Of a stretch of 64,000 bases of DNA, positions 1 to 64,000 are shown piece by piece; within the stretch, counting starts at the first letter, position 1; the number at the start of each line of letters is the position of its first letter. The translations under genes and the position numbers were made by a program. This stretch comes from Nonlabens dokdonensis DSW-6. GTDB taxonomy: Bacteria; Bacteroidota; Bacteroidia; Flavobacteriales; Flavobacteriaceae. The notes beneath the pieces are model-generated. The model was not told the DNA's origin. It did no database searches and worked only from the letters and a program-made list of their open reading frames with translations. The DNA is taken from assembly GCF_000332115.1 (NCBI RefSeq), contig NC_020156.1, positions 3,101,501 through 3,165,500 on the forward strand, written 5' to 3'.

Positions 1-673
1 CTCTTAACTCGTCTTTCTCTAAAAATTCATTAATGTTTATTGAATTATTAGAGTTATGTCTCCTCATCATAATCATTTCCTTACGCAAAGACTCTATAGA
101 TTCTAAAATATACTTATCTGAACTTATCTCAGTCTCTTCAATGTTTGTTATTTTATATTCGCCAAAATGCTTTAAAAACGTAGTATAATTTGGGTTTTCC
201 TGCGAAGCGGTATGAGTTGCAATTATCTTCTGTGACAATTCCTTTTTAAACTTAACAATTTCATTAAATCTCAAATCTCTTGGATATTCCAAATGTTCAA
301 TTGGCGATGTGTCAAAAGAATAATTTGTTTTATCATCTTTGATAATTATCGTTGGTTTATCAAATGCCAATCTTAATCCTAATTCAAACATAACGTTCGG
401 ATTTTTTGCGCTTACGTCGCAAACTACGATTGGGTTTTTATATAAATTTTGAATAATTCGCTTTTGAATAACCCCAACATCACTGCCATTACTCACTAAG
501 TTTGCATCAAAATCACTCATTGAAACAGCGTCAGTAATTATCGACAGCACGTCTTTCCAATGTTCAGAGCTTAAGCCGTCAATTGCAGAAATAGGCATTA
601 CTATTCCGCACTTTTTTCTTTCCTCTGTATTCTCGTTTTTTAATGGTTTTTCACTCTCTTTTTTCTTAGCCAT
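1..673 (-). CDS. Partial deoxyribosyltransferase/TIR-like fold protein (N-terminal 224 residues)
   Basis: The reading frame runs off the left edge, so only the first 224 residues are visible. The ATG at 673 is followed by a very basic and acidic tail (about residues 1-21). A Rossmann-like domain then starts with CGIVMPIS (22-29). Residues 82-104 hold a strand ending in VVCDVS and then NPNVMFELGLR, the signature seen in nucleoside 2-deoxyribosyltransferase-like and some TIR-like proteins, where the Glu (here E97) is the usual catalytic residue. A further strand PTIIIKDD follows at 107-114. The end of the visible part (about 183-224) looks helical. Related domains either cleave N-glycosidic bonds or deplete NAD in anti-phage systems; which applies here is inference. 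It is separated from lysA by a lysA terminator, so it is probably its own transcription unit. Confidence 0.6.
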   Translation of the reverse strand, partial: MAKKKESEKPLKNENTEERKKCGIVMPISAIDGLSSEHWKDVLSIITDAVSMSDFDANLVSNGSDVGVIQKRIIQNLYKNPIVVCDVSAKNPNVMFELGLRLAFDKPTIIIKDDKTNYSFDTSPIEHLEYPRDLRFNEIVKFKKELSQKIIATHTASQENPNYTTFLKHFGEYKITNIEETEISSDKYILESIESLRKEMIMMRRHNSNNSININEFLEKDELR

Positions 674-803
674 ATTTTTTTTGATATTGTAGGTAACTCG
701 TTATATCAATTCAAATATAATCTTTATCCATTTAATTTTCCGGATAAACGCATGTTTACAAACCATTAATCAAATCTTAGTACAACTTAACATAACCAAA
801 AAT

Positions 804-827
804 TCCCAGCGGCTAGCTGGGATTTTG
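804..827 (-). terminator. Rho-independent terminator after lysA
   Basis: Read on the minus strand, CCCAGC and GCTGGG (816-821 and 805-810) form a 6-bp GC-rich stem around a 5-nt loop, followed by AATTTTTGG. It lies about 40 bp past the lysA stop. Confidence 0.6.
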
Positions 828-857
828 AGTTAAAAAGTCTTTGAGTCTTTTAAGTAT

Positions 858-2090
858 TTAAGCTTCAACGGCTTCTTCTTTCCATTGAAGTTCCACCTGA
901 CGTTGTCCTTTTAAAATATCCTCCATTGTTTCTCGCTCTCTTATTAGGTGAGCAGCGCTATCGTACCACAACACTTCTGCAGGTCGATAACGAGAATTGT
1001 AATTGCTTGCCATAGAAAAACAATAAGCTCCAGCATTAGAGAAAGAGAGAATATCACCTTCTGTTATTTCAGAAATTTGACGATTGTTTGCAAACGTATC
1101 CGTCTCACAAATATATCCTACCACGCTGTAAAATCTGTTTTTACCTTCTGGGTTTGAAATGTTTTTTATTCCATGATAAGAACCATAAAGCATCGGTCGT
1201 ATCAAGTGATTGAAACCAGAATCAATACCTGCAAAAACAGTAGAGGTAGTCTGTTTCACCACGTTTACTTGAGCAAGAAAATGACCAGCTTCACTCACCA
1301 GAAATTTACCAGGTTCAAACGCCATGGTGATATCACGACCGTAGTTTTTACAAAATGCGTTAAAACGCTCACTAAGTTGCTCGCCAAGATCTTCAATATC
1401 GGTAGAAACATCACCTTCCTTATATGGTACTTTGAAACCACTTCCAAAATCTATAAATTCCAGATCTTTAAATTTTGCAGCCGTTTCAAAAAGGATTTCT
1501 GTAGCATAAAGAAAAACACCTATGTCTAGAATATCGCTTCCCGTATGCATGTGCACACCATTAACGGTCATTCCTGTATTTTCTACAATTCTTAATATAT
1601 GAGGTATTTGATGTATAGAAATACCAAATTTACTATCGATGTGTCCTACAGAAATATTAGCATTTCCACCAGCCATCACATGAGGATTAATCCTTATACA
1701 AACTGGTGTTTTAGGATGTTTAGAGCCAAATTGCTCTAAAATAGAAAGGTTATCAATGTTGATTTGAACGCCTTTTTCGGCTACTTTTTCAATTTCCTCC
1801 AGTGAAACACCATTAGGTGTAAATATTATTTTTTCAGGAGCAACGCCAGCAGCGAGTCCTAATTCAACTTCTTGTAGACTAACGGTATCGAGTCCAGCGC
1901 CTAGCTGTTTAAAAAGTTTCAAGATAGAGATGTTAGACAGTGCTTTTACTGCGTAGTGAATTCTTAGGTTTTTCGCTTTCGCGAAAGCGGAAACTAAACG
2001 TTCATACTGCGCTACAATGACATTTGCATCATAGACATAGACCGGACTACCGTGTTCTCGAGCTATGTTTAATAAATCTTGATTATTCAT
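858..2090 (-). CDS. lysA: Diaminopimelate decarboxylase
   Basis: This cytosolic PLP enzyme converts meso-diaminopimelate to L-lysine, the last step of lysine synthesis. At 410 aa the length is normal for bacterial LysA. The PLP lysine is K49 in YAVKA. The phosphate-binding GSGF, EPGKFLV and the substrate-binding CETDTFA motif are present in the expected order, as is the C-terminal GAYCFSMASNYN stretch. It is a fold-type III decarboxylase; ornithine/arginine decarboxylase is less likely given CETDTFA. The gene is alone on the minus strand, divergent from sucC. A perfect copy of the 16-bp palindrome CGCTTTCGCGAAAGCG lies inside the gene (1974-1989) and encodes AFAKA at residues 35-39, just before the PLP-lysine strand, so the copy is tolerated in a folded enzyme. 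Confidence 0.95.
   Translation of the reverse strand: MNNQDLLNIAREHGSPVYVYDANVIVAQYERLVSAFAKAKNLRIHYAVKALSNISILKLFKQLGAGLDTVSLQEVELGLAAGVAPEKIIFTPNGVSLEEIEKVAEKGVQINIDNLSILEQFGSKHPKTPVCIRINPHVMAGGNANISVGHIDSKFGISIHQIPHILRIVENTGMTVNGVHMHTGSDILDIGVFLYATEILFETAAKFKDLEFIDFGSGFKVPYKEGDVSTDIEDLGEQLSERFNAFCKNYGRDITMAFEPGKFLVSEAGHFLAQVNVVKQTTSTVFAGIDSGFNHLIRPMLYGSYHGIKNISNPEGKNRFYSVVGYICETDTFANNRQISEITEGDILSFSNAGAYCFSMASNYNSRYRPAEVLWYDSAAHLIRERETMEDILKGQRQVELQWKEEAVEA
1974..1989. repeat. 16-bp palindromic repeat, copy 1 (genic, lysA)
   Basis: Perfect CGCTTTCGCGAAAGCG. It is read as AFAKA within lysA. Confidence 0.9.
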
Positions 2091-2252
2091 GTAATAAACT
2101 TAAGCCTACAAAAGTACTAGAGTGAGAAAAATAAAAGTGAATTATATCTTAAATTTTTAAGTATTGTGTAGATATGGAAACTAGAATAATTGTATAACCG
2201 AATTTATGTATTCTTTTAGAAAGATTTCTTTTTCTTTAATGGCTCACTTGCT

Positions 2253-2260
2253 TATTTTTG
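2253..2260 (+). promoter_or_regulatory. Possible -7 box for sucC
   Basis: TATTTTTG matches the Bacteroidetes TAnnTTTG -7 consensus, 31 bp before the sucC ATG. No clear -33 TTG partner was found. Confidence 0.4.
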
Positions 2261-2291
2261 CTAATACTTAATTGAACTTTAAAGAACATTT

Positions 2292-3488
2292 ATGAATCTT
2301 CACGAATATCAAGGTAAAGAAATACTCGCTAGCTATGGGGTGACCATACAAAGAGGTAAAGTTGCAACCACATCAGACGAGGCAGTAGCAGCGGCAAAAG
2401 CACTAACTGAAGAAACCGGAACAGGATGGCATGTAATTAAAGCCCAAGTTCATGCTGGTGGACGTGGTAAAGGTGGTGGAGTAAAACTAGCTAAAAACCT
2501 TGATCAAGTAAAAGAAATTTCTGGAGAGATCATAGGAATGGATCTTGTAACGCCACAAACTACCGCCGAAGGTAAACGAGTACATCAAGTTCTTGTTGCT
2601 GAGGATGTTTACGAGCCAGGAGAAGCTGAAATAGAAGAATTTTATATGTCTGTTCTTCTTGACCGTGCTCAAGGAAAGAACATGATTATGTATTCTACTG
2701 AAGGTGGAATGGATATAGAAACTGTAGCAGAAGAAACGCCACATTTAATATTTACTGAAACTATCGATCCAGCTCATGGATTACAAGGTTTTCAAGCGAG
2801 ACGTATTGCTTTTAACTTAGGTTTGAGTGGTAAAGCCTTTAAAGAGATGACCAAATTTGTGAACTCTTTATACAATGCTTATTTAGGATCTGATAGTGCT
2901 TTATTTGAAATCAATCCAGTATTGAAAGCATCAAATAACACGATTATCGCCGTAGACTGTAAAATCACTTTAGACGAGAATGCATTATTTCGTCATAAAG
3001 ATCTTGCTGAATTAAGAGATACAAGAGAAGAGAATGCTACTGAAGTAGAAGCAAAGGCCGTAGGATTGAATTATGTTGACCTAGATGGTAACGTAGGTTG
3101 TATGGTAAATGGTGCTGGACTTGCAATGGCAACGATGGATCTAATCAAACAAGCTGGAGGATCTCCGGCAAACTTCCTAGACGTAGGTGGAACGGCAGAT
3201 GCTAAAAGAGTAGAGGAAGCTTTTAAAATTATCTTGAAAGATAAAGGTGTGAAAGCTATTCTGGTAAACATTTTTGGTGGTATTGTACGCTGTGATCGTG
3301 TAGCGCAAGGAATTATTGATGCTAAGAAAAGTATGGGTGATGCTATGAATGTTCCATTGATTGTAAGATTACAAGGAACAAACGCAGAGATCGCAAAAGA
3401 ACTTATTGACAACAGCGGAATGGACGTACAAAGTGCGGTAGAATTTCAAGAAGCTGCAGATAAAGTACAGGCGGTAATAGCAAAGTAA
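2292..3488 (+). CDS. sucC: Succinyl-CoA synthetase (ADP-forming), beta subunit
   Basis: This is the beta subunit of the TCA-cycle enzyme that makes ATP from succinyl-CoA. The protein begins MNLHEYQGKEIL, the usual SucC start. The ATP-grasp region has KAQVHAGGRGKGGG and EINPVL. The C-terminal CoA-ligase domain has NGAGLAMATMD, GGTADA and NIFGGIVRCD. At 398 aa it is full length. Its partner sucD is not adjacent as in proteobacterial sucCD but lies 14.3 kb downstream at 17832. The gene stands alone between the divergent lysA and a hairpin terminator. The start is well fixed by the conserved N-terminus. Confidence 0.96.
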   Translation: MNLHEYQGKEILASYGVTIQRGKVATTSDEAVAAAKALTEETGTGWHVIKAQVHAGGRGKGGGVKLAKNLDQVKEISGEIIGMDLVTPQTTAEGKRVHQVLVAEDVYEPGEAEIEEFYMSVLLDRAQGKNMIMYSTEGGMDIETVAEETPHLIFTETIDPAHGLQGFQARRIAFNLGLSGKAFKEMTKFVNSLYNAYLGSDSALFEINPVLKASNNTIIAVDCKITLDENALFRHKDLAELRDTREENATEVEAKAVGLNYVDLDGNVGCMVNGAGLAMATMDLIKQAGGSPANFLDVGGTADAKRVEEAFKIILKDKGVKAILVNIFGGIVRCDRVAQGIIDAKKSMGDAMNVPLIVRLQGTNAEIAKELIDNSGMDVQSAVEFQEAADKVQAVIAK

Positions 3489-3527
3489 AAAACTACAGCC
3501 ATTGAGTTGGCAAATTAATTATTATAT

Positions 3528-3557
3528 AAAAACCACGCAATTTGCGTGGTTTTTTTG
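3528..3557 (+). terminator. Rho-independent terminator after sucC
   Basis: AACCACGC (3531-3538) and GCGTGGTT (3544-3551) form an 8-bp stem with loop AATTT, flanked by A-run and T-run. It may work in both directions. Confidence 0.85.
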
Positions 3558-3678
3558 TTTGAGTGATTATTGTTTAATATGACGTAATATATCTAGTCAA
3601 ATAATGATGATATAATTGACTGCTTAAAGGAGTCAACTTTATTTCGAATCGATGAAGAGTAATTCACCGAAGAGGTGT

Positions 3679-3987
3679 TTAATCCTCATCCTCTTCAGCT
3701 TTTTTGAGGTCTTCAACGGTTATTTCTGGAAGTGCATCAGGATCTGCCATTTCTTTTTCAGAATAATCATCTTCATCAAAAGATTCCATTTGCATCGAAA
3801 GACGCTTAGAAATCTTTACTAAATATTTAGTGTCTTCAGTAATTACTTCTACAGCTTCTATAGTTTCATACTTGTGATTTTTAAATGAAATCACATCATC
3901 ATCTCCATATCCATCGGGATATTTTTCCACGAGCAAGGCAAGTACTTCTGGCGTAAGTTTTTTATAATCAACAATTATATTTCTCAT
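3679..3987 (-). CDS. Conserved acidic small protein, function unknown
   Basis: This is a 102-aa soluble protein with no signal peptide or membrane segment. The N-terminal half is mixed alpha/beta (MRNIIVDYKKLTPE...). The C-terminal third is strikingly acidic: residues 69-102 are rich in Asp/Glu and end DEDED-like. The gene follows aroB on the same strand (79 bp gap) and is probably co-transcribed with it. I do not recognise a domain. Similar short acidic proteins occur near core genes in Flavobacteria and can carry misleading database names, so I give no function. The gene is probably real: it starts with ATG, has a long open frame and protein-like composition. Confidence 0.7.
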   Translation of the reverse strand: MRNIIVDYKKLTPEVLALLVEKYPDGYGDDDVISFKNHKYETIEAVEVITEDTKYLVKISKRLSMQMESFDEDDYSEKEMADPDALPEITVEDLKKAEEDED

Positions 3988-4065
3988 TGTAAAATCAATT
4001 TAATAATATCGAAAGTATAAGTTTTTTTAGAATATACAAACAAATAAAAAGGCTTATTTAATTAA

Positions 4066-5130
4066 TTATAGCAAGCCGAAAGCCTTGATCACATCCTCTT
4101 CAGGAACAGTTTGATCTGTTATAAAAGTACCTATAGATTTTAATAGTACAAAACGTATCTGACCATTTACATTTTTCTTGTCATGTGTCATTAATTCAAG
4201 CATTTGTCTTATTTCAAACGCTGAAAATGATAGCTGCATATCTAGGTTTTTGAACCAGACTTCTATTTCTTGAAATTCGTTTTTACTCAATCCAGTATGT
4301 AAATGACTGAGAAAAGATTCTAAATACAATCCAGCTGCAATTGCTTCTCCATGAAGTAATGATTCATGATTCTCACTAGATAAACAAAAAGATTCTATGG
4401 CGTGTCCTATAGTATGACCGTAATTCAATGATTTACGAGCACCTTTTTCAAAAGGATCACTTTTTACCACATCATTTTTAATTACCACACTTTGATAAAT
4501 CAAACCTTCAAAAATATCAGAGTAATAATCATCTTTTACTTCTATCATATTCTCCCAATACTTGCGATCTCCTATGAGGCCGTGTTTAAACATTTCAATA
4601 GATCCATTAAGGAGTTGCCTTTGATCTAGGGTCCTAAGAAATGTTACGTCTATTAAAGTCATTTGTGGAGGAACAATGACGCCTATCTGGTTCTTGAGAT
4701 GTCCCAAGTCTACGCCATTTTTACCACCTATCGCCGCATCTACCATTCCTAAAACTGTTGTGGGCACATGAATAAAAGGAATACCTCTTTTAATTGTTGA
4801 AGCTACAAATCCTCCTAAGTCCGTAATCACGCCACCGCCTAGATTAATCATTAGACTATTGCGATCACAACCTAGCTCTATCATGGCGCTCCATACACCG
4901 CTGCAGGTTTCTATATTTTTGAATTCTTCTCCTGCATCTATCTCGATGACTTCTATGCGAGCATTAGTCTCTAATTGAGGCATAAATAGCGGATAACAAT
5001 TCTCCATAGTATTCTCATCTACTAATATGAAAACACAACTAGGTTTTTGAGAATCTATGAATTTATTCAGTCGAGAATAGGCTTCTTTGTTAAAATGTAT
5101 GGCGTAATTATTATTTGTAATCGAGTTCAT
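4066..5130 (-). CDS. aroB: 3-dehydroquinate synthase
   Basis: This enzyme catalyses step two of the shikimate pathway, cyclising DAHP to 3-dehydroquinate with NAD and a divalent metal. At 354 aa it matches the family. The NAD-binding GGGVITDLGGF, the following HVPTT, the DAAIGGKNGVDL stretch and K-N-Q-I-G are clear. The metal-binding His motifs NYGHTIGHAIE and HGEAIAAG are intact. The gene lies divergent to proline dehydrogenase, with a copy of the 16-bp palindrome in the shared intergenic space. The acidic small gene at 3679 follows on the same strand. No other aro gene is nearby. Confidence 0.95.
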   Translation of the reverse strand: MNSITNNNYAIHFNKEAYSRLNKFIDSQKPSCVFILVDENTMENCYPLFMPQLETNARIEVIEIDAGEEFKNIETCSGVWSAMIELGCDRNSLMINLGGGVITDLGGFVASTIKRGIPFIHVPTTVLGMVDAAIGGKNGVDLGHLKNQIGVIVPPQMTLIDVTFLRTLDQRQLLNGSIEMFKHGLIGDRKYWENMIEVKDDYYSDIFEGLIYQSVVIKNDVVKSDPFEKGARKSLNYGHTIGHAIESFCLSSENHESLLHGEAIAAGLYLESFLSHLHTGLSKNEFQEIEVWFKNLDMQLSFSAFEIRQMLELMTHDKKNVNGQIRFVLLKSIGTFITDQTVPEEDVIKAFGLL

Positions 5131-5161
5131 TGAACAGTAACTGTGATGATTATATAAGTTC

Positions 5162-5177
5162 CGCTTTCGCGAAAGCG
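5162..5177. repeat. 16-bp palindromic repeat, copy 2 (intergenic)
   Basis: Perfect CGCTTTCGCGAAAGCG between the divergent aroB and proline dehydrogenase genes. Confidence 0.9.
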
Positions 5178-5250
5178 AGACCTAAAATAGGTTCTTGTTA
5201 TTATTCTCCAAAAGTAGCGTCTATATGATTAATTTAATCTTTTATGCAAT

Positions 5251-5258
5251 TATATTTG
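5251..5258 (+). promoter_or_regulatory. -7 box of proline dehydrogenase gene
   Basis: TATATTTG fits TAnnTTTG and ends only 4 nt before the ATG at 5263. A start site about 7 nt downstream would make the mRNA nearly leaderless. Confidence 0.45.
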
Positions 5259-5262
5259 TTAC

Positions 5263-6432
5263 ATGAATGAGAATCCTTTTAATAATACTGCTAACGCATT
5301 TTCTTTAAAATCTGATAAAGATCTTAAGAAAGCGCATTTTATTTTCAGCTCGATGTCTAAGCCATGGCTTGTAGATTTAGGCTCTAAGGCAACCATGCTG
5401 GCGCTTAACTGGAAGTTGCCAGTAAAAGGAATTATCAAGGATACGATTTTTCATCAATTTTGCGGTGGAACGACTGATGAGGAGTGCATGCCGCTGGTCG
5501 AGAAAATGTTTGAAAAAGGTGTGAGCTCTATTCTAGATTACTCAGTAGAAGGGAAAGAAAATGAAGCCGATTTTGACGCTGTGGTAGGGAAAAAGTTGAC
5601 GCTCATTCACATGGCGAGTGAAAATAACGCCTTGCCGTTTGAAGTAGTAAAACCTACTGGAATTGGAAGATTCTACATCTGGCAAAAAATTACAGAAAAA
5701 AAAACCTTAACGCCACCAGAAGAACTGGAATGGGAGCGCATTTATAATAGGGTAGATCTACTATGTAAAACAGCTGTAGATAATGATATTGCATTATTAT
5801 TTGATGGTGAAGAAACATGGATGCAAGATGCGGCCGATGACTTGATACGTGAAATGATGTTGAAGTACAATCACGGTAAAGCTTATATCTATAATACCAT
5901 TCAATGTTATAGACATGATCGTCTGGATTATATCATGGAATTGTATGAAGATGCCAAAGCAAATGATTTTATTGTAGGTGCAAAAATTGTAAGAGGAGCT
6001 TACATGGAGAAAGAACGTGAACGTGCAATTAAGTATGGCTATGAAAGCCCGATATGTAAGGATAAAACTGCTACAGACGAAATGTTTAACCATGTCATGC
6101 ATTATATTCTAGACCGACTAGACACTATAAAGTTATGTATAGGAACTCATAATGAAAAAAGCACTCTTGATGCGATGAAAACGCTAGCTGAAAAAAACAT
6201 AGAGCCTAATACAAATGATGTTTGGTTTGGACAGCTTTATGGAATGAGTGATAACCTTACCTTTAATCTTGCCGCACTAGGTCATAATACGTTTAAGATT
6301 CTTCCTTTTGGTCCTATTGAAGATGTGATGCCTTATTTAATTAGAAGAGCGCAAGAAAACACATCTGTAGCAGGGCAGACTGGTAGAGAGTTAACTCTTA
6401 TCAAGCAGGAAATGAATAGAAGAGGTATATAA
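5263..6432 (+). CDS. Proline dehydrogenase (single-domain)
   Basis: This FAD enzyme oxidises L-proline to pyrroline-5-carboxylate and feeds electrons to the quinone pool. The 389-aa protein is the short monofunctional type, not the giant PutA fusion with P5C dehydrogenase. Motifs typical of the PRODH barrel are seen: DGEETW (about 181-186), VGAKIVRGAYMEKER, IGTHNE, and near the end FGPIEDVMPYLIRRAQEN with the substrate-binding RR pair. No P5C dehydrogenase gene is adjacent. The start is supported by the TATATTTG box just upstream and by the absence of an earlier in-frame ATG close by. Confidence 0.92.
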   Translation: MNENPFNNTANAFSLKSDKDLKKAHFIFSSMSKPWLVDLGSKATMLALNWKLPVKGIIKDTIFHQFCGGTTDEECMPLVEKMFEKGVSSILDYSVEGKENEADFDAVVGKKLTLIHMASENNALPFEVVKPTGIGRFYIWQKITEKKTLTPPEELEWERIYNRVDLLCKTAVDNDIALLFDGEETWMQDAADDLIREMMLKYNHGKAYIYNTIQCYRHDRLDYIMELYEDAKANDFIVGAKIVRGAYMEKERERAIKYGYESPICKDKTATDEMFNHVMHYILDRLDTIKLCIGTHNEKSTLDAMKTLAEKNIEPNTNDVWFGQLYGMSDNLTFNLAALGHNTFKILPFGPIEDVMPYLIRRAQENTSVAGQTGRELTLIKQEMNRRGI

Positions 6433-6466
6433 ATTTCATATTTGAAAGTATTTTACCTTTCATGAA

Positions 6467-6823
6467 TTAATCCACGTACCACTCGAATATACCTGAAAAT
6501 AAAATTGAGATAGGTATCATCTGAAATAGAGCTGTAATAATCAAGAAGTAAAAATCAATTTTTGATTTTTTGATGAATAGATAGAGCATCATTAAGAAAA
6601 ACCAAGTCAAAAAAGAATACGTCCAAATTAGCATAAATTGCTCTATCCATGGTGAATAAAATGAATATAATTCTAGCTCTTTAGGATCGGGATTATTATA
6701 TTTAGGATAATACCCTAAATGATTACTTGCTTTGATATAAAATGAAAGTAAAGAAAATGAAAAAGGTAAGCTTAAAAATGATAAAAAATAAATAAAATGT
6801 TTTAAAAACCTTATCATCTCCAC
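6467..6823 (-). CDS. Small integral membrane protein, unknown
   Basis: A 118-aa protein with three likely membrane helices: about residues 10-30 (FLSFLSLPFSFSLL), 62-85 (FMLIWTYSFLTWFFLMMLYLF) and 93-112 (FYFLIITALFQMIPISILF). A polar loop rich in Asn/Pro/Tyr (about 33-58) lies between helices 1 and 2. No family is recognised. It converges on proline dehydrogenase, whose stop is only 34 bp away, and sits upstream of nothing co-directional except the ald cluster to its right. The local sequence is more AT-rich than neighbouring enzymes. It is probably real because the frame is long and hydrophobic segments are well formed, but it could be lineage-specific. Confidence 0.55.
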   Translation of the reverse strand: MEMIRFLKHFIYFLSFLSLPFSFSLLSFYIKASNHLGYYPKYNNPDPKELELYSFYSPWIEQFMLIWTYSFLTWFFLMMLYLFIKKSKIDFYFLIITALFQMIPISILFSGIFEWYVD

Positions 6824-6881
6824 TATTGCGTCATTAAGTTAAATCGTGACTAAATCATTATATCGTCAAGAATATTAAAAA

Positions 6882-7256
6882 TTACTGGCTCAATACTTTT
6901 ACTACCTTAACGTAACGCTCGCAATTCTGAACCCAAAGTGAGGTGTTCTTTAGCTCCTGTCTTCCAGAAATATGATAAAAATTACATGGAATGGTATCGG
7001 TATTAGATTTTGAAAAATCTACACTACCATACTTGAGTATAAGTTGGATATCTAAAGTATCAATTTCTCTTTGTTCTAGCATCGTACGCATTTCTGGAGA
7101 GAAGCGCACAAAGTTTTTTCTACGGATATCGTTTATAACTCGATCTTCAGGAAGCCAGGTACATTGGGTTCTTTTTCCGGTAAGGAAAAATATTAAGAAA
7201 ACCATTCCAATAGCAAAACCACCACCGTAAAAACCTAGTCTTTTTATAAACTTCAT
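6882..7256 (-). CDS. Membrane-anchored small protein (DUF4258-like), unknown
   Basis: A 124-aa protein with a single N-terminal membrane anchor (about residues 8-27, FYGGGFAIGMVFLIFFLTG) followed by an extracytoplasmic domain of about 95 residues with three cysteines (C33, C87, C110 approximately). The pattern of the soluble part (ERDVINDI..., DIQLILKYGSVDF...) resembles DUF4258-type domains, but I hold that loosely. The start codon lies 7 bp after the stop of the alanine dehydrogenase gene on the same strand, so it is very likely co-transcribed with ald. No catalytic motif is seen. Confidence 0.65.
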   Translation of the reverse strand: MKFIKRLGFYGGGFAIGMVFLIFFLTGKRTQCTWLPEDRVINDIRRKNFVRFSPEMRTMLEQREIDTLDIQLILKYGSVDFSKSNTDTIPCNFYHISGRQELKNTSLWVQNCERYVKVVKVLSQ

Positions 7257-7263
7257 ATTCTTT

Positions 7264-8463
7264 TTAAAATATGAGCAAATTTACATCGGTATGAGATAAA
7301 TCATACCATTGACCTACAGATTTGTTTGTAACAATTCCATGATATAAATAAATCCCACATTTAAGACCTTGATCCATGCGTATGGCATGTTCAATTCCAC
7401 CATCGTTTGCAATATTTAAAATATATGGTGTGAACATATTGCTCAATGCAACACTTGCTGTTTTGGAATATCTTGATGGAATATTAGGGACACAATAATG
7501 GGTTACTCCTAACTTACTAAAAGTTGGTTTGTCATGATTTGTCACCTCGCTCGTTTCAAAACAACCACCCATATCAATACTAACGTCTATAATTACTGCA
7601 CCATTTTTCATGTTTTCAACCATTTGCTGAGAAACGACTACTGGTGTTCTATTCTCGCCTGTAAGAGCTCCTATAGCAACATCACAGCGCCTTAAGGCTT
7701 TTGATAAATATTTGGGTTGAATGGTAGAAGTGTACACTTGCTGATTTACCTTGTTCTGAACATTGCGCAATTTTGAAATGGAGTTATCAAATATCTTAAC
7801 GCTAGCACCTAGACCTAAGGCAGTCCGTGCAGCAAACTCACCAACGACTCCAGCTCCCAATATAACTACATCAACAGGTGGAACTCCAGTTATGTTCCCA
7901 AATAATTGACCAGTTCTATTAGCTCCGCTAGAAAGAATTTCTGAAGCAATTAATACTGAGGCAACACCAGAAATTTCGCTTAACGCATTAACTGCTGTAA
8001 ATTGACCTTCGTCATCAGTAATAAATTCATAGGCTAGTGCGGTCACTTTTTTCTCAGCTAGCTTTTTAAAATATTTTTGGTCTTGTGTTTTAAGTTGCAA
8101 AGCTGAAATCAATACGGATTGAGGTTTGATCATTTCTATTTCTTCCATAGAAGGTGGCGCAACTTTGAGGATAGTCGGACAAGAAAATACTTTTGTGGTG
8201 TCCGAGGTCATTTCGGCACCAGCATTTACATAGTCTTTATCAGAAAAGTTACTTGCTATTCCCGCTCCTTTTTCAATGAGTATGCGATGCCCATGAGCGC
8301 AAACTGCTGCCACTGCATCTGGAGTGAGGCAAATACGTTTTTCTTGATGTTGAGTTTCTTTAGGAATCCCTATGAACAGTTCTTTTTTGGTAATCGTTAT
8401 CTCTAGTCGCTCTTCTTGAGGAATAAGTTGATCTTTAGTAAAAGGTGTTGCTATAGAGGACAT
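7264..8463 (-). CDS. ald: Alanine dehydrogenase
   Basis: This NAD-dependent enzyme interconverts L-alanine and pyruvate plus ammonia. The 399-aa protein has an N-terminal extension of about 28 residues before the conserved GIPKETQHQEKRICLTP start of the AlaDH/PNT domain. The Rossmann motif VILGAGVVGEFAA and the following acidic residue in KIFDN indicate NAD use. IDVSIDMGGCFETS and the PNIPSRYSKTASVALSN stretch fit alanine dehydrogenase rather than the NAD(P) transhydrogenase alpha subunit, which would be accompanied by pntB; none is present. A small membrane protein gene follows 7 bp later. The upstream neighbour is a membrane protein on the same strand (36 bp away). Confidence 0.85.
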   Translation of the reverse strand: MSSIATPFTKDQLIPQEERLEITITKKELFIGIPKETQHQEKRICLTPDAVAAVCAHGHRILIEKGAGIASNFSDKDYVNAGAEMTSDTTKVFSCPTILKVAPPSMEEIEMIKPQSVLISALQLKTQDQKYFKKLAEKKVTALAYEFITDDEGQFTAVNALSEISGVASVLIASEILSSGANRTGQLFGNITGVPPVDVVILGAGVVGEFAARTALGLGASVKIFDNSISKLRNVQNKVNQQVYTSTIQPKYLSKALRRCDVAIGALTGENRTPVVVSQQMVENMKNGAVIIDVSIDMGGCFETSEVTNHDKPTFSKLGVTHYCVPNIPSRYSKTASVALSNMFTPYILNIANDGGIEHAIRMDQGLKCGIYLYHGIVTNKSVGQWYDLSHTDVNLLIF

Positions 8464-8499
8464 CTACGTATTTTTTTCTTTCTAAATCTACAAAATAGA

Positions 8500-8991
8500 T
8501 TACTTAAACCAGCGATCGCTAGGTTTTTTTATTTCATCTTCTATCTCACTTATGTCTATGCCGTGAATACGATCAAAAACTTTAATTCTAGCTAAATAAG
8601 TAAGAGAGAGCGAAATAATCACCACTGGTACTATAAAATACAACTCGCCAGAATCAATATAGGTAGAGGAGAAATCAAAAAGGTTATAAAGCTGAAATGC
8701 ATAAAGACTTATTGGTATGATAATAACATGGTACCACCAATGCTTACAAGTCAAAAACCAAATGATTAATAATAGTAAAGGCACGATTTTTTGAAAAAGT
8801 ATCCATGATGCCATTAGTCGATTATCGTCAAAAGATTTAGACAAAGAATTAAACAGAGAAGTATCCCAAAGCCAATCTGGCAAAGCTTCATAATAGTAAA
8901 AGGCATAAGGTAAAACCGCCATAATCACAGCAACGGCACTACCTACAGCTAATGCTTTAGTTCCTTTACTTTGCCTTCTTGATGTATTCAT
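8500..8991 (-). CDS. Four-helix membrane protein, unknown
   Basis: A 163-aa protein with four predicted membrane helices at about residues 12-32 (ALAVGSAVAVIMAVLPYAFYY), 62-82 (WILFQKIVPLLLLIIWFL), 86-104 and 118-138 (LYFIVPVVIISLSLTYLA). A basic N-terminus (MNTSRRQSKGTK) suggests an N-in topology, and the C-terminal 25 residues are charged and cytosolic. It is on the same strand as, and just upstream of, ald, and may be co-transcribed with it. No family recognised. Confidence 0.65.
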   Translation of the reverse strand: MNTSRRQSKGTKALAVGSAVAVIMAVLPYAFYYYEALPDWLWDTSLFNSLSKSFDDNRLMASWILFQKIVPLLLLIIWFLTCKHWWYHVIIIPISLYAFQLYNLFDFSSTYIDSGELYFIVPVVIISLSLTYLARIKVFDRIHGIDISEIEDEIKKPSDRWFK

Positions 8992-9008
8992 AGATAAAAA
9001 TTATAATG

Positions 9009-9046
9009 AAAAAAGCTCACTGCAAGTAAATGTAGTGAGCTTTTTT
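9009..9046 (-). terminator. Terminator between the 50-aa secreted peptide gene and the membrane protein gene
   Basis: GCTCACT (9014-9021 region) pairs with AGTGAGC (9034-9040), extended by A/T runs on both sides and a 12-nt loop. It lies just downstream of the minus-strand gene ending at 9065. Confidence 0.75.
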
Positions 9047-9064
9047 AATTATATCAAATTTATT

Positions 9065-9217
9065 TTAGCCAGTTACTGGTGGCTTAAACTTTGCTAATAA
9101 TTTCTTTTCGATTTTAGAAGTTTTTGTTTCTTCAGGTTGAAATTGCACTGCGGCACCGGCAAGGGATACACCGAAAATTGCCAATAAAGCTAACGCTTTA
9201 ATAGATTTGTTGTTCAT
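9065..9217 (-). CDS. Small secreted peptide, unknown
   Basis: A 50-aa protein starting MNNKSIKALALLAIFGVSLA. Residues 1-19 form a typical signal peptide: two lysines, then a hydrophobic core, with possible cleavage after AGA near residue 21. The mature part of about 29 residues is basic (seven lysines) and has no cysteine. I chose the ATG at 9217 and not an earlier in-frame ATG at 9268 because the signal peptide begins there and the upstream residues are not protein-like. A strong terminator follows, so it is an independent short transcript. It could be a small envelope peptide; no family known to me. Confidence 0.55.
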   Translation of the reverse strand: MNNKSIKALALLAIFGVSLAGAAVQFQPEETKTSKIEKKLLAKFKPPVTG

Positions 9218-9371
9218 AATAAAAGGGTTTAAGTAAATAAGTGATACTAAATTACAAACAACAACCATAAATGCAGCAGTAATTTCTCACCTTTTCGATG
9301 AAAAACTGTTACCACATGTTAAACTACATGATTCCAAACTTAAACAAGAGTAATTATTTCTCTCGTTAAGA

Positions 9372-9791
9372 TTATTGGGTATTTTGTAAAGGCTTTAAGC
9401 TTAATTTTCTTGTGTTTGAATCAATTATTTCTATTGATACTTCCTGATATTCAGATAGAAACGGTTTTGAAAACTCTGGCCACTCAATTAGCTGAAATGC
9501 ATTTTTTATCAGATAATCTTCAAAACCAATGTCATATAACTGCTCAGAATGTTCAATTCTGTACAAATCAAAGTGCATCACGTCTGTTTGAACTCCTTTA
9601 TACTCGTTGACTAAACTAAAAGTAGGAGAGGTGATCGCATCTATTACTCCTAATTGTTTACAGAGTGCTTTTATGAGGGTAGTTTTTCCTGCTCCCATTG
9701 GAGCATCAAACAATATTACCTTTGACTGCGCATGATTTAGAAGCTGCTCAGCAACAGCATCGATTTCAGATAAATTATAAGTAATTTCCAT
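9372..9791 (-). CDS. tsaE: tRNA threonylcarbamoyladenosine biosynthesis ATPase
   Basis: TsaE is the ATPase that drives the TsaB-TsaD complex in making t6A at position 37 of ANN-decoding tRNAs. The 139-aa length is normal. The P-loop APMGAGKTTLIKAL (about residues 30-43) is intact, followed by the conserved SPTFSLVNEY and the HFDLYRIE motif, then a W-P-E Walker-B-like motif (IEWPEF). Its ATG shares one base with the stop of porX (TAATG), so the two genes are translationally coupled. TsaC, from the same pathway, is encoded at 44054. Confidence 0.94.
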   Translation of the reverse strand: MEITYNLSEIDAVAEQLLNHAQSKVILFDAPMGAGKTTLIKALCKQLGVIDAITSPTFSLVNEYKGVQTDVMHFDLYRIEHSEQLYDIGFEDYLIKNAFQLIEWPEFSKPFLSEYQEVSIEIIDSNTRKLSLKPLQNTQ

Positions 9792-11341
9792 TATCTAGGT
9801 TCAAATATGACAAATGGTATCAACATCTCTTCTAAAGAAACACCTCCATGCTGATACGTATTTCTATAATAACTTACATAGTGATTGTAGTTATTAGGAT
9901 ATGCAAAGAACAAATCTCCTTTTGCAAAAATGAAACTACTACTCATATTAATCTTGGGTAATTTGATGCTACTAGGGTCTTTAGCTGCAAGAACATCTTT
10001 ATCTTCATAAGATAAACTTCTACCAGTTTTATATCTTAAGTTCAAGCTTGTATTTTTATCTCCGATTACTTTGCTAGGTGAAGTAACATTAATAGTTCCA
10101 TGATCAGTCGTCAGAATTAACTTAAAGCCTAACTCTTGACCTTTTTGTATAATATCAAACAACGGAGAGTTTTTAAACCAGCTTAAAGTTAGTGATCTAT
10201 AACTTTTATCTGTACTTGCAAGTTCTTTAATCACTTCCATTTCTGTTTTAGAATGAGAAAGCATGTCTACAAAATTGTAAACTACAACTGTAAGATCATT
10301 GTCTTTTTGACTTTTAAAGTTATCGGCAAGTTTACGCCCTTTATTCTCATTAGTAATTTTATGGTACTGATGTGTGATGTTTAAGTTTAGTCGTTTTAAC
10401 TGCGCTGTGAGAAAGGCGTTTTCATGCATGTTTTTCCCACCTTCATCAGTATCATCCAGCCATAAATCTGGATGCCTTTTCTTCATATCTTCTGGCATCA
10501 GGCCAGAAAACAACGCATTTCTTGCATATTGAGTAGCTGTAGGTAATATGGAACAGTAGGTTTCTTCCTCCACTTTCTTATAGTAATTGTTGATCAAGTT
10601 TTCAAACACTCGGTATTGATCTAATCTAAGATTATCAACTACAACAAGTAATACAGGATCTTCTTTTTTAAGATGTGGAGCTATTCTCTCTTTAAATAAA
10701 TTGTGACTTAAAATAGGATTGTCCTCGTCACCGTCAAACCAATCTGGATAGTTTCTATCAATAAATTTACAGAACTGTTGATTTGCTTCGTTCTTCTGAG
10801 CTTGTAAAATTTCAAACATACCAGAGTCGTCAACATCCTCTAATTCAATTTCCCAATAAACTAATTTCTGATAGAGTTGCACCCATTCTTCATAACTATT
10901 GATCATAGACATGTCCATAGCTATTTTTCTAAACTCACGCTGATAATCACTTATTGTTTTATCATTGATAAGCCTAGAATGATCGAGATTCTTTTTTACC
11001 GCAAGTAGTATTTGATTGGGATTAACTGGTTTGATAAGGTAATCGGCTATTTTAGAACCGATAGCTTCCTCCATAATATATTCCTCTTCACTTTTTGTGA
11101 TCATTATCACAGGTAATTGAGCTTGTTTTTCTTTGATTTCGTGCAAGGTTTCCAGTCCCGTTAAACCTGGCATGTTTTCGTCTAAAAAGATCAAGTCATA
11201 ATTGGTCTCTTCAATTGCTTCCAGCGCCTCAGAACCACTTATTCTTGTGTCAATCGTATATCCCTTTTTCTCCAAGAAAATGATGTGAGGTTTTAATAAA
11301 TCCACTTCATCGTCTACCCATAGTATTTTGATCTCTGCCAT
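9791..11341 (-). CDS. porX: PorX-type response regulator with PglZ phosphatase-like domain
   Basis: PorX is the response regulator that controls type IX secretion in Bacteroidetes. The 516-aa protein has an N-terminal receiver domain (about 1-120): acidic pocket D10/D11, phospho-acceptor D54 in FLDENMPGLTG, and the ITK switch region. A helical linker follows, then a PglZ/alkaline-phosphatase-fold domain (about 200-516) with VVVDNLRLDQYR, the nucleophile region LPTATQYARNALFSGLMP and LTTDHGT. There is no DNA-binding domain, as expected. Known PorX proteins act with the PorY kinase and hydrolyse cyclic or linear oligonucleotides; that is family knowledge. The two T9SS-tagged proteins in this window (22496, 28178) would be clients of the system it controls. 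Confidence 0.92.
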   Translation of the reverse strand: MAEIKILWVDDEVDLLKPHIIFLEKKGYTIDTRISGSEALEAIEETNYDLIFLDENMPGLTGLETLHEIKEKQAQLPVIMITKSEEEYIMEEAIGSKIADYLIKPVNPNQILLAVKKNLDHSRLINDKTISDYQREFRKIAMDMSMINSYEEWVQLYQKLVYWEIELEDVDDSGMFEILQAQKNEANQQFCKFIDRNYPDWFDGDEDNPILSHNLFKERIAPHLKKEDPVLLVVVDNLRLDQYRVFENLINNYYKKVEEETYCSILPTATQYARNALFSGLMPEDMKKRHPDLWLDDTDEGGKNMHENAFLTAQLKRLNLNITHQYHKITNENKGRKLADNFKSQKDNDLTVVVYNFVDMLSHSKTEMEVIKELASTDKSYRSLTLSWFKNSPLFDIIQKGQELGFKLILTTDHGTINVTSPSKVIGDKNTSLNLRYKTGRSLSYEDKDVLAAKDPSSIKLPKINMSSSFIFAKGDLFFAYPNNYNHYVSYYRNTYQHGGVSLEEMLIPFVIFEPR

Positions 11342-11346
11342 ATCAG

Positions 11347-11354
11347 TATATTTG
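11347..11354 (+). promoter_or_regulatory. -7 box upstream of the HD phosphohydrolase gene
   Basis: TATATTTG (TAnnTTTG) ends 18 nt before the proposed TTG start, in the porX/HD divergent region. Confidence 0.45.
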
Positions 11355-11372
11355 TATTAAAATGCTGTTCCC

Positions 11373-12599
11373 TTGAAACAACAGAACAAACTTAAAATAT
11401 TAAACGATCCTATCTACGGTTTTATTTCGATTCCTTCAGAAGAGATTTTTAGAATAGTAGAACATCCATATTTTCAACGTCTACGTCGTATTACTCAAAT
11501 GGGCTTGAGCTACCTGGTTTATCCTGGAGCACACCATACTAGATTTCATCATGCATTAGGTTGTTTGCACCTCATGCAAAAAGCAGTACAAGTACTTAGA
11601 TCTAAGTCAGTTGAAATATCAGTAGAGGAAGAAGATGCGCTCTACAAAGCCATCTTGTTACACGATATAGGACATGGACCGTTTTCTCATGCCTTAGAAT
11701 ATCAAATTATAAATAAGGTCACTCACGAGCAACTTTCTTATCATTTTATGAATGATTTGAATCGCGAGTTTAACTGTAGTTTAACGCTTGCCATCCAAAT
11801 ATTTAAAGGAGAATACCACCGTCCGTTTATGTTAGAATTGATTTCCAGTCAGCTAGACATGGATCGATTAGATTATCTTAAAAGAGATAGTTTTTATACC
11901 GGCGTTGCAGAAGGTAACATCAACAGCCAGCGACTCATTACAATGCTTAATGTAGTGAATGATAAACTCGTAGTTGAGGAAAAAGGACTTTACAGCGTGG
12001 AAAACTTCCTATCTGGTCGAAGGTTGATGTATTGGCAAGTTTATTTACACAAAACAGGAATAGGCGCTGAGCATTTACTGCAATCTGTTATTAAGCGTGT
12101 TAAGGAACTTCTTGAAAAAGGAGTTAAGGTAGACTTACCAGATAATCTCAGATATTTCTTTATTAATGATCATCCTGATTTTGAAACAAATTCTTTGGAT
12201 CTCGAACGATTTGCTGCTTTAGATGACTCTGATATAATTTTTACGCTCAAACTAAGCATGAATCATCAAGATTTTGTTTTGAGCGAACTTTGTAAAATGA
12301 TCCTGAATCGACAGCTGCTCAAAATAAAATTTTCAAGTAAACCTATTCCACAAAGTAAAGTTCAAAAGCATTTACAAAAACTTCAGAAATCTTATCAACT
12401 AAGTGAGCACGAAGCATCTTACTTTGTGTTTTCTGGTGATGTTGTTAATCTCGCTTACGCGAAAGCGAAACCTATTCAAATAGTAAATAAAAAAGGTAAA
12501 TTAATAGAACTTATAAAAGCAGGTAAGGAAGATAGCTTTAAAGCTTTGCTCAAAGAAGTGAAGAAATATTACTGTTGTTATCCAAAGCTGCAAGATTGA
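11373..12599 (+). CDS. HD-domain phosphohydrolase
   Basis: A 408-aa member of the HD phosphohydrolase family related to YwfO/SAMHD1-like enzymes, which hydrolyse (deoxy)nucleotides; substrate here is unknown. Metal ligands are visible as H in TRFHHALG (about residue 57), HD in ILLHDIGHGPFSH and the late D in SSQLDMDRLDYLKRDS. The start is a TTG (11373): the ATG at 11362 is followed at once by a stop, and the frame from the TTG gives the family N-terminus with NDPIYGFI. A TATATTTG box sits upstream. A one-mismatch copy of the 16-bp palindrome (12452) encodes AYAKA. The gene precedes lpxD by 23 bp but lpxD has its own box. Confidence 0.85.
   Translation: MKQQNKLKILNDPIYGFISIPSEEIFRIVEHPYFQRLRRITQMGLSYLVYPGAHHTRFHHALGCLHLMQKAVQVLRSKSVEISVEEEDALYKAILLHDIGHGPFSHALEYQIINKVTHEQLSYHFMNDLNREFNCSLTLAIQIFKGEYHRPFMLELISSQLDMDRLDYLKRDSFYTGVAEGNINSQRLITMLNVVNDKLVVEEKGLYSVENFLSGRRLMYWQVYLHKTGIGAEHLLQSVIKRVKELLEKGVKVDLPDNLRYFFINDHPDFETNSLDLERFAALDDSDIIFTLKLSMNHQDFVLSELCKMILNRQLLKIKFSSKPIPQSKVQKHLQKLQKSYQLSEHEASYFVFSGDVVNLAYAKAKPIQIVNKKGKLIELIKAGKEDSFKALLKEVKKYYCCYPKLQD
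12452..12467. repeat. 16-bp palindromic repeat, copy 3 (genic, one mismatch)
   Basis: CGCTTACGCGAAAGCG. One base differs from the consensus; the HD gene reads it as AYAKA. Confidence 0.8.
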
Positions 12600-12609
12600 T
12601 ATAAATTAG

Positions 12610-12617
12610 TACTTTTG
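12610..12617 (+). promoter_or_regulatory. -7 box directly before lpxD
   Basis: TACTTTTG fits TAnnTTTG and ends 5 nt before the lpxD ATG at 12623, so transcription would begin at or next to the start codon. Confidence 0.45.
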
Positions 12618-12622
12618 CTACA

Positions 12623-13636
12623 ATGAAATTTACCATCAAACAAATTGCGGAAATTCTAGAAGGAACCATTGAAGGAGATCCAGCTATTGAAGTAAATAAA
12701 CTCTCAAAAATTGAGGAAGGTGAATCAGGAAGTTTGAGTTTTCTCTCAAATGCAAAATACACTCCTTATATATACAAGACAGAAGCAAGTGCGGTTATCG
12801 TGAATAAAGATTTTGTTTTGGAGCAAGAAGTAGATTGCGCTTTAATAAGAGTAGAAGACGCCTACCTCGCATTTTCTAAGCTGTTGGAATATTATCAAAT
12901 GGCAAAGAATAATAAATCTGGTATTGAACAACCATCATTTATTCATAAAACGGCTTCTTATGGAGACGGTTTTTACCTTGCGGCTTTTGGTTACATAGGA
13001 GAAAATGTAAAAATAGGAGACAATGTAAAGATATTTCCTAACGTCACTATTGCCGAAAATGTAAGCATAGGAAATGATTGCATCATTCAATCTGGAGTTC
13101 AAATTATGGCCGATACGATCATAGGAAATCATGTTTCTATCAACTCCGGAAGTGTAATAGGAGCTGATGGTTTTGGATACGCACCTAAAGAAGATGGTAG
13201 CTATTCAAAAATTCCACAGACGGGAAATGTAGTAATCGAAGATCACGTTAATATAGGAGCGCTTACTACTATTGATAAAGCTACTTTAGGAAGTACGATT
13301 ATTAAATCTGGTGTAAAGCTAGATAACCAAATTCAAGTGGCCCATAACGTTGAGATAGGAGAAAATACAGTAATCGCTGCCCAAACTGGTATTGCAGGAT
13401 CTGCAAAAATTGGTAAAAACTGTAGAATAGGTGGACAAGTAGGAATTGCTGGCCATATAGAAATAGAAGATAATGTAGGCATTCAAGCACAAAGCGGTAT
13501 AGGCAGAAAATTAAAAAGTGGATCCATAGTTCAAGGTTCTCCAGCATTTGATTTCGGAGACTGGAATAGGAGCTATGTGCTATTTAAAAATTTAAGAAAA
13601 ATCGAATCGAGAATCACTGATCTTGAGAAAAAATAA
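12623..13636 (+). CDS. lpxD: UDP-3-O-(3-hydroxyacyl)glucosamine N-acyltransferase
   Basis: LpxD adds the N-linked hydroxyacyl chain in lipid A synthesis. The 337-aa protein has the N-terminal uridine-binding domain (about 1-100, with SLSFLSNAKY), then a left-handed beta-helix of hexapeptide repeats (about 105-310) and a C-terminal helix. The two histidines that matter in E. coli LpxD (H239 and H276) align with H241 in QVAHNVEIG and H278 in GIAGHIEI. It is the first of the lpxD-lpxC/fabZ-lpxA set, with 6 bp to the next gene. A second LpxD-like protein at 16398 lacks the second His. Confidence 0.93.
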   Translation: MKFTIKQIAEILEGTIEGDPAIEVNKLSKIEEGESGSLSFLSNAKYTPYIYKTEASAVIVNKDFVLEQEVDCALIRVEDAYLAFSKLLEYYQMAKNNKSGIEQPSFIHKTASYGDGFYLAAFGYIGENVKIGDNVKIFPNVTIAENVSIGNDCIIQSGVQIMADTIIGNHVSINSGSVIGADGFGYAPKEDGSYSKIPQTGNVVIEDHVNIGALTTIDKATLGSTIIKSGVKLDNQIQVAHNVEIGENTVIAAQTGIAGSAKIGKNCRIGGQVGIAGHIEIEDNVGIQAQSGIGRKLKSGSIVQGSPAFDFGDWNRSYVLFKNLRKIESRITDLEKK

Positions 13637-13642
13637 GGTGAA

Positions 13643-15043
13643 ATGACGGTAACAGAATTTAAGCAAACTACAATAAAAGACGAAGTAACCCTATCTGGAG
13701 TAGGATTACATACTGGTAAAAAAGTTACCCTAGTCTTTAAAGCGGCTCCGGAAAATCATGGATATGCTTTTCAAAGAGTTGACCTAGAAGGTAGTCCGAT
13801 TATTGAGGCAAATGCCAACTACGTAACTGATACTAAAAGAGGAACTACTTTAGATAAAAGAGGTGTTCAAATCAATACGTGTGAGCATGTTCTTGCTGCA
13901 TTAGTTGGTCTAGAAATAGACAACTGCTTAATAGAAATCGATAGCAGCGAGCCGCCCATTATGGATGGTTCTTCAAAATTCTTTGTAGAAGCTCTTGAGA
14001 AAGCTGGTAAAGTCGAGCAAGATCAATTCAGAGAAGAATATGTTATTAAAGAGATCATCTCTTATAAAGACGAGGAAACCGGTAGCGAAATTATCGTTAT
14101 GCCAGCAGACTCCTATCAAATTACCACAATGGTAGATTTTGGTACTAAAGTATTAGGTACTCAAAATGCTACACTAGAAAAGCTGAGTAATTTCAAAGAT
14201 GAAATTTCTAGTTCTAGAACATTTAGCTTTCTTCATGAAATAGAAATGTTATTAGAGCATGGACTCATTAAAGGTGGTGACTTAAACAATGCTATAGTTT
14301 ACGTAGATAAGGAGTTGTCAGAGAAAACAACTGAAAGCCTTAAAAAAGCATTTAATAAAGACAATATTACCATAAGACCTAATGGTATTCTAGATAATCT
14401 TGAATTGCATCATCCTAATGAAGCTGCGCGACACAAATTACTTGATGTTATAGGCGATCTAGCACTTGTAGGTTATAGAATTAGAGGAAAGGTAATTGCT
14501 ACAAAACCTGGACATTTTGTAAACACACAATTTGCTAAAAAACTATCTAAAATAATAAAGAAGGATATTAAAGATAATGTCCCTCAAGTTGATATTGATA
14601 AGGAACCACTTATGGATGTCGTTCAAATCATGAACGTACTTCCACACAGGCCGCCTTTCTTGCTTATTGATAAGATCTTTGAATTATCAGATTCTCATGT
14701 GATAGGTTTAAAAAATGTAACGATGAATGAACCATTCTTCGTAGGTCATTTTCCAGGACAACCAGTAATGCCAGGAGTTTTAATAGTAGAAGCTATGGCG
14801 CAAACTGGAGGGATTCTTGTTTTAAGTACGGTTCCTGATCCAGAGAATTACTTAACCTTCTTCATGAAAATGGATAATGTAAAGTTCAAAAGAAAAGTAT
14901 CTCCTGGTGATACACTAATATTTAAATGTGACCTCATATCTCCTATAAGAAGAGGTATTTGTCACATGCAAGCTTATGCTTATGCAAATGGTATTCTTTG
15001 TGCCGAGGCTGAGTTAATGGCACAAATTTCAAAAGTAAAATAA
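13643..15043 (+). CDS. lpxC/fabZ: Bifunctional LpxC deacetylase / FabZ dehydratase
   Basis: This is the Bacteroidetes-type fusion of UDP-3-O-acyl-GlcNAc deacetylase (about residues 1-305) and 3-hydroxyacyl-ACP dehydratase (about 320-466). The LpxC zinc ligands are seen in TCEHVLAAL (His) and LELHHPNEAARHKLLDVIGD (His, Asp), with the catalytic base region DGSS. The FabZ half has LPHRPPFLLID, the catalytic His in VGHFPGQPVMPGVL, and EAMAQTGG. The fusion joins the committed step of lipid A synthesis to fatty-acid elongation, balancing hydroxyacyl-ACP use. The ATG follows an AGGTGA-like ribosome binding site and its stop overlaps lpxA by one base. Confidence 0.96.
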   Translation: MTVTEFKQTTIKDEVTLSGVGLHTGKKVTLVFKAAPENHGYAFQRVDLEGSPIIEANANYVTDTKRGTTLDKRGVQINTCEHVLAALVGLEIDNCLIEIDSSEPPIMDGSSKFFVEALEKAGKVEQDQFREEYVIKEIISYKDEETGSEIIVMPADSYQITTMVDFGTKVLGTQNATLEKLSNFKDEISSSRTFSFLHEIEMLLEHGLIKGGDLNNAIVYVDKELSEKTTESLKKAFNKDNITIRPNGILDNLELHHPNEAARHKLLDVIGDLALVGYRIRGKVIATKPGHFVNTQFAKKLSKIIKKDIKDNVPQVDIDKEPLMDVVQIMNVLPHRPPFLLIDKIFELSDSHVIGLKNVTMNEPFFVGHFPGQPVMPGVLIVEAMAQTGGILVLSTVPDPENYLTFFMKMDNVKFKRKVSPGDTLIFKCDLISPIRRGICHMQAYAYANGILCAEAELMAQISKVK

Positions 15044-15828
15044 TGAATCAACCACTAGCATACGTACATCCTGGCGCAAAAATCGCAAAAAACGTTGTAA
15101 TTGAACCCTTTACCACTATTCATAATGATGTAGTTATAGGAGAAGGTTCTTGGATAGGATCAAACGTTACTATCATGGAAGGTGCTCGCATAGGAAAAAA
15201 TGTAAGCATATTTCCTGGTGCTGTAATAAGCGCTATTCCTCAAGACAAGAAATTTGAAGATGAAGACACGGTAACAATAATTGGTGACAATACTACAATT
15301 AGAGAATGTGTAACCATCAATAGAGGTACTTCTGATAGAATGAAAACTGTTATAGGTAAAAACTGTTGGATCATGGCTTATTGTCACATCGCTCACGATT
15401 GTATAGTAGGAGACAACTGTATCTTTTCTAACAATAGTACTCTAGCTGGTCACATTACGGTCGGTGATTATGTCGTGCTTGCAGGAATGGCTGCTGTGCA
15501 ACAGTTTTGTCAGGTAGGTAGTCACGCATTTGTATCTGGTGGATCATTAGTGCGTAAAGACGTTCCTCCATATGTAAAAGCTGGTAGAGAACCTTTGAGT
15601 TATGTAGGGATCAATTCAGTTGGGCTTCGTAGAAGAGGCTTTGAGCTTGAAAAAATTAGAGAAATACAAGATATTTACCGCATTCTTTATCAAAAGAATT
15701 ATAACGTTTCTCAAGCGGTAGAAATAATCGAGGCAGAAATGAGTGCCACACCAGAACGAGACGAAATATTAGAATTTATTAAAAACACAAAGCGAGGTAT
15801 CATGAGAGGATACATCAGCAAACAATAG
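15043..15828 (+). CDS. lpxA: UDP-N-acetylglucosamine O-acyltransferase
   Basis: LpxA starts lipid A synthesis by moving a 3-hydroxyacyl chain from ACP to UDP-GlcNAc. The 261-aa length is normal. Hexapeptide repeats form the beta-helix from residue 5 on. The catalytic His lies in MAYCHIAHDCIVG (about residues 109-121, HxAHDC). The conserved GGSLVRKDVPPY and the helical C-terminus with NSVGLRRRGF are present. Its ATG shares a base with the lpxC/fabZ stop (TAATG), and efp follows after 3 bp. Confidence 0.96.
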   Translation: MNQPLAYVHPGAKIAKNVVIEPFTTIHNDVVIGEGSWIGSNVTIMEGARIGKNVSIFPGAVISAIPQDKKFEDEDTVTIIGDNTTIRECVTINRGTSDRMKTVIGKNCWIMAYCHIAHDCIVGDNCIFSNNSTLAGHITVGDYVVLAGMAAVQQFCQVGSHAFVSGGSLVRKDVPPYVKAGREPLSYVGINSVGLRRRGFELEKIREIQDIYRILYQKNYNVSQAVEIIEAEMSATPERDEILEFIKNTKRGIMRGYISKQ

Positions 15829-15831
15829 AAT

Positions 15832-16398
15832 ATGGCAAGTACAAGCGACATTAGAAAAGGATTATGCATCCGTTACAATCATGATATCTATAAAATCATT
15901 GAATTTTTACATGTAAAACCTGGAAAGGGACCTGCATTTGTAAGAACAAAGTTAAAATCGGTAACCTCTGGAAAAGTTATTGATAATACGTTTTCTGCAG
16001 GGCATAAAATTGAAGATATCAGAGTAGAAACTCAAGCTTTTCAATTTTTATATCAAGATCCAGAAGGATATCACTTTATGAATACTGAAACTTATGAGCA
16101 AATACGTTTACAAGAATCTGTTCTTGATGCACCTGGATTGCTTAAAGAAGGTGAGATTGTAAAAATTCAAATTAATACAGAAGATGATTCGCCATTATCT
16201 GTAGACATGCCTCAATATGTAGTTCTTGAAGTAACAGCTACCGAACCAGGAGTTAAAGGTAATACGGCAACTAATGCTACTAAACCTGCAACCGTTGAAA
16301 CTGGTGCTGAGGTAATGGTACCACTTTTCATTAATGAAGGTGACGTTATCCGTATCGATACTGAAAAAGGAAACTATCACGAGAGAATGAAGCAATAG
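15832..16398 (+). CDS. efp: Elongation factor P
   Basis: EF-P relieves ribosome stalling at polyproline stretches. The 188-aa protein has the three expected beta domains: KOW-like (1-65), central OB (66-127) and C-terminal OB (130-188, ending in DTEKGNYHERMKQ). The tip loop reads PGKGPAF with K32 at the site normally modified. No epmA/epmB lies nearby. Bacteroidetes EF-P often keeps Lys at this position, but the modification state cannot be told. It is embedded in the lipid A block, with 3 bp to lpxA and a one-base overlap with the next gene. Confidence 0.96.
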   Translation: MASTSDIRKGLCIRYNHDIYKIIEFLHVKPGKGPAFVRTKLKSVTSGKVIDNTFSAGHKIEDIRVETQAFQFLYQDPEGYHFMNTETYEQIRLQESVLDAPGLLKEGEIVKIQINTEDDSPLSVDMPQYVVLEVTATEPGVKGNTATNATKPATVETGAEVMVPLFINEGDVIRIDTEKGNYHERMKQ

Positions 16399-17342
16399 TG
16401 AAGTTCCCTAAAGCATATACACTTTCTGAAATAGCTGCTATCATTGATTGTGGTTACAAAGGTGACGCAGCATTTCCAGTTTTGGGAATGAATGAAATTC
16501 ATGTGGTAACGCCTGGTGACATTGTATTTGTAGATCATCCTAAATATTATGATAAAGCATTGGAGAGCGCCGCTACTATCGTTTTGATTAATAAAGAGGT
16601 GGAATGTCCTGAAGGTAAAGCTTTACTCATTTCAGACGATCCTTTTAGGGATTTCAATAAACTAACAAATTATTTTCTTCCTTTTTCCGCTTTCGCGAAA
16701 GCGCAACTTCCCAAAAGCATAGGAAAAAATTCTCATATTCATCATACGGCCAGTGTAGGTAAAGATGTTGTCATAGGAAGTAACACGATCATTCATGCAA
16801 ATGTTAATATAGGGGATCGTACCATAATCGGTGATGATGTAACCATTCATGCTGGGGTAGTCTTAGGCGGCGATGCATTCTATTACAAAAGAAGGCCAGA
16901 AGGTTATGATAAATTACTGAGTAATGGTAGAGTGGTGATTCATGATCGAGTTGAGATAGGTGCAAATAGCACAATAGATCGAGGTGTTACAGGAGACACA
17001 ACTATAGGCTATGGAACTAAGTTAGATAATCAGGTACAAATAGGACACGATACTGTATTAGGTAATCATGTTCTCATTGCAAGCCAGACTGGAATTGCTG
17101 GTTGTGTAGTTGTAGAAGATGAGGTTACCATATGGGGCCAAGTAGGGATAACTAGTGGCATAACTATAGGTAAAAAAGCTGTGATATCTGCAAAGTCTGG
17201 TGTTAGTAAAACTCTTGAAGGAAACAAACATTACTTCGGCATTCCAGCAGATGATTTTAGAAGTAAATACAAAGAAATTGCTGCGATAAAGCAAATTCCT
17301 GAAATGATGCAATTGGTCAAAGAATTAGATAAAAACCGTTAA
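16398..17342 (+). CDS. LpxD-like acyltransferase paralogue
   Basis: A 314-aa second LpxD-family protein. It keeps the N-terminal uridine-binding-like domain (about 1-100, GDIVFVDHPKYYDKAL) and the hexapeptide beta-helix (110-290). The catalytic His equivalent is kept (H217 in VQIGHDTVLG) but the second active-site His is lost: lpxD GIAGHI reads GITSGI here (about 250-255). It may therefore use another acyl donor or sugar nucleotide, or be regulatory. The start is GTG, overlapping the efp stop by one base (TAGTG). A perfect 16-bp palindrome encodes AFAKA at residues 98-102, exactly at the linker between the two domains, where an insertion would be least harmful. Confidence 0.85.
   Translation: MKFPKAYTLSEIAAIIDCGYKGDAAFPVLGMNEIHVVTPGDIVFVDHPKYYDKALESAATIVLINKEVECPEGKALLISDDPFRDFNKLTNYFLPFSAFAKAQLPKSIGKNSHIHHTASVGKDVVIGSNTIIHANVNIGDRTIIGDDVTIHAGVVLGGDAFYYKRRPEGYDKLLSNGRVVIHDRVEIGANSTIDRGVTGDTTIGYGTKLDNQVQIGHDTVLGNHVLIASQTGIAGCVVVEDEVTIWGQVGITSGITIGKKAVISAKSGVSKTLEGNKHYFGIPADDFRSKYKEIAAIKQIPEMMQLVKELDKNR
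16688..16703. repeat. 16-bp palindromic repeat, copy 4 (genic, LpxD-like)
   Basis: Perfect CGCTTTCGCGAAAGCG, read as AFAKA at the interdomain linker of the LpxD paralogue. Confidence 0.9.
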
Positions 17343-17425
17343 TATTTTAACGAAAAGATAGAATTTAAAACTAGGTTAACATTTCAATCTTACCTAGTTT
17401 AGCATAAAATTAAACAAATTGATAA

Positions 17426-17800
17426 ATGGCTGTTTCAGCAAAAAAAGTAGTTTTAAATTTTTTAGATTCTGACGTATTTGTTAATACAGAATTGTTTGAT
17501 AAATACATGCATAAAGATTTAAAAATGAATTGGCATGCAAGTTCTGGTTACAGAGAGTTTGACTATGATGATTACTATAGATTATGCCAGTCTACAGCGG
17601 CATCTTATGAAAGTATGAGAACAGAAATCTCTCACATTTTCAGCGATAAAAAAGAGGTAGCTGCTAGGTTTACAGTTTACGTAAGAACTAATGAAAACCC
17701 AAGAGAAGAAGTACCTATAGGTTATTTTGTTTCTATTTTTAAAGTAGAAGATGAAAAGATCATTGAAGTGCATCAATCCAGCCATCCATCACAAGATTAA
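17426..17800 (+). CDS. NTF2-like fold protein, unknown
   Basis: A 124-aa soluble protein with the alpha+beta cone pattern of the NTF2/SnoaL superfamily: a first helix with VLNFLDSDVFVNTELFDKYMHKDL, a central part with DYDDYYRLCQSTAASYE and three C-terminal strands (EVAARFTVYVRT, GYFVSIFKVEDEKIIEVHQSSHP). The pattern W-H-A-S-S-G (about 36-41) lies where substrate pockets form. No catalytic dyad is certain. The gene lies between the LpxD paralogue (83 bp) and sucD (31 bp) on the same strand and may be part of that unit. Function unknown. Confidence 0.65.
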   Translation: MAVSAKKVVLNFLDSDVFVNTELFDKYMHKDLKMNWHASSGYREFDYDDYYRLCQSTAASYESMRTEISHIFSDKKEVAARFTVYVRTNENPREEVPIGYFVSIFKVEDEKIIEVHQSSHPSQD

Positions 17801-17831
17801 ATAAAAATACTCCATACATAAAATATAAAAA

Positions 17832-18704
17832 ATGAGCGTTTTAGTAAACAAAGATTCTAAAATTATAGTACAAGGTTTTACCGGTAGTGAAGGAACATTT
17901 CACGCAGGTCAAATGATCGATTACGGTACTAACGTAGTAGGTGGTGTGACGCCAGGAAAAGGTGGTCAAGAACACTTAGGTAAACCAGTTTTTAATACAG
18001 TTCAAGAAGCTGTTGAAAAAGCAGGTGCTGATGTTACTATCATTTTTGTGCCACCAGCTTTTGCTGCTGATGCGATTAAGGAGGCTGCTGATGCTGGTAT
18101 TAAAGTAATCATCACGATTACAGAAGGTATTCCAGTGGCAGACATGGTAAAAGCTGCAGATTATATTAAAGATAAAGACTGTAGACTAGTAGGTCCTAAC
18201 TGTCCAGGAGTAATCACTCCAGGAGAAGCAAAAGTAGGTATCATGCCAGGTTTTGTATTCAAAAAAGGAAAAGTAGGTATCGTTTCTAAATCTGGAACGC
18301 TTACTTATGAAGCATCTGACCAAGTGGTAAAACAAGGTTATGGTATTTCTACAGCAATAGGTATAGGTGGTGACCCAATCATAGGTACAACTACAAAAGA
18401 AGCTGTCGAATTATTCATGAATGATCCAGAAACGGAAGCTATCGTGATGATAGGTGAGATAGGTGGTCAGTTAGAAGCTGATGCGGCAAAATGGATCAAA
18501 GAAACTGGAAATAAAAAGCCTGTTATAGGTTTTATCGCAGGTGAAACTGCTCCTGCAGGAAGAACTATGGGGCACGCAGGTGCGATCGTAGGAGGATCTG
18601 AAGATACAGCACAAGCTAAAAAAGCTATTATGTCAGAATGTGGAATTCACGTTGTGGATTCACCAGCTGAAATCGGTAAGAAAGTTGCCGAAGTATTAGG
18701 ATAA
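17832..18704 (+). CDS. sucD: Succinyl-CoA synthetase (ADP-forming), alpha subunit
   Basis: SucD is the alpha subunit that carries the phosphohistidine of succinyl-CoA synthetase and pairs with SucC at 2292. At 290 aa it is full length. The CoA-binding Rossmann part starts [30 protein letters not shown], the [10 protein letters not shown] motif and the active-site His in [10 protein letters not shown] are intact. It is far from sucC, at the end of the lipid A block, and is followed after 9 bp by a strong hairpin terminator that also ends the block. Confidence 0.96.
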
Positions 18705-18713
18705 ATTTTCTTA

Positions 18714-18760
18714 AACCAGAACAAGTAACAGTTAATCGGCGCTTGTTCTGGTTATTTTAT
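18714..18760 (+). terminator. Rho-independent terminator after sucD
   Basis: AACCAGAACAAG (18714-18725) pairs perfectly with CTTGTTCTGGTT (18742-18753), a 12-bp stem with a 16-nt loop followed by ATTTTAT. Confidence 0.85.
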
Positions 18761-18775
18761 ATAAACCAACTACTT

Positions 18776-19522
18776 ATGAAATTATTAGAAGGTAAAAATG
18801 TCATCATTACTGGTGGTAGTCGTGGGATAGGTAAAGGTATCGCTGAGGTGTTTGCAAAACATGGAGCAAACGTAGCATTTACTTATGCCAGCTCTGAAGG
18901 TCCTGCTCTTGAGTTAGAAAAAGAACTTTCTTCACTAGAAATCAAAGCAAAGGCTTATAAAAGCAATGCAGCAGATTTTAAAGAAGCACAAGAACTTATC
19001 GATCAGGTAACAAAAGACTTTGACAGCATTGATGTATTGATCAACAACGCTGGTATTACCAAAGACAATTTGTTAATGAGAATCAGCGAAGAAGATTTTG
19101 ATAAAGTAATTGAGGTCAACCTGAAGTCTGTTTTCAATATGACCAAAGCGGTTCAACGTACGATGTTAAAACAACGTAGCGGTAGTATCATTAATATGAG
19201 TAGTGTAGTAGGAGTCAAAGGTAATGCTGGTCAGACCAACTATGCAGCTAGTAAAGCTGGAATTATCGGTTTTAGTAAGTCTGTAGCTCTAGAATTAGGT
19301 TCTCGTAACATTAGATGTAACTCTATAGCACCAGGTTTTATTGAAACTGAAATGACTGGAGCGCTCAACGAGGCAACAGTTCAAGGATGGAGAGATGCCA
19401 TTCCTTTAAAACGCGGTGGTACTCCAGAAGATGTGGCAAATGCATGTGTATTTCTTGCCAGTGATCTTTCTACCTACGTAACAGGGCAAACTCTTAACGT
19501 AGATGGCGGAATGCTAACTTAA
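18776..19522 (+). CDS. fabG: 3-oxoacyl-ACP reductase
   Basis: FabG reduces 3-oxoacyl-ACP with NADPH in fatty-acid elongation. The protein is 248 aa. The cofactor motif TGGSRGIGKG (about 12-21), NNAGIT, the catalytic Ser in INMSSVVG, the YAASK dyad and SIAPGFIETEMT are all typical. I place the start at the ATG at 18776 and not an in-frame ATG at 18743, because the earlier one lies inside the sucD terminator and family members start MKLLEGKN. Two membrane protein genes follow closely on the same strand (15 and 11 bp gaps). The pairing with those proteins is positional only. Confidence 0.9.
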   Translation: MKLLEGKNVIITGGSRGIGKGIAEVFAKHGANVAFTYASSEGPALELEKELSSLEIKAKAYKSNAADFKEAQELIDQVTKDFDSIDVLINNAGITKDNLLMRISEEDFDKVIEVNLKSVFNMTKAVQRTMLKQRSGSIINMSSVVGVKGNAGQTNYAASKAGIIGFSKSVALELGSRNIRCNSIAPGFIETEMTGALNEATVQGWRDAIPLKRGGTPEDVANACVFLASDLSTYVTGQTLNVDGGMLT

Positions 19523-19537
19523 TAAAAAAATACTTTT

Positions 19538-21556
19538 ATGACCGTAGTTTTGATGATTGTAGCTGCAGGTATTGCTGCCTTAATAGCTCTTTTTCAGTAC
19601 GGTTATATAGGTACATCAAAAAATACTAGAAAAAAACCGTGGTTTGCGTTATTGCGCTTTCTCACGGTTTTTTCTATTTTATTACTTTTTATAGCTCCTA
19701 GATTTGACTCTAAAACCTATGAATCCTTGCTACCTCAATTAGTTATTGTAGTAGACGATTCTAAGTCTATTGATTACCTCGATTCTGGTGACGCTGTGAA
19801 AAAGGATTTGGAATCGATTTTAAATAATCAAGAGCTAAATTCAAATTTTGAGATTCAGACCTATAAGTTTTCTGAAACTATACAGCCACTCGATTCTTTA
19901 GGTTTTCTTGCGACAGAGACTGACTTAAGTGTTGCCATAACGCAACCTCAAGAGTTATTTAAGAACAGAAACAAAGCGGTAGTTGTTCTCACTGATGGCA
20001 ATCAAACCACTGGAAATAGTTATTCTTACTCACAAATAGATGAGAAAACAAGCTTATATCCGGTGATCTACGGTGATACTACGCAGTATGCAGATCTACA
20101 AATTACAAACATAAACGTGAATAGGTATTCCTACCTTAATAATGAGTTTCCTGTAGAAGTGTTTGTTTCCTATCAAGGTCAGGAAAAAGAGTCGCGTTTA
20201 TTTAAAATTACCCAAGGAAATAGCACCTTGTATTCTGAAACACTTTCTTTTGATTCTAAGAATAGGTCGGCAATTGTGAGCTTTAACCTTACCAGTAAAG
20301 CAGTAGGAACTCAATCTATGGTGGCGACTATAGAGGCGCTTCCTAATGAAAAGAACACTCAAAACAATTACCGAAGCTTTGCGGTTGAGGTGATCGATCA
20401 ACAGACTAATGTTTTGATTCTAAGCGACCAGTTGCATCCAGATATCGGCGCTTTGAAAAAGGCAATAGAGTCTAACCAGCAGCGTAAAGTCACGATTAAA
20501 AATACCAGTGAAGATTATGATCTCAATGAGTATAATCTAGTGGTAATGTATGGTGTGAGTTCCGCTTTCGAGAAAGCGTACACACAAATAGATCAATTTA
20601 ATAAAAATACATGGGTGATTACAGGTAGCCAGCCCGACATTGATTACCTGAATAGTAAATACCAAAGTTTTGAGTTAGAAAACAGTTTTGACTTTGATGA
20701 GGCACAGCCTATTCTCAATACATCTTACTCTACATTTAATCTAGATCAATTGAGTTTTGATGATTATCCTCCAGCTCAAGTGCCTTTTGGAGAATTGATT
20801 TTTAATACAAATGTTGACGTACTTTTTTATAAGAAAATAGGCGCAATTGCGACTACACAACCTATATGGTTTAATTATGAAGATGGTGATTCTAAACGTG
20901 CGGTGACACTAGCAAGCGGTTTATGGAGATGGAGAGCTCAAAGTTATTTAGACGAGCAAGATTTTAAGAATTTTGATGATTTAGTGAGCAGTCAGGTGCA
21001 ATACTTAGCCAGCAATAAAAAGCGCAATAGGCTAGAGGTAACTTACGAGCCATTCTACTATCAAAATAAAAGTATTTTAATAAATGCTCAATATCTGGAT
21101 AAAAATTATGAATTTGAAGACAATGGTATATTAAACTTAAATATAACTAATACTGAAAATAAGGAATTGATCACCAGACCTTTTGTACTAAGTGGTAATT
21201 CTTACGTAGTTGATTTAAGTGGTCTTGAAGCAGGTGATTATAGATTCACAGTTAAAGTAGAAAATGACCAGTTATCGCGCAGCGGTTCTTTCAGTATTTT
21301 AGAATATGATATTGAAAAGCAACAAGTAAATGCGAGTGATGCTGGAATGAAAAAATTAGTAGGTAATGAAAGGGTTTATTATCAAGGACAAACAGCTCAG
21401 TTGATAGAAAACTTGAACACAGACCCATTATTACAAACAGTAGAAAGAGCAAGTGTTAAACAAACCAGTCTAATAGACTGGAAGTACCTTTTAGGCCTTA
21501 TCTTGCTATTATTAGGACTAGAATGGTTTTTAAGAAAATATAACGGATTAGTTTAA
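19538..21556 (+). CDS. Large membrane protein with VWA-like domain
   Basis: A 672-aa inner-membrane protein. Two helices lie at the N-terminus (about 2-23 and 35-54) and one at the C-terminus (about 649-665, YLLGLILLLLGLEWFL). Between them lies a large exposed part. It begins with a von Willebrand A-like domain: VVDDSKS (about 71-77) fits the metal-site DxSxS pattern and VVLTDGNQTTGN follows, although the second Thr/Asp sites are not clear. Beta-rich domains then fill residues 190-620. Such architecture matches Bacteroidetes BatA/glutamine-amidotransferase-like membrane proteins. A one-mismatch palindrome at 20563 encodes AFEKA. It is coupled to fabG (15 bp) and the SPFH gene (11 bp). Confidence 0.75.
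   Translation: MTVVLMIVAAGIAALIALFQYGYIGTSKNTRKKPWFALLRFLTVFSILLLFIAPRFDSKTYESLLPQLVIVVDDSKSIDYLDSGDAVKKDLESILNNQELNSNFEIQTYKFSETIQPLDSLGFLATETDLSVAITQPQELFKNRNKAVVVLTDGNQTTGNSYSYSQIDEKTSLYPVIYGDTTQYADLQITNINVNRYSYLNNEFPVEVFVSYQGQEKESRLFKITQGNSTLYSETLSFDSKNRSAIVSFNLTSKAVGTQSMVATIEALPNEKNTQNNYRSFAVEVIDQQTNVLILSDQLHPDIGALKKAIESNQQRKVTIKNTSEDYDLNEYNLVVMYGVSSAFEKAYTQIDQFNKNTWVITGSQPDIDYLNSKYQSFELENSFDFDEAQPILNTSYSTFNLDQLSFDDYPPAQVPFGELIFNTNVDVLFYKKIGAIATTQPIWFNYEDGDSKRAVTLASGLWRWRAQSYLDEQDFKNFDDLVSSQVQYLASNKKRNRLEVTYEPFYYQNKSILINAQYLDKNYEFEDNGILNLNITNTENKELITRPFVLSGNSYVVDLSGLEAGDYRFTVKVENDQLSRSGSFSILEYDIEKQQVNASDAGMKKLVGNERVYYQGQTAQLIENLNTDPLLQTVERASVKQTSLIDWKYLLGLILLLLGLEWFLRKYNGLV
20563..20578. 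repeat. 16-bp palindromic repeat, copy 5 (genic, one mismatch)
   Basis: CGCTTTCGAGAAAGCG. The VWA-like gene reads it as AFEKA. Confidence 0.8.
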
Positions 21557-21567
21557 AAAAGAAAATT

Positions 21568-22383
21568 ATGGAAAAATTACCTAAAGCAGCGGTATTCACT
21601 TTAATAGGATTAGTGATACTTGCTATTGTTATTATTAAAAGTTCGGTCGTGATTGAGTCAGGACAAGCAGGAGTTTTATTTAAAACCCTTAACGATGGTG
21701 TAGATAGAGAAAATACCTATGGAGAAGGATTTCACATCATCGCTCCATGGAATGATATGATCATTTATCCGGTAAGACAGTTGTCTGTAAGCGATAAAAT
21801 GAGAGTACTTTCTGTAAATGGTCTTGAAGTAACTGTAGATGGAACCGTATGGTACCAGCCAGAATATGATAAGTTACCTTATTTACACCAAGAAAAAGGA
21901 CGTGAGTACGAATCTCAAATTCTTGCACCAGCAATAAGTGCTGCAGCGAGAAGTGTGGTAGGTCGTTACACACCAGAGCAATTGTATTCTAGTAAGCGTG
22001 ATGTCATTCAAAATGAAATTCTAGATGAAGTTCAAAAAGAATTATCAACGCAGTACATACAAGTAAACAGAGTTCTTGTAGAAGACGTGACGTTACCACC
22101 TAAAATTAAGTCTGCTATTGAGCGCAAATTAGAGCAAGAGCAAGAAGCATTAGAATATGAGTTTAGGCTTGCTAGAGCGACTAAGGAAGCACAAAGACAA
22201 AAAATTGATGCCGAAGGTAAAGCGGTAGCCAACAAAATTTTGAGCGCTTCTTTAACTGACAAGATTCTTACTGAAAAAGGAATCGAGGCAACTTTAAAGT
22301 TAGCAGAATCTCCTAATTCTAAAGTGATTGTAGTAGGTGGCGGCGAGAGCGGTGGTTTACCTATTATTTTAGGAAATCAGTAA
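21568..22383 (+). CDS. Prohibitin/SPFH-family membrane protein
   Basis: A 271-aa protein of the prohibitin branch of the SPFH family, which forms large ring assemblies on membranes, often with FtsH proteases. One N-terminal membrane helix (about 9-25, AVFTLIGLVILAIVIIKS) is followed by the SPFH domain (about 27-190; QAGVLFKTLNDGV, GEGFHIIAPW) and a coiled coil (about 190-240) rich in Glu, Ala and Arg. The C-terminus is Gly-rich (VVGGGESGG). No FtsH or HflK/C gene is adjacent. It follows the VWA-like gene by 11 bp and is followed by a terminator, so fabG-VWA-SPFH likely form one unit. Confidence 0.88.
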   Translation: MEKLPKAAVFTLIGLVILAIVIIKSSVVIESGQAGVLFKTLNDGVDRENTYGEGFHIIAPWNDMIIYPVRQLSVSDKMRVLSVNGLEVTVDGTVWYQPEYDKLPYLHQEKGREYESQILAPAISAAARSVVGRYTPEQLYSSKRDVIQNEILDEVQKELSTQYIQVNRVLVEDVTLPPKIKSAIERKLEQEQEALEYEFRLARATKEAQRQKIDAEGKAVANKILSASLTDKILTEKGIEATLKLAESPNSKVIVVGGGESGGLPIILGNQ

Positions 22384-22401
22384 CAGATATTATTGAATTT
22401 T

Positions 22402-22436
22402 AAAAAGCGCAAATCTCATGATTTGCGCTTTTTTAG
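22402..22436 (+). terminator. Rho-independent terminator after the SPFH gene
   Basis: AAAAAGCGCAAATC and GATTTGCGCTTTTT form a near-perfect 14-bp stem around a TCAT loop, with trailing T-run. Confidence 0.9.
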
Positions 22437-22495
22437 TTTATAACAGTTTGACCTTTAAATGTTTTCTTATCTTTAAGAACATTTAAACGATGGTT

Positions 22496-24181
22496 ATGTC
22501 TAGATTTTTACTTTTAATTTTTCTTACTTTTAGTGTTCAGTTTGCGCAGTCGCAGTGTCTACCAGTAACACAGTTTGATTATTCCAATTATACAGGAACA
22601 AGTGCAGAAATAAATTGGACGCCTGCAGGAACAGAAACTGCCTGGGTAATTGAATACGGTGTGCATCCCTATAACCCAGCAACTAATTCTGGGGTGATAA
22701 TATTTTCTACTGGTTCTCCTATTTTAGTAGTTACTGGATTGACACCTAATGTAGCGTATGATTTCTTTATTTCAGCAGATTGTCAAAATTTAGGAACTAG
22801 TGGTCAGACAGGACCGGTTATAGTTCCTTCTAATTCAATTAACGGTAGAATTATTTATGATTCAGATTCTAATGGTTGCAGTACCACTGATCCCATGGTG
22901 AGTGGAATGCGTATAAACGCCCAAGCTACTTCAGTTTCGTCTTTGTTCTCTGCCATTACAGATTCAAATGGAAATTATGAAATTTTAGTTCCTAGTGGAA
23001 ACTTCACTTTAGATATGGATTTCAATAACTCGATAGTTAGCGTAAATCCTCAAAGTACAAATATTTCTTTTCCGAATAGTAGCAATAATTTTACACAAGA
23101 CTTCTGCATTGTTCCAATAACATTACAACAAGATATAGTCGTCAGGATAATACCTATTAACCAAGCTAGGCCAGGTTTTAACGTGATGTACGATGTAATA
23201 GTCAGTAATCAAGGTACTTTACCAGTTAGTGATGTATTGAAATTCTCTTACAACAATACACTAATGACTTTTTTGTCAGCATTACCTACACAGGATAGTA
23301 CAACTGCAAATAGTATTTTCTGGAACTACACTTTAAATCCATTTGAAAGCAATACCTATAGAGTTACAATTAATTTAAATGCACCAACACATCCTACTAA
23401 TCCATTAAATGGTGGAGATATTATCTTACCAAATGCTAGTAGTTATCTTAATAGTGCTGATGTTGATCTTTCTAACAACTTCTATGTATTAGATCAAACT
23501 GTAGTAAACAGTTACGATCCTAATGACAAAACTTGTCTACAAGGCAATACTATTGAGCCAGATATGATAGGTGAATACTTGGAGTATCTGATACGTTTTG
23601 AAAACACAGGAACGGCAAGCGCCATTAACGTAAGAGTTAAAGATGTCATCGATACCTCTAAATTTGATATAGACAGTTTTGCGCCGTTAAACTCTAGTCA
23701 TGAGTATTATGCCAGCATCACAAATGGTAACGAAATTGAATTTTACTTTGACGACATCAATTTAGATTTTAACGATGCGACAAATGATGGTTATGTTCTA
23801 TTCAAAATCAAAACATTGAATTCATTAGCACTAGGCGATAGCTTTGATAATACTGCCGAAATCTATTTTGACTTCAACTTTCCGATTATTACCAATACCG
23901 AGACTGTTACTATTTTAAACACGACAAGTGTTGCAGATCCTACTGAAAATAGCATCTTGCTATCTCCTAATCCATCACAAGACTTTATAAGCCTTGATGC
24001 TGCCTTCACGATTGAATCGCTTTTGATATACGATATTCAAGGAAGAATGCAGTCGCAATATGATGAGTCGACAACGGATTTTGAAGCACCTATTTCTATT
24101 GCAAAGTTGAGTCAAGGCGTTTATTTTCTTGTTGTAAATAGCGATCAAGGTCAGGAAACGTTGAAGTTTATTAAGAAATAA
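22496..24181 (+). CDS. T9SS-secreted multidomain protein
   Basis: A protein of about 561 aa, exported by Sec and then T9SS. The start could be the ATG at 22490 or 22496; I prefer the second (MSRFLLLIFL). A signal peptide covers about 1-20. A fibronectin type III-like domain follows (about 21-105, PVTQFDYSNYTGTSAEINW). A carboxypeptidase-regulatory/SdrD-like segment comes next (about 115-180). A DUF11-like beta region leads into a DUF7619-type repeat (about 330-470) with SYDPNDKTC and FENTGTASA. The last 75 residues form a type A T9SS sorting domain (LLSPNPSQDFISL ... LSQGVYFLVV ... KFIKK). Such proteins are surface adhesins or are released. It is alone between the SPFH terminator and a repeat-rich gap. 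Confidence 0.85.
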   Translation: MSRFLLLIFLTFSVQFAQSQCLPVTQFDYSNYTGTSAEINWTPAGTETAWVIEYGVHPYNPATNSGVIIFSTGSPILVVTGLTPNVAYDFFISADCQNLGTSGQTGPVIVPSNSINGRIIYDSDSNGCSTTDPMVSGMRINAQATSVSSLFSAITDSNGNYEILVPSGNFTLDMDFNNSIVSVNPQSTNISFPNSSNNFTQDFCIVPITLQQDIVVRIIPINQARPGFNVMYDVIVSNQGTLPVSDVLKFSYNNTLMTFLSALPTQDSTTANSIFWNYTLNPFESNTYRVTINLNAPTHPTNPLNGGDIILPNASSYLNSADVDLSNNFYVLDQTVVNSYDPNDKTCLQGNTIEPDMIGEYLEYLIRFENTGTASAINVRVKDVIDTSKFDIDSFAPLNSSHEYYASITNGNEIEFYFDDINLDFNDATNDGYVLFKIKTLNSLALGDSFDNTAEIYFDFNFPIITNTETVTILNTTSVADPTENSILLSPNPSQDFISLDAAFTIESLLIYDIQGRMQSQYDESTTDFEAPISIAKLSQGVYFLVVNSDQGQETLKFIKK

Positions 24182-24381
24182 AGATTCTTTAGGGTTTTGT
24201 AGTTAAAGCTCTTAGATCATGAACAAGCAACGTGTCAAACCCTTTTCGTTAGTAGCAAGCTACTTAACTTTTTTCCCTTCATCTGAAGGGAAATACTTTA
24301 TTTAGATATTATTATAAGTTCCTCCTGAAATTATTGAATTCTAAAGACATTTTTAATTCTTACTAAGTTGACTTTATTAGT

Positions 24382-24425
24382 CATGCGTTGAATTAGTTGA
24401 GCATTTGCAATGCGGATTGCTGCAA
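24382..24425. repeat. Degenerate dispersed repeat, copy A
   Basis: Shares GCGTT(T)GAA-TAGTTGAGCATTT and AATGC..ATTGCT with the segment at 24643. GCATTTGCAATGC inside it is self-complementary. Confidence 0.6.
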
Positions 24426-24642
24426 ACAAAATACGAGCAAAACAAACACCTAATAATAAATTAGTATACTTTACAAAAGCGCGCTATTCAGTATTGTTTA
24501 TATTATAAAAGCTTTAGTGCTAGTACAAGCATTCTCCATCCTTTCCGACCAAACCTACGCTGCGCTCCAATTTGCCCACCTTTCCTTTTCTAAGGAAAGG
24601 AGTTTTTAAAGATGGCGCAATTTCCATATCGAGCGCATCTGT

Positions 24643-24688
24643 GATGCGTTTGAACTAGTTGAGCATTTTTAATGCACATTGCTCCAAG
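24643..24688. repeat. Degenerate dispersed repeat, copy B
   Basis: About 75-80 percent identical by eye to 24382-24425 in the same orientation; the internal palindrome is GCATTTTTAATGC. Confidence 0.6.
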
Positions 24689-24792
24689 TAATAAAAGAGC
24701 TTTATGAAATGTTTTTAGGAATGAAGCCTTGAATCTGTTTGCAAAGCAATTTTCAACTTCAACTTTAACTTAAGTTTAAACTTAAACCTAAA

Positions 24793-25269
24793 TTACGATC
24801 CATAAATACGCGTGTCTGCAATACCTACGATGACCCATTTGTCGTCTATAAAAAAGAGTGTGAACTTATTAGTTCCTATATGCGATAACAAATTATTGAA
24901 ATAGAATTCATAAGTGGTAGAAACAGTTGCGACCTGAGTATCGTTGCTGTAACTGATCTCAATAAGGCGTTCTTCAAAGGGAATACTATCTGGTATACTC
25001 GCAATTCCTTTTAAGAATCCGTCTATTTTTGTTTTGTTGATCATGCGTTGTTCACCTTTGATAGACATTGAGGTAAGCATGATTTCTGGTAGGATCATTT
25101 CTTTTAATGCCACCGTATCTTGCGCGTGAAAATTTTTAAAAAAGGTCTTCACAGCATCCACAGGATTAGGTTTTTCAATAGTCACCACGGTAGAATCTTG
25201 TGATATAGGTTGTTGTGAGTAAGCTTTCGCGAAAGCGAGAACACAAATAGCAGTAAATAGAAGTCTCAT
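24793..25269 (-). CDS. Exported NTF2-like (DUF4440-type) protein
   Basis: A 158-aa protein with a signal peptide whose end is coded by a copy of the 16-bp palindrome: MRLLFTAICVLAFAKAYSQQ, with AFAKA ending at residue 16 and probable cleavage after the A-K-A (AXA) site or a little later. The mature part has the NTF2-like pattern VDAVKTFFKNFHAQDTVALKEMI..., a helical start followed by strands (QVATVSTTYEFYFNN, HIGTNKFTLFFIDDKWVIVGIADTR). That layout fits calcium/calmodulin-associated or DUF4440-type domains without clear catalytic residues. It is divergent to panB, with the start codons 60 bp apart. Confidence 0.75.
   Translation of the reverse strand: MRLLFTAICVLAFAKAYSQQPISQDSTVVTIEKPNPVDAVKTFFKNFHAQDTVALKEMILPEIMLTSMSIKGEQRMINKTKIDGFLKGIASIPDSIPFEERLIEISYSNDTQVATVSTTYEFYFNNLLSHIGTNKFTLFFIDDKWVIVGIADTRIYGS
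25222..25237. repeat. 16-bp palindromic repeat, copy 6 (genic, one mismatch)
   Basis: AGCTTTCGCGAAAGCG. It is read as AFAKA and supplies the signal-peptidase region of the exported NTF2-like protein. Confidence 0.85.
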
Positions 25270-25301
25270 ATCGTATCCATTAAATTGAGCTGTAATATTA
25301 G

Positions 25302-25309
25302 TACTTTTG
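25302..25309 (+). promoter_or_regulatory. -7 box of panB
   Basis: TACTTTTG fits TAnnTTTG, 19 nt before the panB ATG. The octamer and the following GCTA are identical to those before lpxD (12610). Confidence 0.5.
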
Positions 25310-25328
25310 CTAGACTTAAAACAAGTTT

Positions 25329-26147
25329 ATGTCTACCGCAAAGAAGCAATATAAAAGAGTAACCGTTAAAACCCTTGTAGAAATGAAGGGCAATCACGAA
25401 AAGATCTCGATGTTAACGGCTTATGATTATACCATGGCAAAAATTATCGATAGCGCAGGAATAGACGTGATTCTTGTGGGCGATAGTGCGAGTAATGTAA
25501 TGGCTGGACATGAAACGACCTTACCGATAACGCTGGACCAAATGATTTATCATGCCAGTAGTGTGGTGCGAGGTACAGAACGTGCTCTTGTGGTGGTAGA
25601 TTTACCTTTCGGTAGTTATCAAAGTGATCCTAAAGAAGCTTTGCGCAGTGCGATACGCATCATGAAAGAAAGTGGCGGACACTCCGTAAAACTAGAAGGT
25701 GGAAGCGAGGTAAAAGAATCTATAAAACGTATTCTTAATGCAGGTATTCCAGTGATGGGACATTTAGGACTCACGCCACAATCCATTTATAAATTTGGTA
25801 CCTATACGGTTAGAGCCAAAGAAGAAGAAGAAGCGGCAAAACTAGTGGAAGACGCACTTGCGTTACAACGTTGGGGTTGTTTTGCACTGGTTCTAGAAAA
25901 AGTACCAGCAGCACTCGCAAAAAAAGTAGCCGACCAACTTACCATTCCAGTAATAGGAATAGGAGCAGGCGCTGGCGTGGATGGCCAGGTTCTCGTTTCT
26001 CACGATATGTTTGGGATGACACATGAGTTTAATCCGCGATTTTTACGTCGTTATTTGAATCTATATGAAGATATGGGAAATGCGGTAGCCAACTATGTAA
26101 AAGACGTCAAGGCAGTCGATTTTCCTAATGAAGAAGAGCAGTATTAA
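25329..26147 (+). CDS. panB: 3-methyl-2-oxobutanoate hydroxymethyltransferase
   Basis: PanB adds a hydroxymethyl group from methylene-THF to ketoisovalerate, the first committed step to pantothenate and CoA. The 272-aa protein shows [32 protein letters not shown] with the magnesium Asp, the GHLGLTPQS motif and [13 protein letters not shown] with the catalytic Glu earlier (VLEKVPA). The start ATG lies 19 nt after a good -7 box. Downstream are AAGAATCAAGA-type microrepeats and a hairpin, after which an accessory region begins. No panC is nearby. Confidence 0.96.
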
Positions 26148-26233
26148 GAGTTAAGAAATAAGAATCAAGAAACAGGAATCAAGAGTTAAGAAACAAGAGG
26201 TAAGATTCAAGACTCAAGAAACTAGATTCAAAT
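26148..26233. repeat. Imperfect purine-rich microrepeat
   Basis: Seven or so imperfect copies of a TCAAGAAA/TTAAGAAA unit with AAGAG interruptions right after the panB stop. Confidence 0.65.
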
Positions 26234-26239
26234 AGTATG

Positions 26240-26267
26240 AACGTCTCTTTTTAGGAGGCGTTTTTTT
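26240..26267 (+). terminator. Terminator after panB (copy A of a duplicated terminator)
   Basis: AACGTCTC pairs with GAGGCGTT (one G-U) around a TTTTTAG loop and is followed by seven T. The loop, right arm and T-tract recur exactly at 29710-29729. Confidence 0.75.
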
Positions 26268-26368
26268 GTGGTTGGTGGTTTGGCTTTTGCTGTAGATCAG
26301 AAAGACTGCTAAAACTTTAATCCAACAGATTTTAGTTCACACACTTTTCAGAATAGTTTCTGGCGGCT

Positions 26369-26965
26369 TTAGTTCTTAGCAAATTTTATTAATGGATCTA
26401 AGTTACCATTATCAGCCTTTTTTAATGCTTTGATGTATTCTTTCCTCGTTTCGTTTGCTTTAACCATATTTGATTGATGCCACGTGAATATTTCACCACC
26501 AAAAATAGATTCGATAATGATGTCTGCCATCATTCTTGAATGCCTACCATTCCCATTTGGGAAACAATGAATAGATACAAGACGGTGTTTAAACCTTATA
26601 GCGATTTCTTCTGGTGGATACGTTTTATTGTCAATCCAGAACTTTGTGTCGTCCAACAAATTCTTTAATTCTATTCCAATATTTGGCCACGAGATTCCGA
26701 TGTTCTTTTCAGTTCTTCTAAATTGACCAGCCCATTTCCAGACATCGCTATACATTCTTTTATGCAAGTTTTTGATAAACTTTTCTGTTAGAATATTTCC
26801 AGGTTTAAATTTTGTGTAAATGGTCCATTCGACTGCTTTTTCTATGTTAAGCTGTTCAAATTCATCCAATTCTTCATGAGTAGTAATTGACTTTATTTTT
26901 AGACCATTCTTTTCCTCTTCCTCTAATGGAGTTTGTCCATTTTTATAATCAAATTCTAATCCCAT
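26369..26965 (-). CDS. Mobile mystery protein B, Fic domain protein
   Basis: A 198-aa Fic-fold protein of the mobile mystery B type, found next to mobile mystery A in mobile or variable gene sites. Fic enzymes usually transfer AMP or another nucleotide to hydroxyl groups. The core motif is at residues 133-144, HCFPNGNGRHSR: the catalytic H133, the anion-binding GNG and R141/R144 are kept. Compared with the textbook HPFx(D/E)GNGRxxR, the second residue is Cys and the metal-binding acidic residue is Asn, which may mean a different chemistry from AMPylation. The start overlaps the end of the regulator gene by 10 bp, so the two are coupled. No transposase is seen. Confidence 0.85.
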   Translation of the reverse strand: MGLEFDYKNGQTPLEEEEKNGLKIKSITTHEELDEFEQLNIEKAVEWTIYTKFKPGNILTEKFIKNLHKRMYSDVWKWAGQFRRTEKNIGISWPNIGIELKNLLDDTKFWIDNKTYPPEEIAIRFKHRLVSIHCFPNGNGRHSRMMADIIIESIFGGEIFTWHQSNMVKANETRKEYIKALKKADNGNLDPLIKFAKN

Positions 26966-27417
26966 AGTGACTTTCTCATCTCACGTTTTAATTCAGCAGC
27001 AAGCTCCTTAATCGTTTTGTCCAATTTTTGATCTCCTATTCCTTGGTTTTCTAATTGCATTGTTTGATTGGTTCGCATTACTATTTTTCGGGCTAATTCC
27101 TCGGCTTTATTCTCTATCAAATTGTTGATGGTTCCATTTTTTGGAACTAACGCATATACTAACTTAAAGTCCATTGCCTCAGCTGCATCTTTTAGGGAAT
27201 TAAGTGTTATCGTCCCGCTCGCCTCACTTTCTTCAATTCTTTTCACACCTTGCCTGGTTATATTTAGTTTGGTGCCTAGTTGAGCCATAGTCATATGCAG
27301 CGCAGTACGAATGGTATTGGTCCATCCACGTTCTGGGATTAATACTTTGCTAGTTTCATAAAAAGGCTGTAATTTTTTATCCAGCTGTTCGATCAAAAGG
27401 TGGTGCTTATTTCTCAT
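26956..27417 (-). CDS. Mobile mystery protein A, XRE-type regulator
   Basis: A 153-aa protein with an N-terminal basic helix, then a helix-turn-helix of the XRE type (about 45-75: MTMAQLGTKLNITRQGVKRIEESEASG) and a C-terminal helical part rich in Glu/Lys. I start it at the ATG at 27417 (MRNKHHLL), not the ATG at 27462, because the earlier start would include the probable operator GTAAAC-N6-ATTTAC as coding sequence and the family begins near this point. It is likely the repressor and perhaps the antitoxin of the Fic protein encoded after it (10-bp overlap). Two 18-bp palindromic sites upstream support autoregulation. Confidence 0.85.
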   Translation of the reverse strand: MRNKHHLLIEQLDKKLQPFYETSKVLIPERGWTNTIRTALHMTMAQLGTKLNITRQGVKRIEESEASGTITLNSLKDAAEAMDFKLVYALVPKNGTINNLIENKAEELARKIVMRTNQTMQLENQGIGDQKLDKTIKELAAELKREMRKSLWD

Positions 27418-27422
27418 CACAT

Positions 27423-27434
27423 GTAAATGTTTAC
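27423..27434. promoter_or_regulatory. Half-site pair GTAAAT-GTTTAC near the mobile mystery A start
   Basis: GTAAAT directly abuts GTTTAC, the same half-site as in the two sites upstream. It lies 6 bp before the ATG at 27417 (minus strand). Confidence 0.4.
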
Positions 27435-27454
27435 GTTTACAATACAATTTATAT

Positions 27455-27472
27455 GTAAACATATATATTTAC
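27455..27472. promoter_or_regulatory. Probable operator 1 (GTAAAC-N6-ATTTAC)
   Basis: Inverted half-sites of 6 bp with a 6-bp AT spacer and one mismatch, 38 bp before the regulator ATG. It has the same geometry as operator 2. Confidence 0.6.
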
Positions 27473-27486
27473 AAATATAATAAAAA

Positions 27487-27504
27487 GTAAACTTATATGT
27501 TTAC
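27487..27504. promoter_or_regulatory. Probable operator 2 (GTAAAC-N6-GTTTAC)
   Basis: Perfect inverted repeat with spacer TTATAT. Its left edge is 32 bp, three helical turns, from that of operator 1, consistent with same-face dimer binding. Confidence 0.65.
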
Positions 27505-27665
27505 TTTTGAAAACATCATAAGTAAATGATCGCGGTTTTAAGCGTAGTTTCTTACTGTGAATGTATAAAACAAAAGTAAAATAGCATCTACGCGAGTATT
27601 TCCTTATTCAATAAGCTGCTATTACAACTTCTGTAAGAAGTAGTGGTTTTTATGGGTGGTAGTTT

Positions 27666-27681
27666 CGCTTTCGCGAAAGCG
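27666..27681. repeat. 16-bp palindromic repeat, copy 7 (intergenic)
   Basis: Perfect CGCTTTCGCGAAAGCG, preceded by TTTTTATGGGTGGTAGTTT; nearly the same lead-in occurs before copy 8. Confidence 0.9.
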
Positions 27682-27824
27682 AGTTTTTAGAAATTAAATG
27701 TCCTACATTTTGAAACCCTTATTTTAATCTATAAATGGTTTTATTTTTTTCTGCTATGTTATCCAAAATAGAAGTAACTAATTTTAAAATGGAAGATGTT
27801 ATTTCGTAAGGTGGTTTCAAAACT

Positions 27825-27859
27825 GATACTATCATTTGATACTATCAAAGATACTATCA
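27825..27859 (+). repeat. Three direct copies of GATACTATCA
   Basis: Copies at 27825, 27838 and 27850, spaced 13 and 12 bp apart, iteron-like. No replication or regulator gene is adjacent that would explain them. Confidence 0.7.
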
Positions 27860-28177
27860 TTAATGATTTGTTATATAGAGAAGTAGACCTTTTTTAATTG
27901 AGGACAGTGGCTTTATATTTAAAAAAAGCATCAATTGCATACTGTAGCAAGCCCTTAAAACAAGCTTTTGCCATCGCTAAAACGGATTGAAATGGTGGTT
28001 GATTCTGCTCATATTTCTTTGAGAATGGTTATTGTGTCAACCCAAATAATAACTTTTTAAATACATTTTCAGTAATTATCTTATGTTTATCAATTATAAA
28101 TAATGGTAATTTATCATTGGTTTTGTTATCAATTTTCTATAATAAAAGCGTACTATTGATAGATAAATTATTTAATT

Positions 28178-29674
28178 ATGAAAAAAATTACCATATTCTT
28201 ATTCGTATTCATAGTTTTTGAGTTTGCGACAGCTCAAAACCTTGCTCTTAATGGTACGGCCACCGCAAGTTCTGTCGAAAATGGAGGGACTTTGGCAGTT
28301 AATGCTAACGATGGTAATGCTGCTACACGTTGGGCATCTTCTTTTTCTGACCCAGAATGGATTACTATCGATTTAGGTGCTAGCTTTGATATTGGACGAG
28401 TGGTATTAAATTGGGAAGGTGCATTTGGAAGTTCTTATGAAATACAAATTTCTAATGATCCTACATTCACCACATTTACTACTGCTTTCACTACAACTAC
28501 TGGAGATGGCGGCATTGATGATATATCGGTTAGTGAAACAGGTAGATATGTGAGAATGTATGGCACGGTAAGAGGGACACCTTTTGGATATAGTCTATGG
28601 GAGTTTGAAATTTATGAAGCAGTAGACCCTTTAATAGACACTTCGTTAAGTGACCTTACCGTCAATGGATCAACAGTAGCTGGTTTTTCATCAAGCACCT
28701 TAGATTATAATATTTTATTACCTATAGGTACAACGGTTGTCCCAACGGTTGTAGCTACCGCAGCACAAGCATCACCAGCAACAGCTGTGGTTACTAACGC
28801 TGCATCGCTTCCAGGAGTAACTTCTATTCTAGTAACTGCGCAAAATGGAACAGATACCAATACCTACACCATTAGTTTCACCGTAGAGATCACACCTGTA
28901 AATCAAACTTTTGATTTAACTTTTGAACCAGGATCAGTTGGCAGCGTTGCTACTAATTGGAATGTGTTTGAAAACGATTCTAATCCACCATTTGAAGTGG
29001 TGTCAAATCCAGATGCCACTGGTGTTAATACGTCTCCTACGGTAGCCAAATTAATAACCTTAACAGCAGGTGAACCTTTTGCAGGTTGCGAAACACAACA
29101 TGGAACCATCTGGAAATGGGTTTTAGACGGGACAACTACTACTATTACCATAGATGTTTATAAAACGGTAATTAGTGATGTTGGTATTAAAATGGTAAAT
29201 GAAACTTCGGGCACTATTTTTCAGCTGTTACAACCCAATACAGTTACAAACGCATGGGAAACCTTAACCTATGATATCACAAGTGCTATAACAAGTGGAG
29301 ATAATAATGACGTAGACCAAATTGTAGTCTTTACAGATTGGCAACCTAGAACTTCTGATAATATTTCTTATTTTGATAATATTTCATGGGAAGGACTTAA
29401 ATTAGCCGAAGCACCTTTACTTAGCATTCCCACTATGGATACAACTGTAATTAAAGTTTATCCTAACCCTACACAGCAAGTTTGGAATGTAACCTCTAGT
29501 AATCAGGTTTTAAATTCCATTGAAGTATTTGACGTTTTGGGAAAACAAGTATTGTCCCTACGCCCAAATGCTAATGATACCATCATTGATGCTACTGCGT
29601 TAACAAACGGCTTATATATTGCAAAAATAACAACAGACACAGGTAGTAAAAGTCTAAAACTTCTTAAGAAATAA
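28178..29674 (+). CDS. T9SS-secreted protein with discoidin and other carbohydrate-binding-type domains
   Basis: A 498-aa exported protein without a visible catalytic domain. Order: signal peptide (1-19, MKKITIFLFVFIVFEFATA); F5/8 type C (discoidin) domain (about 22-146, ALNGTATASSVENGG, RWASSFSDPEWITIDLG); a cadherin-like beta-sandwich domain (about 152-238, SLSDLTVNGSTVAGFS); a further beta-sandwich (about 245-408) like modules found beside family 16 glycoside hydrolases in marine Bacteroidetes; T9SS type A sorting domain (about 425-498, KVYPNPTQQVWNV ... NGLYIAKI ... KLLKK). It probably binds a polysaccharide or cell surface and may be the remnant of an enzyme or a stand-alone binder. A terminator follows. 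Confidence 0.85.
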   Translation: MKKITIFLFVFIVFEFATAQNLALNGTATASSVENGGTLAVNANDGNAATRWASSFSDPEWITIDLGASFDIGRVVLNWEGAFGSSYEIQISNDPTFTTFTTAFTTTTGDGGIDDISVSETGRYVRMYGTVRGTPFGYSLWEFEIYEAVDPLIDTSLSDLTVNGSTVAGFSSSTLDYNILLPIGTTVVPTVVATAAQASPATAVVTNAASLPGVTSILVTAQNGTDTNTYTISFTVEITPVNQTFDLTFEPGSVGSVATNWNVFENDSNPPFEVVSNPDATGVNTSPTVAKLITLTAGEPFAGCETQHGTIWKWVLDGTTTTITIDVYKTVISDVGIKMVNETSGTIFQLLQPNTVTNAWETLTYDITSAITSGDNNDVDQIVVFTDWQPRTSDNISYFDNISWEGLKLAEAPLLSIPTMDTTVIKVYPNPTQQVWNVTSSNQVLNSIEVFDVLGKQVLSLRPNANDTIIDATALTNGLYIAKITTDTGSKSLKLLKK

Positions 29675-29700
29675 AATGTAATTTTTAGCCATTTATTTAA

Positions 29701-29730
29701 AAACGCTTCTTTTTAGGAGGCGTTTTTTTA
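29701..29730 (+). terminator. Terminator (copy B of a duplicated terminator)
   Basis: AACGCTTC pairs with GAGGCGTT around TTTTTAG and is followed by seven T. The 20 bases from the loop onward match the panB terminator. Confidence 0.8.
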
Positions 29731-29743
29731 TGGGTGATAATTT

Positions 29744-29759
29744 CGCTTTCGCGAAAGCG
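29744..29759. repeat. 16-bp palindromic repeat, copy 8 (intergenic)
   Basis: Perfect CGCTTTCGCGAAAGCG, 14 bp after terminator copy B. Confidence 0.9.
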
Positions 29760-29830
29760 CGTTTTATACTATTTTCACTATTCTAAATTTAAAATAAAAC
29801 CACCATCAAACCATCCAAACCTATCATTAC

Positions 29831-30151
29831 ATGAGCCAACTTAACGATATCGTGTCGCAGCGCAAGAAAGGATTAAGCTCTAGCGAGATAAGACAAAAGC
29901 TGGAAGAAGATGGAGTAGAAGAGGCCCAAATCCAGTTCTACCTACAAAAATCTGACGAGCTGTTTTTTAATCAAATGATGAGTCCTAAAAAGACGGAAAC
30001 TGCTTCTACTAATAATGCCACCAAAGTCATAAAAATCATTACTTTGATATTGTGCTTACTGCTCTTAATAAGCATCTTTTTGGGCTACATCACCACTGGT
30101 TTATTAGGTCTATTAATAATTTGGATTTTGATTAGGTATAGTTCTTTTTGA
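29831..30151 (+). CDS. Small membrane protein with N-terminal helical domain, unknown
   Basis: A 106-aa protein. Residues 1-45 form a charged helical part (VSQRKKGLSSSEIRQKLEEDGVEEAQ) that resembles a short UBA-like or SHOCT-like helical bundle. After a Lys/Thr/Ser linker, two short membrane helices follow (about 66-84, IKIITLILCLLLLISIFLG, and 87-102). No family is recognised with confidence. It begins 70 bp after a palindrome copy and stands alone on the plus strand before a run of minus-strand accessory genes. Confidence 0.6.
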   Translation: MSQLNDIVSQRKKGLSSSEIRQKLEEDGVEEAQIQFYLQKSDELFFNQMMSPKKTETASTNNATKVIKIITLILCLLLLISIFLGYITTGLLGLLIIWILIRYSSF

Positions 30152-30210
30152 GAGTGAGAGTAGTAGGGAAGATTTCTTTAATAAGTTAGTTCATTGTAAT
30201 CCATCGCTTT

Positions 30211-30657
30211 CTAGTTTAAATTACACCAAATGATTTCATCATTCTTCAAAGTGAATCTTGGAAAAAAGTTAAAATTAGTAGTAACATCAAATTCTGGTTC
30301 CAATACAATCCACCATTCAAAATTCTCTTTTTTCAAATTAATAGCAGACAAGAAATACATCGTTTGTAATTCACTTTTAGTTTTTTCCCATTTTGAATCG
30401 CGATAACATTCTTCCATATATTGGAACAATTTGTCATTTATGCTTTTCCATCTTTTTTCAAATTCTTGTATTTGCTTAATTTGTTTATTAGAAGGAACAT
30501 TTTGATCTTCAACTTCAATAGTTAATTCAATTAGAGCTTTTGAAATAGGCATTTTGATAAGTCCAGACCACTCAAATTCGGTTTTATTTTTATGAAGCTG
30601 TAACTTGCCGTAATTAGCTAAGATAAATTCTGGATTTTCTTTATTCCAATTCAGCAA
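30211..30657 (-). CDS. Accessory protein, unknown
   Basis: A 148-aa soluble protein that is Trp-rich for its size (about seven Trp) and has alternating strands and a long central helix (about 58-95, NKQIKQIQEFEKRWKSINDK...). The composition, a mixed beta domain with aromatic residues, is reminiscent of bacterial immunity-type or DUF2262/DUF6985-like proteins, but I cannot assign it. It is isolated: no co-directional partner within 150 bp. The neighbours (unknown 190-aa gene, truncated PH gene, HNH gene) suggest a variable locus. Confidence 0.55.
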   Translation of the reverse strand: MLNWNKENPEFILANYGKLQLHKNKTEFEWSGLIKMPISKALIELTIEVEDQNVPSNKQIKQIQEFEKRWKSINDKLFQYMEECYRDSKWEKTKSELQTMYFLSAINLKKENFEWWIVLEPEFDVTTNFNFFPRFTLKNDEIIWCNLN

Positions 30658-30813
30658 TTTTATATTTTTTATTTAATTATACTTAAAAATTATGAATAAC
30701 AAAGTATCGAAATAAATAAGTCTTTGCTATTATCGCAAAATAAGGATTGATTTAGGATGATTTGTCTATAAGTACTTTAGTTATATAATAAACGTGATTT
30801 CACTTGTTTTTCA

Positions 30814-31386
30814 TCACAATAATTTGTTGGGGACATTTATTATAATTCGCTCAATATTTTCATAAGGTTCATTTTCCTCCATATACTGCAATGAATCAAA
30901 GGCAATTCCTGTTTTACCTTTTTTAATTTCAGAGTTAACAATTTGTTCTAGTTTTTTAATTCCGACAGCACCTACTCCGAAGTAATCTATAATAATAGAA
31001 TTGCTTTTTTCAAAATGAGCTTTTATTATTAATGCTTTTCGATTTGTAAAATTTATAAGTTCTAACCTTTCGTTTAATCCAATATCAAGTTCATTTGCAA
31101 TTCTTGAGGCGTTATTCTTATCAATTTTCATTTTTTGGATTAAATACTTTTCTACTGTTAAAGGAAATAAGCGTTCAATAAATGAATTTTGAGAGTAGTT
31201 TTTTGCCCATGGTAAATTAGCATTAGTTTTTTGTAAATGCTTAATTGATTCAATTGTAAGGTCAAATTCAATAATCCGAACACTTGGAACATAAATCCGT
31301 ATTAGTTTTCCACTTCTGAGTTCAAAATCTGGTACAGAAATTCCGTTTATTTCAAACTCTTTACTATAAAAAATAGTGTTCGTCAT
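30814..31386 (-). CDS. Unknown protein, possibly a degenerate ABC-ATPase-like fold
   Basis: A 190-aa protein with no signal peptide. The C-terminal half reads, by eye, like the second half of an ABC ATPase: a stretch LNERLELINFTNRKALIIKA where the signature helix would lie, a hydrophobic strand SIIIDYFG in the Walker B position, then GIKKLEQIV and GKTGIAFDS. However, no Walker A motif exists in the N-terminal half and the Walker B Glu is missing, so ATP hydrolysis is unlikely. This similarity is an impression, not a proven domain. The gene stands between unknown genes in the accessory block and is AT-rich. Confidence 0.5.
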   Translation of the reverse strand: MTNTIFYSKEFEINGISVPDFELRSGKLIRIYVPSVRIIEFDLTIESIKHLQKTNANLPWAKNYSQNSFIERLFPLTVEKYLIQKMKIDKNNASRIANELDIGLNERLELINFTNRKALIIKAHFEKSNSIIIDYFGVGAVGIKKLEQIVNSEIKKGKTGIAFDSLQYMEENEPYENIERIIINVPNKLL

Positions 31387-31476
31387 AATTATACTAAATG
31401 GTTATATATGAATCTCTTAACTTGTAAATAGCGATAAGTTTAAGCACAAGTCCTACTTCCAAAAGTCTTTCACTTC

Positions 31477-31704
31477 CTACATGATCTTTGACGCTAGATA
31501 TTTCTGGACTTCATAAACATCAATGCTTTTATTGAACTTTTTACTTACTGAAGGTATGTTTTCACTCGAAATATAAATTTTCAACTCAGCGTCCAGATCA
31601 AATGTTCCAGCAGTTTCTAAGGAAAGTCTTGATATGCTTTTATAGGGTAATGATTTATACTCTACTTTGCTTCCCGTGAGTCCTTGCACATCAATTAGTA
31701 TCAA
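31477..31704 (-). pseudogene. 5'-truncated PH-domain (bPH_1 type) gene
   Basis: The 75 residues match the C-terminal 60 percent of the bacterial PH-domain family typified by YvbH/PF08000, usually about 125 aa: DVQGLTGSKVEYKSLPYKSI, then AGTFDLDAELKIYISS and KFNKSIDVYEVQ. The N-terminal strands and helix are missing, and in-frame stops lie immediately before the first codon (a TTG). So the 5' part has been lost, probably at a recombination joint with the HNH gene, whose stop is only 27 bp upstream. A short product from the TTG is possible but would be an incomplete fold. Confidence 0.7.
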
Positions 31705-31731
31705 TCTTCAATTCGTTATCCATAATTCTGC

Positions 31732-32502
31732 TTACCAGCGTATAGTAATTGAATCTATTTTTGACTCTAAATTTTCACCTCTAAGTTCAATTCTTTTTTT
31801 CTCATTATTCCACCAATCGTCATTTAGTTGTTTTTTATCTATTGAACAACTTGCATTAATCCATTCGATCTTAAAATGAATATGTTCCAAATCTGGCTGG
31901 AAATTTTCCAAATGTTCATTATGCATAATTTCCGAAATTGAAACTCCTAATCTAACGTCAGATAAAGTATGAAATTTAGTACTTTTAATACTTATTAAAC
32001 GGATAAGATCATTAATATTACCGTTTTCTGAAGTCTCTACAGCTAGAAGGATTTCTCCGTTTGAATTATAAATTTCATAAGAGTCATACATATCTTCTCC
32101 TGGATGTTCACCATATGCTACAGTCTTCCTAATTTGGTTACTTGGAAGTATTGTGTACAAATCTTTAATAGTCATTCCTTTTTTTAATATTCCAACTCTA
32201 TTCTTATGAATTCTAAAATTATCAAAAGTGTAAATGCCTTTATACAAATAATCAGCATTAATAGACAAGTTATTTTTAGTTTTAATTACTAAACTTTCTG
32301 AAATTTCGCCAGATTCTATAGATGTATGACAATTAGGGCAAACAGAAATTAGATTTTTAAAAACAGTATTTGCAGGGTTACCATCTATATGATGGTGTTC
32401 TAGCTTTGAAGCATCTGCATAATTACAAAACGGACATTTCAATTTAACTTCTTGAAGTAGCTTTATTTTTAATTTATAATTTGGATTTTTTCTTTTGTTC
32501 AA
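31732..32502 (-). CDS. HNH endonuclease-domain protein
   Basis: A 256-aa protein with an N-terminal HNH/zinc-finger nuclease domain (about residues 17-65): CPFCNYADASKLEHHHIDGN carries the first Cys pair and the HHH metal/catalytic histidines, and CPNCHTSIESGEIS the second Cys pair and last His. The remaining 190 residues are alpha/beta with no recognised domain; two segments (about 88-125 and 150-190) look like repeats of a beta hairpin plus helix and may bind a target or ligand. It might be a restriction-like or homing-type nuclease. It sits between the three-gene PLD operon and the truncated PH gene, a typical accessory spot. Confidence 0.75.
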   Translation of the reverse strand: MNKRKNPNYKLKIKLLQEVKLKCPFCNYADASKLEHHHIDGNPANTVFKNLISVCPNCHTSIESGEISESLVIKTKNNLSINADYLYKGIYTFDNFRIHKNRVGILKKGMTIKDLYTILPSNQIRKTVAYGEHPGEDMYDSYEIYNSNGEILLAVETSENGNINDLIRLISIKSTKFHTLSDVRLGVSISEIMHNEHLENFQPDLEHIHFKIEWINASCSIDKKQLNDDWWNNEKKRIELRGENLESKIDSITIRW

Positions 32503-32649
32503 ATTTATTGGTTCATTTTAGTCATTTACGATAATATAGTCAGATTTTTTAGTTACGAAAAAAATATTGACTTTTCAAATATACTTTAATATTGACAAGA
32601 GAACTGTTTGATTGTTTACTATACATTGCTTAAGCGGCTGTTTTTTTTC

Positions 32650-34611
32650 TTAAAGTTTTAATGTTTCTAACATCCTTTCTAACTCATGCACTTTATCCTT
32701 TTGATTACGATTACTATACTGCCGTTTTAGGAATAAAAACTCTTTGTCGAGCCGTTTTTGTAGTTGTTCCTTTGATTGGTCTAAAAGAGGAAATTTGTCG
32801 TTTGATAAAATATTCAAAAGCGAATAAAGATTGTCATAGTTTTCTATGAGTTCTTGCTCAAAGAATTCTTTGTGCTCTGAAAAAATTTGATTGGCAACTA
32901 AGAACAATAAGTGCAAAGGCATTTGATAGTATTCAGAGCTGTCAATATGAGAAAATCTGTCTTGCGTTAAAATATGATTAGTTAATCCTTTGAAAAAGCT
33001 TTCTTTCTCGTTTCTGCCTTTGAACCCAGATTCATTTTCAAAGAGCAACGCAACTCCCGAACAAATAAAAGATTCTTTTACCAATGGTGAAAAGTCAATT
33101 TTGGAAGGGTTCCAACCTTGATGAATAGTTTTAAATTTATTGATTAACTCTTTCGCTGTTTGAATAGGGTTGTCTTGTTGGCTTATTATAAATCCTAGAC
33201 TTTTTAATGCAGACCAATATGGTTCTGTATAAGTTCTGTCCCAAAAGAATTTGTCAGAGCTAATATAATTTGTTATTGCCTCAAGTAAAGTTGAAAGGAT
33301 ATTTTTGTCTTCTTTGTGCCTGATAACTTCTACATAGAAATTGAACTTTTGTAAATTAAATGACTGCAAATCTAAACTCAAAAATTCAACAGATTTTTTC
33401 TTGTAAGTTTCTGTCAATAATTTTATTTCTGAATTGTAAATGTCGTTTGGCTTATACTGACGACTATTTATTCTTGGTCTATAACTAAAAATCCAATCTT
33501 CAATCTCCGAATTTGATAGTGCTTTCTTCAAAGACTGAATTATGTTCTCGTAGTTCTTTTTCTTTGTTTCAATCCATTCTATTTGTTTCTCAATTCCTTT
33601 TTCAAAAAACTGTTCATTTCTTTCATTTTTTCTTTCGGAATCTTCGTAAATGGAAAAACGCTCTGTTAGTTTATTTGATGCTTCAAAATAATTGTGTGCT
33701 ACAATTAATAAGAGAACTTTCAAATTAGATTTTACAACTGTTTTTTCATCTGTAAGTTTAGAAGCTAATTGTAAATACTCTTTTGGACTAAAATTTAACG
33801 AAGATATAAATACACAATCTTGAATTATCGGAAGTTTTAGATTGTCCCAAAATTCAATCCAAAGAGAAATATCTTTTCTAATAAGAACGGAAGATATAAA
33901 ACTAAACTCGTGGTTTAACATTATATAATCCGAATGGCGTGTTGCTTCTTGAGCAAAACCCCAAAGATTTTCTTTTGGAAGTTTTGATATGGAATTCTCA
34001 TATCCATTAAAAAATTCTTTGTCATACGTTCTAACAGCATCAAGTAATTTGTCAGGGCTAACATTTATGTTTACCCATTCTTCCTTTTTGTTTAAAACCC
34101 AGTCTATTGGAAGATTTTCAATTAAGTCAGCATAGAAACCGTGAAGCATTTCGGTTTTATCTAATAACGATTTCAATACTACTAAAGAACTAAAGCGTGA
34201 ATCTTGAGCAATGTTCAGGGCTAATTTATTCTCTAACCACGAATGAATGTAATTTTGAATAACGTGAGTTTCATTATAGTGCCCGTCTTTTTTGAATATT
34301 CTACTCAGAAATTTATTGAAAACAAATTCTGACAGACTTTTTTCTGAATGAGCTTTATATGACGTATAAAGCGGATTGTCTTCTAAAATTTTCTCTAATT
34401 CTTTATCTACGTTAGGGGCATCAACATCTTTAACCTCTGCATTTTCACCAGCTTTAATTGATTTGTATAATAAGTCAGCAACATTGCTTATAAATGGCAT
34501 TATAGAATCATTCAGTGATGAAATTCCACCTAAGAGTTCAGCGAGTTTGCGTTCTGGATATTTTTGCTCAAGAGCGTAAAAGTCATATTTGTAAAAAAGG
34601 TCTTTATTCAT
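32650..34611 (-). CDS. Third gene of the PLD operon: large helical protein, unknown
   Basis: A 653-aa protein, probably cytosolic, almost wholly helical by composition, with no signal peptide or membrane span. No Walker, HKD, nuclease or protease motif could be found. Lys/Glu-rich coiled-coil-like parts occur at about 315-365 (ERKNERNEQFFEKGIEKQIEW...) and 625-653. This fits an alpha-solenoid scaffold or target-binding subunit. Its ATG shares a single base with the stop of the PLD gene upstream (TAATG), so it is translated as the last gene of a three-gene operon and is probably made in fixed ratio with the two PLD proteins. Function unknown; a role as sensor or adaptor is inference. Confidence 0.7.
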   Translation of the reverse strand: MNKDLFYKYDFYALEQKYPERKLAELLGGISSLNDSIMPFISNVADLLYKSIKAGENAEVKDVDAPNVDKELEKILEDNPLYTSYKAHSEKSLSEFVFNKFLSRIFKKDGHYNETHVIQNYIHSWLENKLALNIAQDSRFSSLVVLKSLLDKTEMLHGFYADLIENLPIDWVLNKKEEWVNINVSPDKLLDAVRTYDKEFFNGYENSISKLPKENLWGFAQEATRHSDYIMLNHEFSFISSVLIRKDISLWIEFWDNLKLPIIQDCVFISSLNFSPKEYLQLASKLTDEKTVVKSNLKVLLLIVAHNYFEASNKLTERFSIYEDSERKNERNEQFFEKGIEKQIEWIETKKKNYENIIQSLKKALSNSEIEDWIFSYRPRINSRQYKPNDIYNSEIKLLTETYKKKSVEFLSLDLQSFNLQKFNFYVEVIRHKEDKNILSTLLEAITNYISSDKFFWDRTYTEPYWSALKSLGFIISQQDNPIQTAKELINKFKTIHQGWNPSKIDFSPLVKESFICSGVALLFENESGFKGRNEKESFFKGLTNHILTQDRFSHIDSSEYYQMPLHLLFLVANQIFSEHKEFFEQELIENYDNLYSLLNILSNDKFPLLDQSKEQLQKRLDKEFLFLKRQYSNRNQKDKVHELERMLETLKL

Positions 34612-35204
34612 TAAAGGTGTAAATAGGTTAATGGAATTTCGTGTTGATTGGAACTATTCCAATATTTTTGAAAAATTGATATTATAAAATCCCTTGTGTC
34701 TGGAGTGGATACTTTGAGAATTCCTGTGGATTGTTCTGATTTTAAATGATAACCTAAAGAACTACCGATTAAATACACATCGGTACTATCAATAATCAAG
34801 AATCTATCATGAAAAAATCTTCCGCCTTGATTCGCCACGTCTCCTTTATTGATAACTCTCAAACCAAACCTACAATCTTTTGCTGGTGCGATTACGACCT
34901 TTACTGCATTATGGACATCCGTTAAATATGATTGAGTTGAGTCTAAGCCTTTTAAAGTTAGAATCTTAATAGTAATGTCGTTTTTAATGTTTGTAAATAT
35001 GTTTTGGTCAGCATTGGGTGGTTTTACATTGAAATAAGGATCCCAAATAATTACTTCATCAATAGCGTTATCAATCAAGTCTTGATACATCAAGGGATTG
35101 TCGCTGGGATAAGTGTCTTTATGGTAAAACCAATATTCACTTTGTCCGCATTCGTGCATTCTAAGCGCAGCATTTACAGGATTTGTCAAAAAAATATTAG
35201 CCAT
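34611..35204 (-). CDS. Second gene of the PLD operon: single-motif phospholipase D-like protein
   Basis: A 197-aa protein consisting of one PLD-type domain. A strand ending in IIWDPYF (about 52-58) opens the domain. The catalytic half-site is H132-D-R134-(x4)-D139 followed by IGSS (146-149), an HxR variant of HxK(x4)D. One half-site is not enough for catalysis, so it must pair with another. The gene before it encodes a protein ending in the same kind of domain (DPYF, HDRFIVTD, IGSS). I start it at the ATG at 35204 (MANIFLTNP), which overlaps the preceding stop by 8 bp; an in-frame ATG at 35270 would add an unlikely, wholly overlapping leader. The product may be a nuclease or a lipid-modifying subunit. 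Confidence 0.8.
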   Translation of the reverse strand: MANIFLTNPVNAALRMHECGQSEYWFYHKDTYPSDNPLMYQDLIDNAIDEVIIWDPYFNVKPPNADQNIFTNIKNDITIKILTLKGLDSTQSYLTDVHNAVKVVIAPAKDCRFGLRVINKGDVANQGGRFFHDRFLIIDSTDVYLIGSSLGYHLKSEQSTGILKVSTPDTRDFIISIFQKYWNSSNQHEIPLTYLHL

Positions 35205-36765
35205 TTTCTGTTTCTTTAGCAAAGTCCATGATATTTTGAGAAAACTCATCTGAGCCATACCATTTCTCAATCTCTTTGATTATGAGTTTTCCTGAAGAAT
35301 CAGGAACTTTAGCAATGCATGTTGCTCTGTTTCCAAATTCATTGAATGAACTTCCTATGAACCAAACATTTTTATCTGTAACAATAAATCTGTCGTGAAG
35401 AATGCTGTTGCCTCTAAGAATGCGGACTTCAATTTTTCCGAATGGTTTGCTATTGTATTCTTTAACTACAGTTGCTATTTTTTTAGCTTCTTCTTTTGAA
35501 ACAGCTTCTTTACTGTTAAGTATCTTTATTTTAACCCCTGAATTTTTAATTTGAAATGCAAACTCAACAATGTCCATACTACTGAAATATGGGTCACATA
35601 AATAGCAAGTATCATTAGCGTTGTTTATGATTTCTCTGATGATAGATTTTGCGTTTTCTTTCAGTTTGCTTTTTTCAGCTTCATCTTTTGCTCCAGAATA
35701 AAAAATAAATTCTTTGCGTTCGGCAAGTTCTATGTGATGTCTTTCTTTGTCTGCGTTTTTGAAATAATATTCAGGATTGAAATCCTTGGTTTTTCCAACA
35801 ACAGAAGGTTCTACTTTAGAAAATTTTTCTACTACAAATTCTTTCTTTTCTTTTTCCGTTTCAACTTTGACGTGAAAGTCTGCTTGTTTCATAGACAATC
35901 CTATTTGAATTCTCCTTAGAAATGTCGCAGGTTCGTGAATGGCAATCAAATCATTATCTTGGTTGTAGATTCTAAGTTCAAATAGATGTGGTTCGTGAGG
36001 TAGTTCTATAAGGCCTGCTTGCTTTGTTATTTCAAATGTTTTATCTAGAGCTATTGCATCTCCGTGTTTGTCTATAATTCTAAACTTCAATGACTCAAAA
36101 TTCTTTTTGCGTGTTAGTATTTTGTAAAAGACACCTGTTGGGTTAGTAGAAAGGGAGATTTCCACTTCTCTAAAATATGGATTTGGTGCAGACAGATAAA
36201 TGTTCCCAATGTGCTCTCTTTTTTGTAAAATGTCAAAACCTAACCACTCCATAGTTAATTCTTGCATTGCTAACATTTCCTTTGTTATACTTGCAGAAAT
36301 AAATTTATTGTCGGTTTTTCGATCATTGTCAATTTGACTCCAAACCAATAAACCTGATTTTCTTTTTGGAAGGATTGAAGCAACACCTTTGTCTATGTAG
36401 AAGTTAGAAGCGAAAACTAAAGGATAATTTCCTGAAGGTTCTTTTACAAAAGTTGTATTGATGAAAGATATTTCTTGTCCGTCAATAACAAAATTTTCAA
36501 ATGGTTTGTCAAACGCCTTTAAAGCAATATCAACAGAAGCTATTTCGTCAATGGAAAGATAAAATGAATATTCGTCTAATTTCGATTGATCGGTTCTAAC
36601 AGAACCATTTTCCCATTTGTCGTTTGGAATATAGTAAGAATATTCATCGTCAGTTTGCAATTCAATTACAGAGAATAAATGATACCAATTTTTCGTCAGC
36701 TTGTCTTGAGCTAAAAGAGATGTCCGAATGGCTTTGGTGTATTTTTGCCCTAGTTTTTCTATCAT
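35197..36765 (-). CDS. First gene of the PLD operon: large protein with C-terminal PLD half-site
   Basis: A 522-aa protein. Residues 1-370 form an alpha/beta part without a recognised motif; it faintly recalls the VPA1262-type N-terminal family, which I state with low confidence. Residues about 355-510 form a PLD-like domain: CYLCDPYF (387-394), then H457-D-R459-(x4)-D464 and IGSSFNEFG (470-478). Like the next gene product it has a single HxR half-site, so a hetero-oligomer with that 197-aa protein is the natural model. There is no signal peptide. The gene heads a compact operon (8-bp and 1-bp overlaps) in the accessory region upstream of murA. A defence role is inference from architecture and location. 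Confidence 0.75.
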   Translation of the reverse strand: MIEKLGQKYTKAIRTSLLAQDKLTKNWYHLFSVIELQTDDEYSYYIPNDKWENGSVRTDQSKLDEYSFYLSIDEIASVDIALKAFDKPFENFVIDGQEISFINTTFVKEPSGNYPLVFASNFYIDKGVASILPKRKSGLLVWSQIDNDRKTDNKFISASITKEMLAMQELTMEWLGFDILQKREHIGNIYLSAPNPYFREVEISLSTNPTGVFYKILTRKKNFESLKFRIIDKHGDAIALDKTFEITKQAGLIELPHEPHLFELRIYNQDNDLIAIHEPATFLRRIQIGLSMKQADFHVKVETEKEKKEFVVEKFSKVEPSVVGKTKDFNPEYYFKNADKERHHIELAERKEFIFYSGAKDEAEKSKLKENAKSIIREIINNANDTCYLCDPYFSSMDIVEFAFQIKNSGVKIKILNSKEAVSKEEAKKIATVVKEYNSKPFGKIEVRILRGNSILHDRFIVTDKNVWFIGSSFNEFGNRATCIAKVPDSSGKLIIKEIEKWYGSDEFSQNIMDFAKETENG

Positions 36766-37226
36766 TTACTTTATTGATTTTTAGTTGTTTGAATAGCCGC
36801 CAACTAGTAGTATTTTAATAAACACACTCCTTATCCCATAAAAACAAAAGGAAATAAAGCACATCCAACTCACCATTCCACCGCCCAAATTACAACCTCA
36901 AAATCTTCTTCCTTTACGGGAAACCGTAACAAGGAGCAATACAGCAGCAAATGATTCTTTAAATCTAAATTATTTAATCCTACCCAAAGCGGTATTTCGT
37001 ACAACAAATCAAAATTTGAGTATAAATACCCATGCTTTTTTCTAACTAAAAACAGACTTTTGATCTTGTTCATTTAGATTACTACTAACTACTGCCACTG
37101 AAAACTGAAAACTGCCACTGAAAACTAAGACTTGTAACTGTTCATTACTTGTGAATACTTCACATAATATCGCTTTACAAACCACTCCAAGTTCTTTATT
37201 TTTAAAAATTACAATTAAAATTATTC
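36766..37226. other. Gap between the PLD operon and murA
   Basis: 460 bp containing the promoter side of the PLD operon, one doubtful small frame (36870-37073), and a short repeated tract of TGCCACTGAAAACTGAAAAC type (about 37090-37130). No terminator or repeat palindrome was seen. Confidence 0.6.
36870..37073 (-). CDS. Doubtful small protein, unknown
   Basis: A 67-aa frame (MNKIKSLFLVRKKHGYLYSN...) with mixed hydrophobic and aromatic composition and no signal peptide. It could be a real small gene or the 3' or 5' remnant of a larger one; the ending ...VVIWAVEW looks like a natural C-terminus. It is not coupled to murA, which runs the other way, and precedes the PLD operon by 100 bp on the same strand. 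I keep it because the composition is protein-like, but the support is weak. Confidence 0.35.
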   Translation of the reverse strand: MNKIKSLFLVRKKHGYLYSNFDLLYEIPLWVGLNNLDLKNHLLLYCSLLRFPVKEEDFEVVIWAVEW

Positions 37227-38537
37227 ATGGGAACATTTATTATCGAAGGTGGACATCAATTAAAAGGAGAAATTCAACCTCAAGGTGCTAAAAATGAAGC
37301 GCTTCAAATACTTTGTGCGGTCTTATTAACCGACCAGCCAGTAGAAATCAATAACGTTCCTGACATTATAGATGTCAATAAATTGATCGCTTTACTCAAC
37401 AATCTAGGCGTTAAAGTGACTAAAAACGGTAAAGAATCCTACACTTTTCAAGCCGATAATATCAACCTGGACTGGTTACAGTCTGAAGAATATAAAATCC
37501 AAGGTCGTGGCTTGCGTGGTTCCATCATGTTAGTAGGTCCATTACTGGCTCGTTTTGGTAAAGGATACATTCCGCGTCCTGGTGGAGATAAAATCGGTCG
37601 TCGTCGTCTGGACACGCACTTTGAAGGTTTTATCAAACTAGGCGCAAAATTCAGGTACAATAAAGAAGAATATTTCTACGGTGTAGAAGCAGACGAGCTT
37701 CACGGTGCTTACATGTTGCTCGATGAGGCATCGGTAACAGGTACCGCAAACATCGTGATGGCAGCCGTTCTTGCCAAAGGTAAAACTACCATCTACAACG
37801 CTGCTTGTGAGCCATATTTACAGCAATTGTGCAACATGCTCGTGCGCATGGGTGCTAACATTTCTGGAATAGGTTCTAATATGTTGATCATAGAAGGAGT
37901 GGAAAAATTAGGTGGTACGACGCACCGCATTCTGCCAGATATGATTGAGATAGGTAGCTGGATAGGTCTTGCTGCGATGACTAAGTCTGAGGTGACGATC
38001 AAAAACGTTTCTTATGACGAGTTGGGAATCATTCCAGCCACATTTAGAAAGCTAGGAATCACTATCGAGCGTCAGGGCGATGACATTCACATTCCTGCAC
38101 ATACCGATGGTTATGAGATCCAGAATTATATAGATGGTTCGATTCTAACCATTTCTGACGCGCCATGGCCAGGTTTCACACCAGATTTATTGAGTATTGT
38201 TCTAGTGGTGGCAACGCAGGCTAGAGGTAGTGTGTTGATTCACCAAAAGATGTTTGAAAGCCGCTTGTTTTTCGTTGATAAATTGATCGACATGGGTGCT
38301 AAAATCATTCTTTGTGATCCGCATAGAGCGAGTGTGATTGGGTATGATTTTCAGTCGCAGTTAAAAGCAACAACCATGACCAGTCCAGACATCCGCGCCG
38401 GAATCTCTTTATTGATCGCTGCTTTGAGTGCCAAAGGTACTAGCACCATTCACAACATTGAGCAAATAGACCGTGGTTATCAAAACATCGACACGCGTTT
38501 GCGTGCTATAGGAGCAAAGATCACTCGTTTAGAATAA
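37227..38537 (+). CDS. murA: UDP-N-acetylglucosamine 1-carboxyvinyltransferase, Asp variant
   Basis: MurA starts peptidoglycan synthesis by adding enolpyruvate to UDP-GlcNAc. At 436 aa it is full length. The N-terminal GGHQLKGEIQPQGAKNEAL with the catalytic Lys (K22), GLRGSIMLVGPLLARFG and C-terminal DIRAGISLLIAALSAKG are typical. The loop that carries the fosfomycin-target Cys in E. coli (C115 in PGGCxIG) reads PRPGGDKIGRRRLD here, with Asp at residue 121. Asp at this site is known from naturally fosfomycin-resistant MurA of other bacteria; resistance in this organism is inference. A palindrome copy follows the stop codon. Confidence 0.95.
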   Translation: MGTFIIEGGHQLKGEIQPQGAKNEALQILCAVLLTDQPVEINNVPDIIDVNKLIALLNNLGVKVTKNGKESYTFQADNINLDWLQSEEYKIQGRGLRGSIMLVGPLLARFGKGYIPRPGGDKIGRRRLDTHFEGFIKLGAKFRYNKEEYFYGVEADELHGAYMLLDEASVTGTANIVMAAVLAKGKTTIYNAACEPYLQQLCNMLVRMGANISGIGSNMLIIEGVEKLGGTTHRILPDMIEIGSWIGLAAMTKSEVTIKNVSYDELGIIPATFRKLGITIERQGDDIHIPAHTDGYEIQNYIDGSILTISDAPWPGFTPDLLSIVLVVATQARGSVLIHQKMFESRLFFVDKLIDMGAKIILCDPHRASVIGYDFQSQLKATTMTSPDIRAGISLLIAALSAKGTSTIHNIEQIDRGYQNIDTRLRAIGAKITRLE

Positions 38538-38551
38538 GTTTTTTAGGTTTC

Positions 38552-38567
38552 CGCTTTCGCGAAAGCG
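38552..38567. repeat. 16-bp palindromic repeat, copy 9 (intergenic)
   Basis: Perfect core within a longer 22-bp palindrome TTCCGC...GCGGAA (38549-38570), followed by TTATTTT, so it may act as the murA terminator. Confidence 0.9.
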
Positions 38568-38597
38568 GAATTATTTTAAAGATCTGTATTTGATTTT

Positions 38598-39152
38598 ATG
38601 ACTTTTGACTTAAGAAAAGGTTGTTTCTATAAAGCTGTTGTGATAATAGCCAGCTTGTTATGTGTCGCTTATAATAGTTATGCTCAGCAAAAATTACCAG
38701 TAAAAGAGCAAAATGAAGCTTTTGTAGACAGTGTCGAGAATATATTCCCAAAGCCATTAGGATTAGTAAATGATTACAGCAATGTCTTGACTGATGATCA
38801 AGTGTCTTTTCTATCTGATTTATTAGAGAATTATAAGAAAGATTCTTCGAGGCATGTTGTCCTTGTTACGATTGATAGTATGGAGCCTTACCAAGATATC
38901 GTGAATTATGGTACTGATTTAGGTAACTTTTGGGGAGTTGGAACTAAGGAGAAGAATAATGGAATACTTATCGTATTCTGTAAACCTTGCAGTCAAGTAG
39001 GAATAGCCACTGGAAAAGGAACAGAGCTGGTTTTAACTAATCAAATTTGTCAAGAAGTGGTAAATAAGGATATGCTTCCAAAATTTAAAAACAATCTGTA
39101 TTACGATGGTTTATTAAGCGGCGTAGAATCACTTTTAAAGCAATGGAAATAA
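38598..39152 (+). CDS. TPM-domain exported protein
   Basis: A 184-aa protein with a signal peptide (about 1-29, ending NSYAQQ) and a TPM (TLP18.3/Psb32/MOLO-1) domain over about 48-180. Seen: PLGLVNDYSNVLTDDQVSFLSDLLENY, the strand HVVLVTIDS, the GNFWGVGTKEKNNGILIVFC core typical of the family, and TGKGTELVLT. TPM domains occur in extracytoplasmic or membrane-tethered proteins, some with phosphatase activity. The usual C-terminal membrane helices of YgcG-type proteins are absent, so it is probably a soluble periplasmic form. Two Cys (in CKPCSQ) are unusual in the core. Confidence 0.8.
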   Translation: MTFDLRKGCFYKAVVIIASLLCVAYNSYAQQKLPVKEQNEAFVDSVENIFPKPLGLVNDYSNVLTDDQVSFLSDLLENYKKDSSRHVVLVTIDSMEPYQDIVNYGTDLGNFWGVGTKEKNNGILIVFCKPCSQVGIATGKGTELVLTNQICQEVVNKDMLPKFKNNLYYDGLLSGVESLLKQWK

Positions 39153-39182
39153 ATTAACTGTTGAAGATGGCAATCAATACTG

Positions 39183-39980
39183 CCAACACCCAACTCTTAT
39201 CTTCCCTCAAAGGGAAGACGGTAGTTCGGGAGTTGTATGATCATTGCGACTTAGCTAGAAATTTAGGTTTTCCCTCGGAGGGAAATGTCCGCAGGACAAA
39301 GGGTGTAGCGCATGAGTAAATTCTTGATAATAACACCGCCAACACCCAACTCTTATCTTCCCTCAAAGGGAAGACGGTAGTTTTGGTGTTATATGAACAT
39401 TGCGTCGCATCTAGAAATTTAGGTTTTCCCTCGGAGGGAAATGTCCGACCTGTGCTGAGCCTGTCGAAGTAAGGACAAAGGGTGTGCCGCATGAGTAAAT
39501 ACACGAGATTAAAACCGCCAACACCCAACTCTTATCTTCCCTCAAAGGGAAGACGGTAATTCGGGAGTTATATGAACATTGCGCCCTAGCTAGAAATTTA
39601 GGTTTTCCCTCGGAGGGAAATGTCCGCAGGACAAAGGGTGTAGCGCCTGAGTAAATTTTTGATAATAACATCGCCAACACCCAACTCTTATCTTCCCTCA
39701 CAGGGAAGACGGTAGTTTTGTAGTTGTATGAACATTGCGACTTAGCTAGAAACTTAGGGCTTTCCCTTTGAGGGAAATGTCCGCAGGACAAAGGGTGTAG
39801 CGCCTGAGTAAATTTTTGATAATAACATCGCCAACACCCAACTCTTATCTTCCCTCAAAGGGAAGACGGTAGTTTTGTAGTTGTATGATCATTGCGACTT
39901 AGCTAGAAACTTAGGGCTTTCCCTTTGAGGGAAATGTCCGCAGGACAAAGGGTGTAGCGCATGAGTAAATACACGAGATT
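39183..39980. repeat. Five tandem ~157-bp bipartite-hairpin units
   Basis: Units begin CCAACACCCAACTCTTATC at 39183, 39339, 39518, 39674 and 39831 (spacings 156, 179, 156, 157). Each holds hairpin 1 CTTCCCTCAAAGGGAAG and hairpin 2 TTCCCTCGGAGGGAA, or TTCCCTTTGAGGGAA in units 4 and 5, where it is the reverse complement of the core of hairpin 1. GGACAAAGGGTGT and a TGAGTAAAT tail end each unit. Unit 2 is longer because of a 26-bp insert (39448-39473). The design resembles BIME/REP-type bipartite elements. Confidence 0.85.
39448..39473. repeat. Dispersed TGAGC-TGTCGAAG element nested in unit 2
   Basis: Contains TGTGCTGAGCCTGTCGAAG, inserted between TGTCCG and GGACAAAG of the tandem unit. Related copies lie at 56303 and 56362. 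Confidence 0.7.
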
Positions 39981-40140
39981 GGTTGTTTACACCTAAAAAA
40001 GTGTGACATCAATTTAAAACTATCGATATTTCTATTTCGAAAGCTCTTTTAGTTGATAACGACTTACTTATAACAAAACCTTTAACTAAAAATAACTTCT
40101 TTGTGATCATTTTAGGCAAGGAATTTGATAACTTGCAGGT

Positions 40141-40755
40141 ATGAAAAAGTTAGTTGTATTTATTTTTATGCTTTCACTCGGTGTTTCTTTTGGTCAAGAG
40201 ACTCCTAAAACAACACCTAGAACTATAGAACCAGTACCAGAAACAAAAAGTGGTGGCTCTATGTTGTTTCCTGAAAAGAAGGAATCTAAGACCTATACGA
40301 GACCTAAAGAAAATAATGAGATCAAGATGCGTATGGAAACCGATCTTGTAGATCCAGGCATCAAGTACAAAAATCAAAAATTTAAGAAAGATGCTCCGGT
40401 AGGTGCTGGTTTTAGAAGTGATACGTTTTTAGGCGAGATAAGAACCGGAGAGAAAATTTTAAGATTGGTATGTAGAGATCACCAATTTGAAGATGGCGAT
40501 ATGGTGCGCATCTGGCAAGATGATAAAATCCTAGTCGATAAAATCTACTTGAGAAATGCCTATCAAGGCGTAGCAATACCGCTTAAAGATGGGTTTAATA
40601 AACTAGAAATTGAAGCCTTAAATCAAGGGACTTCAGGACCCAACACCGCAGAGTTTAAAGTGATGGATATGAAAGGTAAAGTAGTGCAACAAAATATCTG
40701 GAATCTTGCATCTGGTGTACGAGCTACATTGATTATTTTAAAGAATGATAAGTAA
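40141..40755 (+). CDS. Conserved exported protein, unknown
   Basis: A 204-aa protein with a clean signal peptide (about 1-18, MKKLVVFIFMLSLGVSFGQ). A low-complexity linker rich in Thr/Pro/Glu/Lys follows (about 20-75) and then a beta-rich domain (about 90-204), with GEIRTGEKILRLVCRDHQFEDGD and NKLEIEALNQGTSGPNTAEF; this segment looks like an Ig-like or secretion-associated beta-sandwich. No T9SS tail or lipobox is seen, so it is probably periplasmic. It resembles a conserved Flavobacterial secreted protein of unknown function. It is alone after the tandem repeats and converges on rluE. Confidence 0.7.
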   Translation: MKKLVVFIFMLSLGVSFGQETPKTTPRTIEPVPETKSGGSMLFPEKKESKTYTRPKENNEIKMRMETDLVDPGIKYKNQKFKKDAPVGAGFRSDTFLGEIRTGEKILRLVCRDHQFEDGDMVRIWQDDKILVDKIYLRNAYQGVAIPLKDGFNKLEIEALNQGTSGPNTAEFKVMDMKGKVVQQNIWNLASGVRATLIILKNDK

Positions 40756-40785
40756 GTAAATCCTTTTTTTGAGTTGTAAACTAAA

Positions 40786-41364
40786 TCAATCTAGTTGATT
40801 AGTAACCTCTTTTACGGTTTTATAATTCAAACTTTTTACAGTAAAATCACCTATTCGCACACGAGCCAGTCGCAATACAGGAAAACCAACTGCTGCACAC
40901 ATTTTACGTACTTGTCTAAACTTGCCTTCCTTTAAAGTTACAGAAACCCAAGAAGTAGGACCATGGCGCTCATCTCTAATACGCTGCAAAGTTTCTGGAA
41001 GATCAGGTATATCTTCAATGATTCTTGCTTTACACTCTTTAGTTTGATATAAACTACCATTAATGCTGATCTCGATTCCAGAAGTCATTTTTTGAACGGC
41101 TTCATCGGAAATGATACCATCTACTTGAGCGTAATACTCTTTTTCTACTTTCCCTTTTTTATTGATATGACTGCTCAGTTGGCCATCGGTAGTGATGAGG
41201 AGTAATCCTTCGCTGGTTTCATCTAATCTTCCTACTGCCATGCAGCCATCAGGAAAGTCGTGTAAATCACCTAAGAACTTTTTATTTTTTTGATGCCTAT
41301 CGTTAGTCATGAACTGACTGAGCATTTTATAAGGTTTGTAGATTAAAAAGTGTCGGTGACTCAT
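40786..41364 (-). CDS. Pseudouridine synthase, RluE/RsuA family
   Basis: A 192-aa enzyme that isomerises a uridine in rRNA. The catalytic motif is GRLDETSEGLLLITTDG (D48). The N-terminal MSHRHFLIYKPYKMLSQF is the KP-x-GxxS-type loop, and the C-terminal KEGKFRQVRKMCAAVGFPV is the conserved KIIL-like motif. It lacks an S4 RNA-binding domain, as RluE does, so 23S U2457 is the likely target; this is inferred from length and motif. It is the last gene of a probable operon with the 117-aa unknown gene (41 bp upstream) and the CDP-alcohol phosphatidyltransferase. Confidence 0.85.
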   Translation of the reverse strand: MSHRHFLIYKPYKMLSQFMTNDRHQKNKKFLGDLHDFPDGCMAVGRLDETSEGLLLITTDGQLSSHINKKGKVEKEYYAQVDGIISDEAVQKMTSGIEISINGSLYQTKECKARIIEDIPDLPETLQRIRDERHGPTSWVSVTLKEGKFRQVRKMCAAVGFPVLRLARVRIGDFTVKSLNYKTVKEVTNQLD

Positions 41365-41405
41365 GTGGCAAAGGTCTTGAAAACCTTTTAGACGTGCAGC
41401 ATAAT

Positions 41406-41759
41406 CTAAAATAAATCTCGCATGATATGAGAAGGAATTGCCAGTTCTTGTTCTTTCATATTTGCTGGAATTCGTATTAATTTAATGACCGATAATCCTG
41501 ACTCGGTAAGAACTTCTCTTAATTCTTTGATTCTAGAATTAGTGAGCTGGATGCTTAAAATAGACTGCTTTCCTTTTTTGATGTGTTTAGGAACTAATGC
41601 TAAAAGTTCTCTTCTTTTTTGCTGGTCAAATTGTTCCATTTTTAAATCGAGATAAGTAACGCCTAGTTTGCGTTGTAAAGCAGTCCATATTTTTGAATAC
41701 GTAGTTGAGCAAACTTTTTCTCCTATAATCGCGTAGTATTGTTGTGCTAGTTTTTTCAT
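41406..41759 (-). CDS. Conserved small basic protein, unknown
   Basis: A 117-aa basic protein (many Lys/Arg/Gln) with no signal peptide or membrane helix. It appears to have two short alpha/beta halves: about 1-50 (YYAIIGEKVCSTTYSKIWTALQRKLG) and 65-117 (KQSILSIQLTNSRIKELREVLTESGL). The positive charge and the neighbouring rRNA pseudouridine synthase hint at nucleic acid contact, which is inference only. It lies 14 bp after the phosphatidyltransferase gene and 41 bp before the pseudouridine synthase gene, so it is probably co-transcribed. No family recognised. Confidence 0.6.
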   Translation of the reverse strand: MKKLAQQYYAIIGEKVCSTTYSKIWTALQRKLGVTYLDLKMEQFDQQKRRELLALVPKHIKKGKQSILSIQLTNSRIKELREVLTESGLSVIKLIRIPANMKEQELAIPSHIMRDLF

Positions 41760-41773
41760 AATTCGAGTATTTA

Positions 41774-42373
41774 TTAACTGTTTAGTAAGTCGTTTTTTTT
41801 AAAAGCTATTCCTTTTCTAATCAAATATGCATGATAGGCACTTGGAATATCATGCGTCCATTCTGGTAATATGAGAGTGATCAAAATACGATCGATATGA
41901 GAGATCAATCCCATGATAATAGCCATTATAAATGGAATTCCAGCATGATTAAAACCTATTAACGAGGTAAAAGCTATCAATAGTGTAATTCCCCATAATT
42001 TTGATAAAAAGGCATGCGTACATGTTTCTTTTTTAAACCTGACAATGCTGATGATGTAACAAGCGATTTCCATTGCGAGAATGGCATAAATAACAATGGC
42101 GTGATTTGCAATAAGCTCCGGATATAAGATCCAAGTTGCAAAACCTATGGAAAGCCAAAACACCATATCGGTCTGGCTGTCCATTCTTCTTAATTGAGCG
42201 CTAGAAATACCTTGTTTTCTTGCAATGATTCCGTCTAGTATGTCTGAGATCAAACCTAGGTACATCAAAATCACAATTCCTATTTTTGCACTATCTCCTA
42301 TAAAATAAGCAAGGCTCAAAATTATTGGTGCAAGAAGTAAACGAAAAAGTATCAATGCTTTTGGAATATTCAT
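41774..42373 (-). CDS. CDP-alcohol phosphatidyltransferase family protein
   Basis: A 199-aa membrane enzyme of the CDP-alcohol phosphatidyltransferase fold, with about five to six membrane helices. The first catalytic motif is SDILDGIIARKQG (about 43-55) and the second is MDSQTD (about 63-68). The consensus D(x)2DG(x)2AR(x)n G(x)3D(x)3D is met except that the Gly four residues before the third Asp is Leu here (LRRMDSQTD). Members make phosphatidylglycerol-phosphate, phosphatidylserine, cardiolipin or inositol-type lipids; which alcohol is used cannot be told. It heads the probable operon with the 117-aa gene and rluE. Confidence 0.8.
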   Translation of the reverse strand: MNIPKALILFRLLLAPIILSLAYFIGDSAKIGIVILMYLGLISDILDGIIARKQGISSAQLRRMDSQTDMVFWLSIGFATWILYPELIANHAIVIYAILAMEIACYIISIVRFKKETCTHAFLSKLWGITLLIAFTSLIGFNHAGIPFIMAIIMGLISHIDRILITLILPEWTHDIPSAYHAYLIRKGIAFKKNDLLNS

Positions 42374-42501
42374 AACTCATCTTTTTGAACTCACTCCAAA
42401 TCTATGGGCTTCTTCAGGTTTTCGTTTTGCGCAAATCAAGTAATCTATAATTTTTAATTTGTGTAAAATGCAAAATAGAGGCAGGATGATGGATATTATT
42501 G

Positions 42502-42517
42502 CGCTTTCGCGAAAGCG
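42502..42517. repeat. 16-bp palindromic repeat, copy 10 (intergenic)
   Basis: Perfect CGCTTTCGCGAAAGCG between the phosphatidyltransferase start and the terminator of the hydrolase gene. Confidence 0.9.
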
Positions 42518-42551
42518 GAATTCTCCACCAACACCGCAAAGTTTCAAGGCA

Positions 42552-42590
42552 TAAAAAAACCGCTTCATTAATAGAGATGAAGCGGTTTTT
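42552..42590 (-). terminator. Terminator after the alpha/beta hydrolase gene
   Basis: AAAAACCGCTTCAT (42555-42568) and ATGAAGCGGTTTTT (42577-42590) form a 14-bp stem around an 8-nt loop, 20 bp past the stop on the minus strand. Confidence 0.9.
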
Positions 42591-42608
42591 ACCTTTAGGG
42601 AAAGAAGT

Positions 42609-43442
42609 CTATTTCAAAAAGTCGAGCAAGATCTCGTTCAGCTCATCGGTATGAGTAACATACAAACCATGCGGAGCGTCTTTAATAATTTCTAATTTGG
42701 AGTCTTTTACCAGTTTGTGACCTTGTTTTGAACTAGGTTCTATAGGTACGATATTATCAGCGTCTCCATGAATAAATAAGGTAGGAACGTCTATTTTCTT
42801 GAGCGCGTCTCTCAAATCGGTTCTACCAAAAGCATTGATACAATCCAGCGTTCCTTTAGGACTTGCTGCAGCAGCAATTTGGAAATTGTAGTCCAGCTGT
42901 CCTTGGGAGATGCGGTCTTTGTTATCTTCATAATTTACAAAACCTTCTCCAAAACCTTTTAAGAATCCTAATCGGTCATTTTTCACATTTTCTTCCATTC
43001 CCTTGAATACATCGTCAGGAGCACCATCTGGATTGTCCTCTGTTTTTAAAAGGAAAGGAGCAATAGAACTTATAAAAATTAACTTGCTGATTCTGCTGGT
43101 TCCAAAAGTATCTACGTACTGTGCCACCTCGCCGCCACCCATAGAAAACCCAGCGAGAATAACATCAACTAAATCTAGTTTTTTGATCAGATCGTGCAAG
43201 TCCTCTGCCATGTTATCATAATTATAGCCGTTATAAGGTCGTGATGATTTACCAAATCCTCTACGGTCGTATGTAATCACGCGATGTCCAGCTTTTATCA
43301 AGGTTTGAACTTGATATTCCCACATGGCGCCACTTAATGGCCATCCATGAATAAGGATGATAGGTTTGCCACTACCGTGATCTTCATAGTATATATTTAC
43401 GTCTGCGTCTTTTTGTGCTGTTGTTTTTTCCAAGTATGGCAT
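42609..43442 (-). CDS. Alpha/beta hydrolase, haloperoxidase-like
   Basis: A 277-aa soluble hydrolase of the cofactor-free haloperoxidase/arylesterase group. Seen: oxyanion region ILIHGWPLSGAMWEYQ (about 29-44), nucleophile elbow GFSMGGGE with S100, the acid in FIHGDADNIVP (about 223-233), and the late His in DAPHGLYVTH. The order and spacing match the family. The true substrate is unknown; perhydrolase activity of such enzymes is family knowledge. It has no signal peptide. It is monocistronic with its own terminator. Confidence 0.88.
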   Translation of the reverse strand: MPYLEKTTAQKDADVNIYYEDHGSGKPIILIHGWPLSGAMWEYQVQTLIKAGHRVITYDRRGFGKSSRPYNGYNYDNMAEDLHDLIKKLDLVDVILAGFSMGGGEVAQYVDTFGTSRISKLIFISSIAPFLLKTEDNPDGAPDDVFKGMEENVKNDRLGFLKGFGEGFVNYEDNKDRISQGQLDYNFQIAAAASPKGTLDCINAFGRTDLRDALKKIDVPTLFIHGDADNIVPIEPSSKQGHKLVKDSKLEIIKDAPHGLYVTHTDELNEILLDFLK

Positions 43443-43577
43443 TTTATATTTTTTTATTACTCTAAATGTAGATAATTACCACTTAAGAGTGTGGTAAGGA
43501 AATGTGAAATAGTATGGAATTAAGAATTGTAGTTAGATGATAATCGTTTCACCAAACAAATAATCAGATCACTGAAA

Positions 43578-44051
43578 TTAATGTCTTTTTCTCAAGCTGA
43601 AAAGCTTAGTAATAACTAGCATTACGATTAGAAACAGTAAAATGGGAATAATAAGAACGCTAGCAGCTTGATAAAAACGATCTATTTCAAAGTTTGAATT
43701 GGTATAATATCTTGTAGGCAGATGATTCATTGAAATGAACGTATACGCTTTTATGATGGTATAAACCCAGCATAATTTCAAGAATACGATTATAAAATAA
43801 AGAAATTTAAACTTAGAAAACAGTTTTAAACTCAACAATAACAGCACACTTCCTAAAATAATTCCACTAGTTAATAAGATAGTAAGTGCATCATAAGACC
43901 CTATAATAAAATAGGTGTCATGCACGTTGAAATCTAGTGTAGAATCTGCCAAGTTTAATGTATAAAAATATATAAAAACAAACAATGCTAAGCTTGACAT
44001 TAAAAAGATCAAGCTTGAAAAAAACTCTACTTTATGGAACTTAGATAGCAA
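43578..44051 (-). CDS. Four-helix membrane protein with COX1-like DTYF motif
   Basis: A 157-aa membrane protein with four predicted helices (about 10-32, 54-76, 82-104 and 127-150). Between helices 1 and 2 is LDFNVHDTYFIIGSYDA (about 38-54), which echoes the HDTYFVV stretch of cytochrome c oxidase subunit I. Canonical COX1 has about 12 helices and six metal His; only one His remains here, so it cannot be an oxidase and may be a structural cousin. It lies 2 bp after tsaC on the same strand, the last gene of a three-gene operon. Confidence 0.65.
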   Translation of the reverse strand: MLSKFHKVEFFSSLIFLMSSLALFVFIYFYTLNLADSTLDFNVHDTYFIIGSYDALTILLTSGIILGSVLLLLSLKLFSKFKFLYFIIVFLKLCWVYTIIKAYTFISMNHLPTRYYTNSNFEIDRFYQAASVLIIPILLFLIVMLVITKLFSLRKRH

Positions 44052-44053
44052 TT

Positions 44054-44671
44054 TTATAACTCGGTAGAACCTTTTCCTTCTCTTATAAGAACAGGCTCGT
44101 CGCCAGTAAGGTCTATGATCGTAGAACCTACGTTACCACCGTAGCCGGCATCAATAACATAATCTACTAAGTGTTCCCACTTTTCAACGATAAGACTTGG
44201 ATCTGTAGTGTATTCTATAACTTCATCTTCATCTTTAATAGAAGTAGAGATGATCGGATTCCCCAATAATCTTACTAATTCGGTGGCGATTTTATTATCG
44301 GGAACACGTATTCCCACCGTTTTCTTTTTCTTAAAAACCGTAGGTAAATTATTATTTCCTGGAAGTATAAAAGTATAAGGTCCAGGCAAGTTGCGTTTGA
44401 GAATTTTAAAAGTATTAGAATCTATCTGACTTACATAATCACTTAGGTTGCTTAAATCTTCGCAAATAAAAGAGAAATTAGCTTTTTCTAATTTCACTCC
44501 TTTAATACGAGCTACTTTTTCAAGTGCTGTCTTGTTAGTAATATCGCAACCTAAACCATAAACAGTATCTGTAGGATAGATGACAAGAGCACCATTTTTC
44601 ATTGCTTTGGCGATGCGTGCTAACTCTTTTTGATTGGGGTTATCTTCGTAAATTTTAACAAGCTCTGCCAT
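44054..44671 (-). CDS. tsaC: L-threonylcarbamoyladenylate synthase
   Basis: TsaC/Sua5 condenses threonine, bicarbonate and ATP to threonylcarbamoyl-AMP, the first step of t6A formation, and so works with TsaE (9372). The 205-aa protein has only the YrdC domain. Seen: GALVIYPTDTVYGLGCDITN (about 29-48), ISTSIKDEDEV and KKKTVGIRVPDN, with the basic-rich KRxxG-like nucleotide site. It lies 5 bp after a small membrane protein gene and 2 bp before the COX1-like one. A YciO-type relative without proven TsaC activity is possible, but one synthase must exist in the genome. Confidence 0.85.
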   Translation of the reverse strand: MAELVKIYEDNPNQKELARIAKAMKNGALVIYPTDTVYGLGCDITNKTALEKVARIKGVKLEKANFSFICEDLSNLSDYVSQIDSNTFKILKRNLPGPYTFILPGNNNLPTVFKKKKTVGIRVPDNKIATELVRLLGNPIISTSIKDEDEVIEYTTDPSLIVEKWEHLVDYVIDAGYGGNVGSTIIDLTGDEPVLIREGKGSTEL

Positions 44672-44676
44672 GATAA

Positions 44677-44985
44677 CTAGTATTGAGGTTGGAATAAAAG
44701 TTTAAATGGTAACCATAAAAATAACAATGCAATTATGGCAATGATGACACGTACCCAAAACTTCAAGTTGCTATTGCCAGAATTAGGAATCACCTCATAG
44801 CGGTGTTTTCCATTGCGGTCTATTTTGATCGCAACACGGCTCTTAGCATTGTCTGAATCTGATTTTTGATTTTTAACAAACCAAAACCATGCAGCTACAA
44901 CAACAATAGTTAGCAATACCATTCCTACCATGTTACTGATACTAGATTGTAAAACTTGTTGTGATATGGTTTGTAATTGATTCAA
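44677..44985 (-). CDS. Small membrane protein, unknown
   Basis: A 102-aa protein with two membrane helices (about 19-37, NMVGMVLLTIVVVAAWFWFV, and 81-99, VIIAIIALLFLWLPFKLLF) and a charged soluble loop of about 40 residues between them (SDSDNAKSRVAIKIDRNGKHRYEV...). The N-terminus is short and polar. It has no known motif. It is the first gene of the tsaC operon (5 bp gap), with about 40 bp of upstream space before the next gene. Confidence 0.65.
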   Translation of the reverse strand: MNQLQTISQQVLQSSISNMVGMVLLTIVVVAAWFWFVKNQKSDSDNAKSRVAIKIDRNGKHRYEVIPNSGNSNLKFWVRVIIAIIALLFLWLPFKLLFQPQY

Positions 44986-45025
44986 ACGAAATTATTTATT
45001 TGATAAATTTAATCAATAAAGTTGA

Positions 45026-45238
45026 TTAATCTATACGTTCTACTTCACTTTCTAATTTTAAAACGCTGGCGCCATCATCTTGTTTGATATACAAAGCTTT
45101 ATTGCCTTCTTCGCCATTTCTAGTGACTTCATTTCCGTCTATGGTTCTGGTCACTGACTTAGTAAATGTAGATTGTACTTTGCCTTGTGCTGTTCCGTTT
45201 CCCCAGCTCCATTTTACGTTTGTTCCTTCTTTAATCAT
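45026..45238 (-). CDS. DUF2945 family (Tudor-like) protein
   Basis: A 70-aa protein that fits the DUF2945/HVA1 Tudor-like family over its whole length: MIKEGTNVKWSWGNGTAQGK, then KSVTRTIDGNEVTRNGEEGN and YIKQDDGASVLKLESE. I start at the ATG at 45238, not at an earlier in-frame ATG at 45295, since the upstream extension runs straight through a perfect 16-bp palindrome (read as RFRES) and is absent from the family. Members are small, cytosolic, and of unknown function; Tudor-like folds can bind nucleic acid or proteins. No operon partner is seen. Confidence 0.85.
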   Translation of the reverse strand: MIKEGTNVKWSWGNGTAQGKVQSTFTKSVTRTIDGNEVTRNGEEGNKALYIKQDDGASVLKLESEVERID

Positions 45239-45267
45239 GATTTTTTGTTTAAAGATAGTTGCGATAC

Positions 45268-45283
45268 CGCTTTCGCGAAAGCG
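45268..45283. repeat. 16-bp palindromic repeat, copy 11 (intergenic)
   Basis: Perfect CGCTTTCGCGAAAGCG, 30 bp upstream of the DUF2945 start codon. Confidence 0.9.
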
Positions 45284-45340
45284 TGCTAACAACATATTAA
45301 CCTCACATTAATAGAACTTTAAGAGGTGAGCTTACTTCAC

Positions 45341-46714
45341 TTATAGTTTGCTCATAAGTTTTTTAACCCATTTCAGTTTATTAGAATAAGGCGCGTACTT
45401 CACTGGCAAATCGATCCACGTGCCGCGATGAACAACGCTTTTATAATGGGAGAATGTTTCAAAGCTATGTTTACCATGGTAGGAACCTATCCCACTATTA
45501 CCAACGCCTCCAAACGGTAAACGGTCGTTGATAAACTGCACAATACTGTCGTTAATCACGCCACCACCGAAGGAGAATCGCTGCACAAACCAATCTTCAA
45601 ATTTAGAATCACCTGTAAAACAATATGCGCCTAATGGTTTTTCATAGCTCTCGATCCAACTTTCTAACTCTTGCTCAGTGGTGTAACTTATTACAGGCAA
45701 AATAGGACCAAAGATTTCATTTTCCATCACCTTTGAGTCTCGCGACGGTTCATTGATCAAAGTAGGTGCGATGTAAAGCGATGCCTTATCATGGTTACCA
45801 CCGGTTAAAATGGACTCTCCAGCTATCATTTCAAGTAATAGGTCAAAGTGTGCATCTCTAATGATTCTAGGATAATCAGGGGATTTTTTAATGTCTTCTC
45901 CAAAGAATTCTTGAAGTTGGTTTTTAATCTCAGTGACTAATTGCTCTTTAATAGAATGATGCACTAGCAAATAATCTGGAGCAATACATGTTTGTCCGGC
46001 ATTGAGAAATTTTGCCCACACAATTCGTTTTGCTGTGACTTTAATCGCTGCAGATTCATGCACCACACATGGATTTTTACCGCCTAATTCTAAAGTTACT
46101 GGGGTAAGATGTTTTGCAGCCTCTTGATAGATTTTTTTACCTACACCAGGACTTCCAGTAAAGAAAATATAATCCCATGACAACGCGGTTAATTCTTGCG
46201 CCACTTGTGCATCACCTAATTGAACGGATACATGTTCTTGATCAAAAGCTTCTTCAATAATCTCTTTAAGTAAGGAACTCGTTGCGGTGGAGAACTCACT
46301 AGGTTTTAATACGACCGTATTGCCTGCTGCAACAGCACCTATTAAAGGAGCCAGTGCTAACTGGAATGGATAATTCCAAGGTGATATAATTAAAACATTT
46401 CCATAAGGTTCTGGGTATCTTCTCGCTTTACTAGGGAAATTTAGAATAGAGGAGGAAACTTTAGTGGGTTGCGACCACTTTTTTGTACGGTAAATAAATT
46501 TCTTTAACTCTGCTATGATAACGTTGTACTCGGTCAAAAAGGCTTCGAACTCACATTTTCCAAGATCGTTTTCAAGAGCTGCGTAAACGTCTTGTTCTCT
46601 TTTTTCAATGATCTTTTTAAGACGTTGCAAACTTTCTACGCGATATTTAATACCAATCGTTGTGCGACTTTTAAAGAAATTGATTTGTGCTTGATGGAGT
46701 TCTTTTATTTGCAT
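45341..46714 (-). CDS. Aldehyde dehydrogenase, long-chain/fatty type
   Basis: A 457-aa NAD(P)-dependent aldehyde dehydrogenase of the shorter class 3-like group. Seen: ISPWNYPFQLALAPLIGAVAAG, TGSPGVGKKI for the cofactor, ELGGKNPCVV with the catalytic base Glu, and the nucleophile Cys in NAGQTCIAPDY. The C-terminus (KWVKKLM) resembles the basic or amphipathic tail seen in membrane-near fatty aldehyde dehydrogenases; membrane binding is inference. It lies 3 bp after the NMT1-like gene on the same strand, suggesting one transcript, though the link of the two functions is not obvious. Confidence 0.88.
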   Translation of the reverse strand: MQIKELHQAQINFFKSRTTIGIKYRVESLQRLKKIIEKREQDVYAALENDLGKCEFEAFLTEYNVIIAELKKFIYRTKKWSQPTKVSSSILNFPSKARRYPEPYGNVLIISPWNYPFQLALAPLIGAVAAGNTVVLKPSEFSTATSSLLKEIIEEAFDQEHVSVQLGDAQVAQELTALSWDYIFFTGSPGVGKKIYQEAAKHLTPVTLELGGKNPCVVHESAAIKVTAKRIVWAKFLNAGQTCIAPDYLLVHHSIKEQLVTEIKNQLQEFFGEDIKKSPDYPRIIRDAHFDLLLEMIAGESILTGGNHDKASLYIAPTLINEPSRDSKVMENEIFGPILPVISYTTEQELESWIESYEKPLGAYCFTGDSKFEDWFVQRFSFGGGVINDSIVQFINDRLPFGGVGNSGIGSYHGKHSFETFSHYKSVVHRGTWIDLPVKYAPYSNKLKWVKKLMSKL

Positions 46715-46717
46715 GAG

Positions 46718-47623
46718 TTATAACAGGTCGTTAGTAAATAGCGTTGATGAATTTAAATGGTGTTTTTCTAATTTTTGATCTTGTAACCATTGTAGAAAAG
46801 TCTTGATGCCGTCAGGATTCATTTTACCCCATTGTTCTTTATCTCCTAGAACAGCACAAGTTAATTCAATAGCTGTTTTTAAATCCATATTTTGATCCTT
46901 TTCAGGAACTAGCTTGCGCAGTACGTCAGCAGAACGCTCAGGATGTTCTTGAGCATAATAAAAACCTTCTTTAGTCGCTTTAAGAAAAGACTGTAATGCT
47001 TCTGAATTAGATTTTACAAATGTTTGAGAACAGGCAATTACCGGAGAATAAGAATAGGGAATACCGTAGTCTTTAAGTTTAAAGTATTCCAGTTCGATAT
47101 TATTTTGTTGGGCTTGGACTGCTTCCCAATTGGTAAATATCCATGTGGATTCTACAATTCCTTTTTCCATCGCTTCCCAGATTTTCAACTTATCTGGATA
47201 GACACATTCTAAGATTCCTTTACCACCATCGTTTTTAATCATTTGTCTTACTATCGCATCTTCATAACGTGCATCATAAGAAGCATAAGTGGTATGATCT
47301 AATTCTTTAGGAGAGCTTATTCCTTTACTTTTTTTACATACTATAGCACTCAGGTCTTCTTGAAATAATGCCGCAATAGCTATAAGATTAAAAGGTTTGT
47401 GTTTAGTCTGATAGCTCATTACGCTTTCTAGAGGGCATAATGCCATATCCACTCGACCTAGTTCTACCTTCTTAGCTGGTGTCGTTTTGTAGTTATCGGC
47501 ATTAGGATCTAGAATTTCAATATTTAAGTTAACATCAGTATAGTAACCTAATTCTTGTGCGATAAAAAATCCGATATGATTTGCATTAGGTGTCCAGTCT
47601 AGAGCAATTTTAAGTGAAGTCAT
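46718..47623 (-). CDS. NMT1/THI5-like (ABC substrate-binding fold) protein without signal peptide
   Basis: A 301-aa protein of the NMT1/THI5-like substrate-binding fold: LKIALDWTPNANHIGFFIAQELGYY at the N-terminus, GRVDMALCPLESVM, and a C-terminal domain with GIPYSYSPVIACSQTFVKSN. It has neither signal peptide nor lipobox, so it looks cytosolic, unlike ThiY-type ABC transporter subunits. No thiamine ABC permease or ATPase is adjacent. The fungal THI5 CCCFC motif is not seen. It may make a pyrimidine precursor or bind a metabolite in the cytosol; this cannot be decided. It heads an apparent operon with the aldehyde dehydrogenase (3 bp). Confidence 0.75.
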   Translation of the reverse strand: MTSLKIALDWTPNANHIGFFIAQELGYYTDVNLNIEILDPNADNYKTTPAKKVELGRVDMALCPLESVMSYQTKHKPFNLIAIAALFQEDLSAIVCKKSKGISSPKELDHTTYASYDARYEDAIVRQMIKNDGGKGILECVYPDKLKIWEAMEKGIVESTWIFTNWEAVQAQQNNIELEYFKLKDYGIPYSYSPVIACSQTFVKSNSEALQSFLKATKEGFYYAQEHPERSADVLRKLVPEKDQNMDLKTAIELTCAVLGDKEQWGKMNPDGIKTFLQWLQDQKLEKHHLNSSTLFTNDLL

Positions 47624-47740
47624 TAAGAAACTATTTTTTGAATTACTAAAATAGCGTACTTCTCAGCAGATTCACCAAAAATTATGTTAGAATGATTCTA
47701 GTAATTTCTTTTGAGGCACCAACTTAACAAATAAGAACAA

Positions 47741-48436
47741 TTATAAATTTGCAACCAGTTTCCAGATAGCATCTTTCTTATTCACAGGAGCAATGATTTT
47801 AACGGGCTCTTTTCTCACCGGATGCACAAAGGCTAAATACCTTGCATGTAAATGAATGCTACCGTCTTTATTACTGCGTTTTGCACCATATTTTAAATCA
47901 CCTTTTATGACACAGCCTATTTTTGCTAGCTGCGTTCTGATTTGATGATGACGTCCTGTTTCCAGTTGTATTTCAAGTAAGGTATAACGATTTAGTTCTT
48001 TTAAAACAGAGTAGGAGAGTGCTGCTTTTTTAGAATTAGGAACTTCGTGATCGTGCGCATAGCTTTTGTTTTGCTTTGGGTTACGGACTAAAAAATGCTC
48101 TAATCGTGCTTTTTTCTCAGGTACTTTTCCTTCCACTATTGCCCAATAGGTTTTGTTAGTTTCATGATCAGCAAAAAGCTTGTTCATACGAGGTAAAGCT
48201 TTTGAAGTACGCGCAAAAATAACGACGCCGCTAGTAGGTCGGTCTAGCCTGTGCACCACGCCTAAGAATACCGCGCCTGGCTTATCGTATTTTTTGGCAA
48301 TATAGTCTTTGATCAAATCTGGAAGAATCTCATCACCAGTTTTATCACCTTGCACCAAGTCACCAGACTCTTTATTGATGGCGATAAGGTGATTGTCTTC
48401 AAAGAGGATTCTATTGGTAATGTTATGTTTATTCAA
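47741..48436 (-). CDS. RluA-family pseudouridine synthase
   Basis: A 231-aa pseudouridine synthase. The catalytic loop is VVHRLDRPTSGVVIFARTSKAL with D65. The ETGRHHQIRTQL and IKGDLKYGA motifs are typical of the RluA/RluC/RluD branch. There is no S4 domain. The target (23S, 16S or tRNA) cannot be named. The start codon overlaps the stop of the ParE-like toxin gene by 8 bp, so it may be co-translated with the toxin-antitoxin pair, an unusual neighbourhood for a core gene. Confidence 0.88.
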   Translation of the reverse strand: MNKHNITNRILFEDNHLIAINKESGDLVQGDKTGDEILPDLIKDYIAKKYDKPGAVFLGVVHRLDRPTSGVVIFARTSKALPRMNKLFADHETNKTYWAIVEGKVPEKKARLEHFLVRNPKQNKSYAHDHEVPNSKKAALSYSVLKELNRYTLLEIQLETGRHHQIRTQLAKIGCVIKGDLKYGAKRSNKDGSIHLHARYLAFVHPVRKEPVKIIAPVNKKDAIWKLVANL

Positions 48437-48716
48437 AGTTTCGAAAGTCTTGAGAACCGATAATAGTGCTTATTTCTACATAATCGGTCATAATTCTATA
48501 GTAAATGACATCAGAACCGCAAACGCATTTGCGATAACCTGATTTAATATCTTCTGCTACTTGAAAAGAATAGGGGTTTCGAGCAATGGAATCAAAATAT
48601 TCATATAGTTTGTCGTAGTAACTTTCAGCTTGCGGTATTCCAAATCGATAGACACCATAATCATATATTCTAATTATATCATCCTCCGCAATAGTTGTCA
48701 GCTTATAACTTAACAT
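48429..48716 (-). CDS. ParE/RelE-fold toxin
   Basis: A 95-aa protein of the RelE/ParE toxin fold, with helices then strands: LSYKLTTIAEDDIIRIYDYGVYRFG (about 2-26), YDKLYEYFDSIARNPYSFQ, and GYRKCVCGSDVIYYRIMTD (about 65-84) with the conserved basic and aromatic residues. ParE toxins inhibit gyrase, while RelE-type toxins cleave mRNA; the sequence with Y-R-x-C/H-x..Y fits ParE. Its ATG lies 14 bp inside the antitoxin gene. It runs into the RluA gene by an 8-bp overlap. Confidence 0.85.
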   Translation of the reverse strand: MLSYKLTTIAEDDIIRIYDYGVYRFGIPQAESYYDKLYEYFDSIARNPYSFQVAEDIKSGYRKCVCGSDVIYYRIMTDYVEISTIIGSQDFRNFE

Positions 48717-48948
48717 TTGCTCTAGTTCTGGCTATTTCTAAGATTTCATCTTTCGTTTTTGTTGAAATCCCACTTTTTTCAGCTTTCTCGAGCTTCATTC
48801 TTATGTAATCAATTTCTGCTCTTTGATTTCTGGCTTGCCTTATGAGATCATTAACCACTTCGCTTTTGCTAGCATATTCTTTGCTAGCGACTTGAGACTT
48901 TAGCCATTCATCATTTGGTTCGGTAAAGGAGATACTTTGTCTAGACAT
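48703..48948 (-). CDS. ParD-type ribbon-helix-helix antitoxin
   Basis: An 81-aa protein with an N-terminal ribbon-helix-helix (MSRQSISFTEPNDEWLKS and YASKSEVVNDLIRQAR) and a C-terminal Lys/Glu-rich helix that would clamp the toxin. I use the ATG at 48948, not the in-frame one at 48978, because the perfect palindrome TGGTGTA-AATA-TACACCA at 48960-48977 then lies just upstream as an operator, and MSRQSISF is the usual ParD start. It pairs with the ParE-like toxin encoded right after it (14-bp overlap). Confidence 0.85.
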   Translation of the reverse strand: MSRQSISFTEPNDEWLKSQVASKEYASKSEVVNDLIRQARNQRAEIDYIRMKLEKAEKSGISTKTKDEILEIARTRANVKL

Positions 48949-48959
48949 AACAATCGATT

Positions 48960-48977
48960 TGGTGTAAATATACACCA
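48960..48977. promoter_or_regulatory. Operator palindrome of the ParDE-like module
   Basis: TGGTGTA-AATA-TACACCA, perfect 7+4+7 inverted repeat 12 bp before the antitoxin ATG, fitting autoregulation by the ribbon-helix-helix antitoxin. Confidence 0.75.
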
Positions 48978-49054
48978 ATATTCTTACTGCTCAAATAGTC
49001 AAAGAGTATTTACAATATATAAAACCAATTCTACCTTGGTAACGTAAATAAACT

Positions 49055-50017
49055 ATGAGAAACCTTACTATAGCACTTCTTTCTGTAATTTTATATTCTA
49101 ATCACTTACATGCTCAAAAAATAGATAATCTCACTTCTATAAGAAATATAAATAACGATCATTATTTTAGGTTCCACTACGACAACGATTATTTTGCAGC
49201 CACTGACGAGAATTATACACAAGGATATAGTTTTGAATTAGTTACTCCGTTTTTTAAAAAGAATCCAGCTAACTTTCTATTCCTGAAGCCAAAAGATTCA
49301 GAAACGCAATATGGACTTACAATGGAGCATATAGGCTTTACACCAGACAGATATGATCTACCAGAAATTCAAGTAGGTGATCGGCCGTTTGCAGCAGCGA
49401 TATATTTAAAGAGTTTCATTATAGAGACTGACACAATTCACAAGAGCCGATTCACTTCTTCATTAAATATAGGAATGATAGGACCAGCAGCCTTTGGTGG
49501 TGAAATGCAAATTGGAATACATGAAGCAACAGGAAATAAAACGCCACGTGGTTGGGGCAATCAAATAATAAACGACCTTGTTCTCAACTATGAAGTTGGA
49601 TATGAAAAACAGCTCTTAACTTATAAGAACTTCTTTTCCTTTCAAACACAAGGAAACCTGAAAGTGGGAACACTCTTTACAAATGCGTCAATAGGTTTCA
49701 ATGCTACTGCTGGTATCATAAACTCTTCATTTAATTCTAAAAGGAACAAAAAAGGGTTTCAGTTGTATGCTTATGCGCAGCCGGTCATAAACGTTATAGG
49801 TTATGACGCAACACTTCAAGGCGGTTTATTTAACAGGAGCAGTCCTTACACTATTGATTCTAAAGACGTAAAGCGATTAACAGCCCAATTTAATTATGGA
49901 ATCGTTTTAAAAACAAAAACGCTTTATTTTGAATATACTCGATCTATGATCACAAGAGAGTTTGAGACTGGAAGTTACGCTAATTGGGGCGGCATTAGGA
50001 TTGGGTTTACGATTTAA
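49055..50017 (+). CDS. LpxR-like outer membrane lipid A deacylase
   Basis: A 320-aa outer membrane beta-barrel of the LpxR/DUF2219 family, which removes the 3'-acyloxyacyl part of lipid A. Signal peptide about 1-20 (ending LHAQ). Hallmark N-terminal stretch: HYDNDYFAATDENYTQGYSFE (about 41-60) with the Asn/Asp and Thr that bind calcium and form the active site. Further barrel strands with alternating aromatics follow up to the terminal RIGFTI, ending in aromatic/hydrophobic residues as expected. It is opposite in direction to the toxin-antitoxin pair. It acts on the product of the lpx genes at 12.6-17.3 kb. Confidence 0.85.
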   Translation: MRNLTIALLSVILYSNHLHAQKIDNLTSIRNINNDHYFRFHYDNDYFAATDENYTQGYSFELVTPFFKKNPANFLFLKPKDSETQYGLTMEHIGFTPDRYDLPEIQVGDRPFAAAIYLKSFIIETDTIHKSRFTSSLNIGMIGPAAFGGEMQIGIHEATGNKTPRGWGNQIINDLVLNYEVGYEKQLLTYKNFFSFQTQGNLKVGTLFTNASIGFNATAGIINSSFNSKRNKKGFQLYAYAQPVINVIGYDATLQGGLFNRSSPYTIDSKDVKRLTAQFNYGIVLKTKTLYFEYTRSMITREFETGSYANWGGIRIGFTI

Positions 50018-50026
50018 CTCTAAAAC

Positions 50027-50272
50027 TCATCCTTTGAAAACATCTTTCTTAGATTTGCTTTTTTGCTTTTCAAAAATCTTCCATAGAATTAAACTGACAC
50101 TTATTGTAATTCCTAAACTATTGATAACGATAGGAGCGGTGCCATTCTCAAAAAGCCATAGATTAAGACTACAGATTAACAGCGTGATACAACCCACCAT
50201 AATCCGTATACTCCAATTGAACTGAGTCTGCCAAAGCACATCGGCGATAGCTTTCATACTATTGAATTCCAT
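50027..50272 (-). CDS. Small two-helix membrane protein, unknown
   Basis: An 81-aa protein with two membrane helices (about 22-40, SIRIMVGCITLLICSLNLWLF, and 46-66, PIVINSLGITISVSLILWKIF) and a basic C-terminal tail (EKQKSKSKKDVFKG), which should be cytosolic by the positive-inside rule. Its first 20 residues could start instead at Met6. It lies 10 bp from the convergent LpxR-like gene and 12 bp after the lipoprotein gene on the same strand, so co-transcription with the latter is likely. No family recognised. Confidence 0.55.
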   Translation of the reverse strand: MEFNSMKAIADVLWQTQFNWSIRIMVGCITLLICSLNLWLFENGTAPIVINSLGITISVSLILWKIFEKQKSKSKKDVFKG

Positions 50273-50284
50273 AACAAGATCATA

Positions 50285-50749
50285 TTAATAATTTGATGGA
50301 TTGACAAACTGATTATCCTTAAAAATAATGAACCATACGTTGGTATGAGTAACATATCGATTTTCCCTTTTAGAAAAACCTGGAGCTAAGATTTTCATAG
50401 AAGAAATTGCATCTACTGCAAGTTTTTTTAAATCAGTATTGTTACTAATATTTCTTATGATTTCTAATTTACCATTTGGTTTGAATTTAACACCTATGTT
50501 CAACGTGTCTGCTTTTAGAATTACTTTGCGTTTATTTGCTTCATTGATTATAGAGCGACTTATAGAATTTTCTAAGCAAGATGAACTTGTGGCATTTTCA
50601 CAACCTTTCACTAATGGATAAGCAGGCTGATAGGGAAATGTTTGATCAACTTCTTGTATTACTTCACTTCTCTGCTCATTTTTCTTTGTTGAACAAGAAA
50701 TCAATAGCATGTTTATCAAAGCGTAAAAAAAAATAAACTGTTTACTCAT
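50285..50749 (-). CDS. Lipoprotein with TonB-C-like domain
   Basis: A 154-aa lipoprotein: the signal peptide ends in LLISCS, a lipobox with Cys19. After a linker (to about residue 45) it has PLVKGCENATSSSCLENSIS with two Cys, and then a domain with NIGVKFKPNGKLEI and AVDAISSMKILAPGFS. The pattern GCE...C...I and the beta-alpha-beta layout are those of the small TonB C-terminal-like domains abundant in Flavobacteria, often called energy transducer TonB. Here the N-terminal anchor is a lipid rather than a helix, so it is unlikely to energise transport by itself. Confidence 0.7.
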   Translation of the reverse strand: MSKQFIFFYALINMLLISCSTKKNEQRSEVIQEVDQTFPYQPAYPLVKGCENATSSSCLENSISRSIINEANKRKVILKADTLNIGVKFKPNGKLEIIRNISNNTDLKKLAVDAISSMKILAPGFSKRENRYVTHTNVWFIIFKDNQFVNPSNY

Positions 50750-50799
50750 GAAATTGTATATAGGTCTTTCAAAGATAAGTTACTGTTTACCACCAAAAC

Positions 50800-50839
50800 A
50801 ATCAAAAAATCCCCATTCACAAAATGTAAACAGGGATTT
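50800..50839 (-). terminator. Terminator after the M42 peptidase gene
   Basis: Read on the minus strand, AAATCCC (from 50833-50839) pairs with GGGATTT (50807-50813) and is followed by TTTTTG. Loop of 19 nt. Confidence 0.7.
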
Positions 50840-50865
50840 CCATAACTTTTAAATTCAAATTTCAT

Positions 50866-51975
50866 TTAAAACAACCCTTCATTCTTATTATTAAAATAAT
50901 TGAAGTCGTGATTGTTTTGAATCTTCAATAAGGATTCATAAATCATTTTGATTACGTTTTCTACGTCATCTCTATGAACCATCTCTACCGTGGTATGCAT
51001 ATAGCGTAAAGGAAGTGATATCAGCGCACTTGGTACGCCACCATTGGAATAAGCAAAAGCATCCGTGTCTGTTCCAGTGGAACGAGAAGTAGCTCTTTTT
51101 TGATATGGAATCTCGTTAGCATCTGCTGCGTCCATGATTAGGTTGCGCAGGTTGTTTTGTATCGCCGGTGCATAGGCTAGGACAGGACCTTTTCCTATTG
51201 CAGCGTCACCATTAGTCTTTTTATCAATCATAGGTGTAGTGGTGTCGTGTGTCACGTCAGTCACTATCGCTACATTAGGCTTTATAGTTTGAGTGATCAT
51301 CTCTGCACCACGCAAGCCTATTTCTTCTTGAACCGAATTAGTGACATAAAGTCCAAAATCTAAGGTCTTTTTATTCTCCTTCAATAATCTAGCAACTTCT
51401 GCAATCATGAATCCGCCCATACGGTTATCTAGAGCTCTACATACAAATTTGTTTTTGTTCAATACAAAGAACTCATCTGGATAAGTAATGACACAACCTA
51501 CATCTACACCTAGCGCTAAGACTTCATCTTTCGTCTCACATCCACAATCTATAAAAATGTTATCTGGTTTAGGCGGCGCTTCTTTTGATTTATTTCTAGT
51601 ATGTATGGCTGGCCAGCCAAAAACACCAGTTACAATTCCACCTTTAGTATGAATATTTACTCTTTTTGATGGAGCGATTTGATGATCAGAGCCACCGTTG
51701 CGCACTACGTAGATCAAACCGTCATCTGTAATATAATTCACATACCACGAGATTTCATCGGCATGCCCTTCTATAACCACTTTAAACTTTGCGTCTGGAT
51801 TGATAACACCTACTGCACTTCCATAATTATCTGTAATAAAGTCGTCTACATAAGGTTTTAGGTAATCCATCCACACCTTTTGACCGTTCCATTCATAACC
51901 AGTAGGAGATGCGGTATTGAGGTATTCTTCAAGAAAATCAAGTGATTTTTTATTTAAAATGCTAGTTTCAGCCAT
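50866..51975 (-). CDS. M42-family metallo-aminopeptidase
   Basis: A 369-aa di-metal peptidase of the M42 (glutamyl aminopeptidase/deblocking/TET) family. Metal and catalytic residues are visible in order: His in VIEGHADEISW (about residue 71), the bridging Asp in RALDNRMGG, Glu-Glu in QEEIGLRGAE, Asp in VTDVTHDT and His in YMHTTVEM. Sugar or cellulase names often seen in databases for this family do not fit. It is a cytosolic enzyme with no signal. It is divergent from the DUF4294 gene and ends at a terminator. Confidence 0.93.
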   Translation of the reverse strand: MAETSILNKKSLDFLEEYLNTASPTGYEWNGQKVWMDYLKPYVDDFITDNYGSAVGVINPDAKFKVVIEGHADEISWYVNYITDDGLIYVVRNGGSDHQIAPSKRVNIHTKGGIVTGVFGWPAIHTRNKSKEAPPKPDNIFIDCGCETKDEVLALGVDVGCVITYPDEFFVLNKNKFVCRALDNRMGGFMIAEVARLLKENKKTLDFGLYVTNSVQEEIGLRGAEMITQTIKPNVAIVTDVTHDTTTPMIDKKTNGDAAIGKGPVLAYAPAIQNNLRNLIMDAADANEIPYQKRATSRSTGTDTDAFAYSNGGVPSALISLPLRYMHTTVEMVHRDDVENVIKMIYESLLKIQNNHDFNYFNNKNEGLF

Positions 51976-52075
51976 GTTATAATATTTAGTTTGTGAAGAT
52001 AATAATATGCTTTTAAAAACGCTTGTATTGTTAGTGGTTTCTTATTTTTGGAACACTTTTGGCACTATAACTTTT

Positions 52076-52873
52076 ATGATCAAAAATGTATGCTTTTTAT
52101 TAGGTGTTTTTTGTGTTCTCGCTTTCGCGAAAGCGCAACAAAATCCTACATCACAACCTATAAAAAACGACTCTGTAAAAAAGGATACCACCGAGTATTT
52201 CTACATTGACGGTGACTCAGTAAGTTCTATAGAACTGGATAAGGTAATGCTATTACAGGACTTAAACTTTGACAGCAGGTACGAGCGCATCAGGTATTTA
52301 TTATTAAAACGTAAAGTGCTTAAAGTATGGCCGTATGCAAAAATGGCAGCAGAACGACTAACGGTACTCGATCAAAGACTAGCTTCTTTAGAAACTAAAA
52401 ATCAAAGAAAGAAATATTCTAAAATGGTGGAAGATTACATCGAAGATGAATTTAAAGCCGAATTGAAAAAACTGACCAAAACAGAAGGTCAAATTTTAAT
52501 CAAGCTCATACACAGACAAACAGGTGATACGGCTTATGCCTTATTAAAACGCTTGAGAAGCGGCTGGAGTGCGTTTTGGTTTGATAAAACCGCCAGTCTA
52601 TTTGACATGTCATTAAAAGAAGAATACTTACCAGAAACGGTTGTAGATGATTTTTATGTAGAAGATATCTTGCTCAATCATATAATTGATGAGAAACTTG
52701 AGGAACAAGAACCAGCCATAGAATTTGATTACTTTAAAGCACGCAGTAACTGGAAAGACTACGAGCGTAATTTACCTCCTACGTATGATAGCATTCAGCT
52801 AGCGGCTCGCGCACAGCGTATTAAAGAATACAAAGAGAAGAAAGCGAGAAAAGAACGACGTAAAAGAAAATAG
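52076..52873 (+). CDS. DUF4294 family exported protein
   Basis: A 265-aa protein, conserved in Flavobacteria, of unknown function. I start at the ATG at 52076 and not the in-frame ATG at 52007, because MIKNVCFLLGVFCVLAFAKA is a complete signal peptide. The last residues AFAKA come from a perfect 16-bp palindrome (52120), so the palindrome codes the signal-peptidase site. The mature part has YFYIDGDSVSSIELDKVMLL, then a helical middle (RKVLKVWPYAKMAAERLTVLD) with GWSAFWFDKTASLFDMSLKEEYLP, and a very basic tail (EYKEKKARKERRKRK). It is probably envelope-bound. Nothing else is known to me. Confidence 0.85.
   Translation: MIKNVCFLLGVFCVLAFAKAQQNPTSQPIKNDSVKKDTTEYFYIDGDSVSSIELDKVMLLQDLNFDSRYERIRYLLLKRKVLKVWPYAKMAAERLTVLDQRLASLETKNQRKKYSKMVEDYIEDEFKAELKKLTKTEGQILIKLIHRQTGDTAYALLKRLRSGWSAFWFDKTASLFDMSLKEEYLPETVVDDFYVEDILLNHIIDEKLEEQEPAIEFDYFKARSNWKDYERNLPPTYDSIQLAARAQRIKEYKEKKARKERRKRK
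52120..52135. repeat. 16-bp palindromic repeat, copy 12 (genic, signal peptide)
   Basis: Perfect CGCTTTCGCGAAAGCG, read as AFAKA at the end of the DUF4294 signal peptide. Confidence 0.9.
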
Positions 52874-53008
52874 CTGTTTTAAGAGTTATTCATTAGTGTC
52901 AAATTACTCAGTTTATTTAAAAAGATTCTAAATAACTTATTAAAAAGCTTTTTTAAATTCCTTTTCAAACTTATTTTTGCTATTTAAAATCATTCTATAT
53001 AGTAAAAT

Positions 53009-53518
53009 ATGAGCAGAAAAACTTCTCAAAAAGCAAGAGAATTACACAGGTATTTAGGTTTTTTCCTTGCAGGGATAATGGCAGTTTATGCAATAAGTGG
53101 TATCGTTTTAATTTTTAGAGATACGGACTTACTTAAAAAAGAAATTATCACTGAAAATGTTATAGAAACCAATTTAGCAGGTGATCAAATAGGTAAGAAT
53201 CTTAAAATCAAAAATTTCAAAATAGATCGTGAAGAAAACGGTATTGTTTATTTTAAGAACGGTAGTTATGAAATAGCTACTGGAAAAGCGACAATTATAA
53301 AGAAAAAGCTTCCTTATGTACTGGATAAAATGGCGCATTTACATAAAGCAAAATCTGGTGAGCCATTGTTTTTCTTAAATATCTTTTTTGGTCTGGCGTT
53401 GTTATTCTTTGTTCTCTCGGCGTTCTGGATGTTTATGCCAGGCACTCAAATTTTTAGAAAAGGTGTGATTTATGCAGCGGCAGGAATGGCGCTTACCTTA
53501 GTTTTACTATTTGTTTAG
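53009..53518 (+). CDS. PepSY-associated membrane protein
   Basis: A 169-aa membrane protein of the short PepSY-TM type. A first helix with RYLGFFLAGIMAVYAISGIVL (about 14-34) carries an RELHRYLG-like motif typical of PepSY_TM proteins. A periplasmic PepSY-like part follows (about 50-110, with NGSYEIATGKATIIKK). Two helices end the protein (about 118-141 and 146-168). The family often serves iron or siderophore redox functions; no partner gene is near. It ends 10 bp before a terminator. Confidence 0.75.
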   Translation: MSRKTSQKARELHRYLGFFLAGIMAVYAISGIVLIFRDTDLLKKEIITENVIETNLAGDQIGKNLKIKNFKIDREENGIVYFKNGSYEIATGKATIIKKKLPYVLDKMAHLHKAKSGEPLFFLNIFFGLALLFFVLSAFWMFMPGTQIFRKGVIYAAAGMALTLVLLFV

Positions 53519-53524
53519 ACATTA

Positions 53525-53566
53525 AAAATCCTCCAAAAGAACCAAGTTCTAAAGGAGGATTTTAAA
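53525..53566. terminator. Bidirectional terminator between PepSY and desaturase genes
   Basis: AAAATCCTCC (53525-53534) pairs with GGAGGATTTT (53554-53563). It lies between converging genes. Confidence 0.85.
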
Positions 53567-53581
53567 ATCAACCAACTTTAA

Positions 53582-54310
53582 TTATACTCTTTTCAACTGT
53601 ATAATACCTACTGAATTAAGTATTCGGATTATTACATAAGTAATATCAATCTCGTACCATTTCACTCCAAAATTAGCTCGATTTGCGTGTTTATGGTGAT
53701 TGTTATGGTAACCTTCGCCCATCATTAAGAAATCAAAACGAAATAAGTTCTTGCTCGTGTTTTTCATTTGGAAGTTGACATATCCATAAATATGACCAAA
53801 CCAGTTGATGATAACGCCATGAATAGGCGCCATTAAAAAGGCAACTGGCAATAGCAACCATTGCCACCATGCTGTCACAAAGTAAACGAAGAATAAAACA
53901 TAAAGCGCAATCCACAACAAACGGGAAAAACGTGAGCTTGCAAAACGGTCAAAAGATTTCCATTGAGGTACATTCTTAGTAAATCTAGGGTCTACTGCTA
54001 TGCGATCTAGATTGATATCTTGATAAATAGTTTTAGTCTTCCACATCATCGCAAATAAGTTGTCATCGTATTTAGGAGAATGAGGATCTTTCTCTGTATC
54101 GGTAAATGCGTGGTGCATGCGGTGCATGATTCCATATCCATAAGCACTCAAATAACTCGAGCCTTGAAAAATCCAGGTAAGAACAAAAGTGATGCGTTCC
54201 ATAGTCTTAGACATTGTAAAAACTTGGTGCGCCGCATATCTATGTAAAAAGAAGGACTGGAAGAATAATCCTCCATACCATAATATTAAAACGAACAAAA
54301 TAACCGCCAT
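53582..54310 (-). CDS. Acyl-CoA/fatty acid desaturase
   Basis: A 242-aa membrane di-iron desaturase of the stearoyl-CoA type. The three His boxes are visible: HRYAAH (about 23-28), HRMHH (about 61-65) and HNNHHKH (about 206-212), with an aromatic-rich WFGHIYGY before the third. About four membrane helices. At 242 aa it is on the short side, because it begins directly with the first helix. It inserts a double bond to keep membranes fluid at low temperature. It converges on the PepSY gene. Confidence 0.9.
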   Translation of the reverse strand: MAVILFVLILWYGGLFFQSFFLHRYAAHQVFTMSKTMERITFVLTWIFQGSSYLSAYGYGIMHRMHHAFTDTEKDPHSPKYDDNLFAMMWKTKTIYQDINLDRIAVDPRFTKNVPQWKSFDRFASSRFSRLLWIALYVLFFVYFVTAWWQWLLLPVAFLMAPIHGVIINWFGHIYGYVNFQMKNTSKNLFRFDFLMMGEGYHNNHHKHANRANFGVKWYEIDITYVIIRILNSVGIIQLKRV

Positions 54311-54364
54311 ATACTTTTTTTTACAAAGGTAGCGGCGGCAATAGGTTTAAAAAATGAACCTAAG

Positions 54365-54937
54365 TCAAGAAATTCGCTTTCTTATTCGGCTCAAAGCTTG
54401 TGCTGTAACACCTATGTAAGAACTGATGTATTTTAAAGGCATCACGCGTATGAGTTGTGGACGTTCTTTAAATAGTTTTAGGTAACGCTCTTCAGCTGTG
54501 AGTGTTAACAGGTTTTGTTCCCGTTTTGATTTCAATAAAAATAAACGCTCTGCAGTCAGTCTTCCTATTAAATTTCCTATTTGCGTTTTTTGATACACCT
54601 CTTGCAAGTCATCATAAGTAATGCTCAACATTGTAGTCTCGGTAAGAGCTTGCAGCTGGTATAAAGAAGGTGTCCTGGTTAAAAAGGAATCGTAAGCACT
54701 TATGAATTGGTTCTCAAAGCTAAAACCAAAAGAAATATCATTTTCATCATTTTCCTTAGGAATAAATAAACGCACAATACCAGATTGTATAAAAGAAATA
54801 TGATTTTCTATCTCTCCCAATTTCAGAAAAATTTCTTTTTTCTTAATGGTTTTCTGGCGCAATTTCGAGGTAAAAAATTCCCAGTCGTCATCAGAGATGT
54901 GCGCGATGCTTTCTAGATATTCTCGTATTTGTTCCAT
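54365..54937 (-). CDS. Crp/Fnr-family regulator
   Basis: A 190-aa transcription regulator with an N-terminal cyclic-nucleotide-binding-like beta-roll (about 20-120; FLKLGEIENHISFIQSGIVRLF) and a C-terminal part (about 150-190) with YISSYIGVTAQALSRIRKRI as the recognition helix-turn-helix. There is no Cys cluster for an Fe-S centre as in FNR, so another ligand or none is used. It lies 55 bp upstream of the desaturase gene on the same strand, so co-transcription or control of it is possible. A related regulator of similar length is encoded at 61761. Confidence 0.85.
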   Translation of the reverse strand: MEQIREYLESIAHISDDDWEFFTSKLRQKTIKKKEIFLKLGEIENHISFIQSGIVRLFIPKENDENDISFGFSFENQFISAYDSFLTRTPSLYQLQALTETTMLSITYDDLQEVYQKTQIGNLIGRLTAERLFLLKSKREQNLLTLTAEERYLKLFKERPQLIRVMPLKYISSYIGVTAQALSRIRKRIS

Positions 54938-55057
54938 GAACTTTAAGGGACTGCAATAATAGCTTCAAAGATAAACCTAATAGTGGTATGGAATTAATGG
55001 AAGTTTGCTAATTTAAACTTAAGAATACGTTTAAAATGATAGGTGTTTGCACTGTTC

Positions 55058-55073
55058 CGCTTTCGCGAAAGCG
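55058..55073. repeat. 16-bp palindromic repeat, copy 13 (intergenic)
   Basis: Perfect CGCTTTCGCGAAAGCG, 40 bp before the pirin start, between divergent genes. Confidence 0.9.
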
Positions 55074-55112
55074 AGATAATATTCATTATTTTTACATTAA
55101 ACTACAAAAGAA

Positions 55113-56138
55113 ATGAGTTCTAAAATCATCAACATACAGCAACTGGATTTCCCATGGCAAACGCAAGATCCGTTTTTATTTTGTGCGCATCATAGAGATT
55201 TGTATCCAGCAGGAGATGAGCAATTAGGAATTCCAAATCATTTAAAATCTGGCAGAAATATCGGTCAAGATTTTATGATCAAAGATGGTTTTAGAATGTA
55301 TCATGGCAGTCATGTACCTGGTTTTCCTTACCATCCACACCGAGGTTTTGAGACGATAACTATTAACAAAGAAGGAGTTGTAGATCATTCAGACTCTTTG
55401 GGTGGCGCAGGACGTTTTGGAGCTGGAGACGTGCAATGGATGACAGCAGGAAAAGGAATCTTGCATAGTGAGATGTTTCCTATGTTACATGATGATAAGA
55501 AAAATACCCTAGAAATTTTTCAGGTTTGGCTCAATTTGCCACGAGTGAGTAAAATGGTGCCGCCACATTTTAAAATGCTGTGGAGTGAAGATGTACCTGT
55601 TATTACACATACAAATGATTCAGGAAATACAACTACTGTAGATCTAATCGCTGGGATGTTAGGATCGTACACATCACTAGAACCGACACCTAACTCTTGG
55701 GCTGCGCATCCAGAAAACGAAGTGCTGGTTGCAACTATGAAAATGGATACTGGTGCAACATATCTTTTGCCAAAAGCACTAAGTAGCGAGGCAAAAAGAA
55801 CCTTGTATTTCTATCGTGGTAGTAAGATTGAAATTGATCATACTACCGTAAAAGAAAACCATTCCTTTGAGGTAAAATCAACTGATGATTTAGATCTAAA
55901 AAACACTGGTGATGAGCCTGCTTATTTACTTATCCTACAAGGAAAACCTATCAATGAGCCAGTTGCGCAACACGGTCCATTTGTCATGAATACACAGCAA
56001 GAAATAAGAGAAGCCTTTGCAGACTATCAGCAAACACAATTCGGTGGCTGGCCGTGGCCAGAGCAAGAGCAAGTTCATGATCGTAACAAAGGAAGGTTTG
56101 CATTACACAGCGACGGTAGAGAAGAGGTTAGGAGTTGA
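55113..56138 (+). CDS. Pirin family protein
   Basis: A 341-aa bicupin. The N-terminal cupin holds the metal site: YHPHRGFETI (His pair, about 72-81) and SDSLGGAGRFGAGDVQWMTAGKGILHSE (His then Glu), as in human and bacterial pirins. The C-terminal cupin has NEVLVATMKMDTGATYLLP and ILQGKPINEPVAQHGPFVMNT. Length is typical for the longer bacterial version. Quercetinase activity is known for some members. It is divergent from the Crp/Fnr gene, with a palindrome copy in between. Confidence 0.92.
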   Translation: MSSKIINIQQLDFPWQTQDPFLFCAHHRDLYPAGDEQLGIPNHLKSGRNIGQDFMIKDGFRMYHGSHVPGFPYHPHRGFETITINKEGVVDHSDSLGGAGRFGAGDVQWMTAGKGILHSEMFPMLHDDKKNTLEIFQVWLNLPRVSKMVPPHFKMLWSEDVPVITHTNDSGNTTTVDLIAGMLGSYTSLEPTPNSWAAHPENEVLVATMKMDTGATYLLPKALSSEAKRTLYFYRGSKIEIDHTTVKENHSFEVKSTDDLDLKNTGDEPAYLLILQGKPINEPVAQHGPFVMNTQQEIREAFADYQQTQFGGWPWPEQEQVHDRNKGRFALHSDGREEVRS

Positions 56139-56302
56139 ATTTGAACTTGAACTTGAACTTGAATAATTGCATAATCAACCTGTGAGGTTTTGCCTGTTCT
56201 AATTATTATACTAGGAGTAAAATGCAGGCAAGGCAACCTCAAAGGTTTTAGTAGTCTTCTGGTAGGTATTATCCGCTGGATTTCTAACTCAACTAAAACA
56301 AG

Positions 56303-56330
56303 CCTGTACTGAGTTTATCGAAATGCTCTG
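56303..56330. repeat. Degenerate dispersed TGAG-TCGAA element
   Basis: CCTGTACTGAGTTTATCGAAATG. It resembles the element nested at 39448. Confidence 0.5.
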
Positions 56331-56361
56331 TTTTCAAAAATATTTTAAAGAATAAAATGGT

Positions 56362-56382
56362 CAGTCTGAGCTTGTCGAAGAC
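56362..56382. repeat. Dispersed TGAGCTTGTCGAAG element
   Basis: AGTCTGAGCTTGTCGAAGAC, matching the core TGAGC-TGTCGAAG of the element at 39448. Confidence 0.6.
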
Positions 56383-56398
56383 GTTTTTCTATCTCGAT

Positions 56399-56704
56399 CT
56401 AACCAGTATAAGTAACGACTACTTTACAATTAGGACACTCGATTTTCTTACCGGTCTTTAAATCTTTGGGGTGAAACGAGATCGGTGTGCGGCAATCGGG
56501 ACATGGAATCATCGTAGAACCACCTTTCTTTTCTTTGGCAAACTTTTTAAAAAGATAAATTTTTTCAGGTTCTAGGTCTGTTTCTTCTTCAACACCTAAT
56601 TTATAATCACAATTAGAGCAACTATAGACTTGACCTTTCAAATATTGATCTATATCTATAGTAATAGGTGTTTTGCACTGGGAACATAAAACGTTAGTAA
56701 GCAT
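56399..56704 (-). CDS. Four-CxxC zinc-ribbon protein
   Basis: A 101-aa protein with two zinc ribbons. CSQCKTPI with CSNCDYK (about 8-11 and 33-36) makes the first, and CPDCRTPI with CPNCKV (about 73-76 and 92-95) makes the second. A charged linker (about 42-70, EEETDLEPEKIYLFKKFAKEKKGG) joins them. No further domain, signal or membrane span is seen, so it is cytosolic. Such proteins may bind nucleic acids or RNA polymerase parts; function unknown. Confidence 0.75.
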   Translation of the reverse strand: MLTNVLCSQCKTPITIDIDQYLKGQVYSCSNCDYKLGVEEETDLEPEKIYLFKKFAKEKKGGSTMIPCPDCRTPISFHPKDLKTGKKIECPNCKVVVTYTG

Positions 56705-56964
56705 GAAGTCGATTGTTAGGCTCTTTCAAAAGTAATGATTTAAGTATTGTAAATTTCTCCATTTAAAAACAATTGAACTTCAAACAAGAAGAACCTAAAA
56801 GCACACCAAGTTAGATGGATTTACGCATTTATTAAAATGTTATAGATTTTAAAATTATGGGTAATTGTTAATCCTTAGGTCTAATTTTGTTCATTATTTT
56901 AATTTAAAATGGAGTTTTAGATCAACATTCTAAAAAGAACTCTTATAAATACCACTTTCAAATC

Positions 56965-57789
56965 ATGAAAAAAGTATCCTTATTATTCGTTATTTTAATC
57001 CTGTTTGCAGCGTGTAAAGAAGCTACAACAGATAAGGTTTTAAAAGAAGAAACGTCAGAAAAAACCGAAATAAACGAAAATGCAACAAATAACGCGTTTA
57101 CTCAAAGTATGGAAGAAGCTCATCAAAAAGAAGCATTTCTTAAAAATGATGCGGTACAATATGATTTTCAGGTAAGCTTTGGAGGTAATGTCTTATTAGA
57201 TGCAAAAATCACCCAAAAAACAGACGGTTCTATGGTGCGTATTGATAATCAAGACGGAACTGTAATTCTAGCAGATCAAGATGAGGTTTTTTCTTCTCCT
57301 GAAATTGCGGATAACTCCATGACTCGATTTCACGCATATACATGGTCTTATTTCTTTGCCTTACCTTATAAATTAAACGACCCAGGAACACAATGGAGTG
57401 ATGAAAAAAATCTCACATTCGGAGAACAACAATATCCTACTTCAAAGTTAACTTTTGAAAATGGAGTAGGAGATACGTCAGATGATTGGTATGTCGTTTA
57501 TAAAAACCCTAGTTCTAATGTTCTAGAAGGAGTTGCTTATATCGTAAGTTACGGTAAAGGCGTTGAGAAAGCAGAGGAAGAACCTCATTTTGCCAAATAC
57601 AACGATTACGATATGATGGAAGGTATTCCAGTTTCTACAAATTGGACTTTCCATAACTGGAACAAAGAAGAAGGTTTTACAGATCAAATAGGGAAAGCAA
57701 GCATAAAAAATGTAAATTTTCTAGACGATGCATCAATCATGTTTGAACAAAATGAAGAAATGGTAGCGGTTCCTATGCCAACTGAATAG
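56965..57789 (+). CDS. Lipoprotein, DUF6503-like
   Basis: A 274-aa lipoprotein: signal peptide MKKVSLLFVILILFAAC with lipobox Cys17, then a Glu/Thr/Asn-rich linker (about 18-45). The main domain (about 50-270) is beta-rich, like an outer-membrane lipoprotein carrier/LolA-type half-barrel: AVQYDFQVSFGGNVLLDAKITQ, DGTVILADQDEVFSSP, WSYFFALPYKLNDPGTQWSD, LTFENGVGDTSDDWYVVYKNP. It fits my memory of the DUF6503 family of Flavobacteria, held with moderate confidence. Surface-facing or periplasmic face unknown. It is monocistronic. Confidence 0.75.
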   Translation: MKKVSLLFVILILFAACKEATTDKVLKEETSEKTEINENATNNAFTQSMEEAHQKEAFLKNDAVQYDFQVSFGGNVLLDAKITQKTDGSMVRIDNQDGTVILADQDEVFSSPEIADNSMTRFHAYTWSYFFALPYKLNDPGTQWSDEKNLTFGEQQYPTSKLTFENGVGDTSDDWYVVYKNPSSNVLEGVAYIVSYGKGVEKAEEEPHFAKYNDYDMMEGIPVSTNWTFHNWNKEEGFTDQIGKASIKNVNFLDDASIMFEQNEEMVAVPMPTE

Positions 57790-57806
57790 TTACTTTGCTC
57801 AAGGAT

Positions 57807-58340
57807 TTAAAATAAACGTTGCTGGCCGTTATGAAGATCGATACCTTCTAACTCCAGCAACTTTTTCTTTGCAGGAAGTCCGCCAGCATAGCCAGTTAAA
57901 GAACCATCAGCTCCTATAACTCTATGACAGGGAACAATAATAGAAATCGCATTAGCACCATTTGCGCTCGCAACCGCTCTTATGGCTTTTTCATTTTTTA
58001 GCTTTCGCGAAAGCGAGATATAACTACAAGTCGCTCCATAAGGAATGCTTTGTAACTCGTTCCAGACGCTTTTTTGAAAATCGGTTCCTGATAGTAATAA
58101 GGGTAGATCAAAATTTCTCAGGTCACCTTTGAAGTACGCATCTAATTGCTGACTGGTTTGATCCAGTAACTCGTGATTTCCTGATTTAAAATTAGCATCT
58201 AAATGTTTGATGATTCTAGCATCGATGGCATCTCGCATTTTGCGGTATTTCCAGTCGGCTAGGCATAGTTTATTTTCATAAACGCCTAAAATCAATTCTC
58301 CTACGGGACTTTTATAACTAGAAGTTATGATGTTACTCAT
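57807..58340 (-). CDS. ogt: Methylated-DNA-protein cysteine methyltransferase
   Basis: A 177-aa suicide repair protein that takes alkyl groups from O6-alkylguanine. The active-site PCHRV holds C138, and the N-terminal KSPVGELILGV, IPYGATCSY and AIRAVASANGAN (helix-turn-helix with the Arg finger) are typical. A one-mismatch palindrome at 58000 encodes SLSRKL, just before the DNA-binding helix; this is a different reading frame of the palindrome from most other genic copies. The start overlaps the end of the ABC permease gene by 8 bp. Confidence 0.93.
   Translation of the reverse strand: MSNIITSSYKSPVGELILGVYENKLCLADWKYRKMRDAIDARIIKHLDANFKSGNHELLDQTSQQLDAYFKGDLRNFDLPLLLSGTDFQKSVWNELQSIPYGATCSYISLSRKLKNEKAIRAVASANGANAISIIVPCHRVIGADGSLTGYAGGLPAKKKLLELEGIDLHNGQQRLF
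58000..58015. repeat. 16-bp palindromic repeat, copy 14 (genic, one mismatch)
   Basis: AGCTTTCGCGAAAGCG within ogt, read on the minus strand as LSRKL. Confidence 0.85.
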
Positions 58341-59574
58341 AACGCAATGCCTCGATAGGATCTAGTTTTGCGGCTTTTACGGCAGGAATAACTCCAGAGA
58401 AGAAAGCAATGATGATAGAAGTTATGGTAGCAGCGATAATGGCCGTCCAAGGTATCTCAAATGGAATTTCAAACCCAGAAGAAACGGCAAAACCTATGAG
58501 CATACCCAGCAAGATTCCTAAAATACTACCGTACTGACTTATGAGAAATGTCTCAATAAAAAACTGCCAGGAAATGGTACTGCGTTTAGCACCTAATGCT
58601 TTTCTCACGCCTATTTCTCTCGTACGTTCTGTTACCGACACCAGCATGATATTCATTAAGGCGATGGAAGATCCAAAAATGGTAACTATACTTATGATCA
58701 CTGCGGCAACACTCAATGCAGAGCTAACAGAATTTAAATCTTCCATCAGTTGATCACTTTGGATCACACCAAAATTATCTTCTTCCACAGGTTGTAATCC
58801 TCTAATGTTGCGCATCAATATGGTGGCATCACTTTTGGCACTTTCCATTAAATTTTGCTCAAAGACTTTAACGCTCAAATCATAATTGATGTTAGGCGAT
58901 GTATAAATACCACGCGCTGCGTCTATGGGAATAAGTACTCTCAAGTCCACACTATTCCCAAAAGTGGAGCCTTTCTCTTCTAAAATACCAATAACGGTAA
59001 ATTTATTCCCTCGAATGCTCAAGGTTTTCCCCATCGGATTGAACCCTTGAAAAAGGGCGTCTTCCATATCGCTACCTATAATGCAAACTTTAGAATTGTT
59101 CTCGATGTCTAGAGAAGAAAACATTCTTCCTTCATCAAGTTGTATTCCTGCATTCTCAGCATAATGTTCGTTAACACCAGCAACGATTACTTTTGGTTTT
59201 GTTTTACGGTCTTCGCTTTTTACTTCGGCCATGCTGGTGGCTTGAAAAGAAACGCCTACTTGAGTAAGAGGCGTGTCGTATTTGTCTTCAAATTCTCTTA
59301 CCTGTCGGTAGTTGATGATAGGATTGATCTTAGTTCTTTTTCCACCACCTTGACGCTGGAAACTACGCGCATAGCGTTGCACGTAAAAAGTATTAGTTCC
59401 TATTCCAGAAAAACCATTGTTCAAAGTAGAAGAAAGCGCATTTACAGCACTCAGAATTCCTACTAGCGCTGTAATTCCTATGGCGATAATGATAATGGTA
59501 AGAATAGTGCGCAGCAGCTGTCCTTTGATGCTTTGTTGCGCGATACTGAAATTTTGACGTAATAACCCTAACAT
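58333..59574 (-). CDS. MacB-type ABC transporter permease
   Basis: A 413-aa FtsX/MacB-fold permease. One helix lies at about 22-42 (TILTIIIIAIGITALVGILSAV), then a large periplasmic domain (about 45-285), then three helices at about 287-310, 338-362 and 372-395. SVTERTREIGVRKALGAKR is the conserved coupling segment with its ATPase, which is not encoded next to it. A MacB-type permease exports peptides, drugs or lipoproteins. It overlaps ogt by 8 bp, so the two may share a transcript. Confidence 0.88.
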   Translation of the reverse strand: MLGLLRQNFSIAQQSIKGQLLRTILTIIIIAIGITALVGILSAVNALSSTLNNGFSGIGTNTFYVQRYARSFQRQGGGKRTKINPIINYRQVREFEDKYDTPLTQVGVSFQATSMAEVKSEDRKTKPKVIVAGVNEHYAENAGIQLDEGRMFSSLDIENNSKVCIIGSDMEDALFQGFNPMGKTLSIRGNKFTVIGILEEKGSTFGNSVDLRVLIPIDAARGIYTSPNINYDLSVKVFEQNLMESAKSDATILMRNIRGLQPVEEDNFGVIQSDQLMEDLNSVSSALSVAAVIISIVTIFGSSIALMNIMLVSVTERTREIGVRKALGAKRSTISWQFFIETFLISQYGSILGILLGMLIGFAVSSGFEIPFEIPWTAIIAATITSIIIAFFSGVIPAVKAAKLDPIEALRYE

Positions 59575-59672
59575 GAAAAGTAAGACTTGAAAAAAGAGAT
59601 AAAGTTACAAGTTATAGCGGTAAATTTTCCTTTTATTAAAATTTCATTAGGAAGAGACGTCCTTGAACTGTT

Positions 59673-59680
59673 TATATTTG
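59673..59680 (+). promoter_or_regulatory. -7 box of hisS
   Basis: TATATTTG (TAnnTTTG) 17 nt before the ATG at 59698. It supports that start over the ATG at 59587, which would place the box inside the gene. Confidence 0.5.
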
Positions 59681-59697
59681 CAAGCTCAATACAAATT

Positions 59698-61068
59698 ATG
59701 GCACAGAAACCGTCTATTCCTAAAGGTACAAGAGATTTTAGCCCGCTAGAAGTACAGCGCAGGCAATACATCATGAACATTATCAAGCGTCATTTTGAAC
59801 TGTATGGATTCATGCCTATTGAAACGCCTAGTTTTGAGAACTCTGATACCTTGATGGGAAAGTATGGTGAAGAAGGCGACCGATTGATTTTTAAGATTCT
59901 TAATAGTGGAGAATACCTTAAAAAAGCAGATGCTAATTTGTTAGAAACAGGAAAAGAAAATCAGCTTACTTCTCAAATTTCAGAAAAGGCATTGCGCTAC
60001 GATCTTACCGTTCCTTTTGCGAGATACGTAGTCCAAAACCAAAACGATATTACCTTTCCGTTCAAGCGTTTTCAAATGCAAAACGTATGGCGAGCAGATC
60101 GCCCGCAGAAAGGTCGTTTCAGAGAATTTACACAATGCGATGCCGATGTGGTAGGAAGCGATTCCCTACTTCAAGAAGTAGAATTGATCCAATTATACGA
60201 CGCTGTTTTTACTGATTTAAAACTTACTGGTTGCACGATTAAAATCAACAACCGTAAGGTACTTGCTGGTATTGCTGAGGTTATGGACGCCGAAGATAAA
60301 TTGATCGACTTTACCGTAGCTCTGGATAAACTCGATAAAATAGGAAAAGATAAAGTACAGGAAGAAATGCGTTCTAAAGGCATTGATCAAGAAGCAATAG
60401 ACGTACTCGATCCTGTTTTTAGCCTTTCTGGTTCTTATGCAGATAAGATCGCTAGTATGAAAGACCTGCTTAAGGAGTCGCAAATAGGGCTTCAAGGAAT
60501 TGAGGAGTTAGAATTTATCAATTCCTTTATAGATGACACTGCATTAAAAAGTGCGGTTCTTGACCTAGATATTACGCTGGCTCGCGGTTTAAACTATTAT
60601 ACCGGTTGTATTTTTGAGGTTGCTGCTCCAGATGGAGTAGAAATGGGAAGCATAGGCGGCGGCGGCCGTTATGATGATTTGACCGGTATTTTTGGGCTGA
60701 AGAATGTGAGCGGTGTAGGAATCAGTTTTGGACTGGACCGTATTTATTTAGTGATCGAACAGTTGGGTCTATTTCCAGATTCCGTTAGAGCAGGAGTAGA
60801 GGTGTTGTTCATCAATTTCGGTGTGACAGAAGCGCGTTATTGTGCTGGATTGTTGTCTCGCTTTCGCGAAAGCGGAATCAAAACAGAGCTCTATCCCGAT
60901 AGCGCAAAGATGAAAAAACAAATGTCTTATGCAGACCGTAATGAGATTCCTTATGTAATTCTTGCTGGTGAAGATGAGATTGCGAGCGGTAAACTCAACC
61001 TTAAGAATATGCGCACGGGCGAGCAATCGCTGTTAACCGTGCAAGAGGTGATCGAGCGATTGAGATAA
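59698..61068 (+). CDS. hisS: Histidyl-tRNA synthetase
   Basis: A class II aminoacyl-tRNA synthetase of 456 aa. I start at [14 protein letters not shown] (59698): an in-frame ATG at 59587 adds 37 residues that do not fit the family and overlap a promoter-like box. Motif 1 region [14 protein letters not shown], motif 2 [23 protein letters not shown], the His-binding RGLNYYTG and GGGGRYDDL, and motif 3 [11 protein letters not shown] are all present. The anticodon-binding domain (about 365-456) begins at the palindrome copy at 60859, which encodes SRFRES (residues ~388-393) in a loop of that domain. No partner gene is coupled. Confidence 0.95.
60859..60874. repeat. 16-bp palindromic repeat, copy 15 (genic, hisS)
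   Basis: Perfect CGCTTTCGCGAAAGCG, read as RFRES in the anticodon-binding domain of HisS. Confidence 0.9.
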
Positions 61069-61139
61069 CGAGATAAGGATCATTTTGTGTAATTTGTCGT
61101 TTTAAAAGATGCACTAGTTGGTATCAAAAACGATTTACC

Positions 61140-61691
61140 ATGAAATTTACTCCAGGCTTTTTACTATTTGTAGCATTATTGCTGTCTATATCTTCTGTCT
61201 CGCCCGCAATGGCGCAAAAAGATGTTTTTATCAAAGAATATCTAGAACGACTGGAAACCTCAAGAAATTACCTAGTTCTCGTGGCGCGTTCTATGCCTGA
61301 GGAGCATTACAGTTTTAAAGCTACACCAGCATCCATGAGCTTTGAAGAACACCTCATGCATATCACGTGGGCGATGGACTGGCACAGCCAGTCGTTAATG
61401 GATGGACGCAAAGCAAGAGACTGGAATACCGACATGGAATTGCAAGTAGATCAAAAGTCCAAAGAAGAAATGATTGCTAAAATCAATGAGACTTTTGATA
61501 CAACTATTGCTTTTATTTCTGATTTTGAAGTCAAAAGGCTTGAGGAACGTTTGGATTATTTTGGCGCAAATAGAACCAAAAGGCAAATTTTACTCTTACT
61601 ATCAGATCATATCACACACCACAGAGCTCAAATGCTTGTTTACCTGCGATTAAAAGGTATGAAACCACCTAGATATGTATTGTATCAATAA
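61140..61691 (+). CDS. Exported DinB-fold protein
   Basis: A 183-aa protein with a signal peptide (about 1-25, MKFTPGFLLFVALLLSISSV ending AMAQK). The DinB four-helix bundle follows, with the three metal-binding histidines in HLMHITWAMDWHSQ (about 65-78) and DHITHHRAQM (about 155-165). DinB-fold proteins bind divalent metals and often act as thiol S-transferases or unknown hydrolases. An exported form is common in Bacteroidetes. It follows hisS by 71 bp. Confidence 0.85.
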   Translation: MKFTPGFLLFVALLLSISSVSPAMAQKDVFIKEYLERLETSRNYLVLVARSMPEEHYSFKATPASMSFEEHLMHITWAMDWHSQSLMDGRKARDWNTDMELQVDQKSKEEMIAKINETFDTTIAFISDFEVKRLEERLDYFGANRTKRQILLLLSDHITHHRAQMLVYLRLKGMKPPRYVLYQ

Positions 61692-61751
61692 GCAAATAAT
61701 AAACGCAACAAAAACGTGCGTTTATCCCGGTAATTTACATGGGATAAAGAG

Positions 61752-61759
61752 TATATTTG
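61752..61759 (+). promoter_or_regulatory. -7-like box overlapping the Crp/Fnr start region
   Basis: TATATTTG ends 1 nt before the GTG at 61761, so either the start is later (a TTG at 61797) or the box is not used. Confidence 0.35.
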
Positions 61760-61760
61760 A

Positions 61761-62384
61761 GTGGATATAACAAGTTGTGGCACATTTAAAGAAACATTGA
61801 AACAATACAAGAACATATTAGAAAATATTAATAGATACGTTTCTCTAAACGAAGATGATGAGAAACAATTTATCTCTATTATAAGGACGACAAAAATAAA
61901 ACGAAGACAATTCATTGTCCAGCCAAATTTTATCTGTTCTCACCAAACTTATATACTAAACGGAGCTTTTAGAAGCTATTTTGTAAATGATGAAGGAATT
62001 GAACACACAATTCAATTTGGGATTGAGGATTGGTTTATAAGTGACTTTAACAGCTACGTAAATCAAAGTCCTGCTTCTTTATTTGTAGAAGCTTTAGAGG
62101 ACTCAACAGTTCAGCAAATCTCTTATGAAGATGTTGAAAATCTTTGTGATAGAAATCCAAAATTTGAACGTTTTTTTAGACTTGTAGCTCAAAAGTCATT
62201 TGCTTTTTCTCAACGAAGAGTTTTATCAAATTTAGGTAAGTCAGCCGAAGAACGATATTTAGAATTCCTTAATCTGTATCCTGCTATTGTCCAAAGAGTA
62301 CCTCAATATGCTTTAGCTTCCTATCTTGGAATGTCAGCAGAGTTTTTAAGTAAAATTAGAAAGCGTATTACTACAAAATCTTGA
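61761..62384 (+). CDS. Crp/Fnr-family regulator
   Basis: A 207-aa regulator with the cNMP-like beta-roll (about 35-130; QTYILNGAFRSYFVNDEG) and a C-terminal helix-turn-helix (about 170-207; YALASYLGMSAEFLSKIRKRI). It shares its C-terminal recognition helix pattern with the regulator at 54365 (SxxALSRIRKRI type). No Fe-S Cys cluster is seen. The frame opens with a GTG at 61761, but a promoter-like box touches it, so the real start could be the TTG at 61797. It may control the peroxiredoxin-SDR pair downstream. Confidence 0.8.
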   Translation: MDITSCGTFKETLKQYKNILENINRYVSLNEDDEKQFISIIRTTKIKRRQFIVQPNFICSHQTYILNGAFRSYFVNDEGIEHTIQFGIEDWFISDFNSYVNQSPASLFVEALEDSTVQQISYEDVENLCDRNPKFERFFRLVAQKSFAFSQRRVLSNLGKSAEERYLEFLNLYPAIVQRVPQYALASYLGMSAEFLSKIRKRITTKS

Positions 62385-62483
62385 ACTACTTCAAGAATAT
62401 TTCCTAAACCAGTTCATTTTTAAAGTTGGCGCATTGCCACACCTTTGTAAAGTCAATTTTGGCTTTATATTAAACAAAGAAAA

Positions 62484-63104
62484 ATGAATACAGAAACAAA
62501 TTCTTACCAAGAAAATTTAAAAGAACTACGTACAAATTTAGGAACAATGCTTCCTAAAGACGCATTAAATGTTTTCGACCAAGATGCAGAAAACCTACAA
62601 TCCAACCATAATTCCATTTTAAAACTACAAGTTGGAGACAAAGCACCAGATTTTTCACTTTCTAATGCAACGGACAAAACAACCAAACTTTCAGAATTAC
62701 TTAAAAAAGGCAAAGTTGTACTTACTTTTTACAGAGGTTCTTGGTGTCCTTATTGCAATCTTCAATTAGCTCACTATCAAAAATCATTGACTGAAATTCA
62801 CGATTTAGGCGCAGAATTAGTTGCTATTTCACCCCAAACACCTGATGAATCTTTAAACGTAAAAGAAAAGAACGAACTTGATTTTGAGGTTTTAAGCGAT
62901 AATGGAAATATTGTTGCAAGAAAATATACAACTGTTTTTAAAAATGCAGATGCACCAGTAAATACAATGACCGAACTCGGTTTCAACTTTGATGCACATT
63001 ATTCTGACGACTCAAGGGAATTGCCAATTCCAGCGGTATTTGTTATCGAAAATGACGCAACTGTTTCTTTTGCAAAATCTTTGGGTGGCGATTATAGAAA
63101 TTGA
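62484..63104 (+). CDS. Peroxiredoxin-like (AhpC/TSA) protein with early stop
   Basis: A 206-aa thioredoxin-fold protein of the AhpC/TSA-like group: VGDKAPDFSLSN (about 50-61), then the active site FYRGSWCPYCNLQLAHYQ (about 81-98, CxxC), and a cap with LPIPAVFVIENDATVSFAKSLGGDYRN. The frame stops at TGA (63102), yet the 12 codons after it read VEVSEIINALKK and then TAA, exactly the usual C-terminus of the family. So the gene appears to carry a recent nonsense change (likely CGA to TGA) or a sequencing error. The shortened protein would lack only the last helix. It lies upstream of an SDR gene. Confidence 0.85.
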   Translation: MNTETNSYQENLKELRTNLGTMLPKDALNVFDQDAENLQSNHNSILKLQVGDKAPDFSLSNATDKTTKLSELLKKGKVVLTFYRGSWCPYCNLQLAHYQKSLTEIHDLGAELVAISPQTPDESLNVKEKNELDFEVLSDNGNIVARKYTTVFKNADAPVNTMTELGFNFDAHYSDDSRELPIPAVFVIENDATVSFAKSLGGDYRN

Positions 63105-63148
63105 GTAGAAGTTTCAGAAATCATTAACGCTTTAAAAAAATAAAAACA

Positions 63149-63982
63149 ATGAAAAATAAAATATGGTTAATCACAGGAATATCGAGCGGATTGGGTAAAG
63201 CACTTGCTGAATCTGTAATTGAACAAGGAGATTTTGTAATCGGCACATTCCGAAAGCAATCGCAAGTTGATGAATTTAATAAAAACAGTACTAAAAACGC
63301 ACAGGCAATTTTATTGGATATAACCAATGAAAAGAGCATTGAGGACAATATCAAAAACATTATTTTTGAACACGGAAAAATTGATGTTTTAGTCAACAAT
63401 GCAGGGATGGGATTTGTTGGAGCAGTTGAAGAAACATCATTAAAGGAGGTAAGAACTGTCTTTGAACCTAACTTTTTTGGAACTCTAAAAATGACACAGT
63501 CTGTTTTACCATATATGCGTAAAGAAAAGAGCGGAAACATTGTTCAGATTTCTTCACACGGAGGAATTAAGGCTTTTGCAGGTTTTGGTATTTACAACGC
63601 CAGCAAATTTGCTTTAGAAGGCTTTAGTGAGGCAATGGCACAAGAAGTTGCACTTTTGGGTATAAAGGTTTCTATAGTTGAGCCAGGACCATTCAGAACA
63701 AATTTCGCAGGAAATGGACTTGGACAAGCGGAAAATGTAATTGACGACTATTCCAATACAGCAGGAGCATTTAGAACTAAATTAAAAAGTGTTGACGGAA
63801 AACAAGAAGGCGACCCAGTAAAAGCATCCAAAGCAATTATAGACTTGGTGAATTCCGAAAATCCAACGCTTCGTTTACCTCTTGGAAAAGTTGCATTAAT
63901 GACAATCGGAATGAAATTAGACAGCATAAAATCGGACTTGGAAATAAACCGAAAAACCTCTGAAAACGCTGTGTACGGATAA
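63149..63982 (+). CDS. Short-chain dehydrogenase/reductase
   Basis: A 277-aa NAD(P)-dependent SDR. The cofactor motif is TGISSGLGKALAES (about 8-21), then NNAGMG, the catalytic Ser in IVQISSHGG, and YNASKFALEGFSEA with the Tyr-Lys dyad. The C-terminal PGPFRTNFAG and the following variable region decide the substrate, which I cannot name; the family acts on sterols, ketones or sugars. It starts 5 bp past the natural end (63143) of the peroxiredoxin-like frame, so the two may be co-transcribed. The window ends just after its stop. Confidence 0.88.
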   Translation: MKNKIWLITGISSGLGKALAESVIEQGDFVIGTFRKQSQVDEFNKNSTKNAQAILLDITNEKSIEDNIKNIIFEHGKIDVLVNNAGMGFVGAVEETSLKEVRTVFEPNFFGTLKMTQSVLPYMRKEKSGNIVQISSHGGIKAFAGFGIYNASKFALEGFSEAMAQEVALLGIKVSIVEPGPFRTNFAGNGLGQAENVIDDYSNTAGAFRTKLKSVDGKQEGDPVKASKAIIDLVNSENPTLRLPLGKVALMTIGMKLDSIKSDLEINRKTSENAVYG

Positions 63983-64000
63983 AAACGTGCCAAAACAAAG

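Follow-up and report, generated by a model that had tools for sequence, protein, structure and literature searches.

A 16-bp palindrome recurring at regular intervals in Nonlabens and related genera: a candidate chromosome-wide protein-binding site

The window considered here is a 64,000-nucleotide stretch (35.2% GC) of the Nonlabens dokdonensis DSW-6 chromosome (NC_020156.1, positions 3,101,501 to 3,165,500), in which an initial annotation had reported 15 copies of the 16-bp palindrome CGCTTTCGCGAAAGCG, 11 of them perfect and four with one mismatch. A rescan returned every copy at exactly the position reported, and comparison with the list of open reading frames (ORFs) reproduced the division into seven intergenic and eight genic copies (Table 1). 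Besides these 15 there is no further site in the window with three or fewer mismatches, and among all 16-bp palindromes in the window this motif alone occurs more than once. The supposition that such recurrence should almost never arise by chance was borne out by 100 dinucleotide shuffles of the window, which contained a mean of 0.13 copies and a maximum of 1.

Table 1. Copies of the palindrome in the window, with their gene context (minus signs denote reverse-strand ORFs).
Copy	Coordinates	Placement	Context
Perfect	1974..1989	within ORF	ORF 858-2090(-), PLP-dependent Orn/DAP/Arg decarboxylase family
Perfect	5162..5177	intergenic	divergent gap, upstream of 3-dehydroquinate synthase ORF
One mismatch (left arm CGCTTA)	12452..12467	within ORF	ORF 11373-12599 (HD-associated region match)
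Perfect	16688..16703	within ORF	LpxD-like ORF 16398-17342
One mismatch	20563..20578	within ORF	ORF 19538-21556
One mismatch (outermost base)	25222..25237	within ORF	ORF 24793-25269(-)
Perfect	27666..27681	intergenic
Perfect	29744..29759	intergenic
Perfect	38552..38567	intergenic	immediately past EPSP synthase ORF
Perfect	42502..42517	intergenic
Perfect	45268..45283	intergenic
Perfect	52120..52135	within ORF	DUF4294 ORF 52007-52873
Perfect	55058..55073	intergenic	upstream of pirin ORF
One mismatch (outermost base)	58000..58015	within ORF	ORF 57807-58340(-)
Perfect	60859..60874	within ORF	histidyl-tRNA synthetase ORF 59587-61068

The abundance extends to the whole genome and its relatives, far from chance. 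The 3.91-Mb N. dokdonensis genome holds 737 perfect copies, against none of the reversed word, and 893 copies of the 10-bp core, corresponding to 188 and 228 per Mb respectively. Twenty stretches of 20 kb were sampled around the entire chromosome, and 18 have perfect copies; the two empty ones lie in a 94-kb gap (131.7-225.9 kb; 60 kb around this stretch sampled) without a perfect copy, so that the site is not locally required everywhere. One sampled ORF of that region encodes NRPS domains. Each of 22 other Nonlabens-group genomes searched has 180-680 copies, and the motif is common to Nonlabens, Dokdonia and one further, neighbouring genus; among 259 genomes of the family, the 10-bp core is present more than 34 times in members of these three genera only. 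A close relative, G188, has a core count near background. A tree built from six proteins of the lpx region, with G145 and G122 as the sole other outgroups, pairs G188 with the carrier G234 (support 67) and joins the pair to G250 (support 100), which suggests that G188 has likely lost the motif. A literature search covering sources other than subscription papers and preprints produced no report of the motif; the 12-, 14- and 16-mer appeared in no paper, and occurrences of the 10-mer look unrelated, judging by their listing.

Sites are approximately six times denser between genes than within them, although 147 of 252 are genic, and 98 of these 147 share one favoured reading frame. Densities per kb are 0.84 in tandem, 0.93 in convergent and 1.28 in divergent gaps; neither of the last two types is strongly favoured, which indicates that the motif is not chiefly a terminator or operator. 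The copies had been described as about evenly spread, which proved too mild, since they are far more regular than random placement would produce. For sites with at most one mismatch in 84 contiguous kb, the coefficient of variation (CV) of 19 gaps is 0.43, compared with 0.95 at random (P = 0.0001); the 14 gaps between perfect sites give 0.53 (P = 0.007). Over the first 645 kb the CV is 0.56 against 0.99 at random for 98 of the 99 gaps, with the 94-kb gap omitted, and 20,000 simulations never gave a value as low; across 39 Nonlabens stretches just 6 of 127 gaps fall below 1.5 kb where 27% were expected. As a site cannot sense a distant neighbour, regularity at this scale means that selection or drive must act over kilobases.

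Position is also kept between species in the two coding sites that were followed. At 12452, all 21 Nonlabens genomes have an aligned copy with no more than two mismatches; at 16688 the position is kept in 19 of 21, and G234 has an aligned two-mismatch copy. Considering only those species in which the motif, with three or fewer mismatches, lies close to where it should be (20 of the 21 for the first site, 19 for the second), third-codon identity within the two copies is 0.934 and 0.965, whereas flanking codons reach 0.581 and 0.482, and lpxA 0.533. Some six-codon window of lpxA without the motif does attain a third-position identity of 1.0. Outside the lpx region, 5 of 242 sites from other loci map onto sampled DNA of genome G000, and four of the five match a copy there, three perfect and one with a single mismatch (loci L088 and L102, both Nonlabens, together with L125 and L138); the fifth, from a Dokdonia locus, has no matching copy. 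Dokdonia copies in the lpx region occupy other places than those of Nonlabens.

The motif is the centre of a larger symmetric structure. The arms TTCCGC/GCGGAA noted around several copies are a genuine extension, but merely part of longer flanks in which A recurs at every third base out to 20 positions from the dyad and G is scarce to about 26. In intergenic half-sites A makes up 61% at offsets 11, 14, 17 and 20, against 38% at other phases (P = 6e-27, treating half-sites as independent), and G further out in these flanks comes to 5.8% versus 15.1%. The 37 Dokdonia sites show a matching pattern, with A at 10, 14, 17 and 20 and G scarce to 26; in the two less used coding frames, which have 27 and 22 sites, the 3-bp periodicity is weak. 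Beyond +3 there is no covariation between the two flanks, which argues against a long hairpin; closer in, at +1 and +3, intergenic copies have an excess of left-right pairs (z 4.7 and 4.2). Among 70 imperfect sites, 48 of 79 mismatches lie at the outermost base and only three in the central CGCG, which in core sites is invariant by definition. Lone half-sites are not enriched in 416.5 kb, where expectations (order-2) are rough because they include the motif itself. CGAAAGCG occurs 10 times outside core sites against 5.3 expected, five of these belonging to imperfect full sites and leaving five; GCGAAAGCG and CGCGAAAGC occur 6 and 7 times against 1.3 expected each, an excess that falls to 2 and 3 once imperfect sites are removed. 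The inner word TTCGCGAA is entirely absent outside the 10-bp core in the same 416.5 kb, so the shorter word is not iterated alone.

Confinement to a single mobile element family can be set aside, in agreement with the initial annotation, although some copies do lie on transferred islands and on phage contigs, and a mobile repeat was ruled out because the flanks of different copies are unrelated. The motif is found in transferred metal-resistance islands; in one island homologue that was read closely, it differs through substitutions and with no insertion. Another island site has an insertion in one homologue. One phage contig has 6 copies in 37.4 kb and another 4 in 23.9 kb, both showing signs of a temperate life. 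Two isolated Nonlabens phages, which have ERF and YqaJ-like proteins of their own and, in the parts covered, no annotated integrase, contain no copy in the 35.7 and 30 kb examined. Phage homologues retain the motif at 64-68% DNA identity, a figure biased by both members of each pair having been found through an exact-motif search. Motif-bearing viral contigs likewise came from the motif search, most with one or two listed copies, and several, being of high GC, are probably chance matches.

Counts, spacing, positions, symmetric flanks and unenriched lone half-sites thus support the proposal that this is a genome-wide, orientation-free site of protein-binding type. We consider it about an even chance (probability roughly 0.5) that CGCTTTCGCGAAAGCG is the core of a symmetric site of approximately 40-52 bp for a putative clade-specific DNA-binding protein that organises or maintains the chromosome. 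We infer that a protein reads the motif, that it is dimeric and that its role lies in chromosome organisation or maintenance. The putative reader, belonging to Nonlabens, Dokdonia and the neighbouring genus, would bind double-stranded DNA as a dimer or higher-order assembly, and would most likely occupy chromosome-resident DNA every 4-5 kb or so, possibly forming nucleoid anchors or domain boundaries at regular intervals. If one site every few kilobases suffices, selection would yield diminishing returns and could keep sites both in place and apart. Of the Pfam families tried, four in all, none distinguishes carrier genomes from those lacking the motif. Models driven by transfer, or resembling Chi, predict much the same spacing and conservation as a chromosome organiser. 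More tentatively, the motif might represent a new periodic chromosome architecture, in which a clade-specific protein nucleates on the palindrome every 4-5 kb and spreads symmetrically over some four triplets on each side; a filament or repeat protein would then read one A per 3 bp, forming a regular scaffold that chromosome-resident phages and islands would also have adopted.

Other explanations account for part of this evidence. The motif may be a signal of DNA exchange, that is, an uptake sequence of a competence system without type IV pili, maintained by molecular drive because site-bearing fragments are preferentially taken up or recombined. Uptake sequences of the USS/DUS family are spread genome-wide and have a core plus flanks, dialects and tolerated coding frames. 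Those of Pasteurellaceae and Neisseriaceae resemble our motif in these respects (in part PMC1939737), and the same paper refers to Karlin et al. for the significantly even spacing of USS. Even spacing, placement between genes and in a tolerated frame, genus-level dialects and presence in metal-resistance islands all speak for such a signal, and the lack of copies in the isolated phages agrees with their DNA not recombining with the chromosome. USS/DUS are nevertheless unlike this motif, which is palindromic and is present on temperate-like phage contigs, and whose hosts have no T2SSE/type IV pilus ATPase (PF00437) above cut-off in any of 20 genomes (weaker matches only, in all 20), compared with 13 of 14 controls. 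An uptake signal dependent on type IV pili was rejected, judged by this ATPase alone, and the pilus-free version we regard as doubtful. A bidirectional Chi-like site, controlling end-processing and loading RecA, is rather unlikely. E. coli Chi occurs about once per 4-5 kb, similar to the one per 4.4 kb or so here, and the RecA filament reads DNA in triplets; the evenly spaced palindromes are entered from both sides by G/T-rich strands of 3-bp periodicity that would suit RecA. Chi, however, is read on one strand and should work as a half-site, yet the five lone CGAAAGCG do not exceed the 5.3 expected; known Chi sites are far shorter than the 16-bp core and, unlike it, not palindromic; and the two isolated phages lack the motif, an argument tempered by their having ERF and YqaJ-like proteins of their own. 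RecBCD was rejected as the reader, RecC being absent from 22 of 22 genomes by a family search that, among 14 controls, matched only E. coli.

The likeness to HIP1 suggested at the outset stands as far as an over-represented palindrome is concerned, and fails on length, density and regular spacing. HIPs are 5-8 bp long, in some cases with a few additional bases, and number approximately 1000-2000 per Mb; they are attributed to a methyltransferase acting with mismatch repair, with variation biased to the first and last nucleotides (PMC4390886). Like HIP1 and the alternate HIPs of cyanobacteria, our motif is palindromic, hugely over-represented, GC-rich at its core amid AT-rich DNA and variable between lineages, and its imperfect copies deviate mostly at the ends (PMC4390886). 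It differs in its 16 bp with symmetric 3-bp-periodic flanks, its 188-228 copies per Mb, its occurrence in Bacteroidota, the absence of its inner word elsewhere and its regularity, which counts against a HIP origin because a purely local bias of mutation and repair should not separate sites at the kilobase scale. Of the methyltransferases, the C5 class (PF00145) was tested; it is missing from 3 of 10 carrier genomes (G009, G022 and G234) and was rejected as a necessary partner, and manufacture of the motif by a methyltransferase is unlikely. A genome-wide family of terminators or RNA hairpins is disfavoured, as is an operator family, and the hairpin is highly improbable: the word could form a 6-bp stem, with the extra pairing at +1 and +3 of intergenic copies, but most sites are genic, density is similar in the three types of gap, the would-be loop CGCG is almost free of mismatches in imperfect sites and the outer flanks do not covary.

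The preferred reading, a binding site for a chromosome-organising protein, has parallels in parS, matS, Noc and SlmA sites, which are palindromes of about 12-16 bp bound by dimeric proteins. It differs from them in hundreds of copies across the whole chromosome. Sites of the parS type have the consensus TGTTTCACGTGAAACA and typically come in few copies; identity with parS was rejected, since the word differs and G000 has a separate canonical parS at 1,525,832 and a one-mismatch copy at 1,527,725. The matS, Noc and SlmA sites are restricted to or excluded from the terminus, and a site of that type is at odds with perfect copies all round the chromosome, the origin region of G000 being placed from parS only. 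Each of 20 genomes has one chromosomal-type ParB; an extra ParB/Noc paralogue was rejected as the reader, as larger ParB relatives occur in some carriers and some non-carriers alike.

Hundreds of exact sites, conserved in position where followed and tolerated despite amino-acid changes, imply strong selection acting over distances of a few kilobases, a range in which the organisation of bacterial chromosomes, the control of recombination and the exchange of DNA are poorly understood. The restriction to one clade, with the near-background count of G188, provides a comparative handle, and a short DNA bait should suffice to capture the putative reader directly. Samples of 20-60 kb from G188, G035, G122, G145 and G120, too small to exclude one, contained no other iterated palindrome. 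The word TTTCNGAAA, possibly a sister motif, shows enrichment in G122, G145 and G120; it lies mostly in one reading frame, as Ser-Glu codons, and its enrichment may, tentatively, be an effect of codon context.

The 16-bp palindrome with a CGCG centre was recovered in all 15 copies (11 perfect and four with one mismatch) exactly where the initial annotation had placed them, and no further match within three mismatches occurs in the window, where shuffled backgrounds yield a mean of 0.13 copies. The window holds 13 copies of its 10-bp core, TTTCGCGAAA, and all of them are extended to 14 bp. The supposition that the motif is spread across the genome is borne out, since the single contig of 3,914,632 bp, of which the window covers positions 3,101,501-3,165,500, carries the perfect word 737 times and its reversal not once. 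Between one and five perfect copies were present in each of 18 of the 20 sampled 20-kb stretches around the chromosome; the only stretch with just one lies across the boundary of a 94-kb gap, and both stretches without copies lie inside it. The sampled parts of this gap (Table) contain very large ORFs, one of which was tested over 4,723 residues and encodes a nonribosomal peptide synthetase that includes condensation and AMP-binding domains; we infer that the gap was recently acquired.

The copies had been described as about evenly spread, and the spacing is indeed more regular than random. Leaving out the single 94-kb gap, the other 98 gaps that separate the first 100 perfect N. dokdonensis sites have a mean of 5.55 kb and a coefficient of variation (CV) of 0.56, compared with 0.99 for random placement, and 1% of them are shorter than 1.5 kb where 24% would be expected. 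Across 84 contiguous kb, counting sites with at most one mismatch, the 19 gaps have a mean of 4.19 kb, a minimum of 2.08 kb and a CV of 0.43. Similarly, gaps below 1.5 kb account for 6 of 127 (27% expected) in 39 Nonlabens stretches of 20 kb, 17 of which come from N. dokdonensis itself.

Coordinates of sites and neighbouring features (G000, N. dokdonensis DSW-6; L numbers, sampled loci)
Location	Feature	Remark
G000:C1:131692-225871	Stretch without perfect copies	Loci L150-L152; one imperfect copy near the gap end
G000:C1:1525832-1527740	parS-like pair	About 1.9 kb apart
L155:8596 and 8869	Two perfect copies, a strong exception to the spacing	273 bp apart in one histidine-kinase gene (PF06580)
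L161	Sampled stretch near 2.0 Mb of G000	7,488 of 20,000 bases read as N (masked or withheld)
Window 9791-11341	Response regulator fused to a PglZ domain	PorX-like arrangement
Window 12452	Motif copy	Same alignment position in 21/21 Nonlabens genomes (at most two mismatches)
Window 16688	Motif copy	Same position in 19/21 Nonlabens genomes
Window 22490-24181	ORF	Por secretion tail
Window 28178-29674	ORF	Por secretion tail

Positional conservation was evaluated by adding 20 further Nonlabens genomes to N. dokdonensis over the lpxD-lpxA-efp region, and both sites compared proved to be kept in place (Table). The first is mostly found in one shared one-mismatch form across species, a form that appears to preserve a conserved Tyr codon. 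Within the motif, third codon positions have a mean identity of 0.934 and 0.965 at the two sites, against 0.581 and 0.482 for nearby codons and 0.533 over lpxA. A two-mismatch copy in G234, a carrier from a neighbouring genus, aligns with the second site. The five sites that Dokdonia (G250) has in this region lie at positions different from those of Nonlabens, and G188, G145 and G122 have no copy within two mismatches there. Among 252 perfect sites (99 from N. dokdonensis and 153 from motif-scan loci, including a few unrelated chance matches), 147 are genic and 105 intergenic, where a crude ORF call puts the coding share of DNA at about 88–89%. The reading frame Ala-Phe-Ala-Lys-Ala is used by 98 of the genic sites, and the other two frames by 27 and 22. 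Per kb, the core occurs 0.147 times in genes, compared with 0.84 times in tandem, 0.93 in convergent and 1.28 in divergent gaps, so that, together with the frame bias, sites are found to be placed where they are tolerated, with no particular preference for promoters or terminators.

The site extends beyond the 16 bp. When flanks are symmetrised, A is enriched at dyad offsets 11, 14, 17 and 20, reaching 60.8% in intergenic sites (38.6 and 37.7% at other phases; P = 6e-27) and 57.3% in genic sites (36.5 and 34.2%; P = 2e-35), these P values counting half-sites as independent, and G is reduced over offsets 11–26, from 15.1 to 5.8% in intergenic and from 18.8 to 8.6% in genic sites. Among genic sites the 3-bp period is clear in the main frame and weak in the minor frames; its presence in intergenic sites rules out a codon artefact. 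Flanks of 37 Dokdonia sites show A at 10, 14, 17 and 20 and are poor in G as far as about 26, differing from Nonlabens in the preference at offsets 9–11; in G234 (28 sites) the outer arms are looser and the flank signal faint. Covariation between left and right flanks is limited to +1 and +3 of intergenic sites, and lone half-sites match the expected number after imperfect full sites have been removed from the count. The outermost base accounts for 48 of the 79 mismatches in 70 imperfect Nonlabens sites and half-site position 6 for 25, the latter being, we take it, largely one conserved lpx site recounted across many species. From these features together we infer that the intact duplex is read by a symmetric protein with a footprint of about 40–52 bp.

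All 22 other genomes of the genus Nonlabens carry the motif in 180–680 copies, whereas the same scan found it in one of 36 genomes from other genera (G033, four copies). Across the family, 48 of 397 genomes have at least one match, and more than 13 copies are confined to four Nonlabens genomes (448–737), G250 (630) and G234 (153). Core counts follow suit: three Nonlabens genomes have 893, 595 and 700, G250 has 1107 and G234 has 559, and none of the other genomes among the 259 surveyed has more than 34; a separate scan found at most 29 in every genome of 296 except N. dokdonensis. Nonlabens and Dokdonia also dominate the 80 listed of at least 111 motif-bearing stretches, alongside isolated matches in unrelated bacteria. 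G188, a close relative of the carriers, has a near-background core count (34, against 21 for a reversed control), probably through secondary loss, and the comparison may help to identify the cognate gene.

In other genera, small clusters with recurring spacings of 933 and 2446 bp are part of a single family of transferred islands (L169-L173, L175-L180, L187 and L188) spanning many Flavobacteriaceae genera at about 65–99% DNA identity, with metal-resistance-type genes and the motif at matching positions; the representative L169 encodes Fur-family, P-type ATPase, RND efflux, outer-membrane efflux and multicopper oxidase proteins. The one homologue without the site that was read closely differs by substitutions, with LRLNENG standing against LRFRESG, so the presence of the site entails a protein change. 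An exact scan of viral contigs found 41 motif stretches on 30 contigs, although some matches on high-GC contigs are probably chance. A 37.4-kb contig with six copies has terminase, portal, head-protease and tail-sheath genes, and its terminase shares 54.5% identity with the one from Winogradskyella phage Peternella_1, a record annotated with DDE transposase, transposase B and Mu-like features; a 23.9-kb contig combines four copies with a tyrosine integrase. By contrast, copies are absent from Peternella_1 and from two Nonlabens phages, P12024S (all 35.7 kb) and P12024L (30 of 35.65 kb); the parts examined of these two bear no integrase annotation. The three phage records, few as they are, suggest that DNA resident in a carrier chromosome retains the site.

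The even spacing is the decisive feature: no local bias of mutation or repair can hold copies kilobases apart, but selection or drive with diminishing returns can, and the explanations left are then chromosome organisation or maintenance, DNA exchange and recombination control. Recombination control through a single-strand Chi signal is disfavoured because the motif needs its full palindrome, and RecC was found in none of 22 genomes; exchange through a classical uptake signal is likewise disfavoured, no type IV pilus ATPase scoring above cut-off in 20 genomes. A putative chromosome-organising or maintenance protein, which would read the sites, is the reading we favour, at a probability of roughly one half; the copies in phage contigs with temperate signs, and their absence from two isolated phages, fit residence on the chromosome.

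Two candidate partners, an extra ParB and an obligatory C5 methyltransferase, were rejected. The motif is not parS, as canonical parS was found as separate sites and, beyond the one chromosomal ParB form in each of 20 genomes, the additional 616-residue relatives occur in some carriers and non-carriers alike. C5 methyltransferases are scattered (12 of 20 genomes). The parS-like pair (Table) has a similar counterpart in 17 of 20 genomes searched and lies far from the parAB genes (3.09 Mb), which suggests that it marks the origin region. A literature search (12-, 14- and 16-mer text and keywords, at listing level) returned no report of the motif. The nearest known system is that of the HIPs, from which the motif differs in being longer, sparser and regularly spaced, with a 3-bp-periodic flank signal. 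Separately, samples from three other genera (L213, L222, L212, L223 and L228) are enriched about five- to nine-fold in TTTCNGAAA, mainly in one codon frame (Ser-Glu); this word is much rarer per kb in N. dokdonensis.
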